Source: a virus. Taken from it: 64,000 nucleotides of DNA. The notes under the pieces are model-generated. The model made no database searches. It saw nothing but the letters and a program-made list of their open reading frames with translations, and had not been told where the DNA came from. The stretch lies in the IMG/VR virus record IMGVR_UViG_3300028840_002420, positions 49,208 through 113,207 of that record. One strand, written 5' to 3'. Position 1 is the first letter of the stretch, and every line of letters begins with the position of its first letter. Of this stretch, positions 1-64,000 are shown in pieces. The translations under genes were made by a program, and so were the position numbers.

Positions 1-1
1 C

Positions 2-376
2 CTCCACTTGATCGACATTCTGGCGAGGCTGGGCAATCAACAGCCAAGTGATGACCCGTACAACTTCAAAACGGGGGGTGTCGGGCTGACCGTCAGGGAG
101 CATCGGGTGATGCTGGCGGCGATCTCGTGGCACATGCGTCCGCAAGCGGGAAGGGGGGCACTCAATTCCGCAAAGCTGGCCCGAAAGACCGCGATCTCTC
201 CAAAGAAGATTCCGCAAGTCGTCAATGCGCTGGGCGAAGCCGGGCTGATCGTCAACCTAGCCGGTGATTCGGCGCCGAATTTGGCCCCCAATCCGATCTT
301 GGGTTTTTGGGATCTTCGGAAATTAAAGGAGCTGCGGAAGGTCCGAACGGGCGCCGGGTCGCTGTGGAAACCATAG
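2..376 (+). CDS. Winged-helix DNA-binding protein, 5' end cut by window edge
   Basis: The frame is open to the window edge, so the real start is probably upstream; the first start codon inside the window is TTG at 8. The readable residues contain a helix-turn-helix pattern: a helix near HRVMLAAISWHM, then AKLARKTAISPKKIPQVV as likely recognition helix and GEAGLI as wing. This layout is seen in replication initiators and in wHTH regulators. The C-terminus is basic (RKLKELRKVRTG). A noncoding stretch with hairpins follows, so it closes a transcription unit. DNA binding is an inference from the fold pattern; the exact role is unknown. Confidence 0.72.
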   Translation, partial: LHLIDILARLGNQQPSDDPYNFKTGGVGLTVREHRVMLAAISWHMRPQAGRGALNSAKLARKTAISPKKIPQVVNALGEAGLIVNLAGDSAPNLAPNPILGFWDLRKLKELRKVRTGAGSLWKP

Positions 377-418
377 CCACCCACGGCGGTGGGTATGAAG
401 CCACCCACGGCGGTGGCT
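375..418 (+). repeat. Twin 18-bp repeat with inverted symmetry
   Basis: The unit AGCCACCCACGGCGGTGG occurs at 375-392 and 399-416. Each copy can fold on CCACC/GGTGG, and the second extends to a 7-bp stem AGCCACC/GGTGGCT (399-418). The first copy begins inside the stop codon of the upstream gene. No T-run follows, so this may be a factor-dependent terminator or a protein-binding site. Confidence 0.7.
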
Positions 419-430
419 CTAGGAGGTAGG

Positions 431-450
431 AGTATGTGAAAACACATACT
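431..450 (+). other. Perfect hairpin with AAAA loop
   Basis: AGTATGTG (431-438), AAAA loop, CACATACT (443-450): a perfect 8-bp stem, A/T-rich compared with its surroundings. A smaller GGAGC-GAA-GCTCC hairpin follows at 471-483. They lie upstream of the promoter at 529-556, so they may end upstream transcription or bind a regulator. Confidence 0.6.
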
Positions 451-528
451 TACAGTTACCTTGTTTATACGGAGCGAAGCTCCGGGGATTCCGCAAATGA
501 AATACCGATCGATTCCGCAAATCTGCCT

Positions 529-556
529 GCTACAGATCGGCTGGTCAGAGCATAGT
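529..556 (+). promoter_or_regulatory. Promoter A of the GCTACA/CATAGT family
   Basis: GCTACA (529-534), 16-nt spacer, CATAGT (551-556), followed by AG. The same arrangement recurs at 9,444, 27,626, 31,821 and 36,155, always just before a gene start. The next gene starts at 651 after a leader of about 90 nt that holds a hairpin (582-600). Confidence 0.65.
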
Positions 557-581
557 AGAGAAGGAAGCGGCTGCATCTGTT

Positions 582-600
582 GACCAGGCTTCGCCTGGTC
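582..600 (+). other. Leader hairpin
   Basis: GACCAGGC-TTC-GCCTGGTC forms an 8-bp perfect stem inside the leader of the gene at 651, downstream of promoter A and 40 nt upstream of its Shine-Dalgarno. It could stabilise the mRNA 5' end or act in attenuation. Confidence 0.55.
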
Positions 601-650
601 CAGATGCGGGCACTTGTTCGATAGAGAACAACCAAAAAAGGAGACTCAAC

Positions 651-1151
651 GTGGAGACACCGAAGGACGCTCACAAGTACCTGGTCACCTACCAGCTCAA
701 GCACCACCCGAACGGGATCGAGGCTCAGGACGTTCCAGCGATGCACGGGGCCAGTGACGCGTTGATCGTGATTAGCCAGCTCTATCTGGAGGACGGATCC
801 TATTCCCAGTGCACCAGCGGACTGGATGGCCGCACGGGCGGCGACATCGAGCCGGGAGAGATGTGGAAGGCGTGGATGATACTCGCGCGGAGTTTGGCGG
901 TAGAGCATCCCAATCTGTCTCCAGGGCAGCGGCTCAGTGCGTGGACCGCGTTCAGCCTGGCTTCCCAGATGGTACACGGTAAGCAGCCGGAGCCGCCGCC
1001 AGACCTGCAGGCGCTTTTGGGGAAGCTGGACGGCCTGGTCGGCTACCAGCGGAATCCGGATGGACCGCAGGTCCAGGATACGCCGGTACCGGAAGCTCCA
1101 AAGCAAGGTCTGCGAGTGGTGGCAGATCCGACAGAGGATGGAGAGAGCTGA
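651..1151 (+). CDS. Hypothetical protein, first gene of the replication operon
   Basis: 166 residues from a GTG start set by the strong leader GGAGACTC (641-648) that recurs before other promoter-proximal genes. I do not recognise the family. It is soluble with no signal peptide; the middle (about 50-110) is mixed helix with tryptophans (EMWKAWMILARSLA), and the C-terminal 50 residues are proline-rich and acidic. It is the first gene after promoter A and its TGA overlaps the ATG of the next gene (TGATG), so the two are translationally coupled at the head of the replication block. Confidence 0.8.
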   Translation: METPKDAHKYLVTYQLKHHPNGIEAQDVPAMHGASDALIVISQLYLEDGSYSQCTSGLDGRTGGDIEPGEMWKAWMILARSLAVEHPNLSPGQRLSAWTAFSLASQMVHGKQPEPPPDLQALLGKLDGLVGYQRNPDGPQVQDTPVPEAPKQGLRVVADPTEDGES

Positions 1152-1666
1152 TGCGCGATAACTGCGATCTTTGCGGAAAGGTGATTTCGACCACGGCCGA
1201 TCCGAACAACGTCGAAGGTTGGTTCGTCAGCCTGGAGCACGCCGAGCAGCTCGAAAGCGAGATCGCGCAGGGCCTGGATTATCCGCGCGGCTGGCTCAAG
1301 GAACGCTGCATGCAGTTGATCGTGTGCGCGGACTGTCAGGTTGAAAAGCCGAAGGCTGCACCACACGCGGTCCGATTGAACGTGGAAGGGACGCCGTTGT
1401 GCGTGATCGGTCCGGGAGCAGATGAGGCGGTTCAGGTGATGGCGGCCAGAAAGGCGTTCGTCGATCAGTACGCCGAGCGCAGAGGCTGGGATATGTCCGC
1501 GGGTCCGACGATGGAGCAGATCGCGGAAATCCGACAGCAGCCCGAGTGGCAGCAGATTGGTTCGACTCCGATGGCTCAGATTGATCCGAACGAGCAGATC
1601 GATCCAGCGGCCGGTGAGCAGGGAGCGCCAAGCGGAATTGCTCAGCCGGGGGATGAGGACTATTGA
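1151..1666 (+). CDS. Hypothetical zinc-knuckle protein
   Basis: 171 residues starting at the ATG that overlaps the upstream stop. An N-terminal CDLC pair (residues 5-8) and a second CADC pair about 50 residues later suggest one zinc-binding site. The C-terminal third is rich in Q, P and acidic residues and is probably disordered. No family recognised. The four-cysteine pattern would fit a small nucleic-acid-binding or scaffold protein, but this is inference. It sits directly upstream of the SF2 helicase gene in the same operon. Confidence 0.8.
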   Translation: MRDNCDLCGKVISTTADPNNVEGWFVSLEHAEQLESEIAQGLDYPRGWLKERCMQLIVCADCQVEKPKAAPHAVRLNVEGTPLCVIGPGADEAVQVMAARKAFVDQYAERRGWDMSAGPTMEQIAEIRQQPEWQQIGSTPMAQIDPNEQIDPAAGEQGAPSGIAQPGDEDY

Positions 1667-1974
1667 GCACGACAGAAGAACAGATCGCTAAATGGGCTGA
1701 GACGTATCGAGAGCGCGGCTGGCCGGTACCTTGTGCGGGCGAGGGCGATGCGGAGGGCTGTGATCGTTGTTGGTGCGCTGGAGGCGGAGACGCCGGGCCG
1801 TACTGTGCTGGAGGAGAGTACAAAATCCTTCGAGCGCAGTGGGTGATCGAGCATGGGCGTGAGTGGCTGTCGTGGTGCGGGTTATGGCTCTATGGCCCGT
1901 TCCCGCCAGACTATCGCCAAAGGTGCATTGTTCGACACGATGCCTGGCAGCTGAAGATCCGAGGTAAAGCCTGA
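1663..1974 (+). CDS. Hypothetical cysteine-rich protein
   Basis: 103 residues. The start is TTG at 1663, placed in an overlap with the upstream TGA (TTGA), as at several other joints in this genome. The N-terminal half has CDRCWC and further cysteines; the centre is tryptophan-rich (EWLSWCGLWLYGPF), which could pack as a small zinc fold or touch membrane. No family recognised. Its stop overlaps the helicase start. Confidence 0.72.
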   Translation: MSTTEEQIAKWAETYRERGWPVPCAGEGDAEGCDRCWCAGGGDAGPYCAGGEYKILRAQWVIEHGREWLSWCGLWLYGPFPPDYRQRCIVRHDAWQLKIRGKA

Positions 1975-3452
1975 TGGGCCGGAAGGCTCAGATACATATC
2001 AACAACGCGCGCAGCCGCCTCGAGAACGTGCGTCCGGAGATCTTCAAGCTGCTGCGTCACGAGCTGTCATTTATGACGGGAGAGCCGGGCTGGCGGCGCC
2101 ACATGCAGGCTGACGGCTCCGTCAAGACGCATTGGTGGGACGGCTATCGCCGGCTGCTGCAGAAGAACGGATCGTTTCCGAGCGGGCTGCTGCCGCGGTT
2201 GTCGCGGCTGATGCACAAGTGGTCGGTGGGCTACGAGGTTAACGATCATCGCCGAAGGCCTCCTGAGAATGTTCCGCTGTGGCGGTTCCGCGATGATTTC
2301 GAGCTGCGGGATTACCAGATTGCGGACTGTGACGCGGCCGAGCGTTGGACCAGGGGTGTTATCGACTCGCCTCCCAGGACGGGCAAGACGGTGATGATCG
2401 CCGAGCTGCTGCGTCGGATCAGCTCGTCACGGGCGGTCGTGACAGCTCCGACCAGGCCGATTGCAGAGCAGACCTATGAAAAGCTGCTCGAGCTGTTTTG
2501 CGATTGGGCCGGGATGCTGCCAGATCTCCACGGAGACTTCTTTTTGCTGGTTGGTGGGGCTCCAAAGAGCGCCAAAGCAAATCGGGCGCTCGATCGAGCT
2601 CGAGTGGTTGTAGCGACGGCCGATAGCGCCGTGGGGATGCCAGATGCGTTCTGGGAGAAGACCGAGGCGCTGATTGTCGACGAGCGTCATCATCAGGCGG
2701 CCAAGACCTACCACAAGCTGTCCGACAAGGCGGTCAACGCGTACTGGCGTTGGGGATTCACTGGGACCAACTACCGGAGCAAAGGCGGAGAGCAGATAGC
2801 GTTGGAGGCATGCTTGGGCCGGACGGTCGCCAGCCACAGTATCCAGGAGATGACTGAGCGTGGTGTGTTGGTGCCGGCAGAGGTGGAGTTTTGGCCGGTC
2901 GACTACGATGGACTGCGGACGGTCAAGTACCAGCGGGCTTATCCCAAGGGCGTGGTGCAGAGTGAAGTCCGCAACGAGCTGGTCGCGCTGGCTGCGTCCA
3001 ATCTGCTCAACGAGGGGCGTAAGGTACTGGTGTTGGTCTATCGGCTCGAGCACGGCGAGCGACTTTCGCAGATGATCGCGGGCAGCCAGTTTGTCAAAGG
3101 CGAAGACGGCGACGAAGTGCGCCGGGCGGTGGCCAAGCTCGATTCGGGAAAGCTGCGGTGTTTGATCGGGTCACCGGTAGTCGGCGAAGGTCTGGATTGT
3201 CCGAGCGCCGACGGCCTGGTCTACGCCAAGGGCAACCAGGCTAAGGTGACGCACGTGCAGGACGTGTTTCGCGTGATGACGGGTCATCCAGGCAAGGTCA
3301 ATGCAAAAATTATTGACTTCGCGGATCGGCACAACGCGAGCCTGATCGAGCATAGTGTCGCGAGGATGCAGCATTACCAAGATATGGGCATGAAGATCAG
3401 CGTTGTCCCGAAAGAGGCCCTTGACACGCGGCAGCTGGATCTGCCAGGGTAG
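1974..3452 (+). CDS. Superfamily 2 DNA helicase with C-terminal clamp-binding-like peptide
   Basis: 492 residues. Motifs in order: Walker A PPRTGKT (133-139), motif Ia VVTAPTRP (155-162), a DEAH-type box written DERH (236-239), motif III GFTGT (261-265), then a second RecA-like domain ending in a degenerate motif VI region before IIDFAD. This is the SSL2/UvsW/RecG-like branch of ATP-driven helicases that remodel forks or recombination intermediates. The last six residues are QLDLPG, which fits the bacterial clamp-binding hexapeptide (Hda carries QLSLPL), and this phage encodes its own clamp at 25,925. Start ATG at 1974 overlaps the upstream TGA. Motif VI lacks the usual paired arginines, so activity may be altered. 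Confidence 0.9.
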   Translation: MGRKAQIHINNARSRLENVRPEIFKLLRHELSFMTGEPGWRRHMQADGSVKTHWWDGYRRLLQKNGSFPSGLLPRLSRLMHKWSVGYEVNDHRRRPPENVPLWRFRDDFELRDYQIADCDAAERWTRGVIDSPPRTGKTVMIAELLRRISSSRAVVTAPTRPIAEQTYEKLLELFCDWAGMLPDLHGDFFLLVGGAPKSAKANRALDRARVVVATADSAVGMPDAFWEKTEALIVDERHHQAAKTYHKLSDKAVNAYWRWGFTGTNYRSKGGEQIALEACLGRTVASHSIQEMTERGVLVPAEVEFWPVDYDGLRTVKYQRAYPKGVVQSEVRNELVALAASNLLNEGRKVLVLVYRLEHGERLSQMIAGSQFVKGEDGDEVRRAVAKLDSGKLRCLIGSPVVGEGLDCPSADGLVYAKGNQAKVTHVQDVFRVMTGHPGKVNAKIIDFADRHNASLIEHSVARMQHYQDMGMKISVVPKEALDTRQLDLPG

Positions 3453-3486
3453 ATATACGGCTTCGGCCGGTAATCCAGGAGGCTCG

Positions 3487-3580
3487 ATGACTGATATCGA
3501 CTGACAACAACGATTGGGCGCAGCAGAGCGATTTGAGGGCGGCCATCGGCATCTTGCAGATGCACCTTCCGGCAGGATGA
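3487..3580 (+). pseudogene. Small ORF with broken or unusual start
   Basis: A strong Shine-Dalgarno (AGGAGG, 3478-3483) precedes ATG at 3487, but that frame stops after five codons. The neighbouring frame, readable from CTG at 3491, runs to a TGA at 3578-3580 that overlaps the next ATG (ATGA at 3577), the usual coupling signal in this genome; it reads plausibly (DWAQQSDLRAAIGIL). Either CTG is the start, or one base was lost or gained between the ATG and codon 6. About 29 residues, function unknown. Confidence 0.35.
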
Positions 3581-3708
3581 CCATTCCGATGTTCACGCCC
3601 AAGAGTCTCCAACCTCTGCTGATTGCCCTTGTTATGCAACGCAGCTTTCGGTGTTGGCCCGTGCCGGGGCACATGACGCGTGATAACGGGCCTTCGTTTC
3701 AGGAGTAA
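3577..3708 (+). CDS. Small hypothetical protein
   Basis: 43 residues from ATG 3577, which overlaps the stop of the preceding small frame (ATGA). The frame can also be extended upstream to TTG 3514. The centre is hydrophobic (SLQPLLIALVMQ) and the rest basic, so a short membrane-associated or amphipathic peptide is possible. No family recognised. The next gene starts 4 nt later. Confidence 0.45.
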   Translation: MTIPMFTPKSLQPLLIALVMQRSFRCWPVPGHMTRDNGPSFQE

Positions 3709-3711
3709 CGG

Positions 3712-3912
3712 ATGGACGCGATAACGATCACGGTGCCCGTCGAATACGCGCAAAAGTGGGTGCGCGGAGATGCCGATCATGACGTGCTGCAGGACGCAAT
3801 AGAGCGTGCGCTGAAGTGCACAAAGCCGACGCGACAAGATGCGGAAGCAGCTATCAAAGTGCTGCACGCGGCTGGTTGGATCGACGACTGCGGGTGCATT
3901 TCCAAGAAGTGA
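3712..3912 (+). CDS. Small hypothetical protein
   Basis: 66 residues, ATG 3712 preceded by CAGGAG at proper spacing. An N-terminal beta-like segment (AITITVPVEYAQKW) is followed by two helices and a C-terminal DDCGC. The tail pattern AAIKVLHAAGWI resembles the end of small helical phage proteins. No function can be assigned; it lies in the same operon between the SF2 helicase and a DnaJ-type zinc-finger protein. Confidence 0.7.
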   Translation: MDAITITVPVEYAQKWVRGDADHDVLQDAIERALKCTKPTRQDAEAAIKVLHAAGWIDDCGCISKK

Positions 3913-3919
3913 GGACGCG

Positions 3920-4423
3920 ATGTCACCTATCTACAGAACCGGGGCGATCGGCGACAAGCGGAAGCTGATCAAGTTTTTCGCAGCCAAGGAGCACCAAAAT
4001 CTCGTGCTGCGGATCGCTGATGTGCTCGATCTGAGAAATGATCAGCAGGACTGGCTGATCGGTTTGGTCGAGATCGTGAAGTCGGTCCCGCAGCCACCCG
4101 TCCGGAAGGAAGCGACAGGCTGGCGGAAACGCTGGCTGCTGCAGACGTGCCCGAACGGCTATATCGTGCTGCCGTTCGAGGATCTTCTGGGGCCGATGGA
4201 CATGAAGGCCGTCATGCGTCTCCAGGAGGTCTGTTACGCCTACTACAACGTCCGGATGGGCAAGGGCGAGCCGAGCCGGGTCGACAAGTGCGACAAGTGT
4301 GGGGGCAGCAAGCAGGTCGACGGTGCCAAGTGCAAGCAGTGCGACGGCACGGGGATCACGATTACGTTTCTCGAGATGTCCGACGAAGAGCGGCGGTTGG
4401 CGCGGGGCGAGGATGCTGATTAG
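3920..4423 (+). CDS. Hypothetical protein with DnaJ-type zinc finger
   Basis: 167 residues from ATG 3920, close behind the GAGG at 3911-3914. The N-terminal 110 residues are helical and unrecognised. Residues about 127-148 hold CDKCGG and CKQCDGTG, two CxxCxG knuckles as in the DnaJ cysteine-rich domain, but only half the DnaJ set, so one zinc rather than two. The acidic tail (SDEERRLARGEDAD) ends inside the next gene's start. Protein-protein or nucleic-acid binding is likely; no enzyme motif seen. Confidence 0.82.
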   Translation: MSPIYRTGAIGDKRKLIKFFAAKEHQNLVLRIADVLDLRNDQQDWLIGLVEIVKSVPQPPVRKEATGWRKRWLLQTCPNGYIVLPFEDLLGPMDMKAVMRLQEVCYAYYNVRMGKGEPSRVDKCDKCGGSKQVDGAKCKQCDGTGITITFLEMSDEERRLARGEDAD

Positions 4424-4607
4424 CGATAGGCCGCATGGACTTGTCGATGCGTTCTGGCAATTGATCTGCAAGCGGTGCGGATGGTCTCCAGGACCACGGA
4501 CCGCGTGCAAATCGATCTGTGCCGAGTGTCGGGAGCCTTTGACGGTCGTTCACGGGACTGAAGATGAGGTCAAAGGCAGACTCGCAGAGATCAGAGGTGA
4601 AGCATGA
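4413..4607 (+). CDS. Small zinc-ribbon protein
   Basis: 64 residues from ATG 4413 (GCGAGG upstream), overlapping the previous gene by 11 nt. CKRC near residue 18 and CAEC near residue 36 form a four-cysteine ribbon typical of very small phage zinc proteins. The C-terminal helix is charged. The stop overlaps the next ATG. Function unknown. Confidence 0.75.
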   Translation: MLISDRPHGLVDAFWQLICKRCGWSPGPRTACKSICAECREPLTVVHGTEDEVKGRLAEIRGEA

Positions 4608-4864
4608 GTGGTAAAGCGGGAGCTGCGACGGTGAAGGCTAATCGCGAGCAGAAACACGAGCTGGGCAAAAGCGCCAACGCGTGCGCGAACAAGTGGTTGG
4701 CGATGCACCGAGGTGAGACGGTCGCAGTCAGTTATCGCGGGCGTGAGATCGCGCGGGGAGTGCTTGAGGAGTTCGATCTGTACGCGATGATCATCGTGCG
4801 CGAAGAAATTGAACATCCCGCGTTGGTGTTCAAGGGTCCGGGTGTGGTTATCGAGCCGGCCTGA
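4604..4864 (+). CDS. Small hypothetical protein
   Basis: 86 residues, ATGA overlap with the upstream gene. The N-terminus is lysine-rich with a predicted helix (KANREQKHELGKSANACAN); the C-terminal half alternates hydrophobic residues like a small beta-barrel or SH3-like fold (VAVSYRGREIARGVL, YAMIIVREE). It may bind RNA or DNA, but no family is recognised. Confidence 0.78.
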   Translation: MSGKAGAATVKANREQKHELGKSANACANKWLAMHRGETVAVSYRGREIARGVLEEFDLYAMIIVREEIEHPALVFKGPGVVIEPA

Positions 4865-5352
4865 TGAGTCTCGAGCTGATCTATACCTACAATCGCCTAT
4901 CGGTGCGTGTAGTCCAAGCGCGGGTAAAGGTGATTCTGCCATCGGCGATCGTGAGGGCAGTCGCTCAAGATCTGCAGGACTGGCTTGAAGAGAACGAGTT
5001 TCCGGCCGGGCCGTATATTGCGAGCTGTTTCGCGAAACACAGTTGGGCGTACGTGCCTGCGTTCGAGGCGTTGGCCCGGCCAAAGTACGCGAAGCACTAC
5101 CGCGACAACGCGGAAGAGGCGGCGATGTGGTGGCGGCAGCACGAGATCGATCGCGAAGCTCACACGCCGCTCGAGTTGTCTCCAGGCAAGGAAATCGTCA
5201 AGTCGCGGTTTCGTTATGACGGGCGGGAAAAGGCCTGTAGGGCTCAGCCCGAGCTGAGCGGTGGGTTCAACCAACTATCGAGGCACTGTCAGACGTGCCC
5301 AGAGAAGGAGGAATGTCGTGCGGGAAGAAACAATGCAAGTGCTCGCCAGTAA
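4864..5352 (+). CDS. Hypothetical protein with C-terminal four-cysteine cluster
   Basis: 162 residues, TGATG overlap start. The N-terminal part starts beta-like, the middle is helical and aromatic (AAMWWRQHEIDREAH). Near the C-terminus the spacing C-x18-C-x2-C-x5-C (KACRAQ to HCQTCPEKEEC) forms a compact cluster that could hold zinc or an iron-sulfur centre. No family recognised. It lies two genes before the DnaB-type helicase. Confidence 0.75.
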   Translation: MSLELIYTYNRLSVRVVQARVKVILPSAIVRAVAQDLQDWLEENEFPAGPYIASCFAKHSWAYVPAFEALARPKYAKHYRDNAEEAAMWWRQHEIDREAHTPLELSPGKEIVKSRFRYDGREKACRAQPELSGGFNQLSRHCQTCPEKEECRAGRNNASARQ

Positions 5353-5629
5353 CGAGCTGGATCTGGGAGCTAGTCAAGCAGCGGGCGGCTTCAAGGGAGA
5401 GGCTCGATATGCTGGGGGGCCGCACGCCGGCGAGCTGATTATCCGAACCAAGAATGTCTATCCCACGACATTCGCGGCGATCAACGCGGTGGGCGCGGTA
5501 GCCGACGCTGCTAAGGAAGTGATCAGGCGCTCGGGCGCTGGTTTGGTCAAGATCGATCCGCTCGAGGATCATGAATACGCCGAGGAGCTCAAGCGGCAAT
5601 TTCGCGAAGAGCAGCAGAAGGCCAAATAG
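5318..5629 (+). CDS. Hypothetical protein
   Basis: 103 residues. I chose GTG 5318 because AAGGAGGA (5305-5312) sits five bases upstream; an in-frame ATG at 5333 is an alternative. Glycine-rich N-terminus, then a region like a small alpha/beta domain (GELIIRTKNVYPTTFAAINAVGAVADAA) and a charged C-terminal helix. Overlaps the end of the preceding gene by 35 nt. Unknown function. Confidence 0.7.
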   Translation: MREETMQVLASNELDLGASQAAGGFKGEARYAGGPHAGELIIRTKNVYPTTFAAINAVGAVADAAKEVIRRSGAGLVKIDPLEDHEYAEELKRQFREEQQKAK

Positions 5630-5649
5630 CGATCGAAGAGGAGGGCGCC

Positions 5650-5874
5650 GTGTTGAAGCGTTTCAAAGAGCTGCTGCCGAACCTGTTGTACTACGTCTGC
5701 ATCGTCGGTTTCGTGTGGGGCGTGTCCTATCTCACCCGGTCGTGTAATGAAGATACGGCACGGTGGGTGTACCGCAAGGATCCGCGTACGGGGGTTTGCT
5801 ACGTGCTCAATTGGTGGCGAACGAGCTTCGCGTATATCCCGTGTGAGAAGGTGCCGCGGGGCCAGCTGAAGTGA
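5650..5874 (+). CDS. Small single-span membrane protein
   Basis: 74 residues from GTG 5650, behind GAGGAGGG (5638-5645). Residues about 10-28 (LLYYVCIVGFVWGVSYLT) form one transmembrane helix; the remaining 45 residues contain three cysteines and aromatics and would lie on one side of the membrane. Its stop overlaps the GTG start of the DnaB-type helicase (GTGA). The role is unknown; a membrane tether or superinfection factor are both guesses. Confidence 0.72.
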   Translation: MLKRFKELLPNLLYYVCIVGFVWGVSYLTRSCNEDTARWVYRKDPRTGVCYVLNWWRTSFAYIPCEKVPRGQLK

Positions 5875-7340
5875 TCGCGTTTCCGTTCAATAGCGAGTTT
5901 CAGCGGAAGATCATCCGGCTTGCGCTGACTGATGATGGCTTCGCCACGATGGGGCTGAAGTACCTGCAGGCGTCGATGTTCGAGAGCGACGCGATGCGGT
6001 GGGTGTGGAGGCAGGTCGAGCACGAGCGCAACGAAGGGCGCCGGGCGACGCTATTGGTCGTGCGCGATCGGCTGCGGGACATCGACGAAGTTCTGAGGCC
6101 GCGGTACCAGGCTGTCGTCGACGCGATCGAGCAAGAGGTGGTGCGGGAAGAGGCCTTCATCAAAGAGAGGCTCGCCGAGTTCATCAAGCGGAACATGTTC
6201 GTTGCGGCCTACAACGACTCGCAGTCGATCTACAACAGCGGTCGTCCAGAACAGGCGATGCAGGCGATGTATGAGGCCTCGCAGAGCATTCAGCAGGTCT
6301 CGTTTGCTCCGCCCGATCGTGGTTGGTTTTACGATGAGCTGGATACGAGGCAGCGGGCCTATTTGGACTTCGGCCATCGTGAATTCGATTCGATGTTTGC
6401 CACAGGGATCGATGGCGTCGACAAGGTGTTGGATGGGGGACTGTCGCGGGGCGAGCTGGGGGTGTGGATAGCGGACTCCAAGGGCGGCAAGTCGATGATG
6501 CTGCGGTTTCTGGCAGCTCACACGTGTCGGGCGCTTCAGCGTAACGTGCTGCTGATCATCCTTGAAGGTCGGCGGCAGCAGACAGAGGCTCAGCTTGACA
6601 CGCTGCATGCCGGGATCCTGTACACGAACCTGAAGCGGGGCATTATCGATCGGGAGACTTATCAGCAGCTGCAGTCCGAGTATATGGCGCTTCGGCGCCG
6701 GCTGGTGATCCGGGCGATGGTCAAGGACTGGAGCTATACCGCTGCGGACATTCGTGCCGAGCTGGATGAGCTGCGATCGATTCACGGCTGGATCCCGGAT
6801 ATGGTCGTGGTGGACTATGGCGACCTACTCCGAAGCCAGACGAAGGCGTTTTCCGAGGAAGAGCACCAGCGTAATGCCTTCGGTGATCTGAAGAGCCTGA
6901 CTACCCAGGATTTCGGGTATGCGGTGTGGACCGCTAGCCAGGCTCAGCGGCCATCGAAGGAGATGTGGAAAAAGAAAAAGAAGGAGGAGGGCGACGAGGG
7001 CGGCGATTTCAAGGTCTGGGGCAAGCCGGTCATTCGGGCACGAGACATCGCGGACAGCTACAACAAGATCCGTCGAGCGGACTTCATTGGCTCGATCAAT
7101 CAGGACGAAAAGGACAAGCAGGAAAACATCGCGCGGCTGTGGTTGGACCGGTACCGCGACAATGCGGCCGGGCGCCTGGTCCAGGTGAGGCAACATCTCG
7201 ACCGGATGATGTTTGTTGATTTGCTTGATCCGTTGAACCGTCCCGATTCGCCAGACAGGGTGCAGGCCGATATTGAAAAGCGGCTCAAAAAGCAGCAGGA
7301 AGCCGCGAATAAGAAGCAGGAGGCGGCGAACAATGGCTGA
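5871..7340 (+). CDS. Replicative DnaB-type helicase (RecA-fold, SF4)
   Basis: 489 residues. An N-terminal helical domain (1-150) precedes a RecA-fold motor: Walker A ADSKGGKS (201-208), a glutamate segment LLIILEGRRQQTEAQL (227-242) where DnaB/gp4 helicases place the catalytic Glu, Walker B MVVVDYGDLL (311-320), and ASQAQR matching motif H3. This unwinds the phage fork 5'-3' as a hexamer. The Walker A starts DSKGG instead of the usual PGxG. The C-terminus ends in a K/Q/E-rich coiled tail. GTG 5871 overlaps the upstream stop; a J-domain gene and the primase follow at once, as in a priming-helicase cassette. Confidence 0.92.
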   Translation: MIAFPFNSEFQRKIIRLALTDDGFATMGLKYLQASMFESDAMRWVWRQVEHERNEGRRATLLVVRDRLRDIDEVLRPRYQAVVDAIEQEVVREEAFIKERLAEFIKRNMFVAAYNDSQSIYNSGRPEQAMQAMYEASQSIQQVSFAPPDRGWFYDELDTRQRAYLDFGHREFDSMFATGIDGVDKVLDGGLSRGELGVWIADSKGGKSMMLRFLAAHTCRALQRNVLLIILEGRRQQTEAQLDTLHAGILYTNLKRGIIDRETYQQLQSEYMALRRRLVIRAMVKDWSYTAADIRAELDELRSIHGWIPDMVVVDYGDLLRSQTKAFSEEEHQRNAFGDLKSLTTQDFGYAVWTASQAQRPSKEMWKKKKKEEGDEGGDFKVWGKPVIRARDIADSYNKIRRADFIGSINQDEKDKQENIARLWLDRYRDNAAGRLVQVRQHLDRMMFVDLLDPLNRPDSPDRVQADIEKRLKKQQEAANKKQEAANNG

Positions 7341-7929
7341 AGCTTTTCCTTTGTATTGGCCAGAAGGCTGGGATCGGACGAAACGACGGCGGCCGGGGCC
7401 GTACAAGGTGACGTTCGGTGCGGCGCTGAATGATCTGCGTGATGAGCTGAAGCGGTTCAACGCCCGATATCCGGTCATCAGCGCGAATGTCCCGTTGCGG
7501 AATGATGGGCTGCCCAAGGTTTCGTCGGTTGGGGATGGGACGCGATTCAGCGGTGATCCGGGGGTCGCGGTCTATTTTCGGCGGCGGGATCAGGAATTCG
7601 TGTTCGCGTGCGACAAGTACCTCCATCCGCGGGACAACATGCGGGCGGTCTTCCAGACGATCAACGCATTGCGGACGATCGAGCGCTGTGGGGTCACCGA
7701 GCTGACACAGCGGGCGTTCGCGGGATTCAAGGCGCTGCCTCCGCCAGAGAAGCCAAAACGCCCGTGGTGGGACGTATTTGGGCTGCGGCGTGAAGATGCC
7801 ACGATCGAGGTGGTCCAGGCGGTGTATAAAGCTCGTTCACGGAAAGCACACCCGGATTTTGCCAAAGACGATGGCGAGGCCATGAAAGAGCTGAATGAGG
7901 CGTTGACGGAGGCGAAGAAAGATCTCTGA
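7333..7929 (+). CDS. J-domain protein
   Basis: 198 residues from ATG 7333, overlapping the helicase end by 8 nt. The N-terminus FPLYWPEGWDRT is the signature I know from a phage and mobile-element family of C-terminal J-domain proteins. The J domain occupies about 145-198: WWDVFGL, then the diagnostic HPD tripeptide at 173-175 and a final helix. J domains stimulate DnaK-type ATPases, so this protein probably recruits the host Hsp70 to the helicase or primase, in the way lambda P needs DnaJ/DnaK. The order helicase-J protein-primase supports a role in loading or remodelling replication complexes. Confidence 0.85.
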   Translation: MAEAFPLYWPEGWDRTKRRRPGPYKVTFGAALNDLRDELKRFNARYPVISANVPLRNDGLPKVSSVGDGTRFSGDPGVAVYFRRRDQEFVFACDKYLHPRDNMRAVFQTINALRTIERCGVTELTQRAFAGFKALPPPEKPKRPWWDVFGLRREDATIEVVQAVYKARSRKAHPDFAKDDGEAMKELNEALTEAKKDL

Positions 7930-8972
7930 TGGCTGGCTCGAGCGCGTACTGGCGGGCGGAAGCCCGCTTTGACTGGCAGCGCTATGTGATTGACGCGGGG
8001 GGTGTGCGCGCGGTCCATAGTCGGCCGGAAGAGTATGTGCTGACGTGTCCGGACTGCTTCAAAGCTAAGTTGGCGGTCAATGTTGAGCGGCGGGCGTGGC
8101 AGTGCTGGACGTGCGGTGACGGCGGCCGGGACGCGTCGAGTCTGATTTCAAAGATCGAGCGCGTGATGTTCCACGAGGCGTTGGACCGGGTGATGACCGG
8201 ACACCAGCAGGCCGTGGGGCGGATCGATGTGCTGGATAAGCGGCTTGCTGGTCACCAGGATCGGCCGCGGGTTGAAGTCCCGAATGCGATGGTTTGGCCA
8301 GATGGATTTCATACACTGGCGCAGCCACCGACAGCGCGTGAGATGGTCGACTGGTGGGTGCAGGCGATCGGCTACTGTCGGTTTCGTGGAATTGAAGAGT
8401 ACGTGGTCCAAGAGATGCAGCTCGGGTTTTGCACCAAGGGGCGGTATCGACGGCGGCTTATCTTCCCGGTGTTCGATTACGGCGGCCGGCTGGTTTTTTA
8501 CCAGGGGCGTGCGATGTGGCCGAGAGTGACGCACAAGCGGTATATCAAGACGCTCAGTCCGAAGCTGGAGGAAGGCTACGCCGGCGCTTCGGATGTGCTG
8601 CTCAATCTGGCCTATCTGGTGGCGCGCGGCATACCAGAGCGGTTGTTGGTTGTTGAGGGGCCGATTGATTGTGCCCATGGCTGGCCGGACTGTGTGGCGA
8701 CGTTCGGCAAGCGGCTGTCCGATCGGCAGATGCAGTTGTTGGTCCGGGCTGGCGTCAAGCAGATCGATCTGGGTTGGGATCCAGAAGAGATGAAGACGAC
8801 AGAGAAGCAAGCCGCGATGCTGACCGATCTGTTCGAAGTGCGGATTGTGCAGTGGCCTTCGGGGAAGGATCCGGGGGACCTTTCGAAAGAAGAGATTGAA
8901 GGGTTTCGCCGACAAGCGCGGGTGTGGGGGAGTGGTGATCGGCTTAGCCGTTTGACTAATGTGCTCAGGTAG
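7929..8972 (+). CDS. DnaG-like primase (zinc finger plus TOPRIM)
   Basis: 347 residues, TGATG overlap. A CHC2-like zinc finger uses C40, C43, C59 and C62 (CPDC and CWTC). A central domain contains LIFPVFDYGGRLVFYQGR, the segment DnaG proteins use before the catalytic core. The TOPRIM fold follows: VVEGPID (241-247) with Glu243, and the second acidic motif written WDPEE (283-287). It makes RNA primers for the helicase encoded two genes upstream. It is shorter than cellular DnaG (about 580-600) and lacks the C-terminal helicase-interaction domain, which fits a phage primase. A hairpin follows its stop codon. Confidence 0.9.
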   Translation: MAGSSAYWRAEARFDWQRYVIDAGGVRAVHSRPEEYVLTCPDCFKAKLAVNVERRAWQCWTCGDGGRDASSLISKIERVMFHEALDRVMTGHQQAVGRIDVLDKRLAGHQDRPRVEVPNAMVWPDGFHTLAQPPTAREMVDWWVQAIGYCRFRGIEEYVVQEMQLGFCTKGRYRRRLIFPVFDYGGRLVFYQGRAMWPRVTHKRYIKTLSPKLEEGYAGASDVLLNLAYLVARGIPERLLVVEGPIDCAHGWPDCVATFGKRLSDRQMQLLVRAGVKQIDLGWDPEEMKTTEKQAAMLTDLFEVRIVQWPSGKDPGDLSKEEIEGFRRQARVWGSGDRLSRLTNVLR

Positions 8973-8986
8973 GCCTTTTGGGGCCT
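8971..8986 (+). other. Hairpin after primase gene
   Basis: AGGCC at 8971-8975 pairs with GGCCT at 8982-8986, and the T/G loop bases extend the stem by wobble. It begins inside the primase stop codon and ends just before the Shine-Dalgarno AAAGGAGG of the sigma-like gene. It may cut read-through or mask the ribosome site. Confidence 0.5.
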
Positions 8987-8999
8987 GAAAGGAGGCTCG

Positions 9000-9470
9000 A
9001 TGATGTACCAGTGGGATCGGATTGTTGGCCAGATCGTGTGGGCTCGGGCTCGAGCTGCGAGGATCTTCGGCCTCCCTCCAGAAGAGTTGATGGCTGTCGG
9101 GCGAGCTGCAGCGGTGGAGGCTGAGCAGTCGTGGCAGTCATCGGGCGGCCGGTCGATGAGCAGTTGGGTGTATCTCAGCGTACAGATCGCGGTGCAGCGC
9201 GCCATGGTGGCCGCTGGTCGTTACGCTGCGGAAGAGGAAGAGGTCGGAGTCGATCCGGAGCCCGAAGCTCAGTATTTTATCCGGGAGGCGCTCGAGTACC
9301 TGGAAGCACGGTTACCCAGCGAGGACTGGGTGCTGTTGTGGCTATATCACGCGGAAGGTCGAAATTGCGTTGAGTTAGCTGAGCGTTGGGGGATCGCGCA
9401 TCAGTCGATGAGGCGGAAGATCAGCAAGGCGCGAAAAAAGGCGGCTACACTTTGCGCGCTGTACGCATAG
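9000..9470 (+). CDS. Sigma-factor-like DNA-binding protein
   Basis: 156 residues; ATG 9000 and ATG 9003 are both possible after GGAGG (8991-8995). Residues about 25-65 (PPEELMAVGRAAAVEAEQSW) match the sigma-70 region 2 pattern PEDLxxxGxxAAxxAxxxF and end in MSSWVYLSVQIAVQRAM. The C-terminal region 4-like helix-turn-helix contains CVELAERWGIAHQSMRRKISKARKKA, the YSxxEIAxxLGISxxxVRxxLxRARxxL pattern. It probably steers RNA polymerase to phage promoters. A GCTACA/CATAGT promoter lies across its own stop codon, so it could regulate the adjacent operon. Confidence 0.75.
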   Translation: MMYQWDRIVGQIVWARARAARIFGLPPEELMAVGRAAAVEAEQSWQSSGGRSMSSWVYLSVQIAVQRAMVAAGRYAAEEEEVGVDPEPEAQYFIREALEYLEARLPSEDWVLLWLYHAEGRNCVELAERWGIAHQSMRRKISKARKKAATLCALYA

Positions 9471-9471
9471 T
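9444..9471 (+). promoter_or_regulatory. Promoter B of the GCTACA/CATAGT family
   Basis: GCTACA (9444-9449), 16-nt spacer, CATAGT (9466-9471). It lies in the last codons of the sigma-like gene and drives the H1-like gene at 9489, whose ribosome site AGGAG overlaps the expected transcript start. Confidence 0.65.
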
Positions 9472-9488
9472 AGAGATAGGAGCGAGAA

Positions 9489-10508
9489 ATGTCGGACGAA
9501 GAACTGCCTGAAATCTCTGATGCTGACTTCGCGGCGATGACGGCTCAGGCTCACGAGCTGGGCATTCATTACACGGGGGTCGATCCGCTCGAGCTGCAGG
9601 CGTTTATCGCGATGGCTCAAGCGGATCGCGGACCAGAGCATCCTGTGCCGTGCTTTGGACTGAGCTACGATCCGAGTCATCGGCCGTGCAGGATTTGTCA
9701 GATGCGGAATCCGTGCGCCGATGCTGACAAAAAGCCGCGGGTTGAGGTGGCGGATGTGCGGCGGCTCGAGCCAGTTCCGTGTGAAGCCTGCAGGAGGGGA
9801 GAGCTGAACATCGAGCTGCAGGATGTCGAGACGCACGAGATTCGGGACTACGGATGCTCGACCCATGGGTGTCAGAATACGCTGGGCATCCAGGTCGGGT
9901 GGGAAAGTGGCAGCCGTCCGACCGAGATTGTGCTGGGTGAGGCTGACGCCGATGAGGAAGCAGCAAAGGTAGAGACGGAGGCTGAAGCGGAGCCAGAGAA
10001 GCCCGCTCTTGAAGTGATCGATGGGGGAAAGTCCAAGCCCAAAAAGAAGGTCACGGTCAAAAAGCCTTCGGCGAAGAAAGCTCCGGCGAAGAAAGCTGCG
10101 AAGGCCCCAGCGAAGAAGGCCCCAGAGAAGAAGGCTCCAGCGAAGAAGGCTCCAGCGAAGAAGGCCCCAGCGAAGAAGGCCCCAGCGAAGAAGGCCCCAG
10201 CGAAGAAGGCCCCAACGAAGGCCGCGAAGAAGGCTCCAGCGAAGGCCGCGAAGAAGGCTCCAGCGAAGAAAATTACAGTCAAGCGAGCTCCGCCCAAGAA
10301 ACCGCGAGCTGGGGCGGATCTGAGCTTCGTTTGGGATGGGCGTACTTACGATTCGCTAACGGCGATTGCGGAAGCAATCACCAAGACGCGGAATTGGAGC
10401 GGGCCGAAGTTTTTCAAAATCCGGTCAGCTGATCTGCAGCCAGGGATCACGCTGAGCCGAGTTTTCGAGGGCGATGAGTACGTCGTCTCAGTGGAGAAGC
10501 GCAAATGA
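9489..10508 (+). CDS. Histone H1-like protein with zinc motif and DUF2924-like tail
   Basis: 339 residues. Residues about 50-80 hold CFGL, CRIC and C spacing of a phage zinc motif; a second CEAC pair and two cysteines follow near 98-125. An acidic linker leads to a long (K)KAPA pentapeptide tract (about 195-260), like histone H1, Chlamydia Hc2 or the mycobacterial HupB tail. The C-terminal domain (DLSFVWDGRTYDSLTAIA, then GPKFFKI) matches the small DUF2924-type domain. It is probably a nucleoid- or ssDNA-coating protein. It starts a unit with UvsY-like, SSB and RecA genes, so a role in recombination or packaging the replicating DNA is likely. Confidence 0.8.
   Translation: MSDEELPEISDADFAAMTAQAHELGIHYTGVDPLELQAFIAMAQADRGPEHPVPCFGLSYDPSHRPCRICQMRNPCADADKKPRVEVADVRRLEPVPCEACRRGELNIELQDVETHEIRDYGCSTHGCQNTLGIQVGWESGSRPTEIVLGEADADEEAAKVETEAEAEPEKPALEVIDGGKSKPKKKVTVKKPSAKKAPAKKAAKAPAKKAPEKKAPAKKAPAKKAPAKKAPAKKAPAKKAPTKAAKKAPAKAAKKAPAKKITVKRAPPKKPRAGADLSFVWDGRTYDSLTAIAEAITKTRNWSGPKFFKIRSADLQPGITLSRVFEGDEYVVSVEKRK
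10072..10268 (+). repeat. 15-bp in-frame repeats coding KKAPA
   Basis: Imperfect tandem units of the type AAGGC(T/C)CCAGCGAAG encode lysine-alanine-proline pentapeptides. The unit length of 15 bp is the same as in the two repeats of the SSB gene (11,161 and 12,236). Confidence 0.85.
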
Positions 10509-11059
10509 ACGGACATACAATCATCCGCGTCAAGAGCTTCGAGGACCTGATCCACAAGGTGATGGCGTTCAGCTCGTTTCGTATTCAGGATCGGCTTTAC
10601 AGCGCGGAGTTATTGGTTCCGCAGCTGGTGATCGACAACAAGGATCTGCTCACCGAGTCGGCGATGTGTGCGGCTTTCGTGTTGTATTGGGGCCGAGAAG
10701 CTGCAGCGGCTCGACGGGCAAAGGCTCGGGTCGAGTCAGCCTATCGGACGTGGCGGGACCGGACGTGGCTGGAGATCAAGCACACGCCGTTGCCTGATAC
10801 AGAAGGCAAGCCGAAGTATCCAACGGATGCTCACGTGGAGCGGCTGCTACACCAGCACCCAGAATACGGGGAATGGCGCGGCCGTCAGGACGACGCTCAG
10901 GAAGCGGCCGAGAACGCCGAAGCGGTGCACCTGGCATTTCAGACCAAAGCTGAGCTGATCAAAAATCAACAGCGTCTGCTGCATGATGAGGCAGGCGGTC
11001 CTTACCAGATCGCGGAGGAGCCGCGACAGACTCAGGCTAGAGAGCCCAAAGTCAGCTAG
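10505..11059 (+). CDS. UvsY-like recombination mediator candidate
   Basis: 184 residues, ATGA overlap. It is almost wholly helical with two long charged coiled-coil stretches ([40 protein letters not shown]) separated by [17 protein letters not shown]. This two-helix pattern with a central 'HPEY' turn is what I know from phage UvsY-like proteins, which load UvsX/RecA onto SSB-coated ssDNA. The context fits: an H1-like gene upstream, then gp32-like SSB and RecA/UvsX downstream, the T4-like trio UvsY-gp32-UvsX. No sequence search was possible, so the family call is inference. Confidence 0.6.
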
Positions 11060-11069
11060 GAGGAAATCG

Positions 11070-12584
11070 ATGTCTGGCGATCAACGTTACCCACAGTACC
11101 CATTGCCTGGGCAGGGCGCTGTTCACGGGGCGGTAGCGCCTCATGGGCATCCCGAGCAGGCTCCACAGGGCCAGCCTCCACAGGGCCAGCCTCCACAGGG
11201 CCAGCCTCCACAGGGCCAGCCTCCACAGGGCCAGCCTCCACAGCAGGCTCCGCAGCAGGGTTATCCGCAGCAGTTTTCTCCAGAGGCCGCAGTTGCCGAG
11301 GGAGTGCTGGCTGGTGCCGGTTATCCGCAGCAGTCGCCGCAGCAGTCGCCGCAGCAGTCGCCGCAGCAAGCGCCGGGACAGCCGTGGAATCAATCGGCTG
11401 ACTTGCCTCCAGAGATGGCGGCAGCGATGGCCGATGCTGTGGATCAGTCCCGTGTCGGCGGGTCCGATGCGGATTTCTGGCGACCGAACAAGCCGAAGAA
11501 CGTCGGAGAGACGGCGGAGTCGGTTGTCCGGGTGTTCCCGAGCTGGACGGGGGATCCGCGTATGCCGTTCTGGCATATGTCGTGGCGGCATTTTTGCATG
11601 GTCCAGCTAGAGGACGGCAGCAAGCGGCGCCAGCCGCGGAATTGCCCAGCCAAGAACGTACCGCCAGGCAGTCCACCGGGTCGTTGTGCTATCTGCGACC
11701 GACGCGAGCGGGCGTTGGCGGCCGGCGACGAAAAGACGGCGAAGACGCTCGAGCCGAAACCGCGGTTCTACATGAACGTGATCGACGCCAATGACCAGGA
11801 CGCTCATTGGAAGGTCGATCCGCAGACCGGGCAGAATGTGCCTGTCGCTAAGGTGTGGGATTGCACGCCGGGGCTGTTCAAGAAGCTGACGAACGTCATT
11901 TCTGCTAAGGGCGCGATTTACGATATGCAGGTCGGGCGCTATCTCAAGGTATTCGCAGCGAAGCACGGCAGCGAGGACCGAGATGTGCGGTTCGATTGCA
12001 CCGACGCGACGGATCCATGTCCGGTTCCGGCTGGATTCGAGCAGACAGTGTTGGTCGCGTTGGACAAGCTCGATTCGGCTCGCTCGTATGAAGAGCTGGC
12101 GAACGATATCGCGGCGACCTATCCCGATCCCCAGGGAATGCCCGTTGGAGGCGCGCAGCAGCCGCCGCAGCAGCCGCCGCAAGCTCAGCCCCCTTATGGG
12201 CCACCAGCGGGTTACGGACAGCCACAGGCGCAGCAGGGCTATCCGCAGCAGGGCTATCCGCAGCAGGGCTATCCGCAGCAGGGCTATCCGCAGCAGGGCT
12301 ATCCGCAGCAGGGCTATCCGCAGCAGGGCTATCCGCAGCAGGGCGCTCCGCAAGGTCCTCCGCAAGGTCCTCCACAGGGCTACCCGCAGCAGGCCGCTCC
12401 GCAGCAGGGCTATCCGCAGCAGGGCGCTCCGCAAGGTCCTCCACAGGGCTACCCGCAGCAGGGCGCTCCGCAAGGCGCTCCACAGGGCTACCCGCAGCAG
12501 GGCGCTCCGCAAGGCGCTCCGCAAGGTCCTCCGCAGCAGGGCGCTCCGCAAGGTGCACCGGGAGGTGATGATGTCCCTTTCTAG
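11070..12584 (+). CDS. gp32-like ssDNA-binding protein with disordered Q/P-rich arms and SSB tip
   Basis: 504 residues from ATG 11070 (AGGAGGAAAT upstream). The core (about 125-350) begins [20 protein letters not shown] and contains a zinc motif (NCPAKN then [12 protein letters not shown]) followed by [12 protein letters not shown], the pattern of T4 gp32-type OB folds. Both arms are low complexity: five PPQGQ units near the N-terminus and seven QQGYP units plus QGAPQ repeats at the C-terminus. The last residues GGDDVPF copy the acidic tip of bacterial SSB (DDDIPF), which recruits host repair and replication proteins. It coats ssDNA for the adjacent RecA-like and polymerase genes. The hybrid of gp32 core and SSB tip is unusual. 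Confidence 0.85.
11161..11235 (+). repeat. Five perfect 15-bp units coding PPQGQ
   Basis: The unit CTCCACAGGGCCAGC is repeated five times without change (11161, 11176, 11191, 11206, 11221). It lies in the N-terminal arm of the SSB gene. Perfect identity suggests recent slippage or homogenisation. Confidence 0.95.
12236..12340 (+). repeat. Seven perfect 15-bp units coding QGYPQ
   Basis: The unit GGGCTATCCGCAGCA is repeated seven times without change, followed by degenerate units with GCTCCG in place of CTATCCG. It lies in the C-terminal disordered arm of the SSB gene. Each unit also contains TCCGCA, the word over-represented elsewhere. Confidence 0.95.
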
Positions 12585-12796
12585 GGGATGGGAGCAGCAC
12601 GCAGGCGCCGAAGCCCCCGGTTGATGGCCGGGGGATTCCGCGCTGCTGGGGCCGTTGGTGGGCCGACGATCGGACGTGTCGAGCTTGCTGGGTGGCTGAA
12701 GCATGCGAGCAGCAATCGCCGGGTGACAAGCCGCTCGAACCAGTCACTGGTGATCCCGCAGATCCTGAAGAATTGGAGCGGCAATTGCGGGGTTGA
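12570..12796 (+). pseudogene. Small cysteine-rich gene with apparent frameshift
   Basis: ATG 12570, behind GGGAGGTG and overlapping the SSB stop, opens a frame ([17 protein letters not shown]) that ends at 12623. The next frame (+1) continues without stop as VDGRGIPRCWGRWW, then CRACW and CEQQ, and ends PEELERQLRG with a TGA that overlaps the RecA start (TGATG). No good start codon exists for the second part. Joining the two at the CCCCC run near 12615 gives a 75-residue zinc-knuckle protein. Either a homopolymer error, a real mutation, or programmed +1 slippage. Confidence 0.5.
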
Positions 12797-13962
12797 TGAT
12801 GCCGAAACCTTCCAAAACGACCACCAAGAAAGCTACTAAGAAGGCTACCAAGAAGGTCTCGCCGAAGCGTAAATCGTCGGGCTCAAAAGCCAAGCAGGCG
12901 ACACAGCTGCAGGTGCTCACTGAGGTTCACGATTACTTTTCGAATCACAAGCAATTCGCTGGCCAGCTGATCAAGATGGATTCGCTGGACAATACTGTGC
13001 CCGGCTACGTTTCGAGTCAGAGTCTGGCGCTGGATTGGATAGCGGGCAACGGTGGCTTTCCGATGTCGCGGGTGATCGATGTCAGCGGTGACGAAGGCAC
13101 GGGCAAGAGTACGCTGGGTGATCACATCATGGCGGAAGTCCAGCGGCTTGGGGGTCACGCTTATTTGTGGGATCCGGAGAACGCTCGAGACAACCGCTAC
13201 CAGAAGCAGCTCGGAATCGCTCGGTCGCGAGCGGCTCAGATCGTCAGCCACACGATGGAGGATGGTTTCGAGCTGATGATCGAGATACTGCAGCAGCACC
13301 TGATGAAAGATCCTTTACGGCCTGGGATCATTCTTTGGGATACACCGGCCGGGACGCCAACACGTAACGAGGCCGATCCAGAAAAGACTGACGAGCGGAT
13401 GGGGCCGGCGAAAATTATCCGGGGATACCTGCGTAAGCTGAATCAGATTCTGATGCAGACGCGTTGGGTCCTCTGCGTGATCAATCAGACCTATCGCGGG
13501 CACATGCAGTCCGGACAGACCTACAAAGCTGTGTACGGGGGCGGTGGGATCCCGTTCTATTCGAGTTGTCGGCTGGAGATCAGTCACGTCAGTCGGTTTT
13601 GGCGCAGCTCTACGGACAAGTCGCGGGGAATGCCCCCGTTGGGGCAGACTGCGTGGGTGCGGAATATCAAAAATCGCTGCGGGATGCCGTGGCGGTCGCG
13701 TCAGATCTGCATCGAGTTCGGTCAGGGGATCGATAACTACTGGACGATGTTCGATACGCTCAAGGGCTACGGGGCGCTTGAAGTTAGCTCGAACGGCTGG
13801 GCTGCTTTCGATCCGGACTGTTATCCGGAGCTGGCCAAGGCCGTACCAAAGAAGTGGCAGACCGGGTACCAGGGGCTCAAGCATTTCGTGGCTGAAGATC
13901 CGAATCTGTGGCCGCTGCTGATCGAGGTATATAAGTCGATTGAGGAGAGCTGGAATGTCTGA
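12796..13962 (+). CDS. RecA/UvsX-type recombinase with lysine-rich N-terminal tail
   Basis: 388 residues from ATG 12796 (TGATG overlap; ATG 12799 also possible). After a tail of repeated TKKATKK and further lysines (about 1-35) comes the RecA core: Walker A GDEGTGKS (98-105), Walker B GIILWDTPAG (177-186), and VLCVINQTYRG (226-236) in the place of the allosteric glutamine loop of RecA/UvsX. It forms filaments for strand exchange and recombination-dependent replication. The SSB and UvsY-like genes lie just upstream. The lysine tail matches those on several other DNA proteins here and may add DNA affinity. Confidence 0.88.
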   Translation: MMPKPSKTTTKKATKKATKKVSPKRKSSGSKAKQATQLQVLTEVHDYFSNHKQFAGQLIKMDSLDNTVPGYVSSQSLALDWIAGNGGFPMSRVIDVSGDEGTGKSTLGDHIMAEVQRLGGHAYLWDPENARDNRYQKQLGIARSRAAQIVSHTMEDGFELMIEILQQHLMKDPLRPGIILWDTPAGTPTRNEADPEKTDERMGPAKIIRGYLRKLNQILMQTRWVLCVINQTYRGHMQSGQTYKAVYGGGGIPFYSSCRLEISHVSRFWRSSTDKSRGMPPLGQTAWVRNIKNRCGMPWRSRQICIEFGQGIDNYWTMFDTLKGYGALEVSSNGWAAFDPDCYPELAKAVPKKWQTGYQGLKHFVAEDPNLWPLLIEVYKSIEESWNV

Positions 13963-14278
13963 CAGGGATGTTGTTGGCGAGCCGCGGATTATCGGTCTTG
14001 ACAGTCCGGAGTCGATTGTCCGGGTTTGTGAGACGAAGATCGACGAGCTGCAGAAGCACTTGGACGCGTTCCCAGGACCGTACGAGCCGCTGAACGGGAC
14101 CGAGTACATTGTCTGGGAACGTCGGGCGATGATGAAGATGGGGATCGCTCAGGGCTGGGTAGCGGCATTGGCTGCGATCAAGGTGCTGCCGTTCGAGATC
14201 GGAGAGCGGCTCAAGCATCGAGCTGTCGGTGTGATCAATCGGGCCGCGGCCAAAGTGCAGATGGGAGAGCGCCGCTGA
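13955..14278 (+). CDS. Hypothetical helical protein
   Basis: 107 residues from ATG 13955, overlapping the recombinase end by 8 nt (GAGGAG upstream). Helical throughout, with IVRVCETKIDELQKHLDAF and two tryptophans. No known family. Its position between recombinase and polymerase suggests an accessory replication factor, but nothing in the sequence proves it. Confidence 0.75.
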   Translation: MSDRDVVGEPRIIGLDSPESIVRVCETKIDELQKHLDAFPGPYEPLNGTEYIVWERRAMMKMGIAQGWVAALAAIKVLPFEIGERLKHRAVGVINRAAAKVQMGERR

Positions 14279-14733
14279 TGGTCTGCGTGCAGTGCGGGGC
14301 GCCGATGCCACAAGGTTATTGTCCCCACGGGCACAACCGTGGTGGGTTCGCAGCTCCGCTATCCGTCGAAGGGCAGAAGATCCGCGGGACGCTGCCGCCA
14401 CCTGGACAGTGGCTCGGGTGGTCGATCAATCTGACGCTGCCAGAGCCAGAGCACGTGTTCGAGGTGACGTTTCCTGTACCTCCGATGTTCGACATCTCGA
14501 CGGGGCCGGTGATGGAGGTGGTGTTCTGGTCGGATCTGGTCGCGAGATGGATTCACGGGGTGAGCTATCACTTCGATCAGGGGTTACCAGACGGCCATGT
14601 GCAGGTCGCTGTCGGTGATTTGGAGTGGGTTGGCCAGTGCGCTGATATCGGTGGGCGCGATGGCTTGATTCACGTGGTTCAGCAGCTGGAGGCTTATCAG
14701 CGTGGGATCCCCAGTCCTATCCCAGAGCATTAG
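14278..14733 (+). CDS. Hypothetical protein with N-terminal zinc knuckle
   Basis: 151 residues, TGATG overlap. The N-terminus CVQCGAPMPQGYCPHGH gives a CxxC plus C/H set suited to one zinc. The rest is beta-rich with VFEVTFPVPP and MEVVFWSD. The 3' end overlaps the polymerase start by 32 nt. No known family; a polymerase partner is possible from position only. Confidence 0.75.
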   Translation: MVCVQCGAPMPQGYCPHGHNRGGFAAPLSVEGQKIRGTLPPPGQWLGWSINLTLPEPEHVFEVTFPVPPMFDISTGPVMEVVFWSDLVARWIHGVSYHFDQGLPDGHVQVAVGDLEWVGQCADIGGRDGLIHVVQQLEAYQRGIPSPIPEH

Positions 14734-16699
14734 CGCGGCCAACGTTCCGTTGGAGAAGTCCGGGATTGACTGGACTGTCTGCCGAACCGTTGAGCAGCTT
14801 GAGCCGTTGGCGCGAGAGGTGGCCGATCAGAGCGTGTTCGGCTGGGACGTGGAGACGAGCGGTCGGTCGCCATGGGCGGGTAGACGGATTATCGGTCATT
14901 CGTTTGCGTGGCGCCGGCCGAACGGGCAGCTTGCGGCGTTTTATGCGCCGTGTCGTCATCGTTCGTGCGGGATGAGCTTGTTCGACGACTTGACGCAGAT
15001 CGAGCCGGAGACGCTGAGCGAAATGCTGCGGCCAGCGCTGGAGGGGCCGGCAGTCAAGCGCGGGCATAACATCTCGTTCGATATCCAATTTGCGGAGACG
15101 GACGGGATCAATGTCGCTCCGCCCGTGTTCGATACGATGCTGGCCTATCGGGTCTACAACGAGAACCTACGGAGCTATCGGCTCGGGCAGTGCTTGCTGT
15201 ACACCGAGGTTCCACATCAGCACGGTTGGAAAAACAGCGTCGAAGACGAGCTGAAGCGTGTCGCTCGGTTTCTGAAGATGAAGATCAGTGTGCTCAAGGA
15301 CCAGCATGGCCACGAGTACGTGCCGATCGATATCGAGGGGCGTTACGGCTGCCAAGACGCGGCCTACGAGTTCATGCTGGGGGATTTTCTCGAAGCTCGA
15401 AACTTCTGGCCAGAGACCACGCAGCTCGAGATGGATCTGTTGTGGTGCTGTCTGGATATCGAGAAGATCGGGGTTCCGCTGGACACAGGGGCGCTGGAAG
15501 AGCTGCGCGAGTTCTGTCGCCAGGAGATGCAAGATCTGTCGCCGCAGATCTGGACGCTCGCCGGCGAGGAATTCAAGATTACGAACGACAACGATTTGCG
15601 TCGGATTTTGTTCAGCAAGCTGAATTATCCGGTCATCAAAGAGACCAAAGGCGGCGCTCGTGGGAACAAACAGCCGAGTGTCGACGATGATTCGTTGTGG
15701 GCGCTCGAGACACGGCACGGGTGTCAGTTGGCGGCGCTTGTGCGGCGCTACAACAGCCACGATAAGATCTATTCGACCTATTCGACGAGCATCGTTGATC
15801 TGACAGACGCTCACGATATCTTGCACGGTGAGGTGAGGCAGTTCGGAGCGCGGACGGGTCGTGTTGCGATGGCGCGGCCGAACCTGCAGAACATTCCGAC
15901 CAGGACGCCGCTAGGTCGGAAAGTCAAAGCGGCGTTTCGTGCGCGTCAGGGAATGATCCGGTATTGCCTCGATTACAGTCAGCTCGAGCTGCGGGTGTTA
16001 GCGCATCTGTCGCAAGATCCGACGCTGCTGCGGATTTATCGTGAGGGCCTCGACGCTCATAAGACGACGGCGATCGAGGCGTTTGGGACGGCCGAAAAGA
16101 TCAATGGCGTGGACATGCGTCGGGTCGCGAAGATCCTCAACTTCGGGGTGTCGTTCGGGATGACCGAAGTGGGGCTGATGGGCAACATCAATAAGGATCT
16201 GCCCGAAGGCATGCCGCCGATTACTGAGGAGCAGGCCAAGGAGTTTCTGACGAGCTTCTATCGGCAGTATTCCGGAGTTGTGCGGTACCGCGATCGGTTG
16301 TTTTACGATATCCGAAACCAGGGCTGCCAGTTTGCGAACATGTTCGGGCGTCCGCGGAGGCTGCCGGCACTCAATCATAAGAGCAACACGGTGAGGCGTC
16401 GGGCGGAGCGGCAAGCGATCTCGACGATGGTCCAGGGCAGCGCGGCCGGTTTGGTCAAGCGCTGCATGCTGGCGACGTGGCAGTACCTGCAGGCACAGAC
16501 GCATTGCGAGGCCTACATGGTGCTCATGGTGCATGACGATTTGCAGTTCGATATGGCGCCGGATGGCAGTGCTCGGACGGTAAGAGAGGTGCACCGGATC
16601 ATGGAGAGCACCTGTCAGAATAAATTCAGCGTGCCGATCAAATCGGACGTGGAGTGGTTCACGACCAATTGGAACGAAAAGAAAGGGATGACGCTATGA
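14702..16699 (+). CDS. Family-A DNA polymerase with 3'-5' exonuclease
   Basis: 665 residues. GTG 14702 is chosen for the GGAGG at 14690-14694. Exonuclease motifs: Exo I WDVETSG (48-54, D49/E51), Exo II GHNISFDIQF (121-130), Exo III YGCQDAAYE (215-223). Polymerase motifs: A DYSQLELRV (424-432), B RRVAKILNFGVSFG (473-486), C MVHDDLQF (609-616). The residue equivalent to E. coli Phe762 is F481, the ancestral state. Motif C reads HDD instead of the usual HDE. There is no 5'-3' exonuclease domain, as in T7-type phage enzymes. It replicates the phage genome with the helicase, primase and SSB encoded upstream. Confidence 0.95.
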   Translation: MGSPVLSQSISAANVPLEKSGIDWTVCRTVEQLEPLAREVADQSVFGWDVETSGRSPWAGRRIIGHSFAWRRPNGQLAAFYAPCRHRSCGMSLFDDLTQIEPETLSEMLRPALEGPAVKRGHNISFDIQFAETDGINVAPPVFDTMLAYRVYNENLRSYRLGQCLLYTEVPHQHGWKNSVEDELKRVARFLKMKISVLKDQHGHEYVPIDIEGRYGCQDAAYEFMLGDFLEARNFWPETTQLEMDLLWCCLDIEKIGVPLDTGALEELREFCRQEMQDLSPQIWTLAGEEFKITNDNDLRRILFSKLNYPVIKETKGGARGNKQPSVDDDSLWALETRHGCQLAALVRRYNSHDKIYSTYSTSIVDLTDAHDILHGEVRQFGARTGRVAMARPNLQNIPTRTPLGRKVKAAFRARQGMIRYCLDYSQLELRVLAHLSQDPTLLRIYREGLDAHKTTAIEAFGTAEKINGVDMRRVAKILNFGVSFGMTEVGLMGNINKDLPEGMPPITEEQAKEFLTSFYRQYSGVVRYRDRLFYDIRNQGCQFANMFGRPRRLPALNHKSNTVRRRAERQAISTMVQGSAAGLVKRCMLATWQYLQAQTHCEAYMVLMVHDDLQFDMAPDGSARTVREVHRIMESTCQNKFSVPIKSDVEWFTTNWNEKKGMTL

Positions 16700-16908
16700 C
16701 GTACACGCCGTTGAAACAGCAGGATACTGATCAAATCGGTAGTGCGGCGGCTAAGGTGTTGTTGGAGTGGGCCGCGCGGCATGAGTTGACGTGGATCCAG
16801 TTAAATCAATGTATCGAAGTCGCGCAGAAACAGGTGGCGGTGGATAGCTTAGAGGCAGCTCCTGGGGCTGTCGTGTCTGTTCCAAAAACGATCAGGAGGG
16901 GCCGATGA
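16696..16908 (+). CDS. Small hypothetical protein
   Basis: 70 residues, ATGA overlap with the polymerase stop. One helical domain (IGSAAAKVLLEWAARHELTW, then LNQCIEVAQKQV) that could be a small HTH or a partner-binding helix pair. Ends RRGR, and its stop overlaps the SbcD-like start. Unknown function. Confidence 0.72.
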   Translation: MTYTPLKQQDTDQIGSAAAKVLLEWAARHELTWIQLNQCIEVAQKQVAVDSLEAAPGAVVSVPKTIRRGR

Positions 16909-17939
16909 TCGTTTTCTCAGATCTGCATCTGCGTGAGAGCAGTGAGGACGTGTGCTTTCGAGTGCTCGAGCAAATCGAGCGAATGGCGCTCGAAGACGAT
17001 CAGCGGATCGTGTGCTGCGGTGACTTTTGGCACATTCGTTACCAGCTGAATGTCCGGCTGCTCAATCGAGTGTCCGAGCTGATGCGGCGCTGGGCTGATC
17101 TGGGGCTCGAGCTCGACCTGGTTCCCGGCAACCACGACCAGGTGGACGTGGCCGGACGGAATGCACTTGAAGTCTTCGAGGGGGACAACTGCGTGGTGTG
17201 GACTGAGCCGGGGATCAGCCACGACGGCCGTTTGGGCTTCGTTCCGTACCGCAAGGATCTGGAAGAGCAGGGTGGTTGTTTGAAGGCGGTTGTTGCTGAA
17301 GCTCCGTGGATCATCTTCGCGCATTTGGGGATCTGCGGAGCGGCTATGAACAATGGGCAGAAGGATCGGGACGGTCTTGATGCAGCGACGCAGCTCGTGT
17401 GTCCCCAGGCCCATTTGATTCTTGGGCACTATCATAAGCGGCAGACGGGAATGGGATGGGAGTACGTAGGATCTCCGTACCAGACAAGCTTCGGGGAGGA
17501 GGGGAACGTTTGCGGTGTTCTCCATTTGGTCCCGGAAACGATTGAGCGGCTGTGGATTCCGTTGGACGTGGGTGCACCGACACACCTGACGTTGAAGTGG
17601 GATCCGGCGAAGCAAGAACAGCCTCCAGTTCCGCGGATGACGTTAGCTCCAGACCGAAATGTGAAGGTGCGCCTCGATATCGAAGCGAGTCACGAGATGA
17701 TCGTTGGCGGGAAGTTCAAGCAGGTTCTCAAGACCGCGGGGCTCGATGGTGTGGAAGTTCGGATTGTCCCGACCAAGGTTGATCGTGAGCACAGGTTTGA
17801 GATTGGTGGGGGCGAGACGCTGTTGCAGGCTGCGGATCGGTTTGCGGCCGAGCGGTTGTCTGGTGGGGAGTGTGGCGCGAAGAGCGCGAATCAGCATCAG
17901 GCGGCAATGGTTGCGTTGCGGAGGTGGGCCGATGGATGA
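16905..17939 (+). CDS. sbcD: SbcD/Mre11-like nuclease subunit
   Basis: 344 residues, ATGA overlap. Metallophosphoesterase motifs in order: DLHL (6-9), GDFWH (39-43), GNHD (75-78), FAHLG (about 139-143), and GHYHK (about 174-178), which bind two Mn ions. This is the nuclease half of an SbcCD/Rad50-Mre11 complex (T4 gp47), which processes DNA ends and hairpins and feeds recombination. The motor half is at 18,120, separated by a small coiled-coil gene. The C-terminal 120 residues are unlike cellular SbcD, as usual for phages. Confidence 0.88.
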   Translation: MIVFSDLHLRESSEDVCFRVLEQIERMALEDDQRIVCCGDFWHIRYQLNVRLLNRVSELMRRWADLGLELDLVPGNHDQVDVAGRNALEVFEGDNCVVWTEPGISHDGRLGFVPYRKDLEEQGGCLKAVVAEAPWIIFAHLGICGAAMNNGQKDRDGLDAATQLVCPQAHLILGHYHKRQTGMGWEYVGSPYQTSFGEEGNVCGVLHLVPETIERLWIPLDVGAPTHLTLKWDPAKQEQPPVPRMTLAPDRNVKVRLDIEASHEMIVGGKFKQVLKTAGLDGVEVRIVPTKVDREHRFEIGGGETLLQAADRFAAERLSGGECGAKSANQHQAAMVALRRWADG

Positions 17940-18123
17940 GGCGAGAAGTCTAGTTAGGCGTTTAGAAGAATTGAGGGCGCGTCTTGCTGAGCATCAGGCG
18001 CGAGAGGCAGATCTGCGCGAAGAGGTTGATGAGCTTCTTGCGGAAATAGAAGAATTCCAGAGGACGCCGACAAGGACTCCGGTCATTGGAACGTTGCCGT
18101 TGTTAGTGAGGGGCGCTCGATGA
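17932..18123 (+). CDS. Small coiled-coil protein between SbcD and SbcC
   Basis: 63 residues from ATG 17932, overlapping the SbcD-like gene by 8 nt. Residues 5-45 are a strong coiled coil (RRLEELRARLAEHQAREADL and following). The C-terminus TRTPVIGTLPLLVRGAR is basic. Stop overlaps the SbcC start. It may bridge or regulate the nuclease-motor complex; this is from position only. Confidence 0.75.
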   Translation: MDEARSLVRRLEELRARLAEHQAREADLREEVDELLAEIEEFQRTPTRTPVIGTLPLLVRGAR

Positions 18124-20084
18124 AATTGCTTGATATTGCGATCGAAGGATTCATGGGCTTCACTGGCGCTGTCAAGTTGGCGCTTGATTCGTTGGGCTTG
18201 GTCCACATCGCCGGAGCGAATGAAGATGATCCGGCCAACGACAGCAACGGTTCCGGCAAGACGACGATCCTGGAGGCGCTGACGTGGTGTCTGTTCGGCG
18301 AGGGGCTGCCGCGGCCGTCTGGTAACAGCGAGCAGGGCGTTCGTGCGGACGAAGTGCTCAATGACCGCCGCAAGAAACAGTGTTACGTGCGCGTGAATCT
18401 GGAGGATGAGGACGGGACGGCTTACGGTGTGGCGCGGTGGCGGAAGTACAAGGGTGAGGGAGATTCTCGTCAGAGTAGCGGAGTGATGCTGGTTGTGGGC
18501 GGAGAGCCGATCCAATCGCTCGATGAGAAGGAGACCAATCGTCTGATCTGCCTGAAGCTCGGGCTCGATCGGGATATCTGGTGCCGTGGGGTGGTGTTCG
18601 GTCAAGAGGCCTCGTTCAACTTCTGCGAAGCGACGGCGAAGGATCGGACCGCGATCCTCACTACAGTGATGGGGCTTGAGACGATCGATACGTGGCTGGA
18701 GCGCTGCCGGGATGAAAAGCGGGCGCTGACGACCAAGATGGCCGAGAGCGGCGGAAAGCTCGAGATCGCTCGCCAGGGGCTGCAGAGGGCTGAGCAGGAG
18801 TCTCCTGAAGCGCAACAGCAGCAGTGGGAGGTTGATCGAGCAGCGACCTTACAGGCGATAGAGAGCGATCTGACGGCTATCGCCAATGAAGGGACAAGCT
18901 TGGTTGCCACGTTGACGGAGCTGGAGACAGCCGGCCGACCGGCTGTGGCTGCGTTCCCAGATCCACCGAGTGACGAAGCTGTCCGGGCCGCTGAACGAGC
19001 GATGCAGGAGGCCTCTGTCAAAACCGGGGTATTGCGGACAGAGCACGATGTGCTCAAGCGCCGTGTGGCTCAGCTGGAGAGCATGCAGATCGGAGAGTGT
19101 CCGACGTGTTTGCAGCCGATCACGGCCGAGCATCGGGATCCGTGCCTGGGGGCCGCTCGTGAGTCGGTAGCAAGCTTGATCAACGGCCAGATGTGGATTG
19201 AGGCGTGGGGGGCGTTCGAGCAGGCTCAGAAGGCCTATGCGGCTGCTCAGGATGCTTACAAAGCGGGGCATGCCGAGACGCGGCGGTTGTCTGAAGAGGC
19301 TCAGAGGACGCAGCAGCAGGCGCTGCAGTGGGATAATTCGGTGCAGGCTCTCAAGAACCAGATCGAGCACGGTCGGAAGCGTTGGACTGCGGAAGCCGCG
19401 CGGAAGCGTCAGGTGCAGCAGCAGAGCAATCCGTTCGGGGAGCTGGTAGCCAAGCATCAGGAGCAGCTCGAGCAGCTTCGGTGGGAGCTGGTGGCGCTTG
19501 AAGACGAGCAGAAGGGGATCGGCGAAGCGCTCGATATTTGTCTGTGGTGGGAGAAAGAGCTGCCCCGGTTCCGTACGTGGTTGTTCGATGCGGTGGTGGA
19601 TACGTTGGCGGCCGAAGCGAATAGGTGGCTGCGGATCATGTCTGGCGGCGTGATCTGGGTTCAAATCTCTACCACGAAGCAGGTTGGCAAGCGGCTCCGC
19701 GATGAGCTGGACGTTCAGGTCTATCGGTGGCAGCCTGACGGCTCTGTGACTACGCGTAGTTATCGCACGTGGTCTGGGGGCGAAAAAAGACGGGTTGCTT
19801 TGGCGGTAGATCTCGGGTTATCTAGGTTGCTCGCGGATCGAGCGTCGAAGGCCTATCGGTTCCTGGCGTTGGACGAAATCGACCGCCACTTGGACAGCCA
19901 AGGCCGTGAAGGGCTGCGCCAGGTGCTTGATGAGCTTCGGCGCGAAAAGGAGACTCTCTTAGTCATCACACATGATCCCGAATTCCGCGCGTCCTTCGAT
20001 ACTGAGGTTCTGGTGACGAAACGTGCAGGTGTTAGCGATTTGGAGGTACGAGGTGCCCAAGCCGAGAGTAGTGGAGCTGCCTAA
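18120..20084 (+). CDS. sbcC: SbcC/Rad50-like ATPase subunit
   Basis: 654 residues. Walker A GSGKTT (44-49) at the N-terminus, two coiled-coil arms meeting at a zinc hook CPTC (about 327-330), then the ABC signature WSGGEKRR (about 550-557) and Walker B/D-loop FLALDEIDRHLD (about 580-591). The Walker B reads DEID instead of the common DEP. It drives the SbcD-like nuclease encoded upstream and corresponds to T4 gp46. Shorter arms than E. coli SbcC (1048 residues) are normal for phages. ATGA overlap start. Confidence 0.9.
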   Translation: MKLLDIAIEGFMGFTGAVKLALDSLGLVHIAGANEDDPANDSNGSGKTTILEALTWCLFGEGLPRPSGNSEQGVRADEVLNDRRKKQCYVRVNLEDEDGTAYGVARWRKYKGEGDSRQSSGVMLVVGGEPIQSLDEKETNRLICLKLGLDRDIWCRGVVFGQEASFNFCEATAKDRTAILTTVMGLETIDTWLERCRDEKRALTTKMAESGGKLEIARQGLQRAEQESPEAQQQQWEVDRAATLQAIESDLTAIANEGTSLVATLTELETAGRPAVAAFPDPPSDEAVRAAERAMQEASVKTGVLRTEHDVLKRRVAQLESMQIGECPTCLQPITAEHRDPCLGAARESVASLINGQMWIEAWGAFEQAQKAYAAAQDAYKAGHAETRRLSEEAQRTQQQALQWDNSVQALKNQIEHGRKRWTAEAARKRQVQQQSNPFGELVAKHQEQLEQLRWELVALEDEQKGIGEALDICLWWEKELPRFRTWLFDAVVDTLAAEANRWLRIMSGGVIWVQISTTKQVGKRLRDELDVQVYRWQPDGSVTTRSYRTWSGGEKRRVALAVDLGLSRLLADRASKAYRFLALDEIDRHLDSQGREGLRQVLDELRREKETLLVITHDPEFRASFDTEVLVTKRAGVSDLEVRGAQAESSGAA

Positions 20085-20490
20085 GCGGGGCAGCAAGAAG
20101 AAATCCCGCAGCAAGAAGAAATCCCAAAAGAGCAGCCGGCCGAAAAAGCCGCATTGGTACACGATGGAGTCGTTTTTCAAAAGCGACAGTCAGTTGGTGA
20201 TGAAGGTCGGCGACGAAGATATCGTGCTGTGCGGGTGGGTTCCCCCCTATAACGAAGTGGCCGTGTGTCTCGTTCCCTCGTCCATTACACAGCAGCAGGG
20301 ATTGGCGCTGCAGAAGATCCTGGAAGCTAATTTGAGGGCTCCAGTGCTTGTGCTGACCAACAATACCCAGCTCGTGAGGCTGAAACAGATCTCGGAGTCC
20401 GAAGCGATCCGGATCATGAACGAGGGGGATCCTAATGCCATCGTCCACGTCGAAGACGGCGAAGAAAAAGAAGGCCAAAAAACCGACTAA
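20053..20490 (+). CDS. Hypothetical protein with basic N-terminal tail
   Basis: 145 residues from GTG 20053, chosen for GGAGG six bases upstream. The first 35 residues are a lysine/serine/arginine tail containing a repeated SKKKS block (18-bp direct repeat near 20,098-20,133). The rest is an alpha/beta domain with EVAVCLVPSSITQQQG and RAPVLVLTNNTQLVRL. No family recognised. The tail suggests nucleic-acid contact. Its end overlaps the nuclease gene by 56 nt. Confidence 0.75.
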   Translation: MPKPRVVELPKRGSKKKSRSKKKSQKSSRPKKPHWYTMESFFKSDSQLVMKVGDEDIVLCGWVPPYNEVAVCLVPSSITQQQGLALQKILEANLRAPVLVLTNNTQLVRLKQISESEAIRIMNEGDPNAIVHVEDGEEKEGQKTD

Positions 20491-21010
20491 GGCTCAGCTC
20501 GGTCGTAGGAGTCGGGTCAAGGGTGGGGCTTTCGAGCGGAAGATCGCCGCTGAACTGCGTGTGATTTACGATCCTCCTGAATTGGTCGCCGAGTTGGTAG
20601 CGGCGCTCGAGGCGAAGGACCTGAAAGAGTACAAGCGGTTGTTGAAGGCCTCGAATGTCAGCCGGGGCGAGCAGACGCGTGGAGCGAAACACGCGGACCT
20701 GTTGATCGACGAGTGCCCGTTCTGGCTCGAGCTGCAGGATGCGGGGCCTCAGAAATATAATCCGCGATCCAAGCTCGAACAGGCCGAGCGGGACGTTCGA
20801 GAATCGGAATCGGACAAGTGGCCCGCTGCGGTATGCCATCGGTTGGGGCGTCGTTCGATTCAGGTCTGCATGCGGTATGATGCGTTGGCGTGGATCGCGA
20901 CAGGCTACTGCTTTGCGGACGCGGACGCGGCCGAGAATATCGTGGTGATGATCGACTGGGAGGATTTCAAGGGTCTTCTCCAGGAGCATGAAGATGAGCG
21001 GCGACAGTAA
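20435..21010 (+). CDS. PD-(D/E)XK nuclease, Holliday-resolvase-like
   Basis: 191 residues from ATG 20435 with GAGGGGG upstream. After a lysine-rich tail (1-20) come RVKGGAFERKIAAELR (E34), KHADLLID (D88) and FWLELQDA (E99, then Q101 where lysine is usual). This spacing matches small archaeal/phage Hjc- or VRR-type nucleases that cut branched DNA. The E-x-Q ending is a known variation but could lower activity. A helical C-terminal part follows. It likely resolves recombination intermediates made by the RecA and SbcCD-like proteins. Confidence 0.7.
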   Translation: MPSSTSKTAKKKKAKKPTKAQLGRRSRVKGGAFERKIAAELRVIYDPPELVAELVAALEAKDLKEYKRLLKASNVSRGEQTRGAKHADLLIDECPFWLELQDAGPQKYNPRSKLEQAERDVRESESDKWPAAVCHRLGRRSIQVCMRYDALAWIATGYCFADADAAENIVVMIDWEDFKGLLQEHEDERRQ

Positions 21011-21647
21011 GCGGGATCAGATCAAGGAAGATATCGCGTTCGAGGTGCTGCGGGATGCCGGTAAGAGGCACAACAAAGCCGTCGAGATGCGCAAGGCTGA
21101 GATGTTGGCGCGGAACATGACGCCGGTCGAGACCGAAGCGAGCGTGGAGCGGCTTAAGGATGAAGCCGTTCGGGCGTTCTTCGGTGAGGAGGGGATCCCG
21201 CCCGATTTGAAAAAGGGCTGGGCGATCTACGAGCAGCGGCGAAAGGAACGGGATCGTGTCGAAGCCCCATTGCCGCCAGGGGGCTGTTTGCTTCTGGGTA
21301 GAGAGGCGACGGTTGCGGGCGCGATGGCTGAAGCTCATATGAAGTTGGCGGCTGCGCTCCACATCGACACGAGGGCGATCAAGCTGTCGCTCAAGCGGGA
21401 TGAAGCCAACCGGATCAATCTGATTGCGGATGTGAGTCCACCCGATGACTGGGTGATCCCGATCGCTATCGGCAATCAGGCAGCTCAGACTCCGCAAGAG
21501 GCCGCCAAGGTCTACATCCAAAGCGTGCTGCGGCAAATCAATCTGTGGTTCCGTACCGAGGTCGGGGTGCGGCTGGAGGCCAGCGAGAAGATCAGGCCTG
21601 AACTGAGCCGGCCGGTTGCTCCGTGGGCTGGCCATGGGCAAGCGTAG
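20994..21647 (+). CDS. Hypothetical protein
   Basis: 217 residues from ATG 20994 (CCAGGAG spaced 7; ATG 20988 is too close). An N-terminal helical region (KRDQIKEDIAFEVLRDAGKR) and a middle with AGAMAEAHMKLAAALHID are followed by an alpha/beta part (VIPIAIGNQ). No recognisable enzyme motif. Lies between the nuclease and a protein that could be a small terminase. Confidence 0.72.
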   Translation: MSGDSKRDQIKEDIAFEVLRDAGKRHNKAVEMRKAEMLARNMTPVETEASVERLKDEAVRAFFGEEGIPPDLKKGWAIYEQRRKERDRVEAPLPPGGCLLLGREATVAGAMAEAHMKLAAALHIDTRAIKLSLKRDEANRINLIADVSPPDDWVIPIAIGNQAAQTPQEAAKVYIQSVLRQINLWFRTEVGVRLEASEKIRPELSRPVAPWAGHGQA

Positions 21648-22305
21648 TCCACCGAAGGGGCCGGCTGCAGCTCCACCTGACGCGAAGCGTAAGAAGCTGC
21701 AGCGGTGGGAGTATGAGCGGGCGATCCAGTCCGCGGAGGTGGCGTATATCACCGATGAGCGGATGCGTCCGCTCGAGTATTGGTGGGACCAGCTTTGCTC
21801 TCATTGCATGCCGCTACAGCGGTTTAAGAGCCGTTCGAAGATCGGCAGATGGTCCGAGCGGCGGAGCAAATACTGGGAGGCTGTCACTCAGGAAGTTCTG
21901 CGCCAGACCAAGCACAAGATCGTTCATGATCGTGCGGCCGAGCTGCAGCAGATGCAGCGTCTTCGCCAGGCTGCGTACGACGCGGTAGAGCCGCGGCTAG
22001 ATAAGGATGGGCGGTTGGTGTATCCCGTGGCGCCGAAGAGCCTGGAGGGCATGATTACGGCGCTTGTGCGGCTCGATATCCGGGCAGACGACAAACGGGA
22101 TGAGCTTTTGGCGATAATTGATCCTGAGCTGCTTAAGGAGACGGCCGAGCAGCAAGGACAGCAGTTCTCTCCGGAAGATATGCGGACGGTCGCTCGAGTA
22201 CTTCTAACCAAGCGCCGGGAGGCGCAGACGCGGCGCATCAAAGAAAACGAGCGTCAGCTACTCACCGAAGGATCGGGTGAAGACGATGAAGAAACAGATC
22301 TTTGA
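21634..22305 (+). CDS. Hypothetical protein, possibly small-terminase-like
   Basis: 223 residues from ATG 21634. A basic N-terminus (KRSPPKGP, AKRKKLQRWEYE) and a long helical core with RSKYWEAVTQEVLRQTKHKI, then the segment PKSLEGMITALVRLD followed by DKRDELLAIIDPEL, and an acidic tail (GEDDEETDL). This helical pattern recalls phage proteins placed beside terminases, but here the large subunit lies 32 kb away. Other DNA-binding roles are equally possible. Its 3' end overlaps the ParB-methyltransferase gene. Confidence 0.65.
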   Translation: MGKRSPPKGPAAAPPDAKRKKLQRWEYERAIQSAEVAYITDERMRPLEYWWDQLCSHCMPLQRFKSRSKIGRWSERRSKYWEAVTQEVLRQTKHKIVHDRAAELQQMQRLRQAAYDAVEPRLDKDGRLVYPVAPKSLEGMITALVRLDIRADDKRDELLAIIDPELLKETAEQQGQQFSPEDMRTVARVLLTKRREAQTRRIKENERQLLTEGSGEDDEETDL

Positions 22306-23716
22306 GATTGATCCGAAAGACATCGTAATCGGTTGGCGGGTGCGGCTAGATCCAGGCGATATTAACGAGCTGGCTGCATCGATTTTGGAGCACGGGCAGA
22401 TGCAGCCGATCGCGGTCAAGACCAACGGTGATAATCGGCTTGAGCTCATCTCTGGCGAGCGGCGGATCCAGGCTTGTCGGCAGCTGCAGCGCAAAGTTCT
22501 CGCGGTTCTGGTCGAGCCGAAGGATGAGCTGCAAGCTCTCGATATGCAGCTGGATGAGAATCTGAGGCGGAAGGATTTTGACGATATCGAGCGTGGGCTT
22601 GGTTTGGCTCAGCGTAAGATGATCTACGAGAAGCTCCATCCAGAGACCAAAGTCGGCGGCGCTGGTCGCGGCCGTCCGAAAAGTAGGATGGCGAAATCTG
22701 ACAACCTGACAGATCCGCCAAGAGAGCCGGCCGAGCGATTCACCAAAGTCACGGCCAAGCGGTTTGGGATCGGTGAGACCAAGGTCAAGGAGATGTTGGC
22801 GATCGTCGGGCTGTCCGCAAAGCCGAAGTTCCAAAAGAGGATGCGATCTGCGAAGGACAAGCCGGTTGCCGAGCGAAATCGCATTTACATGGAGTGTCTG
22901 CAGGAGCACCGTCGGGATAAGAAGATGGAGCGGCTCAAGGCCGAAGCCGATAAAAAGGCCGAGCTGCAGAGTCAGGCCGAGCTGAATGATCAGGGTGAGG
23001 TAGCCGAGACTGAAAACGCGCGGCCGATCCACGTCTATCATGACGACTGCCTGAAGCTGATGGCGACGTGGCCGAAGGAGTCTGTAGATTTGGTGGCTTC
23101 CGATCCGCCGTTTGGACGGGCGCGGAGCCAGATCGCCCACATTGCTCGAGCGAGCATTAATCCGGAAGAGCACAAGTGGGACAAGCTGGATGTCGGCTGG
23201 GTGATGCTGGCCGCTCCGCTGCTCGTGCCGGGTGGGCAGTTGCTGACGTTCTGTCCGCTCGAGAAGGTCGGAGACTACGAAGTAGCTTGCGAAGCGGCCG
23301 GGCTCGACTACCGGATGGCGATTCTGTGGTGCAAGACCAATCCGGGTCCAGCTCATCGGCCGACCTACGTGTCCGCAGTCGAGGCTATCGTGTGGGCCGT
23401 CAAGCCGGGCAAAGCTCCCTACTTCAAGCCGTGGGAAGGCAAGAGCACGGATGGGGACTACCACCCAATGAACTGGTTCGAGTCACCGATTTGCGGTGGC
23501 CGGGAGCGGTTGCATCCGACACAGAAGCCGCTGGCTGTGATGCTGAAGCTGCTGCATCGGCATGCGTCGCCAGAGCTGAATCATAGGGTGCTCGATCCGT
23601 TCGCCGGCGCGGGGACTACGGGTGTGGCTTGTCGACAGATGGGGCTGTCCGCAATCCTGATCGAAAAGGACGAGACCTATTTGGAGATGATCCGAGCGCG
23701 GATGGCTGCGCAATGA
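22286..23716 (+). CDS. ParB-domain / DNA methyltransferase fusion
   Basis: 476 residues from ATG 22286 (GTG 22277 also possible). The N-terminal ParB/Spo0J domain holds a box like GERR (SGERRIQACRQL), a second helical part resembles the KorB/HTH module (KRFGIGETKVKEMLAIVGLS). After a charged linker, a beta-class amino-methyltransferase follows: catalytic SDPPFG, LHPTQKP, and the AdoMet-binding DPFAGAGTT near the C-terminus. It should methylate adenine or cytosine amino groups at a specific site, guided by the ParB part. Such fusions occur in phages and mobile elements. Its target is unknown; the abundant TGCGGA word in this genome is an obvious candidate to test. Confidence 0.88.
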   Translation: MKKQIFEIDPKDIVIGWRVRLDPGDINELAASILEHGQMQPIAVKTNGDNRLELISGERRIQACRQLQRKVLAVLVEPKDELQALDMQLDENLRRKDFDDIERGLGLAQRKMIYEKLHPETKVGGAGRGRPKSRMAKSDNLTDPPREPAERFTKVTAKRFGIGETKVKEMLAIVGLSAKPKFQKRMRSAKDKPVAERNRIYMECLQEHRRDKKMERLKAEADKKAELQSQAELNDQGEVAETENARPIHVYHDDCLKLMATWPKESVDLVASDPPFGRARSQIAHIARASINPEEHKWDKLDVGWVMLAAPLLVPGGQLLTFCPLEKVGDYEVACEAAGLDYRMAILWCKTNPGPAHRPTYVSAVEAIVWAVKPGKAPYFKPWEGKSTDGDYHPMNWFESPICGGRERLHPTQKPLAVMLKLLHRHASPELNHRVLDPFAGAGTTGVACRQMGLSAILIEKDETYLEMIRARMAAQ

Positions 23717-23991
23717 CCGAGCACCATCGAATTGTGCTGCTCGAGCTGGAGGATGCTCGAGCAGCGGTCAGCGCGGGGTATCTGTCAGATCGGACACAGT
23801 TGAGCATCGGCGCTGTCTGTCAGGCCGGGCTCGAGCTGTGCCATAAGAAGATGGTCAAGAACCAGAGCGTGCGGCATATCGAGCGCGATGGTCACGAGCT
23901 GACGTTGTACACCTATCGGATCACGGGCCGCGGACGGTCGATGTGCGAGCGGATAAGGGCGGCAGCTCACCAGGGAGATCCTCTCCCGTGA
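23713..23991 (+). CDS. Small hypothetical protein
   Basis: 92 residues, ATGA overlap with the methyltransferase. Helical N-terminus (VLLELEDARAAVSAGYL), basic C-terminus with TYRITGRGRSMCERIRAA, resembling the wing and last helix of a small wHTH. DNA binding is possible. It opens the run of small accessory genes. Confidence 0.72.
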   Translation: MTEHHRIVLLELEDARAAVSAGYLSDRTQLSIGAVCQAGLELCHKKMVKNQSVRHIERDGHELTLYTYRITGRGRSMCERIRAAAHQGDPLP

Positions 23992-24278
23992 ACGATCCCA
24001 AGTATCGGCGATTCCGGTTCAAGGGGATCCGGATGCGGGAGACGACGTGGGACGCGATGGAGGTTCTCGATCACGTGTGGCGGCTGATGAATCGCAGCGC
24101 GATCCATCACAGGACGCGGGGAAGGCTGGTCAAATTCGGGTTTGCGGAATTTCAGGACCGTGGAAAGCACCACATCCGCGGCCGGTTGACTGCGGAAGGG
24201 ATCGATTTCCGCAATCGGGTCTATAAAGAGCGGGCGAGGCGGCTCAACTACAAGCTTTGGAAGGACAAGTGGACATGA
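23988..24278 (+). CDS. Small basic wHTH-like protein
   Basis: 96 residues from GTG 23988 overlapping the upstream stop (GTGA). Very basic. AMEVLDHVWRLMNRSAIHH followed by GRLVKFGFAEFQDRGKHH and RLTAEGIDFRNRV has the helix-helix-wing order of a winged-helix domain. Probably binds DNA; target unknown. Confidence 0.72.
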   Translation: MNDPKYRRFRFKGIRMRETTWDAMEVLDHVWRLMNRSAIHHRTRGRLVKFGFAEFQDRGKHHIRGRLTAEGIDFRNRVYKERARRLNYKLWKDKWT

Positions 24279-24568
24279 GCAAGGTCAACGATAAGGCAGC
24301 GCAGCTATTTCAGGCGTGGTCGGACGAAAAGCGGGCTCTGGAGTCATTGCGGAGTCAGGTGCGGGCTGCGGAAACTAAACTGGAGAACGCGGCGAACGAG
24401 CTGGGCAAGCAGTTGGTGCCGAAAGGGGCCAATCCGAGCGAAGAGTTCGCGATTTGGGTGGGCTGTACGGTCGACGGCGAATCGTTCGATGCGCTCGTGA
24501 CAGTCAAGACTCCCAAGCAGTCGGGCGTGGGTAAGTACAAGATCGAAGTGCGGGAAGAGCGGAGATGA
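24275..24568 (+). CDS. Small hypothetical protein
   Basis: 97 residues, ATGA overlap. Residues 3-45 form a coiled coil (EKRALESLRSQVRAAETKLE), followed by a beta-rich end (FAIWVGCTVDGESFDALVTV). No family recognised. Sits at the point where TGCGGA words become frequent. Confidence 0.72.
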   Translation: MSKVNDKAAQLFQAWSDEKRALESLRSQVRAAETKLENAANELGKQLVPKGANPSEEFAIWVGCTVDGESFDALVTVKTPKQSGVGKYKIEVREERR

Positions 24569-24822
24569 TTCAGTACGAGATGAGGCTGCCATTACGGCAA
24601 GAGCCGTGGCCGAACGGACAGAATGAAGCGAGGCCATGCCCGGTTTGCGGGAAGCCGTGGATTCCGTGGGCTGGTTCCAGGTTGCCTTGTCACGGGCGTT
24701 GTTTGTTTCCGGAGCGGGATAGGCAGCTGATGCAGGCGGATCCGCGGACGGACTTGGAGCTGTCCAAGGCGCTAGGTGTCACGACATCGGTGGTGCGCTC
24801 TGCAAGAAAGCGGCGAGGCTGA
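24565..24822 (+). CDS. Small zinc-ribbon and helix-turn-helix protein
   Basis: 85 residues, ATGA overlap. CPVCGKPW near residue 25 and C...C (LPCHGRC) form a zinc ribbon; the C-terminal part LELSKALGVTTSVVRSARKR matches a short helix-turn-helix. A likely small DNA-binding regulator. TGATG overlap to the next gene. Confidence 0.75.
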   Translation: MIQYEMRLPLRQEPWPNGQNEARPCPVCGKPWIPWAGSRLPCHGRCLFPERDRQLMQADPRTDLELSKALGVTTSVVRSARKRRG

Positions 24823-25304
24823 TGATCATCCGCGTTCCGGACTTTCCGCCCTTTGACGGCGAGGGCAAGCCTCCACGTCCGCTCGTGCTGCTACTTGGTC
24901 AGGGGGACTGGCAGGCTCGAGCGGCTGCGGAATTGTCGTCGAGCTGCGGCGTGGTGGTCTGTACGGACGGGGTGCTGCCGTCTAACAAGGCGCTCCCAGC
25001 GCTGTGGATCGAGGTGTTGCTGCAGTACATCGATGCGGTGGACGCCGTGGGGATCTGGGCTGCGGACGAAGGGCTCTATCTGGACGAATGGACGATGGGG
25101 GCGTACATCTGCGGACGGATTCCGCAAAAGACGCTGGTCGGTTCCGCACCGGAGCCAGAGCACCCGATGGTCCCCGGATTCATCAATCTAGCGATGCAGG
25201 CCGGAGCGTCCGCATTCGCTCGTTACGAGATATTCATGGCGGCGCTCCGCGATCGAGCGAGGCAGAGCCGTCAAAGAGGAAGGCGTGGGCTGAACAATGG
25301 CTGA
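24822..25304 (+). CDS. Nucleoside 2-deoxyribosyltransferase-like protein
   Basis: 160 residues. The order of segments fits the Nuc_deoxyrib_tr_2 fold: LVLLLGQGDWQARAAAEL, a beta strand VVVCTDG, then LWIEVLLQYIDAVDAVGIW, and an acidic strand EGLYLDEWTMGAYICGR ending in KTLVGS. In this family an active-site Glu attacks the nucleoside to swap bases; E in WIEV or DE in YLDEW are candidates. It would act in phage nucleotide salvage together with dCMP deaminase (44,340) and the deoxynucleotidase (46,942). Could also be a catalytically dead DUF4406-like sensor. Confidence 0.6.
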   Translation: MIIRVPDFPPFDGEGKPPRPLVLLLGQGDWQARAAAELSSSCGVVVCTDGVLPSNKALPALWIEVLLQYIDAVDAVGIWAADEGLYLDEWTMGAYICGRIPQKTLVGSAPEPEHPMVPGFINLAMQAGASAFARYEIFMAALRDRARQSRQRGRRGLNNG

Positions 25305-25836
25305 AGAACTGAGACACGTACGCTTCTCATTATCGGACTTGATCTACGCGGTGCAGGCGTTCCGCGGAGATACAACGCCCCTTTCCGCAGACCAGGCGCT
25401 GACCTGGTATTGGAATTGGGCCTCAGATCGCGGATGGAAGCTCAAGATGATCGCCAATCAGATCGATTCCGCAAAGCTGGCCAGCCGTATCGAGTGCGGA
25501 AGTCAGTTTGAGTGGGCTGCGGAAGAATACTGGAATGTGGTCTGGTCCGGAGAGGATATCCAGGCAAGTCCGGACTTGGTTTCCGAAGCAAGCGTTAGAG
25601 ACCTTTCCGCAGCGGCCAAGCTGGTCCTGTCAGAGCTTTTCAAGCGCGGATGGACTGTCCGCAGCCGTATCAATTTGGGCAGCAAGAAGCCGCCCGAAGC
25701 GTGTCTGGTGAGGTACAACGATCAGGGGCCGGAACACCAGATCTTCCTTGATGATGTGATAGCTGTTGCGGACGAGCACGGGGCGGCAGGGACAGCCGTG
25801 AATCTGGAGGATATCGTTTACGACCTGGAGGCCTAA
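25297..25836 (+). CDS. Hypothetical protein
   Basis: 179 residues from ATG 25297, 8-nt overlap. Tryptophan-rich N-terminal half (ALTWYWNWASDRGWKL), no known motif. Of special note is its DNA: nine TGCGGA/TCCGCA words occur in the gene or its edges, in several reading frames (for example DSAK written with TCC-GCA, and TGC-GGA for Cys-Gly). It ends the upstream unit; a promoter for the clamp gene follows. Confidence 0.72.
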   Translation: MAEELRHVRFSLSDLIYAVQAFRGDTTPLSADQALTWYWNWASDRGWKLKMIANQIDSAKLASRIECGSQFEWAAEEYWNVVWSGEDIQASPDLVSEASVRDLSAAAKLVLSELFKRGWTVRSRINLGSKKPPEACLVRYNDQGPEHQIFLDDVIAVADEHGAAGTAVNLEDIVYDLEA

Positions 25837-25874
25837 AAACATCCACGGTATCGCGCAGTTATAAAAAACAGCCG

Positions 25875-25912
25875 CTGCGGAATTGGCAGGCCGCAGTCGG
25901 GGGCAATATAAG
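25875..25912 (+). promoter_or_regulatory. Promoter and inverted repeat before the clamp gene
   Basis: TTGGCA (25883-25888), 18-nt spacer, TATAAG (25907-25912). An inverted repeat CTGCGG (25875-25880) / CCGCAG (25891-25896) brackets the -35 box and may be an operator. The clamp start follows at 25,925 with AGGTGA as ribosome site. Confidence 0.6.
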
Positions 25913-25924
25913 CTAGGTGAAATC

Positions 25925-26974
25925 ATGAGCGAAATTGTCGAGGTAATCCGCAAGGTAGCAGCGTTTGCGGACAAGCAGGAATCAGAGACCTTCACGCTCG
26001 CCGATGTCCATTTCCGCAAAGGCGAGGTGTACGCACAAAGCATGGTGGGCGGGGCGCTAGAACCAATCGAGCTGGAGCTGAATTGCGGAGTCAATGCCAA
26101 GAAGCTGCTCAAGGCGCTCCAGGCGGTGGGCAAGGCGCCCAAGTTCGAGATGGTCGGAAAGCAGCTCAAGGTCTCCAAGGGCAAGTCCAGGGCGAAGCTC
26201 GAGACCAGCGATCCGAAGCACGCTCCGAAGCTGCACAGGCCTCCCAAGGGCGCTGAGTGGCTGGAGGTGCCTCATCTGCACGAAGCAAGCAGGCTGGTGT
26301 GGGCAGTCTCCACAGATACTACGCGGACGCATATCGCTGGTGTGTGCCTATCGGCCAGGGGGCTGTGTGCGACCAATGGCCACGCAGCGATCAAGCTCGG
26401 AGAGGAGAACTACTGCGAGCTGCTAGGCTGCGGCGAAGCCTCCGCTCCGCTCATTCCGCCAGCTGTGCTCAAGAACCTACCCAACCCGACGTTCGCCTGT
26501 CTTCACCAGGGCAAGCTCTATCTGGCCGCGGAGTCCAAGCCGAAGGCCTTCCGCAGCGCCAATCTGTACGATGCCAGGTTTCCGTCGATGGAGCAGGTGA
26601 TGGAGACAGGGCGCGGTCAGCCGCGGCTGTCTGTGGACCGTAGCGCTCTGGTCGATTTGCTCAAGCGGGCGCGGCTGTCTTCTCATTCCGCAGTGCTCGA
26701 AGTCAAAGGAAAGCGGTTGAGCGTTAGCATCGACGATACACGGCCCGCGGACACGTTGTTTTCGTTTGCGGACAGTGTGGAGTTCACCAAGGTGTCTGGC
26801 GAGGTTCCGGACGGGTTGATCAGCCTGAACCTGAACTACCTGTTGCCCAGTGTGGAGACCTGTAGCGACAAGCAGGTGACGCTGGGGATGCTTCCCGAAG
26901 CAGCCGGGAGTCTCGAGCCGATCTATGTGACGGACGGTGACATCGAAGCGATCATGATGCCTATGCGGATGTGA
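25925..26974 (+). CDS. dnaN: DNA polymerase sliding clamp (DnaN-type)
   Basis: 349 residues, slightly shorter than cellular beta clamps (about 366-380). Three similar domains can be traced: residues 1-110, about 115-235 and 240-349. The decisive end is DGDIEAIMMPMRM, which copies the universal DnaN C-terminus (LVMPMRL); ISLNLNYLLPSVE matches the segment before the last strands. It encircles DNA and tethers polymerases and other partners carrying QLxLF-like peptides; such peptides occur in at least five other proteins of this window. It has its own promoter 9 kb from the polymerase gene. Its usual partner is PolC/DnaE, so pairing with a family-A enzyme is notable. Confidence 0.82.
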   Translation: MSEIVEVIRKVAAFADKQESETFTLADVHFRKGEVYAQSMVGGALEPIELELNCGVNAKKLLKALQAVGKAPKFEMVGKQLKVSKGKSRAKLETSDPKHAPKLHRPPKGAEWLEVPHLHEASRLVWAVSTDTTRTHIAGVCLSARGLCATNGHAAIKLGEENYCELLGCGEASAPLIPPAVLKNLPNPTFACLHQGKLYLAAESKPKAFRSANLYDARFPSMEQVMETGRGQPRLSVDRSALVDLLKRARLSSHSAVLEVKGKRLSVSIDDTRPADTLFSFADSVEFTKVSGEVPDGLISLNLNYLLPSVETCSDKQVTLGMLPEAAGSLEPIYVTDGDIEAIMMPMRM

Positions 26975-27192
26975 TGATGAGCTACGCTGAGAAGAGAGAT
27001 GAGAAGCTCCGGGATATTCGCGAGCGCCCAGAACGACACAGGCATTCGTTCGGGGCTCTGCAGGTCTGCTGCATGATCGACGGCTGCCTTGATGGGCTGC
27101 TGTTGGAGGCTCACGAAGGCTTGACGGGCAGTAACGGGGGCCGCGGCTGCGATACGACATCGGGGCCGTGTTCGTGCGGAGCGTGGCATTGA
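26974..27192 (+). CDS. Small cysteine/histidine-rich protein
   Basis: 72 residues, TGATG overlap with the clamp gene (second ATG at 26,977). CCMIDGC, CDTTSGPCSCGAWH and several histidines could bind one or two zinc ions. Helical N-terminus rich in K/E. Function unknown. Confidence 0.7.
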   Translation: MMSYAEKRDEKLRDIRERPERHRHSFGALQVCCMIDGCLDGLLLEAHEGLTGSNGGRGCDTTSGPCSCGAWH

Positions 27193-27653
27193 TGGGGCAG
27201 GTATGTCTGAAGTGCGGAAACACGGAGTGGAAGCTACTCAGCGAGCTGACTATCTCAGTCCAGCCGGGCTCTCGTGAGGATTGCTGGGCGTGCTCTGGCT
27301 GCCTGCTGCCGTTGGGTAGACCAGGGGATGCCGCAGTGGTCGGGGTGAAGCCTACTACGCCGGTCAAGATCGAGCGCGTGTTCTACCAGTCGCTGCGTGC
27401 GGAGAGCTTCACAGAGCGGTTGCGGAATGAGGCGTTCGAGGCACTCAAGAAGGCTGCGGACCAGGCAATCGAGCAGGTGATCGAAGGCTGTACAGCGTCA
27501 TTCTCAAGGCGGAGCTGTCTGAGCTTGATTGCCAGGACGCTCGATCTGGCTTGGCAGGAGCGCTGGCAGGAAGCTCTCGAAGTCGCGGAGTTAGCGGTTG
27601 CCGAGCTGAAAGGCAAAATTGATCGGCAACACTTTGGCCCCGAAACGCCATAG
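27192..27653 (+). CDS. Zinc-ribbon protein with helical tail
   Basis: 153 residues, TGATG overlap. CLKCGNTEW at residue 5 and CWACSGCLLP near 30 make an N-terminal ribbon; the C-terminal 90 residues are helical and alanine-rich (ALKKAADQAIEQVIEG). The stop codon lies inside promoter E. Unknown function. Confidence 0.75.
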   Translation: MGQVCLKCGNTEWKLLSELTISVQPGSREDCWACSGCLLPLGRPGDAAVVGVKPTTPVKIERVFYQSLRAESFTERLRNEAFEALKKAADQAIEQVIEGCTASFSRRSCLSLIARTLDLAWQERWQEALEVAELAVAELKGKIDRQHFGPETP

Positions 27654-27654
27654 T
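27626..27654 (+). promoter_or_regulatory. Promoter E of the GCTACA/CATAGT family (variant)
   Basis: GCAACA (27626-27631), 17-nt spacer, CATAGT (27649-27654). The -35 has one change and the spacer one extra base compared with the four other copies; ACTTTGGCC after the -35 is shared with copy C. Gene start at 27,711. Confidence 0.55.
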
Positions 27655-27710
27655 AGGGATATGGCGGGTGTTGAGTAGGCTTGCAGGCTGCCACGGTTTG
27701 GAGAACGAAG

Positions 27711-28214
27711 ATGAATTTGGAAGCGGTGCGGAAGGTCATTGACGACCTGAACGATCGGGGCTTCGAGTACGTAGGTCACGCGTTTTGGTCCGTGTCCTAT
27801 TGCGGAAGCGGGTCCATCGTTGTCGAGGCGATGGGGATCCCGATCTGGGATAGTGAGGAAGACGAGCGCGAGCAGATCGGGACGTGTCCGAAGTGTGGTG
27901 GTTCCGGGGCTGATCCGGATTGGGTGGAGGGCAGTGCTCGCCCCACGTGTCCGACTTGCGGTGGAGACGGCGAAGACGATCTGTGGGAGCCGCTGGCCGC
28001 GTTCTTGCCGCGGCGGTTGATGGAGATTGCTCTCGAGCTGCTGTTGATGGCCGGGCCGAAGTCGGACAGTGAAACGTCGATGGCCCATGACGATCGACCG
28101 GTACCAGATCCGCCGCTATGTCAGGGCTGCGCTCACCAGCAAAATAACTGCTGTGTGCGGTCTAAGACGTTGGGCGTGTTGTCCGGAGCGTGCCCGGATT
28201 TCGAGCAGCAGTGA
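27711..28214 (+). CDS. Protein with DnaJ-type zinc knuckles and second cysteine cluster
   Basis: 167 residues from ATG 27711 (GGAG spaced 8). CPKCGGSG and CPTCGGDG are two CxxCxGxG repeats that together bind one zinc, as in half of DnaJ's cysteine-rich domain. The C-terminal 35 residues have a second cluster: CQGCAH, CCVRS and CPDF. The middle is a leucine-rich helix (LMEIALELLLMAG). First gene after promoter E. Likely a protein-interaction adaptor; function unknown. Confidence 0.77.
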   Translation: MNLEAVRKVIDDLNDRGFEYVGHAFWSVSYCGSGSIVVEAMGIPIWDSEEDEREQIGTCPKCGGSGADPDWVEGSARPTCPTCGGDGEDDLWEPLAAFLPRRLMEIALELLLMAGPKSDSETSMAHDDRPVPDPPLCQGCAHQQNNCCVRSKTLGVLSGACPDFEQQ

Positions 28215-28498
28215 TTGCCGCGAATTGCCATATCGTCGGCTCTGACCAGGTATTCGCTGTGCTCTGTCGGGCTGACGCGATGTGGGGCGATCCGTGGTCC
28301 AAGGGGCTCGCGGATTATCTCAATGCGGTAGCTGAGCGCGAGTGGCGCGAAAGAGAACGGGAGCTCGACCTTGCGCGGCAGCTCGAGCTGTACCCAGAGA
28401 CTGAAGAGCAGGAGCCGGACGTGGTGCCGGCCGAGTTGGTGCTGGAGTGGGACGCGTACGGAGGTACTGATGGAGATTCCGCAAGACAAGCTCGTTGA
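28211..28498 (+). CDS. Small hypothetical protein
   Basis: 95 residues from GTG 28211 that overlaps the upstream stop (GTGA). Long charged helix in the middle (NAVAEREWRERERELDLARQ) and an acidic end. No family recognised. Confidence 0.7.
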   Translation: MIAANCHIVGSDQVFAVLCRADAMWGDPWSKGLADYLNAVAEREWRERERELDLARQLELYPETEEQEPDVVPAELVLEWDAYGGTDGDSARQAR

Positions 28499-28826
28499 TC
28501 TGATGCAGCGGTTTCCAGCGGCGCGGGAGTGGCTGTATCGGCCGGTGTTGCAGGAGGCGCTCCAAGTGGCCTACAAGCTGGGCTGGTTGGCTGGGCAGCA
28601 GAACGAGCGCGATCAGGGGCCGGCGAAGTCGTTCGAAGAGCTGGAGCAGCGGCGTGCGCGGCGCACGCTGGGAGGCTATTCCGTGCACTGCTGCGATGGC
28701 TGTGGAGAGGAGATCGCACAGAGCGAGGCGGCTGTGGCTTCGAACCATGGTGTTTTTCATGAGCGCTGCTACAAGGCAGATCCGAAGCGCGGACTGCCCC
28801 AGCCGAAAGGGGGACAAGGGCGATGA
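28470..28826 (+). CDS. Small zinc-finger protein
   Basis: 118 residues from ATG 28470 with GGAGG upstream, overlapping the previous gene by 29 nt. The C-terminal half has CCDGCGEEI, then HGVFHERCY, a C/C/H/C arrangement of a LIM- or TraR-like finger. The N-terminal half is helical. Such TraR/DksA-like fingers can bind RNA polymerase, but this is inference. Confidence 0.75.
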   Translation: MEIPQDKLVDLMQRFPAAREWLYRPVLQEALQVAYKLGWLAGQQNERDQGPAKSFEELEQRRARRTLGGYSVHCCDGCGEEIAQSEAAVASNHGVFHERCYKADPKRGLPQPKGGQGR

Positions 28827-29299
28827 ATCAGACAGGGCGCAGCATGATCGCGATAGCGGTCACCAGGGTGCTGCGGAAGTACGAAGATAGCGGACACATC
28901 CGGGCCGGGTGCGGACGGCGCGGTGATCGGCCAAATTGGGCCGCGGGCTGGGTGCCGGGGATGGACGATACCGGGGGGCTCGGACCGATTCCGCAAGGGA
29001 CCATTGACGCCATCGCGGAAGAGGTGGCGCGGAACATCGAGACACAGCTGGACGCGGCTCAGGGCAAGACACCCGAAGCGCCTCCAGAGAAGCCAAAGAA
29101 GCGCGAACGGCCGGATTGGCTGATCGTGGTTGGTGGTGACAAGCAAGGGGAAGATGATGCAGACGACGTTCGATCAGGTGAAGGTATTTTCGGCGACGAA
29201 GGCGAAGGATCGGGGACAGCTGGGCGAGACAGTGACGGAGTGGCTGCGGAAGCAGCCGCGAACGGAGATAGTGGACAAGCAGATCCTCCAGAGCAGTGA
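28823..29299 (+). CDS. Hypothetical protein with unusually long 3' overlap
   Basis: 158 residues, ATGA overlap at the start. Residues 1-105 look real: helix IAIAVTRVLRKYEDSG, then a helix TIDAIAEEVARNIETQLDAA and a K/P linker ending DWLIVVGGD. The last 48 residues are low-complexity G/D/E/A and run 143 nt into the next gene in another frame. The natural end is probably near the next start, so the original stop seems lost, or a sequencing error shifted the frame. Function unknown. Confidence 0.62.
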   Translation: MNQTGRSMIAIAVTRVLRKYEDSGHIRAGCGRRGDRPNWAAGWVPGMDDTGGLGPIPQGTIDAIAEEVARNIETQLDAAQGKTPEAPPEKPKKRERPDWLIVVGGDKQGEDDADDVRSGEGIFGDEGEGSGTAGRDSDGVAAEAAANGDSGQADPPEQ

Positions 29300-29555
29300 T
29301 GCCGAGTTTCATTGCCTGACGATCGTCCTGTTTCTGCGGGAGCCGCGGCAGCTGCCTGTGCTGCACTGTCTCAGGAATGGCCGGGCGATGTGCAAAAAGT
29401 TCCGCCAACCGCCCGGCAAGTGGCCGAAGGGTCATCAGTGGCTGTCGATTGCGGACTGGCCCGATGATGCCAGGCCTGGGATCCCGTTTCACGGTCCGCG
29501 CGGGTCGGCGATGATCTGTCCGCGATGCTATGAGGAGTTGAATCGTGCCGATTGA
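29157..29555 (+). CDS. Small conserved-looking phage protein
   Basis: 132 residues from ATG 29157, six bases after AAGGGG. The start VKVFSATKAKDRGQLGETV and the phrase SSDAEFHCLTIVLFL match a pattern I recall from many phage proteins of unknown function. The C-terminal half is basic with CxxC (ICPRCYEEL). Alpha/beta fold likely. Confidence 0.72.
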   Translation: MQTTFDQVKVFSATKAKDRGQLGETVTEWLRKQPRTEIVDKQILQSSDAEFHCLTIVLFLREPRQLPVLHCLRNGRAMCKKFRQPPGKWPKGHQWLSIADWPDDARPGIPFHGPRGSAMICPRCYEELNRAD

Positions 29556-29994
29556 CGCGAAAGAGCATGCAGCTGAGCTGCTGGAAGAATGCCGCCATCC
29601 GTTGGGCTCGAGCAGTATCTTGGCGGCGAGTCCGGACTACACGGCCGCCGTGTTTCGTGCAGCGCTCGAGTTAGCCTACGAGCTGGGTGAGGAAGGCGCC
29701 AAGCTGCCCGAGCCACGGAAGTTCCGAGAGGGTGTTAGTCGGCTGATCGCTGCGCACCAAGGGACAGTGACGGGGCCGGTGACGTTGCGAGATGGGCCGG
29801 TGGAGATCCCGGTGACGGAGGAGATGCTGGGCTTTCGAGGGGCGTCACAGGCTGTTTGCACCCAGTGCGGACGCAAGACGTGGGATGCGGTGCTGATCGG
29901 CCTGACGTGCGGAATGTCGCAGCCTGATGGTACGAAATGCGAGGGGCGCTTCTACACGGAGGAGATGGCGCGCGTGAGCGGGAGAAGGCCGTAG
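29545..29994 (+). CDS. Hypothetical protein with C-terminal cysteines
   Basis: 149 residues from GTG 29545 with GAGG upstream, 11-nt overlap. An N-terminal helical domain (AAVFRAALELAYELGEEG) is followed by a zinc-ribbon-like C-terminal part (CTQCGRKTW, CGMSQPDGTKC). Unknown function. Confidence 0.75.
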   Translation: MPIDAKEHAAELLEECRHPLGSSSILAASPDYTAAVFRAALELAYELGEEGAKLPEPRKFREGVSRLIAAHQGTVTGPVTLRDGPVEIPVTEEMLGFRGASQAVCTQCGRKTWDAVLIGLTCGMSQPDGTKCEGRFYTEEMARVSGRRP

Positions 29995-30003
29995 GGGGAT
30001 CAC

Positions 30004-30522
30004 GTGTATTACGACATCATTGGATACGCGCCCAGTCGTGGGAGCATGGGGGTGCACGGGTTCTCGATTCAACTCTATCCCGGCTGGAGGGGTTTGGTTG
30101 AGCGGTCGCAGATGGACCAGGAGCGTGCTGACCACCTGATCAAAAACAGCGGGCGCTGGTGGCTTGACTCGTGCGGCTACGATCGCATCTTCGACCCCGA
30201 CAACTGCGGCATCGACTATGACCCGAAGAAACCACCGGGCCCTGAAGCCGGACCAGCCTACAAGCCTCTGATCGACCTACGCGTGAAGTGGGGGGGATGG
30301 GGTCCGGAGCACATCATGGTGCCGGGCGATGCGTGCGGTCTCGACCTCGACCACCATTCGCCATCGCACGTCGAGGGCGGCGCCGTGCTGCTGCCCCACA
30401 ACGTTGACACCTGGAAGCAAAAGAACCTGCTGATGATCGTGTTTTTGCATATCGCCTACTCGTTGTCGTTCTATAACGAAGCGGACCGTGCGGAAAGAGA
30501 GGCGAAGCGCAATGCGGACTGA
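30004..30522 (+). CDS. Hypothetical protein
   Basis: 172 residues from GTG 30004, GGGGGAT upstream. Aromatic and Asp/His-rich with CGYDRIFDPDNCGIDYDP and GLDLDHHSPSHV, which could chelate metal. Its DNA has few TGCGGA words compared with its neighbours and uses more A/C-ending codons (CCA, ACC), suggesting separate origin. No family recognised. Confidence 0.7.
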   Translation: MYYDIIGYAPSRGSMGVHGFSIQLYPGWRGLVERSQMDQERADHLIKNSGRWWLDSCGYDRIFDPDNCGIDYDPKKPPGPEAGPAYKPLIDLRVKWGGWGPEHIMVPGDACGLDLDHHSPSHVEGGAVLLPHNVDTWKQKNLLMIVFLHIAYSLSFYNEADRAEREAKRNAD

Positions 30523-31237
30523 CCAGATGGTGTGGGTGCTTGAGCTGGCGGAGCGTCATTTGGAAACGATGTTTCGCGATCTGGAAGAGCTGGATGAGCA
30601 GATCGCGGAAACCGACCCGTGGGATTGCCCCGGAGAGGCGGAGTCTCGGCATCAGAATCTGTTTGATGCGAAGACCCGGATCTACGAGGCGCTGCGGGAT
30701 ATCACGGGCACCCACGGGGACATTCCGCAGCAGCTGCTGGAGGCGATTCGGGATTTGCGGAAAGCCTTTCAGGAGTCGCTTAAGCGTAGCTGCGAAGTCG
30801 ATGAGCATGGGTTTACGAACAGTCTCGGGTTCACGGTGTCCTTCCAGCACCCCATGTTGACGAATGCGCCGTCCGCGGAAGAAATCGAGCGGGCGATCCA
30901 TTCGGGCTGGACCAAGGGTAGCGGTCTGGCCATCCGGGAGTTTCTGGCGCGGCCGGAAGTGCTCGAGCAGCTCGAAGCGGTTGGCGCTGTGGAATCAGTA
31001 CCGAGCGGGTCCAACAACCAGGTGGGGGAGACGTGCAGCTGTCATTTGATGGATTGCGGAAAGCGCTGCGCTGTGTGCCTGGAAGCGGAAGCTCGAGTGC
31101 TGGGCATTCCCACGGAAGAGCCGAAGCCGGAGCCGCCGAAGCGGTGCTACTACATGCCGGGCATCTCCTTTGGGCAGAACACAGGCTACTGCCGCAAGTG
31201 CGGAAAGAAGAGAGAGGATCCGATCCATGACCGTTGA
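30512..31237 (+). CDS. Helical protein with two C-terminal zinc clusters
   Basis: 241 residues from ATG 30512, 11-nt overlap. The first 130 residues are helical (ELAERHLETMFRDLEELDEQ). The C-terminal quarter carries CSCHLMDCGKRCAVC and then CYYMPG and CRKCGKKR, enough for two zinc ions. No enzyme motif. Possibly a nucleic-acid-binding adaptor. Confidence 0.75.
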   Translation: MRTDQMVWVLELAERHLETMFRDLEELDEQIAETDPWDCPGEAESRHQNLFDAKTRIYEALRDITGTHGDIPQQLLEAIRDLRKAFQESLKRSCEVDEHGFTNSLGFTVSFQHPMLTNAPSAEEIERAIHSGWTKGSGLAIREFLARPEVLEQLEAVGAVESVPSGSNNQVGETCSCHLMDCGKRCAVCLEAEARVLGIPTEEPKPEPPKRCYYMPGISFGQNTGYCRKCGKKREDPIHDR

Positions 31238-31814
31238 GCGGATGGCAGGCCAAGCGCCGTGGACCGTGAGCGTGGCTGTGATGCCGGGCGAAGAGAACTG
31301 TCCCGAGCTGGACAGGCTCGACCAGGGGCTGCGGAAGGACCGTGGTTGGCGGGAGGGCGACGAGTTCATCGCGGTGTGGAAATCGCATATCAGGTGGCCT
31401 ATGGAGCGCTGGTGGCCTCCCAGGCAGTCCGATATCGATGATCTGCGCGAAGCTCTCGAAGCTGGGATGCAGACTCCGCCGATGCCTCGGACGTTTGCGG
31501 AATGGCAGGACTGGTTGGTGCGGATGCTGTCCATGCCGGCCGGTGAGGCCGTCAATCGGGAGTTCGCGCGGCCGGAATACGGCGAGTCGTTGGCGGTCAA
31601 AGCGCTCCGTTCGATGCCGATCAAAGTCGATCCTACGCTGCCGCCCGGTACTGTGGAGTTGCGCGGGCAGGGGAGAGCTGTGCTATTCAATATCGGCGTG
31701 GACCGATCGGACCGGCCTGATGTCGGGGTGAAGACCAAGGTGACCTTGACGAAGGACCTGAAGGTCAAGCTCGGACCGATCATCGATCCGGAGACCGGCG
31801 AAGAAATCTGGTAG
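31227..31814 (+). CDS. Hypothetical protein
   Basis: 195 residues from ATG 31227, 11-nt overlap. Begins beta-like (WTVSVAVMPGEENCPELDRL), has a tryptophan-rich centre (HIRWPMERWWPPRQSD) and ends beta-rich (VKTKVTLTKDLKVKLGPI). Ends its unit; promoter C follows 6 nt after the stop. Confidence 0.74.
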   Translation: MTVERMAGQAPWTVSVAVMPGEENCPELDRLDQGLRKDRGWREGDEFIAVWKSHIRWPMERWWPPRQSDIDDLREALEAGMQTPPMPRTFAEWQDWLVRMLSMPAGEAVNREFARPEYGESLAVKALRSMPIKVDPTLPPGTVELRGQGRAVLFNIGVDRSDRPDVGVKTKVTLTKDLKVKLGPIIDPETGEEIW

Positions 31815-31820
31815 AGGGCT

Positions 31821-31848
31821 GCTACACTTTGGCCGCTCAGCGCATAGT
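31821..31848 (+). promoter_or_regulatory. Promoter C of the GCTACA/CATAGT family
   Basis: GCTACA (31821-31826), 16-nt spacer with CTTTGGCCGCTCAGCG, CATAGT (31843-31848). The spacer is nearly identical to that of copy D at 36,155 (CTTCGGCGGCTCAGCG), so the whole 30 bp is conserved, not only the hexamers. Confidence 0.7.
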
Positions 31849-32020
31849 AGTAGATGGAACGGGCTGGCGTTACGCCGTCCGAGTTGTTGTTTCTCGCAGC
31901 CTCCCGAACCATTGGAGGCCACAAGGCCCTGAAGCACTACACACAGGGCCACGGAGCTTCACGCCCTTGGGGTAGTCAAGTCGAGGTGGCTGCCCCAGGG
32001 GGACTGTGAAAGGGGTTAAG
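31849..32020 (+). ncRNA. Structured 170-nt leader RNA (candidate)
   Basis: Noncoding stretch between promoter C and the next start. Four stems can be drawn: GGCG-TTA-CGCC (31866-31876), CCTCC/GGAGG (31900-31904 / 31914-31918), GGCCCTG/CAGGGCC (31925-31931 / 31944-31950) and TTGGGG/CCCCAG (31967-31972 / 31993-31998). The last stem ends 12 nt before the ribosome site. A leader of this length is exceptional here. I cannot match it to a known riboswitch. Confidence 0.4.
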
Positions 32021-32359
32021 ATGGCGAGTCGATTGCAGCGATTGGGCCGATTCCGCATAACGAACATGGAGCTGTGTGCGTCTGCGGATTTGGATAGTGC
32101 CTATTGTCGGTCGTTGATGGGCCTGATGGGACAGATGATCATCATTCGCGCGACAGACAATCCGTTTCGGGCGTCGATCGACTACTGGGCGATCAGCGGT
32201 TTGTTTGATGAGATCGAAGAGGGCGCGGTTGTGCCGTGGTACGAGATCGAATTCCAGACGGTCGATCATGGCGAGGACTACGCCGAGCAGGGTCACGCGC
32301 ATCAATTCGAGGCAGTGGCCAAGGCGGTCAAGCGGAAAGCTCCGGGCGAGGTGTGGTGA
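32021..32359 (+). CDS. Hypothetical protein behind structured leader
   Basis: 112 residues from ATG 32021 with AAAGGGG upstream (GTG 32006 is less likely). Mixed alpha/beta: FRITNMELCASADLDSAY, a methionine-rich segment (SLMGLMGQMIIIRA) and PWYEIEFQTVDHGEDY. No family recognised. First gene after promoter C. Confidence 0.75.
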   Translation: MASRLQRLGRFRITNMELCASADLDSAYCRSLMGLMGQMIIIRATDNPFRASIDYWAISGLFDEIEEGAVVPWYEIEFQTVDHGEDYAEQGHAHQFEAVAKAVKRKAPGEVW

Positions 32360-32652
32360 TGGCGACGAAGCTGGATGAGCCGAAGATGGCGCTATTCGAC
32401 ATCGCCCAGAAGATCGGCAAGCCGGTCCGTGTAACGTGGAAAGGTGCGGACGACGCTGTGAGGGAGGAAGTCGTGGTGCCGTTTACGATCGTCCGGGAGA
32501 GGCCTGCAGCCGATCCGGGTCCGGGAACCTATCGACCGGGGCAGAAGCGGCGGAAGCTGTTTTCGTTGGTGCTGGGCTGCGTGAAGAAAGGCGGAGGCGC
32601 TGTCAATATCGGCTGCGCGCGCATCGTTAGCATGGTCGAAGTCGATGGTTGA
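32359..32652 (+). CDS. Small hypothetical protein
   Basis: 97 residues, TGATG overlap. Beta-rich with a likely small barrel: PVRVTWKGADDAVREEVVV, KLFSLVLGCVKKGG and VNIGCARIVSM. Possibly binds nucleic acid; unknown. Confidence 0.75.
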   Translation: MATKLDEPKMALFDIAQKIGKPVRVTWKGADDAVREEVVVPFTIVRERPAADPGPGTYRPGQKRRKLFSLVLGCVKKGGGAVNIGCARIVSMVEVDG

Positions 32653-33097
32653 CGAGCAGCTGTGGTGTCCGGAATGTCGGACGTGGACCGGCCGAGACGA
32701 GCAGGGCTGTACGCGCTGCAGCACGAAGCGCGATGTGGAGGTGGCGCGGTCTGCAGCTCGAGCGCGTCGTGAGGGCGAGCAGTCGTTGAAGCGGGCCGCT
32801 CAGATCATCTTCGAGTCCGCAATGGCCGAAATGAGGCGACACATTCAGGCGATCGAAGGCGTGCTGCGTCAGTTGGTCGAGCGCGGCTACGACGTTTCGA
32901 GCATGAGCGTTAATTCCTACGGGCCGCTTGGGCATCGAGAGGAAGTCTGGTGTCAGAACACGTGCGTGTGTGCGGTGAAGCGGACGTGGGAGGGCCTGGA
33001 GATCACAGTCAAGTACGTGGTCTATCCAAACGGGCGGCCGGAAGGCTGGCCCGAGCTGAAGCTGGAGGTGCCGAGTGAAGTTAGCGGAAGTGATTGA
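32645..33097 (+). CDS. Zinc-ribbon protein with coiled coil
   Basis: 150 residues from ATG 32645. CPEC (residues 8-11) and CTRC (about 22-25) form an N-terminal ribbon, followed by a charged coiled coil with RSAARARREGEQSLKRAA and a beta-rich C-terminal domain (EGLEITVKYVVYP). Domain order resembles small adaptor proteins; function unknown. Confidence 0.76.
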   Translation: MVDEQLWCPECRTWTGRDEQGCTRCSTKRDVEVARSAARARREGEQSLKRAAQIIFESAMAEMRRHIQAIEGVLRQLVERGYDVSSMSVNSYGPLGHREEVWCQNTCVCAVKRTWEGLEITVKYVVYPNGRPEGWPELKLEVPSEVSGSD

Positions 33098-33521
33098 GGC
33101 GCTCGAGCAGTTTGGATTTGGCGAAGGCTATGTCAGGCAGGCGCTCGCCGCTGGTGATTCCGCATTCAACGCGTTTGAAGGCCTCAAGATGCTGCTGCAG
33201 TATCGTTGGCGTGAGATGTGTCAAGAGCTGTCCGCAGAGCGTCAAAAGGAGCTGCGGCCGATTTACGACAAGCTGCAGGGCCTCGTGATGAAGTCGCGGA
33301 TGACGCCGGCTGACAAAGAGCGCCAGGAGCGGGCCAGTTCGGCCAGAATCGCCGATCGGCTGCAGGACCATTTGGAGGTCAGCCGCCGTCGAAATATGCG
33401 TGAGTTCACGCGGATGGTGCGTGATGGGCTTCGGAAAGACAAGCGGGAAGGCAAGCTGGACGCGGCCGGCGAGGCTCGTGCTCGAGCGTTGGGCTTTTTC
33501 GATGCAGATGAGGAGATCTGA
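33075..33521 (+). CDS. Helical hypothetical protein
   Basis: 148 residues from GTG 33075, 23-nt overlap. All-helical: VIEALEQFGFGEGYVRQAL, a central long helix and a basic segment MREFTRMVRDGLRKDKREGK. The acidic end FFDADEEI finishes it. Both Ser-Ala pairs in GDSAF and ELSAER are written TCC-GCA. Confidence 0.74.
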   Translation: MKLAEVIEALEQFGFGEGYVRQALAAGDSAFNAFEGLKMLLQYRWREMCQELSAERQKELRPIYDKLQGLVMKSRMTPADKERQERASSARIADRLQDHLEVSRRRNMREFTRMVRDGLRKDKREGKLDAAGEARARALGFFDADEEI

Positions 33522-33522
33522 G

Positions 33523-33867
33523 GTGAGGAAAGTTCGAATCAATCGTTCACAGCAGATCTTAGACTGCCTGAATTTGAGTGATGATCCGTGGTGGTCCGCT
33601 GGCGATATCGCGTCCGAGTGTGGCGAGCGGAGAGCCGTGATTGCGGCAACGCTCACGTTGCTTTATCGTAAGCGGCTCGTGGCCAAGAAACGGACATTCG
33701 GGACGGTGGTCGGGAGCTTCGGTCAGACGCACACAGGCAAGCTGACGGTTTGGAGACTGAGCGATGGATATCGAAGAGCTAGATCGGAAGGTCAAGGAGA
33801 TCATGCCGCGGAGCGAAGTCACCGAAGTGGAGGGCTTTGCGGAGCTGCTGTCTCCGAAAGCTCGTAA
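33523..33867 (+). CDS. Winged-helix protein with 104-nt 3' overlap
   Basis: 114 residues from GTG 33523 (AGGAG spaced 7). Residues 1-80 form a wHTH: SQQILDCLNLSDDPW, WSAGDIASECGERRAVIAAT, then LYRKRLVAKKRTFG as wing. After KLTVWRLSDG the frame continues 34 residues of unlikely composition over the start of the next gene. The ancestral stop was probably near 33,765. Probable DNA-binding regulator. Confidence 0.68.
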   Translation: MRKVRINRSQQILDCLNLSDDPWWSAGDIASECGERRAVIAATLTLLYRKRLVAKKRTFGTVVGSFGQTHTGKLTVWRLSDGYRRARSEGQGDHAAERSHRSGGLCGAAVSESS

Positions 33868-34291
33868 GGTCTATGAGACGCGGCAGACCACGGTCAAAAT
33901 CGAGCTGAATAAGCCTATCGAAGGTGGGGGCTACGAGCGCTACCTTTGCGAGCTGGTCCCGTTCGCCAAGATCTTCGAGCTGTCGGACGGCGAGGAAAAC
34001 GCTCCGCAGTGGGCTCTTCAGAAGCTTGCGGACGTGTTTTCCAGGCTGGTCGATGAGGGCTGGCTTGATCACGGGGTGCTGGGTCCGCTGGTACAGATCC
34101 GTCTGGCTGATCTGCCGGCTGTTCCGCAGTTCATTCGCCGGGTGATGTTGTGCCTCTATCCCTACCCAACGCTGAAGGTGATGCTTGACGAGCGCGATCC
34201 GTGGACGGTGCTCAATGCGGCGGTGGGCGTGGATGCGTTCGCCCCAGAGGGCCGCGCAGCCAATCCTGACGGTTGGAGGGATATGAGGTGA
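33764..34291 (+). CDS. Hypothetical protein
   Basis: 175 residues from ATG 33764. An acidic helical start, then a beta-like centre (TTVKIELNKPIEGGGYERYL) and helix-rich end (PWTVLNAAVGVDAFAPEG). No family recognised. Stop overlaps the next GTG. Confidence 0.76.
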   Translation: MDIEELDRKVKEIMPRSEVTEVEGFAELLSPKARKVYETRQTTVKIELNKPIEGGGYERYLCELVPFAKIFELSDGEENAPQWALQKLADVFSRLVDEGWLDHGVLGPLVQIRLADLPAVPQFIRRVMLCLYPYPTLKVMLDERDPWTVLNAAVGVDAFAPEGRAANPDGWRDMR

Positions 34292-34611
34292 TTTTGCATC
34301 TACACGGTGGGCGGAATTATCAAGCGATTCATCCCGTGTCAGCGCGTCAGTTGTTGGATTTAGCGCTGGGGCAGCCGCCGAAGTTGAGCTGGAGTGAGCG
34401 GTGGGGGCGTTTAAAGTGCCGGCTGTTCGGGCACGATTTGGTGTTGGACCGGTGGGTGCGGGCTGATAACCCGATGTGGTTCAAGGATCTGGACTACGAA
34501 ATCCATCTAGGGTGCAGGCGTTGTCGATTCCTGCTGACGTTGCCTCCAGAGTTTGATGACTTGCACGGTCAGGGACGGCTGCGGGATCCGATCGGAGCTT
34601 ATCGAGAATGA
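34288..34611 (+). CDS. Hypothetical protein
   Basis: 107 residues from GTG 34288 (GTGA overlap). Starts like a small beta domain (VILHLHGGRNYQAIHP), then a basic segment WSERWGRLKCRLFGHD and CRRC. The GRLKCRLFGH pattern is common in small phage zinc proteins where GHxxxxxxxxxxxxxCxxC binds zinc. Function unknown. Confidence 0.74.
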   Translation: MILHLHGGRNYQAIHPVSARQLLDLALGQPPKLSWSERWGRLKCRLFGHDLVLDRWVRADNPMWFKDLDYEIHLGCRRCRFLLTLPPEFDDLHGQGRLRDPIGAYRE

Positions 34612-34799
34612 CTCCGCGGAGGCGGAAGAGCAGAAGGCTGCGCCGGGCGCGGCAGCGGGAGATCCGGGCGTGGCGCGGAATCACACGGCAGTCGAGCACG
34701 ATCCGGTTGGCGAATTTCCGACCGAGCTCGGGCGGGTATTCTGCGGACCTGGTAACCATCGATTGCGTTATTCACGGAGAGACTGATGCGGCCGATTGA
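34608..34799 (+). CDS. Small arginine-rich protein
   Basis: 63 residues, ATGA overlap. The first 25 residues are almost all Arg/Lys (RRRKSRRLRRARQREIR), so it should bind nucleic acid. The rest is not informative. It overlaps the next start by 14 nt. Coding is plausible because both ends follow the coupling pattern, but conservation is untested. Confidence 0.55.
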   Translation: MTPRRRKSRRLRRARQREIRAWRGITRQSSTIRLANFRPSSGGYSADLVTIDCVIHGETDAAD

Positions 34800-35358
34800 T
34801 TGGTTTGCCCCTGTGGGGCTCTGTGTGGCCGGTGCTGGCCTTTGCATTTGGGGGGCGATCGTTAGCTCCGGAGCTGGCCGCGGCGTGTGCCTGGCGACAG
34901 CTGGCGGTCTGGTGGCCATTCTCATCGCGTTTGTCTGGATGAGACTATCGGCTCGGAAGCCTGATTTCACGATCGCCGTGTACGAGGTGCACGTGGTCCG
35001 CGGGAAGCGGAATCGGCCGACTCCGCAAGACGTGGACCGGTGGGTGAAGCGGGTCGTGGCTCATTGGGCCGGACAGAAGATCTGGCCTGATCTGGCCAAC
35101 GGCGTGACGGGCGAGCAGATCACTCGAGTGATCCGCGGGACGACGTTGTTCTATCTCGATAAAGAGAAGCTGACGGTGTGGGGTCGAGCTGTCCGCGGCT
35201 TCACCCAGGGCAAGGATTGCGCGATTGGCTACACGGTCGGAGCGGTCGAGTCGTTGACGATGCACGAGCTGAGCCATGTGGTGCTGGGAGGTTGCGGAAT
35301 CGCGTGGTCTGAGCAGGCGCACCATGATCTGTTCGAGCGGACGAAGCTGGGGGCCTGA
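34786..35358 (+). CDS. Membrane-anchored zinc metalloprotease-like protein
   Basis: 190 residues. Two hydrophobic spans (about 8-29 and 33-53) anchor the N-terminus. The soluble part ends with TMHELSHVVLGG, a HExxH zinc site (160-164), followed by more histidines (EQAHHDLF) that could be the third ligand. It resembles a gluzincin/aspzincin protease core but is very short. It could degrade a membrane or envelope protein during infection or lysis; the substrate is unknown. Start ATG 34786. Confidence 0.72.
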   Translation: MRPIDWFAPVGLCVAGAGLCIWGAIVSSGAGRGVCLATAGGLVAILIAFVWMRLSARKPDFTIAVYEVHVVRGKRNRPTPQDVDRWVKRVVAHWAGQKIWPDLANGVTGEQITRVIRGTTLFYLDKEKLTVWGRAVRGFTQGKDCAIGYTVGAVESLTMHELSHVVLGGCGIAWSEQAHHDLFERTKLGA

Positions 35359-35359
35359 G

Positions 35360-35557
35360 ATGTCGAAGCCTCATTGTTTCGATGTGGTCGAGCAGAAGTT
35401 GTTGTGCGGGCGAACGTTATCGGCCGGGCTCGAGCTGTTGCGGTTCGCGTCGTTTTTGTATTTCATGCGCGAGCACCCAACGCGGTGCTGTCCGCTGTGC
35501 GTGAAGGCGTGGCGTGAGCAAAGAATCGGCGAAAGGCTGCTTTCATTGAGGGGATAA
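35360..35557 (+). CDS. Small cysteine-rich protein
   Basis: 65 residues from ATG 35360. HCFDVVEQKLLCG and CCPLCVKAWREQ give four to five cysteines around a hydrophobic helix (LELLRFASFLYFM). Zinc binding likely, function unknown. Confidence 0.7.
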   Translation: MSKPHCFDVVEQKLLCGRTLSAGLELLRFASFLYFMREHPTRCCPLCVKAWREQRIGERLLSLRG

Positions 35558-35569
35558 AGGACGATTGAC

Positions 35570-35767
35570 GTGGAAGAATATCAACAGCGCGTAGTTGCGG
35601 AGAAGGCCGAGCTGGACGGCAGATTGAAGCGGTTGACTGCGTTTTTGGCGAGCAAGGCGATCGAGTCCGTTGCTCTGGTTGAGCGGAATCGGCTCATCGA
35701 GCAGCAGGGGTACATGGCCCAATATTCGGACGTGCTCGGTAGGCGTATCGCCTGGTTTCAGGAGTAG
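35570..35767 (+). CDS. Small conserved-type phage helical protein
   Basis: 65 residues from GTG 35570. The whole chain is two helices: YQQRVVAEKAELDGRLKRLTAF and LIEQQGYMAQYSDVLGRRI. I recall this pattern (E-Y/H-QQRV...AELD.....L..F...YS.VL..RI) from a widespread small phage family of unknown function. Two cells: no membrane segment or cysteines. Confidence 0.75.
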   Translation: MEEYQQRVVAEKAELDGRLKRLTAFLASKAIESVALVERNRLIEQQGYMAQYSDVLGRRIAWFQE

Positions 35768-35771
35768 CCCA

Positions 35772-35873
35772 ATGTGTATGTGCGGCGGAGTCATTGAGGT
35801 CGGGATCCTCGGAGCGATCGGCTTGGCGCTGGTAGCTGCCTGGCGTTGGATGGCGCGGAAGCTCCGTAGGTGA
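35772..35873 (+). CDS. 33-residue membrane microprotein
   Basis: ATG 35772 follows CAGGAG (35759-35764). The sequence has MCMCGG, then one hydrophobic helix (IEVGILGAIGLALVAAW) and a basic end RWMARKLRR (positive-inside). Stop overlaps the next GTG (GTGA). Single-span microproteins like this often serve as holin-like or regulatory peptides; role here unknown. Confidence 0.65.
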   Translation: MCMCGGVIEVGILGAIGLALVAAWRWMARKLRR

Positions 35874-36046
35874 TCCAAGTCTTACCGATAGTCCGTTGGG
35901 TTGTCGTCGAGCGGCTGTTCGCTTGGCGGATCGAGGTGCCGCTGTTCACGCTAGCCCCAACGGCTGACGAATTACCGAACGAAAGAGCGCCTCCGCATGC
36001 GGGCGTCCCGCAGGCTACCGGGGCCTGGTCGGGGACACCAGCCTGA
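35870..36046 (+). CDS. 58-residue hypothetical protein
   Basis: GTG 35870 overlaps the previous stop (GTGA). The start VIQVLPIVRWVVVERLFAW is hydrophobic and may touch membrane; the end is proline-rich (NERAPPHAGVPQATG). Last gene before the terminator at 36,089. Coding is supported mainly by the overlap pattern and the open frame. Confidence 0.5.
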   Translation: MIQVLPIVRWVVVERLFAWRIEVPLFTLAPTADELPNERAPPHAGVPQATGAWSGTPA

Positions 36047-36088
36047 CTGATAACGCAACAATTGAGCATGCGTGAGTGGTAACGGCGC

Positions 36089-36150
36089 GGCGGGCGTCGG
36101 AGTGGCGAGACCCTCAAACTAGGGCGTAGCCGCAACCCGCCTCGATTTTT
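36089..36150 (+). terminator. Rho-independent terminator candidate
   Basis: GGCGGG (36089-36094) pairs with CCCGCC (36136-36141), enclosing a second hairpin CCCT-CAAACT-AGGG (36111-36124), and is followed by TCGATTTTT (T5 at 36,146-36,150). Promoter D starts five bases later, so this marks a clean end/start of transcription units. Confidence 0.6.
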
Positions 36151-36154
36151 GCCT

Positions 36155-36182
36155 GCTACACTTCGGCGGCTCAGCGCATAGT
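36155..36182 (+). promoter_or_regulatory. Promoter D of the GCTACA/CATAGT family
   Basis: GCTACA (36155-36160), 16-nt spacer CTTCGGCGGCTCAGCG, CATAGT (36177-36182). Directly behind the terminator; serves the gene at 36,217. Confidence 0.7.
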
Positions 36183-36216
36183 AGGGGTGATGGGGCAAAG
36201 AAGACTGGAGCCGAGA

Positions 36217-36729
36217 ATGATTCCTGTGATCCTTGAGAGTCCGTTTGGCAGTCCCGATCCCAACGTGGTGCAGGCGAACATCGAGTACGCTCGCCGCTGT
36301 GTGAGGGATTGTCTGCTGCGCGGAGAGGCGCCGTACGCTTCGCATCTGCTCTACACGCAGCGGTTGGTACTCGACGACCAGGTTCAAGAGGAGCGGGATC
36401 TAGGAATCCGTGCCGGGTTTGCGTGGCGGCATTTGGCGCGGATGACGGTGGTCTACGTCGACCGTGGGATCACTTCGGGAATGGCCGCGGGGATCCGTAA
36501 CGCGTGCTCGCACAATGTGCCTGTCGTCTATCGAGAGCTGCGGGCGACAGCAGGGGGGCAGTACTTCGGAGTCGATGTTTCGCATCGGCGGTATATGTAT
36601 CAGGTGAGCGGGGAGTGGAAGTACGTGCAGGAGGGGACCTACGGCGATTGTTTGGAATCGCGGGCAGTCGTGAAATGCCATCAGGACACGGTTGAGTTCG
36701 TTGATAGCGAGGATTCTGATGAAGTCTGA
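36217..36729 (+). CDS. DUF7768/deoxyribosyltransferase-fold phage protein
   Basis: 170 residues from ATG 36217 (GGAG spaced 8). The start VILESPFGSPDP, then NIEYARRCVRDCLLRGEAPY with ASHLLYTQRLVLDD and VVYVDRGITSGMAAGI, follows a common phage family (DUF7768) related to nucleoside 2-deoxyribosyltransferase and DUF4406 folds. These are thought to bind nucleotides. The C-terminal 60 residues are less typical. First gene after promoter D. Confidence 0.78.
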   Translation: MIPVILESPFGSPDPNVVQANIEYARRCVRDCLLRGEAPYASHLLYTQRLVLDDQVQEERDLGIRAGFAWRHLARMTVVYVDRGITSGMAAGIRNACSHNVPVVYRELRATAGGQYFGVDVSHRRYMYQVSGEWKYVQEGTYGDCLESRAVVKCHQDTVEFVDSEDSDEV

Positions 36730-37222
36730 TGAAGTCGAAGCAGAGAGCGTGTTCCGCACCTTCGTTTGTCAGGTGGTGGGCCGGACGCTCGAAGCAGTAC
36801 GGCCGTGTCCGGGGCATCCTGAGCTTTACGAGATCGAGGCTGATGAGTTCCGCAAGCTCGTTGACGGGCTGGTGGAGTCGTTCAAGGCTGGGCTTACTCA
36901 GAGCTTGATCTCTGCCGCAGAGGTCGGAGCTGCGGAAGCAACCAAGCGGCTTGGTACGGGGTCATTGGGTGGGGTGATGCCGCTGCCGACGGGCTTCGTC
37001 GAAGACTCGGAGGCCGCTTGGATAGCGGTGCCGGTCGAGCAGTTCCGCACGCTGCTGTGGCTGTGGTGTAAGGAGTTTGCGGGCAGTATCTACATCCACA
37101 CCTGTAAGGGGCCGAAGGCTTTTTCGGAGATGACCGAAGAGCAGCAGAGGGCCTTCGTAGACGACTGGTACAAGCGGCGTGTGCTGCCCGTGCGGATGAA
37201 GGAGCCGGAATCCGATGACTGA
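36719..37222 (+). CDS. Hypothetical protein
   Basis: 167 residues from ATG 36719 (GCGAGG upstream). Mostly helical (FRKLVDGLVESFKAGLTQSL), with a tryptophan/cysteine patch (TLLWLWCKEFAGSIYIHTC). No family recognised. Overlaps both neighbours by about 8-11 nt. Confidence 0.76.
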   Translation: MKSDEVEAESVFRTFVCQVVGRTLEAVRPCPGHPELYEIEADEFRKLVDGLVESFKAGLTQSLISAAEVGAAEATKRLGTGSLGGVMPLPTGFVEDSEAAWIAVPVEQFRTLLWLWCKEFAGSIYIHTCKGPKAFSEMTEEQQRAFVDDWYKRRVLPVRMKEPESDD

Positions 37223-37838
37223 CGCGGAGAAACAGAAGGCCTCGCTGGCGCATATGCAGGCGGCGGCCGTGGTGTTCGCCGATCCCGAGAAGGCTGGACA
37301 CGCTGCCCAGCTCGAAGTCGAGACGGTGGATGATGCTTGGGTGTCGATCAGCAAGCACCACATGTTTTGCATCAATTATCCGGCGACCTGGCTCGCCGAT
37401 TTGTGGCTGTGGCTTTCGGTCCGGTGCTGGAAGATGGGCAAAGCCGCTCGGGAGGACCTACCCGACCCGCGTGAAGGTCTTCCAGGGGAAGTCAAGCTTG
37501 ATGTGATGGACCAGGTGGGGTCTGTCCAGAAAGGCCAGTGGAGCCCAGCTCAGGCTGCTGTCATCCGCAAGGCGCTCGCCGGTGAGATGCCGATGACGCT
37601 GTGGAACCTGCAGAACGGTTGGCGTGCGACGTTGCTGCAGCGTCAGGACGCCGAGAATCCGGACAAGGGCAAGGTGCTGGTCGAGGAGGATGGCCAGGTG
37701 CGGACAACTGAGCGTGGTGAGCCGCCGAAGCCGGGCGAAGCTCCTGAAGGGTCGGCGATCGTTGCCGGTGAGCCGCCGAAGCGGAAAAAGAAGCTCAAGG
37801 TCAAGATCAAGAAGCCGAAGCCTCGAAAGAAGAAGTGA
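37215..37838 (+). CDS. Hypothetical protein with lysine-rich tail
   Basis: 207 residues from ATG 37215. An N-terminal helical/alpha-beta part with WLADLWLWLSVRCWKMG, then a proline/glutamate linker and a tail KRKKKLKVKIKKPKPRKKK. The tail repeats the basic-end theme of the DNA proteins in the replication block. Nucleic-acid binding is likely; enzyme motifs are absent. Confidence 0.76.
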   Translation: MTDAEKQKASLAHMQAAAVVFADPEKAGHAAQLEVETVDDAWVSISKHHMFCINYPATWLADLWLWLSVRCWKMGKAAREDLPDPREGLPGEVKLDVMDQVGSVQKGQWSPAQAAVIRKALAGEMPMTLWNLQNGWRATLLQRQDAENPDKGKVLVEEDGQVRTTERGEPPKPGEAPEGSAIVAGEPPKRKKKLKVKIKKPKPRKKK

Positions 37839-37918
37839 TGGACCAGCTATACGAGCATTTGGGGACTGCTGCTGTGATCTTCGCGTTCGCCGTTTTGGTG
37901 TGGGCCTGGAGGCGGTAG
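37838..37918 (+). CDS. 26-residue membrane microprotein
   Basis: ATG 37838 in a TGATG overlap. MDQLYEHLG is followed by one hydrophobic helix (TAAVIFAFAVLVWAW) and RR at the end. It is below the size most gene finders report. The coupling to the upstream stop and the clear membrane helix support translation. Confidence 0.55.
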   Translation: MDQLYEHLGTAAVIFAFAVLVWAWRR

Positions 37919-37959
37919 TGTTCGGCGATCATTCTGCCAAGGGATTTGAAAGGGAAGCG

Positions 37960-38166
37960 ATGCCTGGACCAGCTCCGTTTGATTATCGTCTCGAGCGTTA
38001 TTGGCACGATCCGATTGGTGGCGCTCGTTGGGCCGTTGTGGAGTTCGGTGATCAGCGGTCAGTGCTGATGGCTTATCACGCGTTGACGCAGCAGCTCGAG
38101 CTGGACAAGGTGCGGTTCCGCGTGGTGCGACCGAATGGTGAGACTGAAGTGGAGACGGCCCCATGA
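37960..38166 (+). CDS. Small hypothetical protein
   Basis: 68 residues from ATG 37960, chosen for AAAGGGAAG just upstream; GTG 37918, overlapping the microprotein stop, would add 14 residues. A small beta domain (ARWAVVEFGDQRSVLMAYHA) ending VRFRVVRPNGETEVET. Unknown. Confidence 0.68.
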   Translation: MPGPAPFDYRLERYWHDPIGGARWAVVEFGDQRSVLMAYHALTQQLELDKVRFRVVRPNGETEVETAP

Positions 38167-38426
38167 AGAATTGGGAGTGCGCAGCGGCTGCGTTTCTAGG
38201 GTATTTGGTGATGGCTTGGGGCTGGCCGTGGCTAGCTCGATGGATGCGGCGGCGCCGGCGAGCGCTCGATATGCAGATTCTTTGGCCGGAGATGTGCCGT
38301 CAGGCCAAGACGCTGGATCATGCCAAGGCCGCGTTTGCGTTTCATGCCGCGGCTGATCCTGCCTGGACGCGGGATTACAGCCATGACGAGCTGGTGGCCT
38401 TTATCGATAAGTTGGAGTCTGCCTGA
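38163..38426 (+). CDS. Small membrane-anchored protein
   Basis: 87 residues, ATGA overlap. Residues 6-26 (CAAAAFLGYLVMAWGWPWLA) are a membrane span, followed by RWMRRRRRA (cytoplasmic anchor) and a soluble helical tail (HAKAAFAFHAAADPAW). Function unknown. Confidence 0.74.
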   Translation: MKNWECAAAAFLGYLVMAWGWPWLARWMRRRRRALDMQILWPEMCRQAKTLDHAKAAFAFHAAADPAWTRDYSHDELVAFIDKLESA

Positions 38427-38974
38427 TGAAGCGAGGACAGAGGCGTTGTCTCGAGCGCGAAGTTGCCAAGGTGGCTATGTTCCTGAAGAACATGGCCAAG
38501 ACGGGCGCGTTCGACGGGCGCGAGACGCCGGCGAACATGAACTACATGCGGATCTGCTCGTACGACCACCATTTGACGGGGACGCGGCTGATCTTCACCA
38601 GAGACACCGGTCACCATACCAGCGGCTGGTTCAAGAATCCGGACTACGAGCGCTGCTTGCATTTGTCGATGTCCGCAATGCAGAGCCACACCATCGGCCG
38701 GGCCGTGGATATGAGCCCCGAGCTGCAGCGGCGCTATCTGGAGGCGTTCTTTGGAGACGCAGCGCAGCTGGCCTGGAGCGAGACTCCGAAGAGCCCAGAG
38801 GGCATCCGGCGCGGTGTGATGCACTGGCGTGTGTTCTGCGATGAGCGCTGGTTGCCAATCAAACCGCGTGGCGAGGTCTACTCGCTCGAGTTCACCGAAA
38901 AGGGCTGGCAGTCGGCCTCCGAGCTGTTCGAGACGAAGGGCCAGATCATCGAGTCAGTGCTGGAGCCGGGCTAA
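38426..38974 (+). CDS. Hypothetical protein
   Basis: 182 residues, TGATG overlap. Starts with a basic helix (RGQRRCLEREVAKVAMFLKN), has a His/Thr-rich middle (TRLIFTRDTGHHTSGWF) and aromatic end (GVMHWRVFCDERWLPIKP). No family recognised; metal binding by the histidines is possible. Confidence 0.74.
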   Translation: MKRGQRRCLEREVAKVAMFLKNMAKTGAFDGRETPANMNYMRICSYDHHLTGTRLIFTRDTGHHTSGWFKNPDYERCLHLSMSAMQSHTIGRAVDMSPELQRRYLEAFFGDAAQLAWSETPKSPEGIRRGVMHWRVFCDERWLPIKPRGEVYSLEFTEKGWQSASELFETKGQIIESVLEPG

Positions 38975-39174
38975 TGGCCGATCGATTGGTTGGAAACCGT
39001 TGCGCTCCGCGGCGTGCGTACGGAGATTGGCTCGAGCGCGAGCACGATCCGCTCCGTGATGAGAGCAAGGTCATCACGCTGCGGAATGTTCCGGGGCTGC
39101 CCGATGGCGATTACGTGGTGTGCATCTGCCGGCACTGCGGAAGCCTTTACGTGCAGCACATCAGTGACCTATGA
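38974..39174 (+). CDS. Small zinc-knuckle protein
   Basis: 66 residues, TAATG overlap. Basic start, then VVCICRHCGSLYVQH with CxxC-type ligands near the end. Unknown. Confidence 0.68.
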   Translation: MADRLVGNRCAPRRAYGDWLEREHDPLRDESKVITLRNVPGLPDGDYVVCICRHCGSLYVQHISDL

Positions 39175-39401
39175 CGAAGAACAGAGTGTGGTTCCGGTTC
39201 GATCATCCGCTGACGATCGGCAATCCGCTGATCAGCGAACAGACCGGTAAGCAGATCGGGACGATCGTGGGCTGCTACCTCCACCCAGAGGGACATTACG
39301 AGGTCGAATGCCGGGTGGACGAAGAGACCTACCAGAAGCTTGCGGAAGCTCACAACCGCGGCCATAGCATCGGGGCCGTTGCGGAAGGGAAGTTGAACTG
39401 A
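39171..39401 (+). CDS. Small hypothetical protein
   Basis: 76 residues, ATGA overlap. Beta-rich (VWFRFDHPLTIGNPLI, IGTIVGCYLHPEGHYEVECR), likely a small barrel. No family recognised. Confidence 0.72.
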   Translation: MTKNRVWFRFDHPLTIGNPLISEQTGKQIGTIVGCYLHPEGHYEVECRVDEETYQKLAEAHNRGHSIGAVAEGKLN

Positions 39402-39907
39402 TGGGGAGCCGATGTAGGGGGCAGTGTTGCCAGGCGTTCGTGTTGGGTGGGTACGATCTCGAGTACATCCAGCGTTCGTACGACAACACGATCCGGATGT
39501 GGCTGGGCGAGGACTTCGGGTGGACGAAGCCGGAAGGCTGGCTGCCGACGCTGGTCAACGGGATCTTCAGGTGGTGGCCGTGGATGGTTTACCTGGGGCG
39601 GTTCAAGGCTCATCCGGTGACGGGCGCCGAGCACCAAGAGATGGACTATTTCACTTGCTCGCAGTTTTCGGAGGAGGGCAATTGCTTGGTCTACGATCGC
39701 CGTCCGCATTTCTGCCGGACCTACGGGATCACGACGCCCTGTGAGCACGAGGGCTGTCAGTGGGCCGGAGCCTGGAAGAAAGGTGAGCCTGCTCCTGTCA
39801 GTAGCCCGGAGATGCGGAAAGCTCTGATGGATGAGGTGCAGGAAGTGGATGTGGAGCCGATAGACGTGCTCGGGAAAGATGAGGTGGTTCAACCATGGCA
39901 AACCTGA
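39401..39907 (+). CDS. YkgJ-type cysteine-cluster protein (first copy)
   Basis: 168 residues, TGATG overlap. The cluster has CRGQCC near residue 5, then FTCSQFSEEGNCLVYDRRPH and FCRTYG, the CxxxCC...C...C.IY..RP..CR pattern of YkgJ-like (CxxCxxCC) proteins thought to bind zinc or an iron-sulfur cluster. A tryptophan-rich insert (WLPTLVNGIFRWWPWMVYLG) is unusual for the family. A second YkgJ-type gene lies at 47,504. Biochemical role unknown. Confidence 0.75.
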   Translation: MGSRCRGQCCQAFVLGGYDLEYIQRSYDNTIRMWLGEDFGWTKPEGWLPTLVNGIFRWWPWMVYLGRFKAHPVTGAEHQEMDYFTCSQFSEEGNCLVYDRRPHFCRTYGITTPCEHEGCQWAGAWKKGEPAPVSSPEMRKALMDEVQEVDVEPIDVLGKDEVVQPWQT

Positions 39908-40113
39908 TGGCGTGCAAGATCCCAGGCTGCCCGAACACGATGACGTTTTCGGCCTACAATGTGCGGCCGATCTGTAACGAACACTGGCAACAGTTGCCCG
40001 AAGAGCTGAAAACAGAGATACTGCTGGCACGGCACGAGGGGCCGCGAAGAGTCGCGCAGACGTTGACCGCAGCTCAGCGGGTGTTGACGGAGAGAAAAGA
40101 TGCAGGGGTTTGA
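39895..40113 (+). CDS. Small hypothetical protein
   Basis: 72 residues from ATG 39895, 13-nt overlap. MACKIPGCPN, then CNEHW, gives C/C/C/H suited to one zinc; a helix (PEELKTEILLARHEG) follows. Unknown. Confidence 0.72.
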   Translation: MANLMACKIPGCPNTMTFSAYNVRPICNEHWQQLPEELKTEILLARHEGPRRVAQTLTAAQRVLTERKDAGV

Positions 40114-40390
40114 TCTCAAGAACGACCAGCCGGAGATTCCGGAGCACTTCAAGGCGCTCTGCCAGGGGCGGATGGTTCGCTACGTCCATCCAAGCGGTGT
40201 GACGCGGCCGGCTGTGGTGGTCGATGTCGTCGACCAGGGGCTGGGCCTGGTCGAGCTCCAGGTATTTGCCGGCGAGGGTTTGGCGATGGCCTCGTACATC
40301 GATGAGACGACGGGTCGAGCTGGCGTGTACGAATACGACGCCAAGGGCGTTGCCGCGAACAGCTGGCATTGGCCTCCGCGCCAAGGTTGA
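40100..40390 (+). CDS. Small hypothetical protein
   Basis: 96 residues from ATG 40100, 14-nt overlap. Beta-rich centre (RMVRYVHPSGVTRPAVVVDV) like a small KOW/SH3 barrel, ending SWHWPPRQG. Possibly RNA or DNA binding; no family recognised. Confidence 0.74.
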   Translation: MQGFDLKNDQPEIPEHFKALCQGRMVRYVHPSGVTRPAVVVDVVDQGLGLVELQVFAGEGLAMASYIDETTGRAGVYEYDAKGVAANSWHWPPRQG

Positions 40391-40394
40391 GACC

Positions 40395-40643
40395 ATGGCC
40401 CGGCTGTCGGCCAATCAGGAGATCCTATTGCTGCTGATGATCGATGAAGCGGACCGCTGGTGGACCGCGGCAGCCGCTCGAGTTCGGTGGCCGACAGATA
40501 GCGCTCCGAATTGCGTAGCGCTCGGAATAGCGCTGCGCGGGCTCTGGAGCCGGGGGTTGACGCATCGGGAGCATGGGCCTCCATCATCGTACCGATTGAA
40601 CCACGGCGGAAAGCTGGCCGCGAAGGAGCTGAAGAATGGCTGA
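40395..40643 (+). CDS. Small winged-helix protein
   Basis: 82 residues from ATG 40395. SANQEILLLLMIDEADRWW, then VALGIALRGLWSRGLTHREH and SYRLNHGGKLAAKEL have the helix, recognition helix and wing of a MarR/PadR-like wHTH. Likely DNA-binding regulator. Weak ribosome site, probably coupled to upstream translation. Confidence 0.72.
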   Translation: MARLSANQEILLLLMIDEADRWWTAAAARVRWPTDSAPNCVALGIALRGLWSRGLTHREHGPPSSYRLNHGGKLAAKELKNG

Positions 40644-40881
40644 CAGGCCGAAATATTATCCGTTCATGCCGGTCCAGCTCGAGACGATGGACGGTCATCG
40701 TGTAGTGACGGCGTTGATCCCGCCGTTTCAGTCGTTGCCCGAAGTTGTGTCGTGGGGAACGCGGACGTTCAAGCTTCATGCTGATCCGCAGGATAGCTAC
40801 GCGCCGATCGTCTATCGAGAAGTGTTCGCTGTGGCGATTGTGATGACGGTGGACGAATACGCGGGGTCCGCAGATGCGTGA
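40636..40881 (+). CDS. Small hypothetical protein
   Basis: 81 residues, 8-nt overlap. Beta-rich: VQLETMDGHRVVTALIPPF and VYREVFAVAIVMTVDEY. No family recognised. Confidence 0.72.
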   Translation: MADRPKYYPFMPVQLETMDGHRVVTALIPPFQSLPEVVSWGTRTFKLHADPQDSYAPIVYREVFAVAIVMTVDEYAGSADA

Positions 40882-41164
40882 TCGATTCCGTGTGGACGCA
40901 CAGGTGCTCGGTGAGGAGTGTTCTTTGGGGACGCTCACCATTTACGGCGAGACGCTCGAAGACGCCATGGTGAGCGTGCTGGGGCTGCTGACACCGCACA
41001 TTCACGAAGGAGCTGCGGTTCAGATCCTTGGGACGGGTGTGTTCTGCGACGAATGCCGAGCTTACCATCCGTGCACCGATCGGCTACTTCAGAAGCACTC
41101 TGCTGATGAGGTTGAAGCGGAGGAAGCTCCGCCTCTGCCAGCTCCGCCCAACGGTTTCAATTGA
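40874..41164 (+). CDS. Small hypothetical protein
   Basis: 96 residues, 8-nt overlap. Contains CDECRAYHPC, a compact C/C/H/C set that could bind zinc, and an acidic, proline-rich end. Unknown. Confidence 0.72.
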   Translation: MRDRFRVDAQVLGEECSLGTLTIYGETLEDAMVSVLGLLTPHIHEGAAVQILGTGVFCDECRAYHPCTDRLLQKHSADEVEAEEAPPLPAPPNGFN

Positions 41165-41388
41165 TGAGGCTGTGGCCTTGGGCACGTAGGCCGCGATGCT
41201 GCAGGCGCGCGGTCAAGATCATCTATGCCGGGCTGCCAGGCCGCTGGTGTCCGCGGTGTGGAAGGCTTAGCGGTCCCGCGTGTTGGGCCGCTCAGATATT
41301 CTTCACGGGCTGGATGATGACCTACACCGGTAGCTACTGGCTGGCGCTGTGGGAGTGGTTGCGGAATTCCGCATCGAATGCGGAATAG
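41164..41388 (+). CDS. Small membrane-associated zinc-ribbon-like protein
   Basis: 74 residues, TGATG overlap. Basic cysteine-rich start (RRPRCCRRAVK), CPRCG ribbon half, then a hydrophobic stretch AQIFFTGWMMTYTGSYWLAL that may span the membrane. Its last 30 bases contain a TGCGGAATTCCGCA palindrome and another TGCGGA, just upstream of a promoter. Confidence 0.65.
   Translation: MRLWPWARRPRCCRRAVKIIYAGLPGRWCPRCGRLSGPACWAAQIFFTGWMMTYTGSYWLALWEWLRNSASNAE
41360..41373 (+). repeat. Palindromic doublet TGCGGAATTCCGCA
   Basis: Perfect 14-bp palindrome made of two inverted copies of the TGCGGA word. A third TGCGGA follows at 41,380-41,385. An identical palindrome occurs at 53,670. Confidence 0.9.
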
Positions 41389-41392
41389 AGGG

Positions 41393-41421
41393 TTGACAGT
41401 GCGGAGAGTCTCCGCTACCTT
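41393..41421 (+). promoter_or_regulatory. TTGACA promoter with palindromic operator
   Basis: TTGACA (41393-41398), 17-nt spacer, TACCTT (41416-41421). The spacer contains GCGGAGAGTCTCCGC (41401-41415), an odd palindrome with 7-bp arms placed exactly between -35 and -10, a classic repressor site. The upstream GGGTTGACAGTGCGGAG recurs at 46,001 and 48,148. Gene start at 41,460. Confidence 0.7.
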
Positions 41422-41459
41422 CTAATTATCGCTTCGGCGATTCACCAAGGAGACTCACG

Positions 41460-41858
41460 ATGACGACCGAATCTACCATTATCGCAAAGCACGGTGGCCT
41501 CTCTTGGGAAGCCGGAACCTGTGATGCCGGTCCGTATTACCTCAACAACCGGTGGATGATCTTTGCCAGCTTTGGTACTCGGAGCTTGGCAATCAGTCGG
41601 CCGGGTAGTGTGTGGCAGCGCGAAGCGTTTGAGACTTCGCGGGCCGCATTTGAAGCCTGTAAGTTGGTGCTTGATCCTGAGTGCTATAACGCCGAAGAAA
41701 TCCGGCGCGTGGTTCGGGTAGCTACTGTTGCTGCTCGGGCGGAGTGGAAACGGTTCGGCGAGACAATCGGGCGGATCGGTGGTTCTAGCGCTGTTGCGGC
41801 GTATCACGCTGCAACTCTTGATCGGGTGTGCAAAAAGTTGGAAGGGGGCTCCCGATGA
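41460..41858 (+). CDS. Hypothetical protein behind operator-type promoter
   Basis: 132 residues from ATG 41460, with AAGGAGACTCAC as leader ribosome site. A beta-rich N-terminal half (MIFASFGTRSLAISRPGSVW) is followed by helices (AEEIRRVVRVATVAARAEWK). No family recognised. As first gene after a palindromic operator it may be produced early or be a regulator, but this is inference from position. Confidence 0.78.
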   Translation: MTTESTIIAKHGGLSWEAGTCDAGPYYLNNRWMIFASFGTRSLAISRPGSVWQREAFETSRAAFEACKLVLDPECYNAEEIRRVVRVATVAARAEWKRFGETIGRIGGSSAVAAYHAATLDRVCKKLEGGSR

Positions 41859-42175
41859 AGTCCGATAAAACGGTGTTCCCGCTCGAGCCGGGCGAGCTGA
41901 CCAAGATCTTGGAGCGTGGGATCACTGAGGCCGATCGGCGCGGTCCGACGCTGAACCCTTCCTACAATGAGCTGCTGCGTCACTGGGCGGCAACCGGACA
42001 CCCGACCGATCCGCAGTGCGAGATCTGCGGAAAGGACGTGACGGGGCTGGACATCCACGATAGCGGCTACGATTGGCGCTGTGATGACTGCCAGGATGAT
42101 CCGGTGTTCTGCACGGACGAAGACGATCGTGCGGAGCGGTTCTACTTCTCACCCAGGGAGCCGGCCAGTGACTAA
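41855..42175 (+). CDS. Zinc-finger hypothetical protein
   Basis: 106 residues, ATGA overlap. CEICGKDVTG and CDDCQDD form a four-cysteine finger; the N-terminal part has NPSYNELLRHWAATGH. Acidic C-terminal part. Unknown. Confidence 0.75.
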   Translation: MKSDKTVFPLEPGELTKILERGITEADRRGPTLNPSYNELLRHWAATGHPTDPQCEICGKDVTGLDIHDSGYDWRCDDCQDDPVFCTDEDDRAERFYFSPREPASD

Positions 42176-42806
42176 GCGATACCGTTGGAGCTGCGAGGGC
42201 GGTCATCCGGGCGTGTTGGCGCCGGGAAGGCTCCGCAAGGTGGACATTCGGCGTTATTGCTGGGAGTGCTCCAAGGCCGCGGGTGTGCTGGTCGAGCGGA
42301 CGTGCGGAGTGCTCGAGGCCAAGCGGGCGGCCAAGGCCGAGCGTCGGGTAGCCAAGCGCGCGAAGGCCTCGGAGAAGCGCAAGGCTGCGGCAGCCGTCTA
42401 TCCAGGGATCATTCACGAGCTGTTCCGCAAGTGGAAGCGGTTGCGGGCGTGGGACTGCCCGGACCGTATCAAGCGGGCCAAGCTTCGCAGTATGCGGCGT
42501 CGGCGAGCGGGGGAAGAATCGACGGGGACGTGCTGGGGCGGTGGGATTCCGTCGATCACGTTGACGGTTGGGACGGACGCTGCAGATGGCTACGCTACGT
42601 TGCTCCACGAGCTGGCTCACGCGGGTTGTGTTGTCGGGGAGAGTCACGGGTCCGCGTGGCGCACGACGTTTCTGGAGGCTGCTGAAGAGGTCACAGGCGA
42701 AAAGCTGACGCCGTGTTTCGTCTCGAGTTGCCACGATGTTCACCGAGCCGTGCGGACGGCATTCGAGCGGATGATCGAGCGTGGCGACCTTCCAGGGAGG
42801 GTGTGA
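42168..42806 (+). CDS. SprT-like zinc metallopeptidase
   Basis: 212 residues from GTG 42168. An N-terminal zinc ribbon (C9, C31-x2-C34, C46) and a lysine-rich coiled coil (50-78) precede the peptidase core: LLHELAHAG (HELAH at 147-151) and ESHGSAWRTTF with H160 as third ligand, the SprT/Spartan signature (HExxH...GHxxxW/F). Cellular Spartan proteins cut DNA-protein crosslinks; a phage version could clear host proteins from DNA. The substrate is unknown. Confidence 0.8.
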   Translation: MTKRYRWSCEGGHPGVLAPGRLRKVDIRRYCWECSKAAGVLVERTCGVLEAKRAAKAERRVAKRAKASEKRKAAAAVYPGIIHELFRKWKRLRAWDCPDRIKRAKLRSMRRRRAGEESTGTCWGGGIPSITLTVGTDAADGYATLLHELAHAGCVVGESHGSAWRTTFLEAAEEVTGEKLTPCFVSSCHDVHRAVRTAFERMIERGDLPGRV

Positions 42807-43252
42807 TGCAGCTCGAGCTGGATTTTGGGCGGCCATTCGAGAATGAGGAGCTGCACTGGGTGACGGGTTGCCGGCCGGATTATTCCGCTCAGCCGATGGC
42901 TCAGTACACCATCATGATCCGTGCGGATGATGATCCGGAGCGGAAGCCGCGGCCGAAGGGCGGTCAGAAGGATCGTCGTCCGCATCTGACGATCGCCAAG
43001 TGGTCGATCGAGGACATCAAGGCTAAGCTGCTCGAGCACTTGTCAGACGGCGAGCCGCGGACGTTCAACCGGATCGGTATCGAGCTGTGGGACAAGGGCG
43101 GAGACCTGCTAGCAGGGACGAAAGTGGAGGAAGCTCTGTGGGAGCTGGTCGAAGAGTACGAAGTAGGGTGTACGGTCCGGGCGCCGATCCGGTTCGTGGT
43201 GAATCTGGAATGGCGTTGGGACCACGAGCGGAAGGAGTGGGTTGAGCGATGA
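42806..43252 (+). CDS. Hypothetical protein with N-terminal clamp-binding-like motif
   Basis: 148 residues, TGATG overlap. The N-terminus MQLELDFG fits the hexapeptide clamp-binding consensus (QxxLxF). The rest is a winged-helix-like region: DIKAKLLEHLSDGEPRTFNR, then VEEALWELVEEYEV and a beta hairpin with VNLEWRWDHERKEW. May bind DNA and the phage clamp; both are inferred. Confidence 0.72.
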   Translation: MQLELDFGRPFENEELHWVTGCRPDYSAQPMAQYTIMIRADDDPERKPRPKGGQKDRRPHLTIAKWSIEDIKAKLLEHLSDGEPRTFNRIGIELWDKGGDLLAGTKVEEALWELVEEYEVGCTVRAPIRFVVNLEWRWDHERKEWVER

Positions 43253-43809
43253 TGTGCCTGGGTCAAATACGAAAAGCCGCCGCGGAATGTGTGACGTGCC
43301 TAGAACGAGAGCGTTGTGCGGCGATTGCGGAAAGCAGGGCGAGTGCCGTGGATGATCAAGTAATGACAAGGCGACAAGTTTCGATCTTGATCGCCCTCGA
43401 TGAAGACGAGTGGTTTGCCCCAGCGGAAATTCGAAGGCGGGTTGTCGAAGGGAGGGGTGGGGGCGTTCATTCAGCGCTGCAATCCGGAATCGGTTGGGGG
43501 TGGGTAGAGAAGCATGAAACGCGTTATCGGCTGACTGCTAAAGGCCGAATGGTTTTAGAGCGATCGATTAAATATTATGGCGACATGATGCGGGCTGGTG
43601 AGGACATCATCAATCAATTTGTTGCGGCAGCCGTTGCGGACTGGCTGTACGAGCGGCGTGACTGGACCGCGGAAGATGCCGCATTGGAGGCCTCCGATTT
43701 TATCGTGAAGCGGTCGGGGTCGCGCGGGGACTTTGAGATGCAGTCGCGGCTGACTGAGTATCTTCTCGATCGTTTTGAAAAGCGCGAAAAGGCGGCCGAT
43801 GGCACTTAG
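43249..43809 (+). CDS. Winged-helix protein with N-terminal cysteines
   Basis: 186 residues from ATG 43249 (ATGATG). CVTCLERERC near residue 14 forms a small cysteine cluster. Residues about 38-100 read as wHTH: TRRQVSILIALDEDEW, FAPAEIRRRVVEG, HETRYRLTAKGRMVL. The C-terminal part is helical and acidic. Probable DNA-binding regulator. Confidence 0.75.
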   Translation: MMCLGQIRKAAAECVTCLERERCAAIAESRASAVDDQVMTRRQVSILIALDEDEWFAPAEIRRRVVEGRGGGVHSALQSGIGWGWVEKHETRYRLTAKGRMVLERSIKYYGDMMRAGEDIINQFVAAAVADWLYERRDWTAEDAALEASDFIVKRSGSRGDFEMQSRLTEYLLDRFEKREKAADGT

Positions 43810-44038
43810 GAAGTATCAGATTCGTGGTCTGCGGAAGCTTCGAGAGCTGGCGAATTTCGAGCGGGCTCATTTCGAGAGGATCGGGGTCGGTGTGGATGAA
43901 AAGCTGCCTGTGCTCGAGTCGGAGGTGACGGCGTTCATCAAAGAGCGGACGCGTCTTTATCGCCAGACGTGGGTATTGCCGCTGATTGATGCGCTGTTGC
44001 GCGGAGATGTCGAGGCCGTGAACAGGAAGTGTGATTGA
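43799..44038 (+). CDS. Small helical protein
   Basis: 79 residues from ATG 43799, 11-nt overlap. Two basic helices (RKYQIRGLRKLRELANFERA; RLYRQTWVLPLIDALL). Could bind DNA; no family recognised. Confidence 0.72.
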   Translation: MALRKYQIRGLRKLRELANFERAHFERIGVGVDEKLPVLESEVTAFIKERTRLYRQTWVLPLIDALLRGDVEAVNRKCD

Positions 44039-44343
44039 TGCTCAACGATAAGACGATTGGCGTGTACTACCTTGGCTACGGGCTCGAGCCGTCGCGAGAG
44101 CCGGAAGAGCACGAAGAGATCATCTGCGTGCCGAAGGACGGCCAGGCGGTCGAGGAAGCAGCCAAGGAGATGCTTCAGGACGTGATGGCGATCCATCTGG
44201 AAGGGGGTTTGCCTGGACCGGTACGGTTCGGCAAGCTGGTTTCGCTGTTCACCGAAGCGCTCAAAGCTGTGGAGCTCGAGCCGGTAGACAGCAGTGACCG
44301 CGGGCATTGGTTCGTTCTGCGGTGGGAGGAAAGGACAAATTGA
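44038..44343 (+). CDS. Small hypothetical protein
   Basis: 101 residues, TGATG overlap. Alpha/beta: TIGVYYLGYGLEPS, acidic helix AVEEAAKEMLQDVMAIHLEG, end RGHWFVLRWEE. Stop overlaps the TTG of dCMP deaminase. Unknown. Confidence 0.73.
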   Translation: MLNDKTIGVYYLGYGLEPSREPEEHEEIICVPKDGQAVEEAAKEMLQDVMAIHLEGGLPGPVRFGKLVSLFTEALKAVELEPVDSSDRGHWFVLRWEERTN

Positions 44344-44831
44344 AGATTCCGAGGACTGATTGGGACACCTACTGGATGCTGCTGGCACACCTGACGGCGA
44401 CACGGAGCACGTGCGATCGGGGGCCGGAGCTGCTGTTTGACCCTGGACGGCGAGGCGTCGGTGCGGTGCTGGTCCGGGACAAGCGGATGATCGCGGGCGG
44501 CTACAGCGGCTCTGCTCCAGGACAGCCGCATTGCAGCGATGCGGACCATCTGATGGTCGAGGGGCATTGTGTGCGGACGCTGCATAGCGAGGTCAACGCG
44601 ATTCTGCAGTGCGCGTTGGATGGAGTCTCTCCGGCCGGAGCGGCGCTGTATTGCACGGCCAGTCCGTGCTTCGACTGCGCCAAGGCGATCATTCGGGCTG
44701 GAATCGTTCGAGTAGTCTACGGAAGCCCTTACGATTCACGGTATGGCTTGAGCGGCGGTGTGGGGGCGATGCTGACTAAGGCTGGGATCGCTGCAGAAGA
44801 GCTTGCCCTACAGCGGAGCGACTTCGAGTAA
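44340..44831 (+). CDS. dCMP deaminase
   Basis: 163 residues from TTG 44340 (TTGA overlap, AGGAAAGGA upstream). Catalytic zinc ligands are HSE (H82, E84 proton shuttle) and SPCFDC (C110, C113). Extra Cys/His before the core (C25, H64/C65, H76/C77) resembles the second zinc site of T4 dCMP deaminase. It converts dCMP to dUMP for dTMP synthesis and is normally tuned by dCTP/dTTP. With the deoxynucleotidase at 46,942 it suggests rebalancing of pyrimidine pools. No thymidylate synthase is seen in this window. Confidence 0.9.
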   Translation: MKIPRTDWDTYWMLLAHLTATRSTCDRGPELLFDPGRRGVGAVLVRDKRMIAGGYSGSAPGQPHCSDADHLMVEGHCVRTLHSEVNAILQCALDGVSPAGAALYCTASPCFDCAKAIIRAGIVRVVYGSPYDSRYGLSGGVGAMLTKAGIAAEELALQRSDFE

Positions 44832-44834
44832 ACT
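44829..44834 (+). promoter_or_regulatory. -10 box placed for a leaderless start
   Basis: TAAACT ends six bases before GTG 44841, and no Shine-Dalgarno is present. A possible -35 (TTGCCC, 44803-44808) is 20 nt away, longer than optimal. The layout matches leaderless mRNA starts. Confidence 0.45.
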
Positions 44835-44840
44835 GGCGCG

Positions 44841-45701
44841 GTGGAGCGGCAAGCAACAGCACGGCGGCGAGCGCTGATCGATCAGGCTTTGGCGGCATTG
44901 CCCGAGCAGGCGAATCCTACCGAAGGGCCTCCAGAGGGTTCAGTTCGGCGTCATGGTTGCGAGTATGAGAGCAAGTGCATCACAGTCGCTACGGCCGGGA
45001 CCTGGAGGGCTTTGTCATGTGCGGAATGCGAGCTGCGAGCGGTGCCCGTGGATTGGCACAAGGTCGCGACTCCGCCCCGTGGCGGTCAGACCTGGATCGA
45101 CGAACAGGACGGAATCAGGAATCGGGATGTCGGGCCCTTGAAAGCCGCGTTGGATAAGCAGCCGGTCGCTCGGGGGTCCAGTTGGAAAGACGAGCAGGTG
45201 AAGACGAAAAAGCAGGCGCCTACGAAACCCGTGGAGGAATCGATGTCGAGAGCCAAGAGCGTGTTTGAAATGCTGCCCGATGCCGCGCGGCCGATCATTG
45301 GAGAGGCCGTAGGCTCAAGCGAGAGCCGTTTTGCGGAGTGGTACGCAGCGTTGAAGAAGGCCTGCCCGAAATCGCAGCTCGGAAGCGCTGCAGCGTTCAG
45401 GATGTGGATTTTGGGGCAACGGCGGAAGCGCTCGGGCAAACCGGCGCGGCCGGCAACGAACAACACCGGGCGGAAGGCCCCGACCAAGAAGGTGAAGGCC
45501 AAGAAGGCGAAGGCTGTCACGGTCACACAGCCGCCGCTGGTCAAGCCCAAGAAGCGGAAAGCCATTCCGAGTGCTGATCGGTCGCCGTCCGAGCTGGCGC
45601 AGCGGGCAGTGACGATCGTCGAGGCCATAGCGGATTTGACGGAGGACGAACGCTCGAGAGTGATCGGCTCCGTTAACCGTCTGCTCGCAACAGACGGCTA
45701 A
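44841..45701 (+). CDS. Basic H1-like protein with N-terminal cysteines
   Basis: 286 residues from GTG 44841 (leaderless layout). An internal ATG at 45,243 has a strong ribosome site (GGAGGAATCG), so a 152-residue short form starting SRAKSVFEML is likely too. The long form adds a cysteine module (HGCEYESKC, LSCAEC). Shared parts: helical domain with RFAEWYAALKKACPKSQLGS, a lysine-rich linker (RKAPTKKVKAKKAKA, KPKKRKA) and a final helix SELAQRAVTIVEAIADL. Probably DNA-binding, similar in style to the H1-like protein at 9489. Confidence 0.75.
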   Translation: MERQATARRRALIDQALAALPEQANPTEGPPEGSVRRHGCEYESKCITVATAGTWRALSCAECELRAVPVDWHKVATPPRGGQTWIDEQDGIRNRDVGPLKAALDKQPVARGSSWKDEQVKTKKQAPTKPVEESMSRAKSVFEMLPDAARPIIGEAVGSSESRFAEWYAALKKACPKSQLGSAAAFRMWILGQRRKRSGKPARPATNNTGRKAPTKKVKAKKAKAVTVTQPPLVKPKKRKAIPSADRSPSELAQRAVTIVEAIADLTEDERSRVIGSVNRLLATDG

Positions 45702-45901
45702 GCCGCGGCGACGTTCCGCACGGGTACCATCTCCTCCAAGCACTCACCACAGTAAGCCACCCCACCATCGAATTGACGGCCGGACGCAATCTCATCTGTG
45801 GAGAAAATGAGCGGAGTTGAGGGCTTACACCCGTTCGGGCATACCGCTACAGCGTCGTGGACCGCGCACCATTGCGCGTATGTTCGAATTGCTCGTTTCA
45901 T
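45698..45901 (-). CDS. Small leftward zinc-knuckle protein
   Basis: 67 residues on the minus strand, ATG at 45,901. C12, C21-x3-C25 and C51-x2-C54 suit one zinc. It converges with the plus-strand gene and the stops overlap by 4 bp. A leftward TTGACA promoter precedes it (45,953 to 45,924). It is one of only two minus-strand genes and lies back-to-back with the rightward promoter at 46,003, the layout of a regulatory switch. No HTH is visible, so a repressor role is uncertain. Confidence 0.62.
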   Translation of the reverse strand: MKRAIRTYAQWCAVHDAVAVCPNGCKPSTPLIFSTDEIASGRQFDGGVAYCGECLEEMVPVRNVAAA

Positions 45902-45923
45902 GGGTCCAGGTCCGCATCTGCCT

Positions 45924-45953
45924 ACATCTTGATCGCTGATTGCGGAATGTCAA
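45924..45953 (-). promoter_or_regulatory. Leftward TTGACA promoter
   Basis: On the minus strand: TTGACA (45,953-45,948), then 16-18 nt, CAAGAT/AGATGT near 45,931-45,924. As in the rightward family, TTCCGCA directly follows the -35 box. Confidence 0.5.
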
Positions 45954-46002
45954 GGGATGCGGGTGTTTACGATTGCGGAATTCGTTTTCTGCGGAATAGG
46001 GG

Positions 46003-46033
46003 TTGCAAAGTGCGGAGTCGCGGTCACCATGAT
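46003..46033 (+). promoter_or_regulatory. TTGCAA promoter with TGCGGAGTC spacer
   Basis: TTGCAA (46003-46008) followed by AGTGCGGAGTC and a weak -10 near CATGAT (46,028-46,033). The upstream GGGGTTGCAAAGTGCGGAG aligns with the promoters at 41,393 and 48,150. Gene start at 46,065. Confidence 0.5.
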
Positions 46034-46064
46034 CAGTGCCTTTGGGCGAACCCAGGAGACTCAG

Positions 46065-46310
46065 ATGACGGCGGAAGAGGATCGCGCGTTCGAGCAGGAT
46101 CAGATCATGTCGTGGGCAAGGAAGTTGTGGCCTCGTACTTCGCAGCTCCGGCCAATCAAGACGTTTTCGTCGATTTGCAACGGGCAGCAGTGGTACATGG
46201 TGCTGTCCGATAGCGGAAACAAGCTGGCGATGGCGTTTTTAGACCCGACAAATTTCTTGCCGTGGTTTCAGCCGGTCGGGTCGACGGAGCCCGACGAGTG
46301 CGGAGGGTAG
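46065..46310 (+). CDS. Small hypothetical protein
   Basis: 81 residues from ATG 46065; leader CAGGAGACTCAG. Acidic helix EEDRAFEQDQIMSWARKLW, then IKTFSSICNGQQWYMVLSD and LAMAFLDPTNFLPWF. No family recognised. Its own promoter and its place opposite a leftward gene suggest a regulated single-gene unit. Confidence 0.74.
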   Translation: MTAEEDRAFEQDQIMSWARKLWPRTSQLRPIKTFSSICNGQQWYMVLSDSGNKLAMAFLDPTNFLPWFQPVGSTEPDECGG

Positions 46311-46337
46311 TGCAAATAATGCGGAGTGGTGTAACAT
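46310..46337 (+). promoter_or_regulatory. Promoter with leaderless -10
   Basis: GTGCAA (46310-46315), 16-nt spacer containing ATGCGGAGT, TAACAT (46332-46337). The -10 ends seven bases before ATG 46345 with no ribosome site, as in leaderless transcripts. Confidence 0.55.
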
Positions 46338-46344
46338 CTGCGGA

Positions 46345-46656
46345 ATGCCGCAGCTCAAGCTACCTTTCCGCGGGGCGATTTTGTCGCGGAAGCATGGCGG
46401 AACGGCGAAGTGCCGCGGCTATTGCCGGTATTGGAAGACGCGTCCGCGGCAGCTCGAAGATTGGCTGCTTTGCGCTGGTAGTATCGATTGGCCTCCGTGT
46501 CCGGACTATCAGGTTTGTCGGGCCAATCCAGCTCCGCGGTTGGTCATTGTCAAAGACCCGTCCAAGCCGCCACCAAACTACACACTGCGGCCGAAAGGCC
46601 AGAGAGGGGGAGCCAATGCCGAAGACGGCGGGAACCTACCCGATGACACCAATTGA
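46345..46656 (+). CDS. Small protein with N-terminal clamp-binding-like motif
   Basis: 103 residues from ATG 46345. The N-terminus MPQLKLPF fits the clamp-binding hexapeptide (QLxLPx, as Hda QLSLPL). Four cysteines follow (CRGYCRYW, LLCAGS, CPDYQVC). The tail is proline-rich. Apparently leaderless. It overlaps the next gene by 41 nt. May bind the phage or host clamp; untested. Confidence 0.65.
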   Translation: MPQLKLPFRGAILSRKHGGTAKCRGYCRYWKTRPRQLEDWLLCAGSIDWPPCPDYQVCRANPAPRLVIVKDPSKPPPNYTLRPKGQRGGANAEDGGNLPDDTN

Positions 46657-46939
46657 AGATCATATCGCCCGCGCTTTGTCACTCGCTGGGCTGAGTAGCC
46701 GTGAGATCGCTAAGATGCTCGGACGGAGCGATAAGACGATCAGCCTGGCCTTTGAGCGTGCGAGTGCGAGCGAGGATGATCATCCATTATTGCGGATGGC
46801 GTCTCAAAAGGAGGTGCTTAAGTCGCTGTCTGCGAGCGATAAGCGGCTGCTGACGAATATCTTGGGCTTCTCCCAGTGGTTGAGCTCCGGAAGAGAAAAC
46901 GGCTACGTGGCTGCGCTAGTGCGGCTGATTCGAGGGTAA
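46616..46939 (+). CDS. Helix-turn-helix regulator
   Basis: 107 residues from ATG 46616 with GAGAGGGGGAG upstream. Residues about 15-45 (IARALSLAGLSSREIAKMLG, RSDKTISLAFERA) are a clear HTH of the sigma-region-4/LuxR type. The C-terminal helices (LLTNILGFSQWLSSG) could dimerise. A likely transcription regulator for this region. Confidence 0.78.
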   Translation: MPKTAGTYPMTPIEDHIARALSLAGLSSREIAKMLGRSDKTISLAFERASASEDDHPLLRMASQKEVLKSLSASDKRLLTNILGFSQWLSSGRENGYVAALVRLIRG

Positions 46940-46941
46940 CG

Positions 46942-53640: not shown

Positions 53641-53843
53641 GGCCGCACGAAGGTGATCCGTGCGTTCATTGCGGAATTCCGCACGATGAGGTGCCGGTGG
53701 GGTCGTGTCCAGGCTGTCCGGAGTGCGGTGGGCGCGGCTACTATCCCGAACCACACGGACCTGAAGATCCGTGGGGTGTGCAGGACGTGCGGGAACGCTA
53801 TTGTAGCTGTCCGGCCGGTAAGCGGCTGAAGGAGGCCGAGTGA
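53637..53843 (+). CDS. Small zinc-knuckle protein
   Basis: 68 residues, ATGA overlap. CVHCGIPH, CPGCPECGGRGY and CSCPAG give seven cysteines including a DnaJ-like CxxCxGxG repeat. The first 50 bases hold a TGCGGAATTCCGCA palindrome. Directly before the terminase gene; role unknown. Confidence 0.72.
   Translation: MRPHEGDPCVHCGIPHDEVPVGSCPGCPECGGRGYYPEPHGPEDPWGVQDVRERYCSCPAGKRLKEAE
53670..53683 (+). repeat. Palindromic doublet TGCGGAATTCCGCA
   Basis: Second perfect copy of the 14-bp palindrome found at 41,360, here 170 bp upstream of the terminase start. Confidence 0.9.
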
Positions 53844-55945
53844 TTCCGCGGACGCCGGTCCTTGGCAAACTGCCGACGCTGCTGCTGCGGAATGTGAAGC
53901 CGCCTCCGACACCGGTGATCGATGGGACACCCGTCCGCACGGTCTCCAGTATGCTCGATCATGGATTCACGGACGAAGAGCTGGAGGCTGTTGTCGAGCT
54001 GGCCAGTGTGGCGCCGGAGTCCGATCCCGCGTGGTCCGCAGCCTATCCTGAAGTGCTCAAGTCGAGCTGTGCGTACTTTGCGAGCGAGGTGCTCCGCGGT
54101 CCTTCAAAGGAGCCGTACAATGGTAAGTTTCTGCTCGGGCGCCATCATATCGAGTGGGATGAGCTGATCGCGACGCAGCAGCGGATCAACATCCTGGCCG
54201 CTCGTGACCACGGCAAGAGCTATTTTTTCACGTTTGCCTATCCCATCTGGAAAGCCGGGTTCAACGCTCCGGGCTCCGAAGGCTACATCTTTTCCGCAAC
54301 CGAAGATCAGGCCGTGGCCTTCTTGACGATGATCAAGGAGGAGATCGAGAAGAATCAGAAGCTGCAGCACTTGTTGCCGATCGGTACGGTCCGCAGCAAG
54401 CCGGGGATCTGGAGCCGGACTCAAATCACGTTGCGGAATGGCTCGGTCATCAAAGCTCGAGGGTTTGGGACCAAGGTCCGCGGCGGTCACCCCGATTGGG
54501 TGATCTGCGATGACGTGCTCAACGATGACGATATCTACTCTGACCTGATTCGTCAGCGGAACATCGACTACTTCCTGTCCGCAATCTCGGGCATGGTCCA
54601 TCCGACTGACCAGTTGATCGTGGTTGGAACGCCGATGCACGAGATGGACTTGTACGGGGTGCTTGCGAACACCGAGCAGGTTCTAAAGATTGCTGGCGAC
54701 GTGTCCAAAGAGGACCTGCAGGGCTACGTCTACGAGTGCCGGAAATACCCGTGCAAGGATCCGGAGACGGGCGAGCTGCTCTTTCCAGAGCGCTACGATG
54801 AGAAGGCGCTCAAGCTCAAACGCATCGAGCTCAAGACGGCGGCCAGATTTGCGCGGGAGTTTCTGTGCGAGCCGCTGTCTGATGAGGCCTCGCTGTTTCC
54901 GGCGAAGCTGTTCCGCCAGGATGGAATGCGTCAGCCATACGTGCTCGGGCTTCCCGCGGGTTATTGGGAGAAGCAAGGCTGTTTGCGCTACACGGGAGTG
55001 GACATCGCTCTGTCTGCGGAAACGGGTGCGGACTACTTCGTCATCTTCACGGTCGCGGTCGATCCCAGGGGCAACCGTTGGTTGGCCAATCTGATCCGAC
55101 ACAAGGGTCTCGCATTCCACGAGCAAATCGAGCTGATCAAAGAAGAGAATCTGTTGATGCGGCCGGAGATCATCCACATTGAGGCCAACCAGGCGCAGCG
55201 GGTCTGGACCGATGAGGTGGCACGGACAAGCGATGCTCAGGTGCGGCGGTTCTTCACCACGGGTATCGGTGGGCGTCAGCCGGACAACGCGTGGAAGAAA
55301 GGGGCGACACAGGTCGCGGTTAACAAGCATCACATCGATCGCGGTGTGCCAGCTCTGCGGCTGTCGCTCGAGCACAACAAGTGGAAGATCCCGCGCGGCG
55401 ACGATAACAGCATCGAGCAGACCAACGTCTGGATCAAGGAGATGGGCTGTATCGGTTGGATCGACGGCAAGGTGCAGACGGTTGCTGGCCACGATGACAC
55501 GGTGATGGCGTGTTGGATGTGCGACACAGCGGTTCGGATGGGAGGTGTCGATCTGAGCTATATCGACCACGAAGACGAGCAATCCAAAGATGTGCTGGCA
55601 TCTCCGGTGGTTTCCACGAAGGAAATGCCCGAGCACGACTTTTTGGTTGCGGAACGGCGGGCGTTGGCGGCTGTTCAGCAGGGACGGCGCGTTGTCGATG
55701 TGACTGCGGACGCGTACGAGTCGCGGGTACGTGCGGCAATAAAGGCTTATGCCTCTGATAGTTACGACCAGGATGAATACGCGCGGGCAGCGCGTGCACT
55801 CCAAGAGATCAAGCGTCTGGACGCAGCTTTCGGAGTCCGCAGTGCGGACTTCCCAGTTGGCAACGAAGGCTCAGACGGGTATGTTGAGAGCGATGATTCA
55901 CAGGGTGAAGGCGCTCCTTCATTTGAAGATCTCGGAGTGATTTAA
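53840..55945 (+). CDS. terL: Terminase large subunit
   Basis: 701 residues from GTG 53840 (GTGA overlap). ATPase: Walker A-like AARDHGKSY (120-128), Walker B WVICDDV (220-226), coupling motif VVGTPMHE (261-268). Nuclease: GVDIALS (386-392, D388) and GHDDTVMA (about 543-550). It translocates DNA into the prohead and cuts it. The last 110 residues beyond the nuclease are acidic and helical and may bind the portal. The portal gene lies 7 kb downstream after two very large genes, instead of adjacent. The small subunit was not identified with certainty. Confidence 0.93.
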   Translation: MIPRTPVLGKLPTLLLRNVKPPPTPVIDGTPVRTVSSMLDHGFTDEELEAVVELASVAPESDPAWSAAYPEVLKSSCAYFASEVLRGPSKEPYNGKFLLGRHHIEWDELIATQQRINILAARDHGKSYFFTFAYPIWKAGFNAPGSEGYIFSATEDQAVAFLTMIKEEIEKNQKLQHLLPIGTVRSKPGIWSRTQITLRNGSVIKARGFGTKVRGGHPDWVICDDVLNDDDIYSDLIRQRNIDYFLSAISGMVHPTDQLIVVGTPMHEMDLYGVLANTEQVLKIAGDVSKEDLQGYVYECRKYPCKDPETGELLFPERYDEKALKLKRIELKTAARFAREFLCEPLSDEASLFPAKLFRQDGMRQPYVLGLPAGYWEKQGCLRYTGVDIALSAETGADYFVIFTVAVDPRGNRWLANLIRHKGLAFHEQIELIKEENLLMRPEIIHIEANQAQRVWTDEVARTSDAQVRRFFTTGIGGRQPDNAWKKGATQVAVNKHHIDRGVPALRLSLEHNKWKIPRGDDNSIEQTNVWIKEMGCIGWIDGKVQTVAGHDDTVMACWMCDTAVRMGGVDLSYIDHEDEQSKDVLASPVVSTKEMPEHDFLVAERRALAAVQQGRRVVDVTADAYESRVRAAIKAYASDSYDQDEYARAARALQEIKRLDAAFGVRSADFPVGNEGSDGYVESDDSQGEGAPSFEDLGVI
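55836..55848 (+). repeat. Inverted pair TCCGCA-G-TGCGGA
   Basis: TCCGCA (55836-55841) and TGCGGA (55843-55848), flanked by G and C, form the 15-bp palindrome-like GTCCGCAGTGCGGAC inside the terminase gene. The orientation is opposite to that of the two TGCGGAATTCCGCA sites. Confidence 0.85.
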
Positions 55946-58900
55946 TGCGGAAGGCATTATCGGGCTTTCAGGTCGCCGGTAGATTCGGTATCGAGGGCCA
56001 AGGCCCGAAACTAGTTCTTGGCCGCAATCATCTGAGAGCCCAAACGGGTGTTGATACTTCGGCGCTGTCTGATCTCACCGGACCTGCGAAGCCTCTGAAA
56101 GATCCAGTCGTCCCGTCGTCTCGTGCGGAATTCCGTACGATCACGGAGGTGATCGATGGACTAGGGCTCGATGCGGAAAGTCGCCGAGCGGTTTCGGATA
56201 AGCTTCGGGAGTGGTCCCAGGCCTCCAATCCGCTCGAGTTCCGTAGGAGTCTGTACGGTGGTTTGCGGACGTTTGCTCCGGACAACTTTCCGTTGCGGAG
56301 CGAGCTGGGGAGGCGCTGCATGTCCTATTTTCGCGCGACGGCCGGGGACCGGTTCAGCCGGGCGTTCGGTAAAGAGGGCCAGCGGCTGGTTGTTCAGAAG
56401 AGCGAAGAGCTGTCCAAAGCGAAGCAGCTTGGACTGTTCGATCGGCCGGCTAAGCCGAAGCCTTCTGCTAAGCCAGCTCCGCGGGGCGGGCCGTTCATCG
56501 GTCCGCGCGGTGGGAAGTGGGCGGATCCTCAACACACGATTCCGTGGAAGGAGCCAACGGCCAAGCCGGCGAAAGCTGCGGAAGTTCCGGAGCCGAAGGC
56601 CAAGCCCAAACCACAGGTACATAGCAAGACGTTCGAGCGGACGATCAGCACGTGGGTAACTTCGGACGGGAAGGGCAAGACCAAAGCGGAAGTTGAGCAG
56701 GCGCTGTCCGAACGGCTCGCTGCCCAGAAGAAATCCACGGTGCTCAGCTACAAGGTCGAGCACCAGGGGCGGAAAGCAGCGACGGTTGTCGATAAGGGGT
56801 CGCCGTACGAGTATTGGCTACCAGAGCGGGACGATTGGAAGATCACGATTGATCATCAGGCTGCGCTGCCCGGACATATTTTGGTCGGCCACGTCGAGAC
56901 GGGCAAGCAGGGGCTCATCACGATATTCGACGACCAGACGAAGGTGGCTAAGGCGACGTACGATCGAGCGGAGCACGGTCATTGCGACGTGTGCAAAGCC
57001 AAGCGGGCACGCAACAAGGTGTTTGTCGTCGAGCGCGAAAAGGATGGGAAGCAGATCCTTGTCGGTGGGGAATGCGCCAAGAAATTCAAGGGGGCCAATC
57101 TGGAGGCGCTGGCGCGGAGTATCTCCGGTGACTCGATGGCGCCGGTCAACGACGTGTTGGACTCCGATGACGACTTTTTTGGTGGCGGCGGCAGTCCGGG
57201 GGCGCTCGGTGAGCCTCACGAGGTGTTGGGCGTCGCTCTGTGGTTGACGCGAAAGCGTGGTTACGAGAAGCGGACGGACATGAGCGGAGGTACCGCCGAT
57301 TTTGCCGAAGGGATCATCGGCCGGTACAAGGGCGTTAAGACGACGCCGGAAGAGTGGGCGGAGATCAAAAAGGTCCAAGCAGAGGTTCAGAAGGACCTTC
57401 CGAAGATCAAGGAGTGGGTGCGCGAGCAGCTCGGTGAGGGGACCGATTTGACGCGTGAACAGGCGTTCATGCTGTCAGTGTCGCAGCTGCTCGATCGTGA
57501 TTTCATCGCGGCCAAGAATTTCAGCCGAGTGGCGTGGGTGCCGTACAAGTACTATCGCGTGCAGGCGGCGCAGAAACTCCGAGAGCAGCAGAAATCCTAT
57601 GACCCGCCGAGCGCAAAGATGCACGACTTGCCCGGCAAGTGGACGGTCGTATCGAAAACGCTCAAGGAGTCGGCCTACGGTTCGTACTGGGGCATTACTG
57701 CTCAAGCTGAAGACGGGGCGCGAATTTGGTTCCGGGGGACCAAGGGCTCTGACCAGATCCAGGAAGGGGACACGCTCAAGCTCCGCGGAAAGCTCAAGGA
57801 CAAGAAGGATAAGATCACGTTCATGTCCCACATGAAGGTGACCAACGAGAGCGAGAACGAGCGGAAGGCCGCGGAAGAGGCGGAAGCCAAGAAGCGAGAA
57901 GCTGCGCGGCAGAAGCTGCTTGCTAGCGATAAGCCAGAGGACATAGTTCGAGTCTCGCCCAGCGAGTTTTATGATCATACCGATCCGGAAGGGACGATTA
58001 AGCGGCAGCAGAAGTTCCGTGTCAGGCACGCGAAGGCTGTTCGTACGCTGGCGGAGCGCGGCGCAGAGATTCCCGACGACGCGATCCGTTTGGCGATTGA
58101 TCATCACGATGGCTATAAGGCTCCGGATCCCAACCCTGAGCTTGGACAAGCTCTGCGCCAGTATCGAGCGGTTCAAGATGGCCGTCATCCGATGCAGGCG
58201 AATGAAATGCTGCGATTGTTTCCGAAGGCCGCGGAAAAGCTGATCCGGGAAAAGTTGCCGAAGAAGCAAGCGGACTATGTGCTGCAGGAGAGCGATCCCG
58301 AGAAGGCTTCGTTTCACGGACCGGCAGTCAAGAAGTCCGATTGGGACGGCCAGCTTGATGGCCTTCGGCAGCGGATGCGGCTGACGCTTGATCCGAAGCC
58401 ACTGAGCCTGATTTGGGTGGCGGAGGTCGGCGACGAGCTGCACGAGCGCTCGAGCGAGCGGACTCCGCCCGGATGGCCGAATGAAGGCTCGCTGGTCAAA
58501 GGGGCTGGCCACAAGTACTACAAACGGACGCCACGGCCGGATCCGCCTCCGAAGTACCGGTACTTCTACACGCAGCCGAAGCGCAAAGGGATCACGGAAT
58601 CGAAGGACGTTCAGCAGGGGGCCAAGTTCAAGATCGAGCACGGCGGCCAGCTCGGGCACTTCGAAATTCGCGGGCACGACAAAGAGAGCGGGATCGTCAC
58701 AGTTCGTCATGACGAGAGCGGAAAGACGGTCAACATCAAAGAGCGGGACCTGCATCGGATGATCGCGAGGCATCACGGCCGGCGAACCAAGCGGACTGCG
58801 GAAGAGCGGGCGGAACGCCATCGCGAAAAGCGGGAAGCTCGAGCGCTCAAGCTCCGCGTCCAGCCGACACAGGCTCGATTGCCTGGTACCGAAGCCAAGG

Positions 58901-60729
58901 AGTTTCCCGAGCCTAAGAAAGAGCCTGCTCCTGCTCCAAAGCTGCCGCGGGCGAGCCTCGGTGACTTGGGCAAGGGTGGTTTTGATGACATCGTGGGCTT
59001 CTCGATGGACGCCGGCGAGCTGGAGCGACAAGCGGCGAACATGCGGACGCCGGATCGGGAGTACGCGATTATTCCGCAGACGCAAGGGTTCGTGCTGGCG
59101 TCTAAGGCCAAGGTCGCCGGCAAGGGCAAAGAGGCGATTGGCGACTCGACGGATATCTATCTGCGCGGGGCCGGGCGGAACATCCAGGCGCTGAAAGCGG
59201 AGTGGGCCGTTGTTGAAGCGGACACGCTCGTAGCCAGCCACGATGCTCGAGGGTTTGCGGAGCGCGAGGATTATCCGGTGGGTGTCCAGGAGCGGCCGTA
59301 TCACCGGGACAAGTCCGAGCAGCAGAAAGTGGACGCTATCGCGCGTGATCTGCTGCCGGCGATGGTCGCCAACAGCAACCCCGACGCCATCAATGGAGCT
59401 CCAATCGTTACAGAGCAGGGCGTGGTATTGGGCGGCAACGGCCGGACGATGGGGATGCAGCGGGCTTACGGCCTATATCCGGAGTCTGCGGACAAGCTCC
59501 GCGAGCACCTGACGCGGCATGCTCGAGCGTTCGGAATCAGCGCTCAGCAGGTTTCCGGGATGAAGGATCCGGTGTTGGTCCGCAGAGTCAAAGCGGCCGG
59601 CAAAGATGAGATGACGCGGCTGGGGCGCCGAATGAACGAGGCTCTTACTCAGGGGCTTGATCCGCGAGCTGCGGAAGTGGCGGTCAGCAAATTCGTCACT
59701 CAGGAGGTTGTTGACGATCTGACGCATCGGATGGCGCCGGACCAGACGCTCAGCTCGTTTCTGTCAACGCCGGCGAGCCGTGAGTTCATCCACACGATTG
59801 AGCGGGCCGGGATCATCGACGAGCGGAACCGGAACCAGTTCGTCAATGCGGAAACTGGGCTGCTCAACGAAGACGGCCGCGAGCGGGTCGGTCGGGTGAT
59901 GGCGGCGCGGCTCATTCCGGACAGCGATCTGCTCGACAGCATGAATCAGACGTGGCGCGAGAACATCGCGCAGGCTGTGCCGTATTTCCTGCAGGCCGAG
60001 TCCGCGGGTTGGGATCTTCGTCCGCACCTGGTCGCGGCGGTTCAAGCGGACGCGGACATGCAGGGCAAAGGTCTGAAGCGGACCGCGAAGGACCGCAAGG
60101 TGTATTTGGCTCAGATCGGGCTGCTGGCTAAGGACCAGCGGACGCCGGAAGCTCGGGCGCTGCTGCAGGTGCTGCACGAGCACGGCGGGAAGGCTCGCGG
60201 ACTGCCGGCCGGGTTCAAGCAGGTGGCATTGGAAGCGGACCGGCAGAAGCACGACCACGGTGATCAGGGGAGCATGTTCGCCAGGCCGAAGGTATCGTTG
60301 GTCGAGTCGTTGGCGGCGAGCTTCAAGCTCAAGGGGGAGGATTTGGCCGCGTCGATGAGCGCTCGAGCGGCGCTGGGCGCGTTTCTGGGCGAGGACCGGC
60401 TGCAGAAGGCCGAAGTGGGGGCAGAGGGTCTCGGGCGCTACCTGATGCACGCTGTGCTGTGGGAGCTGGACAATCTGATGCGGGGCGAGCTGGCCGCGGT
60501 GGCGGGCGGCGCCGAACGGATTGACGGGAGCCGGATGCTCAAGCGGCTCAAGCGGTTTATTCGGGCTCAGACTCAGCTGGATCCCGAGTTTGCTCGAGCG
60601 CTCGGAGCACATCCGCTGGATGATTCGACACTTCGGGGACTTTGCCAGGCCGCGGCCAAAAGTCGGGTGACCGAGATTGCGAAGTCGCTATCGCGTTCCG
60701 CACTCGCCAAGTCGCTCCGAATCCAGTAA
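55945..60729 (+). CDS. Large polyvalent protein with DdrB/ParB-like domain and QLGLF motif
   Basis: 1594 residues, TAATG overlap. Readable parts: KQLGLFDRP (160-168), a perfect QLGLF clamp-binding peptide; GPFIGPRGGKWADP (182-195); a zinc module with HGHCDVCKAKRAR and GGECAKKF (about 344-380); a beta domain with WFRGTKGSDQIQEGDTLKLR (about 590-625); GHKYYKRTPRP and YRYFYTQP (about 853-875); and near the C-terminus a DdrB-like ParB superfamily domain (about 1085-1200: PVGVQERPYHRD, GAPIVTEQGVVLGGNGRTMG). This order fits the polyvalent proteins described in phages and conjugative elements, which enter the cell with the DNA and protect or process it. Between terminase and portal. Confidence 0.82.
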   Translation: MRKALSGFQVAGRFGIEGQGPKLVLGRNHLRAQTGVDTSALSDLTGPAKPLKDPVVPSSRAEFRTITEVIDGLGLDAESRRAVSDKLREWSQASNPLEFRRSLYGGLRTFAPDNFPLRSELGRRCMSYFRATAGDRFSRAFGKEGQRLVVQKSEELSKAKQLGLFDRPAKPKPSAKPAPRGGPFIGPRGGKWADPQHTIPWKEPTAKPAKAAEVPEPKAKPKPQVHSKTFERTISTWVTSDGKGKTKAEVEQALSERLAAQKKSTVLSYKVEHQGRKAATVVDKGSPYEYWLPERDDWKITIDHQAALPGHILVGHVETGKQGLITIFDDQTKVAKATYDRAEHGHCDVCKAKRARNKVFVVEREKDGKQILVGGECAKKFKGANLEALARSISGDSMAPVNDVLDSDDDFFGGGGSPGALGEPHEVLGVALWLTRKRGYEKRTDMSGGTADFAEGIIGRYKGVKTTPEEWAEIKKVQAEVQKDLPKIKEWVREQLGEGTDLTREQAFMLSVSQLLDRDFIAAKNFSRVAWVPYKYYRVQAAQKLREQQKSYDPPSAKMHDLPGKWTVVSKTLKESAYGSYWGITAQAEDGARIWFRGTKGSDQIQEGDTLKLRGKLKDKKDKITFMSHMKVTNESENERKAAEEAEAKKREAARQKLLASDKPEDIVRVSPSEFYDHTDPEGTIKRQQKFRVRHAKAVRTLAERGAEIPDDAIRLAIDHHDGYKAPDPNPELGQALRQYRAVQDGRHPMQANEMLRLFPKAAEKLIREKLPKKQADYVLQESDPEKASFHGPAVKKSDWDGQLDGLRQRMRLTLDPKPLSLIWVAEVGDELHERSSERTPPGWPNEGSLVKGAGHKYYKRTPRPDPPPKYRYFYTQPKRKGITESKDVQQGAKFKIEHGGQLGHFEIRGHDKESGIVTVRHDESGKTVNIKERDLHRMIARHHGRRTKRTAEERAERHREKREARALKLRVQPTQARLPGTEAKEFPEPKKEPAPAPKLPRASLGDLGKGGFDDIVGFSMDAGELERQAANMRTPDREYAIIPQTQGFVLASKAKVAGKGKEAIGDSTDIYLRGAGRNIQALKAEWAVVEADTLVASHDARGFAEREDYPVGVQERPYHRDKSEQQKVDAIARDLLPAMVANSNPDAINGAPIVTEQGVVLGGNGRTMGMQRAYGLYPESADKLREHLTRHARAFGISAQQVSGMKDPVLVRRVKAAGKDEMTRLGRRMNEALTQGLDPRAAEVAVSKFVTQEVVDDLTHRMAPDQTLSSFLSTPASREFIHTIERAGIIDERNRNQFVNAETGLLNEDGRERVGRVMAARLIPDSDLLDSMNQTWRENIAQAVPYFLQAESAGWDLRPHLVAAVQADADMQGKGLKRTAKDRKVYLAQIGLLAKDQRTPEARALLQVLHEHGGKARGLPAGFKQVALEADRQKHDHGDQGSMFARPKVSLVESLAASFKLKGEDLAASMSARAALGAFLGEDRLQKAEVGAEGLGRYLMHAVLWELDNLMRGELAAVAGGAERIDGSRMLKRLKRFIRAQTQLDPEFARALGAHPLDDSTLRGLCQAAAKSRVTEIAKSLSRSALAKSLRIQ

Positions 60730-60753
60730 GTTGTGGGCAAAGGAGATTCCGCA

Positions 60754-62922
60754 ATGCCTGCCGGAGCGGTCAAGACGCCTGAAGACGAGAAGAATTGGCA
60801 GCGCGCGAAAGATGCGGCGGCCAAGCAAGGCCAGGCCGGCAATTACCGGCTAATTATGCACATCTTCAAGCAGATGCAGGGGTCCAAGTCGTTATATCCG
60901 GACGAACAGACGCCGGATTTGCGGAAAGTCGCCAAAGCCGAAGCGGACGAAGCCAAGATCCGAGCCGGATTGAAAAAACAAGCGAGCAAGCATCGACGGC
61001 TTGCGGAAGAACATCGCCGAGCGAATCCGAAAGGCGGTGGAACGATGGGACGGTGGCGTCAGGAGCGGGCACACGATGACGCTCAGGAAGCTCACCGGGA
61101 AGCTGCGGAAACCAGCGAGGAAGCGATCACGGATACTTCCAAGCGGGATGAAGCTCAGGATACGAGCGATGCGGCATTCACCCATCCGCCAGCAGAGGAG
61201 GTCAAGAGCATGGAGTCAATCAGCAAATCCGAATATGACGCTCTGCCTGTTCTGGAGAAAGCAAAGTACAAGCAGCGGTATCGTGGACCGGGCGGAGAAT
61301 GGCGCTACGTGTACGATGAGTCGGGCAAGCAGCCGCGTGAGGGGATGGTCGAGGGTTTTCCAGGGGAATGGCGTCGTGATCCGAAGCACGGCCAGAAAAA
61401 GCGCGAGAAGCGTCAACAAGCCAAAAAGCAGAATCGAGATGAGTTGGCGCGCCGACAGGCCACACTCGCCGGGACTGGATCGGCGGCTGGATTGACGCCT
61501 CGGCAGCAGGTTCAGACAGCCATCGGGGCTCAGGCGACAATGAGAGCTGCACGGCAGAAGGACGCAGCTGTATTGTCGGCCGCTCAGAAGATTTCCACGA
61601 TGTCGATGGTCACAGGTGCGGAAACCAAGCAGCTTGCCCAAGCGGCTCAGGCTATCCATGGTCTGAGCGGTGCGCGGGATAAGGTTCGTGCGCTGGCCCG
61701 AGAGATCTTGGCAAGTAAAGAGCCGTCGATGGGCGGTAAGGCGAAACAGCTGGCCAAGCTGATTCAAACGACATTGGCCGCGGAGAAATCGATGACTGGC
61801 GCCATTCAGAAGGGGTTGCGTAAGGCCTTCAGCAAGCCCGCGGAAAAGGATCCGAAAAAGGATCCGAAGGCCAAGCCGACCGATGAGGAAGACGAAGCCA
61901 ACGAGCCGGGGAGCCACGATCATCACAAGGATCGGGCGCTCGCTCATTTGCAGGCCGCTCAGGCTCACGCTACGGCCGCTCACAGCGCCAAGAAGGTCGA
62001 GGCGGCCAAAGAGCACAAGCAGGTGGTCGATGCAGCAGAGCAGGCCTCACAGGCTGCTGTGAGTGACACGCCGGACGGTAAGGAGCCGGTGGCTAAGGGC
62101 GGGTTCTACGGAGACAACCTGACGCGTTGGGCTGACCAGTTCATGGGTAACGCCGAGCTGCACGAGCAGGCGTTGAAACTGGTCCGGGACCGCATGGTGC
62201 TGGACGCTCAGCGGCCGAAGTGGGCGGATACCGCCGAGTCGTTGAAGGCGCGGCAAGCTCACGAGGCCAAGAGTCAGAAGCTGCGCGACGAGATGGACGC
62301 AGTGGAGAAGCGGTATCTGGACTTCCGCATCAAAGAAGCCGAGACGCGGAACAAGATGAGCAAGTCCGGACCGACTCTGGTTCGTCCGGAAGAGGATATC
62401 GGGTTCCATAAGTCGCAGATCGTCCACCATCACGCCGAAGATGCGGTGCTCGAGCACTTGGAAGGCGGGGCGGTTATCGGTGGCCAGCTTGCCGGGCTGC
62501 GGCATGATGGCCGGTCGCGGCTGCTCGGGATGCGCGGTGAGCGGATGACCAAGGGCGGAGTCGCTGGCGGTACGGTCTACCAGGGCGAGCACAATGCTCC
62601 GCGCGGTGGCGATATGCGCGAAACCGTCGCTCGAGCTCAAAGCTACGCAGAGACGGTGCAGCTCGATCCAGACGAGACGCGGGGACAGGGGGGCCTTCCC
62701 GAATGGTGGGAGGACGCGTGGCACGAAAATCCGGAGGTCAAGGTACCTGTGGGCCTGGAAGGCAGTCGCGGATTCGCCAAGGGCCAGACGCCGGCTGTCA
62801 ACGTGATCGACGACAGCGATCCAGTGACCAAGGCGCATCGAAGCGACGTGAATCGTGTCGGCCTGGCGGTCGAGATGCGGTATCACGGAGACGGTAGAGA
62901 GACCAGGCGAGACGGCCGCTAA
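60754..62922 (+). CDS. Large basic head-region or polyvalent protein
   Basis: 722 residues from ATG 60754 (AAAGGAGA spaced 8; GTG 60733 in frame). The start DEKNWQRAKDAAAKQGQAGN, followed by FKQM, is a short helical module seen at the N-terminus of several phage proteins. A second module KYKQRYRGPGGEWRYVYDES (about 173-192) resembles the GPRGGKW and KYRYFY motifs in the previous gene. The rest is alanine/lysine-rich helix and disordered linkers with histidine blocks (DHHKDRALAHLQAAQAHA). Probably a virion-carried protein; no enzyme motif seen. Confidence 0.72.
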   Translation: MPAGAVKTPEDEKNWQRAKDAAAKQGQAGNYRLIMHIFKQMQGSKSLYPDEQTPDLRKVAKAEADEAKIRAGLKKQASKHRRLAEEHRRANPKGGGTMGRWRQERAHDDAQEAHREAAETSEEAITDTSKRDEAQDTSDAAFTHPPAEEVKSMESISKSEYDALPVLEKAKYKQRYRGPGGEWRYVYDESGKQPREGMVEGFPGEWRRDPKHGQKKREKRQQAKKQNRDELARRQATLAGTGSAAGLTPRQQVQTAIGAQATMRAARQKDAAVLSAAQKISTMSMVTGAETKQLAQAAQAIHGLSGARDKVRALAREILASKEPSMGGKAKQLAKLIQTTLAAEKSMTGAIQKGLRKAFSKPAEKDPKKDPKAKPTDEEDEANEPGSHDHHKDRALAHLQAAQAHATAAHSAKKVEAAKEHKQVVDAAEQASQAAVSDTPDGKEPVAKGGFYGDNLTRWADQFMGNAELHEQALKLVRDRMVLDAQRPKWADTAESLKARQAHEAKSQKLRDEMDAVEKRYLDFRIKEAETRNKMSKSGPTLVRPEEDIGFHKSQIVHHHAEDAVLEHLEGGAVIGGQLAGLRHDGRSRLLGMRGERMTKGGVAGGTVYQGEHNAPRGGDMRETVARAQSYAETVQLDPDETRGQGGLPEWWEDAWHENPEVKVPVGLEGSRGFAKGQTPAVNVIDDSDPVTKAHRSDVNRVGLAVEMRYHGDGRETRRDGR

Positions 62923-62932
62923 GGGGTAGCGT

Positions 62933-64000
62933 ATGGGCCTCCTTTCACGAGTAGCAGGCGGTCTCGGGTCCGCTCTCGGGGTGGGCGTGGACGCGTTCGC
63001 CAAGGCGACGATGACCGCCGACGATCCGGCCAATCGTAGCAGCGCATCGACAGCGATGTCGCTCGCGGAAAAGCCGGCGAGCCTCCCGCCAGAGCCAACC
63101 GGTGACGACCCGAAAGGGCTGCTGTTCGATCCGTTCGCGTTGATCGATCAGCTGGGGTACCGAGATCGCCCGACAGGGCTGACCTATCAGACGTTGCGCG
63201 AGATGGCCAAGCGTGTGCCGACGTATACGGCCGTGCTTCAGACGCGGCTGACTCAGGTCAAAAACTTCGGGCAGCGCCAGAAGGATCCACGAGAGCCGGG
63301 CTACGGAATCATCCTCCGCGACGAAAAAGCCACACCGACCACGCAGGACGAAAAGCGGATGCGTCAGCTCGAAGACTGGCTGATGCAGACTGGGACGGAG
63401 TGGAGCCACGCTCGGGACAACTTCAAGACGTTCTTGTTCAAGATCACGCGGGACAGCCTCATCCTGGACCAGTGCTGTTTCGAGATTCAGCACAACCGCA
63501 AGGGCGAGCCGTGGGCGTTCTACGCGATGGACGGCGGCCAGATGCGGCTGGCGGATGTTCCGCCCGGTGCGGAAGCCAACACGCCGCTGGATGTCGTCAA
63601 GTACGTCCAGGTCTACGATGAGATGGTTATCGCGGAGTTTGGTCCGCACCAGCTCAACTTCGGCGTGCGGAATCCGCGGACCGACATCCGAGTCAACGGC
63701 TACGGCTATTCCGAGCTGGAGATGCTGATCAACGTCATCACAGCTTCGTTGTGGGCGTTCGAGTACAACAAAAAACAGTTCAGCCAGGGAACGTTTGCCA
63801 AGGGGCTGCTCAACTTCAAGGGTACAGTCCCCGATAAGAAGATCGATGCCTTTCGCCGTCAGTGGCAGATGATGATTGCGGGGGTTTCCAACGCCGGCAA
63901 AACGCCGATGACCAATGTCGATGAAGTGCAGTGGATCGATCTGCACAGCAACAATCGCGACATGGAGTTTTCTGCGTGGATGGACTGGCTGATCAAGATC
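62933..64000 (+). CDS. Portal protein, 3' end cut by window edge
   Basis: At least 356 residues from ATG 62933; the frame is open at the window end. LTYQTLREMAKRVPTYTAVL and the following TRLTQV start the wing region; RNPRTDIRVNGYGYSELEML followed by SLWAFEYNKKQFSQGTFAKG is the typical central portal signature (YGxSExE...YNxxFFxNG). A long acidic/hydrophobic start (1-60) precedes it. Portals form the dodecameric ring through which the terminase pumps DNA. The next genes should be protease/scaffold and major capsid. Confidence 0.85.
   Translation, partial: MGLLSRVAGGLGSALGVGVDAFAKATMTADDPANRSSASTAMSLAEKPASLPPEPTGDDPKGLLFDPFALIDQLGYRDRPTGLTYQTLREMAKRVPTYTAVLQTRLTQVKNFGQRQKDPREPGYGIILRDEKATPTTQDEKRMRQLEDWLMQTGTEWSHARDNFKTFLFKITRDSLILDQCCFEIQHNRKGEPWAFYAMDGGQMRLADVPPGAEANTPLDVVKYVQVYDEMVIAEFGPHQLNFGVRNPRTDIRVNGYGYSELEMLINVITASLWAFEYNKKQFSQGTFAKGLLNFKGTVPDKKIDAFRRQWQMMIAGVSNAGKTPMTNVDEVQWIDLHSNNRDMEFSAWMDWLIKI

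Follow-up and report, generated by a model that had tools for sequence, protein, structure and literature searches.

Among the known systems of short dispersed DNA sites, Chi belongs to the recombination enzyme of the host and is usually polarised. DNA uptake sequences of Haemophilus and Neisseria, as well as HIP1 of cyanobacteria, are dense short words that occur as dialects in related organisms. Cluster A mycobacteriophages, L5 and its relatives, carry more than 20 asymmetric 13-bp stoperators; these lie in promoters and in the short spaces between genes and point in the direction of transcription (PMC9283540). Compared with these stoperators, the phages described here differ in having hundreds of sites of 6 to 9 bp, located mostly within genes and on both strands. 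Across the lineages that carry such a word (worded lineages below), it is repeated at about 0.7 to 3.4 per kb on both strands and through coding DNA. Nothing comparable was listed in full-text searches of open-licence PMC papers, and a lineage-specific dispersed word in phages may be unreported.

Abundance of TGCGGA/TCCGCA in the window phage

The window (64,000 nucleotides, to which all positions refer) comprises bases 49,208 to 113,207 of a 113,207-bp IMG/VR virus record, whose remaining 49,207 bp were analyzed too. The record belongs to a bacterial virus, and environmental DNA is its sole source. This virus is a tailed phage that encodes a tail sheath, a terminase, a DdrB-ParB protein, and a head protein of the phrog_752 family, the last being 37% identical to its SPO1 counterpart. 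The best long relative, H (IMGVR_UViG_3300021511_000005; 109,478 bp), is largely syntenic and similar in GC content, and its head protein is 83% identical to that of the window phage. In H and in another relative, L007, a single gene of about 570 amino acids spans what is split at the ends of the window phage record, and the two ends look adjacent. Hence we probably have here a nearly complete genome that is circularly permuted, and the open reading frame on the minus strand at 62,945 to 63,946 is likely to be spurious. Genes were called by a simple in-house caller. The counts below refer to the following features.

1 to 23,900, no strand: region of replication and recombination genes, in which the word is near chance (32 versus 20.5 expected in genes, repeat gene excluded)
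11,070 to 12,584, plus strand: Pro/Gln-rich tandem-repeat gene with 22 of the word matches of region 1 to 23,900, all repeat derived; excluded from gene tests
22,277 to 23,716, plus strand: ParB-N6/N4-methyltransferase, proposed in the first-pass annotation as reader of the word, a role that was not supported
23,900 to 56,000, no strand: stretch named in the first-pass annotation as carrying the word; 105 TGCGGA and 55 TCCGCA, 160 in total or 5.0 per kb

The hexamer TGCGGA/TCCGCA was present in 383 copies in the whole record. Its fuller form is TTGCGGA[A/C], the flanks adding T before and A or C after. Relative to about 0.65 per kb expected from base composition, its density was 2.8 per kb in the left 49 kb of the record, 2.6 in positions 1 to 23,900, and 4.6 both in 23,901 to 53,160 and in 53,161 to 64,000. 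The first-pass annotation had described the word as written across accessory and packaging genes at about nine per kb. Its three hand counts were exact, namely, 3 in 5,001 to 8,000, 28 (17 + 11) in 25,001 to 28,000, and 26 (15 + 11) in 53,161 to 55,960, but nine per kb is true solely of the two dense stretches that it counted, which are among the densest. Nor is the word confined to accessory and packaging genes: the excess continues beyond 56,000 as far as the end of the window and covers the greater part of the left 49 kb, sparing only positions 1 to 23,900 and the head-protein block.

Expected counts were obtained from a shuffle that preserves protein sequence, codon use, and position-specific dinucleotides, with the gene at 11,070 to 12,584 left out. 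The genes hold 334 words, whereas 118.0 were expected (standard deviation, 9.7; Z, 22), which placed the word first among 1,998 hexamers; shuffling within genes only raised the expectation to 154.3 (Z, 21). By region, 138 words versus 46.8 were counted in the left part of the record, 115 versus 35.9 in 23,901 to 53,160, and 49 versus 16.8 in 53,161 to 64,000, while in 1 to 23,900 the word ranked 23rd of 1,469. The ratio of observed to expected counts in 6-kb gene blocks ranged from 0.4, in the head-protein block, to 5.3. Both strands were in excess, with 211/123 words in genes compared to 86/33 expected (surpluses of about 125 forward and 90 reverse), and an RNA-level element was rejected on this ground. 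Composition explains part of the strand difference of 232/151 in the whole record. The codon shuffle, chosen beforehand as the test that could overturn the claim, did not reproduce the counts, and codon bias or composition was rejected as the cause on this basis. Protein, codon use, and dinucleotides do not account for the hundreds of copies of TGCGGA, which is over-represented in every frame and on each strand. The shuffle and the excess on both strands support the earlier proposal that selection acts on DNA and not on protein, provided that a biased process is allowed as an equivalent of selection. Enrichment did not follow the rate of gene evolution, as there was no correlation with identity to H (Spearman coefficient of −0.02, 40 genes).

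A more modest picture emerged from a plain fourth-order Markov model of the window, which yielded 246 words versus 162, only 1.5-fold. This value weighs against an excess beyond chance, as does the clumped spacing of the words in the window phage. It would suit a word that arises incidentally from composition, from codon bias, or through some mutational process. The same applies to its neighbors: deficits over all depleted one-step neighbors of TGCGGA sum to 196, near its excess of 216, and therefore counts alone cannot separate a many-neighbor process from selection. In contig M, one of the four related contigs (J, K, M, and Q) covered by this test besides the window phage, with R513 and U514 left out, the summed deficits (51) were larger than the excess (30). 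Conversion from one neighbor word was rejected, because the largest single deficits of 46 (TGCGCA), 29, and 28 do not suffice for an excess of 216, though the deficits of all depleted neighbors together come near it. H, syntenic and of similar GC content, shows little, with a mild genome-wide excess of TGCGGA/TCCGCA (139 versus 94; rank 19 of 1,924) and GAGCTG as its top hexamer. Considering these points and the Z value of 22 under the codon and dinucleotide null, a by-product was already disfavored and appears highly improbable. The observed-to-expected ratios, about 3 to 9, would be compatible with weak selection (scaled strength of 1 to 2 per site) or with weak biased conversion.

Words of related phages and of bacteria

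Other lineages with a related head protein repeat other words likewise. Words of similar strength were ATTGTCG, TTCTGGA, TTTGTCTCC, and TTCCGGA, and many relatives were without any. In R513 (IMGVR_UViG_3300040801_002379; 109,823 bp), TTCTGGA was counted 297 times in genes versus 83 expected, with enrichment in every 10-kb block, and TTTCTGGA 91 times versus 8.6. U514 contained TTTGTCTCC 40 times versus 1.2, and its 43 sites compare to 0 for the word read backwards. GATTGTCG reached 94 versus 11.8 in J and CGACAATT 55 versus 6.3 in K; CGACAAT was counted 137 and 99 times in these two contigs and its backward-read form 1 and 4 times, respectively. TTCCGGA was found 37 times versus 5.8 in M, and the palindromic word TGCCGGCA marked 17 sites in Q, each counted twice in the raw tally. 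Most of the worded contigs J, K, M, Q, and U514 are partial. H, V515, W516, and X517 are weakly worded and not wordless, their best words being GCTCGAGC in H (24 versus 4.3), one with 22 versus 6.8 in V515, one with 19 versus 2.8 in W516, and GTGCGGT in X517 (23 versus 4.2).

Scans of 17 relatives, 49 loci, and 48 loci, which are overlapping sets, returned a majority without a sharp word, although scans of loci of 5 to 20 kb have little power. L019 was the sole one of the 17 scanned relatives with TGCGGA in first place (21 versus 7.0), and L127, the locus nearest to L019 with a head protein 88% identical, was without this word (4 versus 4.0 in 6.4 kb). All words were chosen after ranking thousands of k-mers, and the weak ones (L157, L179, and L190) may be due to chance or repeats. 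Searches for relatives via PolI and UvsX found none. The head protein was found in none of the GTDB genomes in a first scan and at three loci of metagenome-assembled genomes (MAGs) in an alignment scan. Among the matches listed, it is 28 to 40% identical to phrog_752 head proteins from cultured phages that infect Bacillus, Bacteroides, Pseudomonas, Bordetella, Thermus, and others. Two of six cultured relatives, analyzed over 50 kb each, had a word, namely, Mecenats66 (TGCCGGTA, 17 versus 2.8) and the Thermus phage phiMa; Touem01, Jeremy, PHB04, and ST4 had no sharp one. Among window phage genes found in at least three of ten records, none was confined to worded phages.

Some words resemble one another across lineages: TTCCGCA, TTCCGGA, and TTCTGGA on the one hand and ATTGTCG, TTTGTCTC, and TTGTCAG on the other. 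Judged by their letters, it looks as if one recognition had drifted. Fixed positions were rejected as an explanation. The window phage and H share the place of 17/201 words, J and K of 10/79, and L019 and the window phage of 3/12, compared to 25/180 for the control word GAGCTG; most word sites differ in place between relatives. Words were clumped in the window phage (coefficient of variation [CV] of the gaps, 1.36). In J they were spaced more regularly than expected for random placement (CV, 0.75; P, 0.001), and in R513, U514, K, and M their spacing was close to random.

A word common to phage and host, as a HIP1-like signature or a host uptake word, would be expected in bacterial DNA as well. 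In phiMa, CCTCGAGG was found 85 times in genes versus 18.9 expected, and it is partly shared with the host's plasmid pTT27 (24 in 30 kb, or 0.8 per kb, versus 86 in 50 kb of phiMa), so a host-shared word can occur in the head-protein family. The remaining genomes speak against such a signature. Locus L097, whose phage has 41 copies of TTCCGGA in 21.4 kb (1.9 per kb, compared to 0.7 per kb in M), falls in a Sulfuricurvum MAG, where C91 was taken as its contig on the basis of a length of 39,000, and L097 may be misbinned. This MAG has TTCCGGA at chance level (27 versus 23.8 in 173 kb) and a word of its own, GGCATGTG (80 versus 6.6), which was absent from the 21.4 kb of L097 phage pieces examined. 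In 377 Myxococcota genomes, TTGCGGAA reached at most about 0.11 per kb, compared to 0.50 per kb (57 copies) in the window phage record, and in 121 Campylobacterota genomes TTCCGGA reached at most 0.28 per kb. The tested bacteria thus do not have the tested words at phage density, with the reservation that the tested phyla need not be those of the host. On this evidence, we regard a host signature as improbable.

Methyltransferase genes and promoter-like sites

The first-pass annotation had suggested the phage's ParB-methyltransferase as the enzyme that targets the word. Co-occurrence of four Pfam families in 11 records does not support this. PF01555 (N6_N4_Mtase) was present in the window phage and in the four weakly worded genomes H, V515, W516, and X517; it was absent from strongly worded R513 and from J, K, M, Q, and U514, most of which are partial. 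PF00145 (C5) was detected in H alone, PF02086 in X517 alone, and PF02384 in 0/11 records. A more general proposal is that the word is a methyltransferase site that marks phage DNA apart from other DNA. The words are short and partly asymmetric, in which they resemble type III or BREX sites, and a ParB-methyltransferase is encoded in the window phage. However, none of the four families tracks the word, within the limits of partial contigs and four families, and a self mark of this kind seems quite unlikely.

Twelve promoter-like sites with TTKAC-type −35 elements were noted in R513 (ten in one list and two more in a second), with TTCTGGA directly after the −35 element in exact form in 6/12 and inverted TCCAGAA upstream in 9/12. 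TTKACD was located 0 to 3 nucleotides upstream of 6/167 forward words, whereas 0.21 were expected, and of 0/169 reverse words. Seven promoters in H follow the pattern TTGAC[A/T]-3 nt-TCCGCA-like-nn-(G)CGGTCA, which places TCCGCA within the promoter spacer, the hexamer being exact in five; TTKACD precedes 6/62 copies of TCCGCA versus 0.18 expected and 0/86 in reverse. This pattern matched H alone in a scan of viral contigs. The R513 promoters are probably copies of one another, as suggested by a common TTTTTCTGC block, and their words are therefore not independent. No promoter link was obtained in the partial contigs J (1 versus 0.8), K (1 versus 0.5), U514 (0), and M (1 versus 0.2). In the window phage, the link to −35 elements was weak (3/232 versus 0.95 expected, with one of the three inside a gene). 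Three promoter-like regions with 21-bp word pairs around a −35 element (41,379, 45,990, and 48,135) are weaker evidence than R513 and H. The features concerned are as follows.

41,360 to 41,459, plus strand: promoter-like region with words at 41,360 (+), 41,368 (−), 41,379 (+), and 41,400 (+); a single base separates TTGACA at 41,393 from the last word; the ATG follows at 41,460
45,911 to 46,064, plus strand: promoter-like region with five words, the last pair at 45,990 and 46,011 (21 bp apart) with TTGCAA in between; next comes GCGGTCA, also present in the promoters of H
46,299 to 46,345, plus strand: word cluster upstream of the helix-turn-helix gene, with words at 46,299, 46,320, and 46,339, the first two of them spaced by 21 bp; a −35 element is not evident
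46,616 to 46,939, plus strand: 107-amino-acid protein whose helix-turn-helix match is weak (HTH_38, 7.7e-5, short of the Pfam cutoff); homologue in H, 49% identical over 45 amino acids
48,135 to 48,215, plus strand: promoter-like region with two words, at 48,135 and 48,156, separated by 21 bp, the second directly preceded by TTGACA (48,150); ATG at 48,216

We tentatively favor, as a reading that comes close to an even chance, that a promoter regulator encoded by the phage binds the word, which has spread genome-wide, resembling a stoperator but denser and unpolarised. At a set of promoters, the copies beside the −35 element and about 21 to 30 bp upstream would be the operators. Dispersed copies, of which there are hundreds, would serve as extra binding sites, each worth little alone, and could act in one of two ways, by covering the genome and thereby silencing it or by titrating the regulator. 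If the regulator were titrated, promoter output would track the phage genome copy number. As the specificity of the regulator drifts between lineages, the word would drift along. The helix-turn-helix protein encoded at 46,616 to 46,939 is a candidate reader. Its significant match was in H alone, and no reader protein conserved across the worded phages was found.

This operator reading is ranked first because the word, or in H the hexamer of the window phage, is a promoter element in R513 and H and, less firmly, in the window phage. The excess under the codon null (Z, 22) and on both strands is also in its favor, as is word density outside versus inside genes in R513 (5.06 versus 2.91 per kb), U514 (5.35 versus 1.40), and K (4.10 versus 1.73). 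On the other hand, this density was little raised in J (2.85 versus 2.12) and in the window phage (3.94 versus 3.34), and M has 0 words in its 1,824 bp outside genes. Further points against operators are the weak −35 link in the window phage and its absence in J, K, M, and U514, the likeness of the R513 promoters to each other, and the fact that H has the promoter hexamer yet only a mild genome-wide excess.

Placed second after the operator reading is a Chi-like role, in which a helicase-nuclease or recombinase, either the phage's or that of an unsampled host, would change its mode at the word and thereby shield phage DNA or steer recombination-dependent replication. The word could spread through conversion biased in its favor. 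Under the same null, the first 50 kb of phage P1 returned E. coli Chi, GCTGGTGG, as the first 8-mer (26 versus 3.8; Z, 16), so a dispersed word in 5- to 10-fold excess is the form that Chi takes in a phage; no sharp word was returned for T4, T7, and lambda. The length of 6 to 9 bp fits, and the window phage has UvsX, SbcC-like, and UvsW/D10-like genes; unwinding by the D10 helicase of T5 is reported to be regulated by sequence (PMC5180179). Polarity, as is usual for Chi, was not found: word strands were near balance in R513 (169/167), J (75/62), K (53/46), and U514 (41/34), and some words are palindromic or nearly so (TTCCGGA and TGCCGGCA). A host Chi should abound in the host, which is not so for L097 and Sulfuricurvum. 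Worded and weakly worded phages do not differ in their helicase, DnaB, and primase genes or, as far as the contigs extend, in UvsX and SbcCD, and words in promoters would be left unexplained. We consider a Chi-like role rather unlikely, if less so than a self mark or a host signature.

Proposed lineage passwords and known systems

A wider proposal, which we hold more tentatively than the operator reading, is that some tailed phages of this head-protein family possess lineage "passwords." Each lineage would have its own heritable word of 6 to 9 bp, read by a fast-drifting phage protein for recognition of its own DNA or for genome-copy counting and a transcription program. That distantly related phages repeat different words points to a DNA signal read by a viral protein. 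If a reader protein is found, the words would represent a phage-encoded, lineage-specific, genome-wide code written largely on synonymous sites. Uncultured phages could then be sorted by word, new short-site DNA-binding specificities would become available, and the way in which the dose of one regulator is set by many dispersed sites could be put to the test. Unusual synonymous codons in a phage would also have to be read with care, since they can serve a DNA code rather than translation.

Within the group of SPO1-type head-protein phages (phrog_752), the head protein is common, whereas the sharp word is limited to just two of six cultured relatives. Like DNA uptake sequences and HIP1, the words are dense, short, and split into dialects; unlike these features of bacterial genomes, they belong to phages, and the bacteria tested did not carry them at phage density. 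Like E. coli Chi and Chi-rich P1, they are short, dispersed, and several-fold above the codon null; they differ from Chi in being unpolarised, in varying between phage lineages, and in being infrequent in the tested bacteria. The comparison with stoperators is mixed. Orientation with transcription was not seen (169/167 in R513; 232/151 in the window phage, partly due to composition), and short intergenic spaces are not the main location, with 29/383 copies outside called genes in the window phage record. The presence of the site both in promoters and elsewhere was observed in R513 and H, weakly in the window phage, and not in J, K, M, or U514. As with stoperators, one site is found in promoters and scattered over the phage genome, and its specificity differs between related phages, the regulator here being a candidate.

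A second dispersed word and depleted hexamers

The palindrome GCTCGAGC is a second over-represented word of the phage record, where it has 76 sites and is raised in every region, including the replication-gene region (1-23,900). Counts in genes were compared with those expected under a shuffle that keeps protein, codon use and dinucleotides. TCGAGC occurred 369 times in genes of the record against 211 expected, and GCTCGAGC was likewise enriched in the largely syntenic relative H, IMGVR_UViG_3300021511_000005 (24 versus 4.3). GAGCTC was under-represented (22 versus 70.5) alongside over-represented GAGCTG, a pattern that looks as if a SacI-like site were being avoided. Across the record, strong under-representation was also observed for TGCGCA (18 versus 64), which differs from TGCGGA by one letter and is an FspI site.

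Dispersed words in other genomes

The word TTTGTCTCC of the partial relative U514 (pieces L213-L215) reads in reverse as GGAGACAAA, which resembles a ribosome-binding site ahead of a start codon, and one GGAGACAAA copy is placed exactly in this way. The excess is found on both strands, which argues that this likeness is an incomplete account of the word.

The Sulfuricurvum MAG (pieces L116-L125, of which L123 is a phage contig) has its own dispersed bacterial word, GGCATGTG, with 80 copies in genes versus 6.6 expected (Z 30). It was not found in the pieces of the phage contig examined. In the Sulfuricurvum bacterium, GGCATGTG may serve as a Chi, uptake or methylation word.

Promoter-like element, tRNA genes and record ends

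A promoter-like element additional to the word-bearing ones, tgctaca-ct..ggc.gctcagcgcatagtag, has three copies, all intergenic and none containing TGCGGA/TCCGCA. Its positions, and those of two further features, are as follows:

523-565, 31,817-31,858 and 36,148-36,190, promoter-like element
L003:7,371-7,682 (phage piece), tRNA genes Leu(tag), Tyr(gta), Leu(caa) and Leu(taa), four in cluster
62,945-64,000, minus strand, last called ORF, probably spurious

The true gene at the last position seems to leave the record end and resume at the record start.

DNA modification and antirestriction candidates

The accessory region of H (L091-L093) contains a Mom-family match (5.4e-6) and a C5-methylase match; therefore, the DNA of H may be modified. 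In the window phage, the following products are possibly antirestriction proteins carried in the virion, as predicted from their family matches:

55,945-60,729 and L001:1,481-3,622, products with matches to P1 DdrB-ParB and to DarB-like antirestriction families
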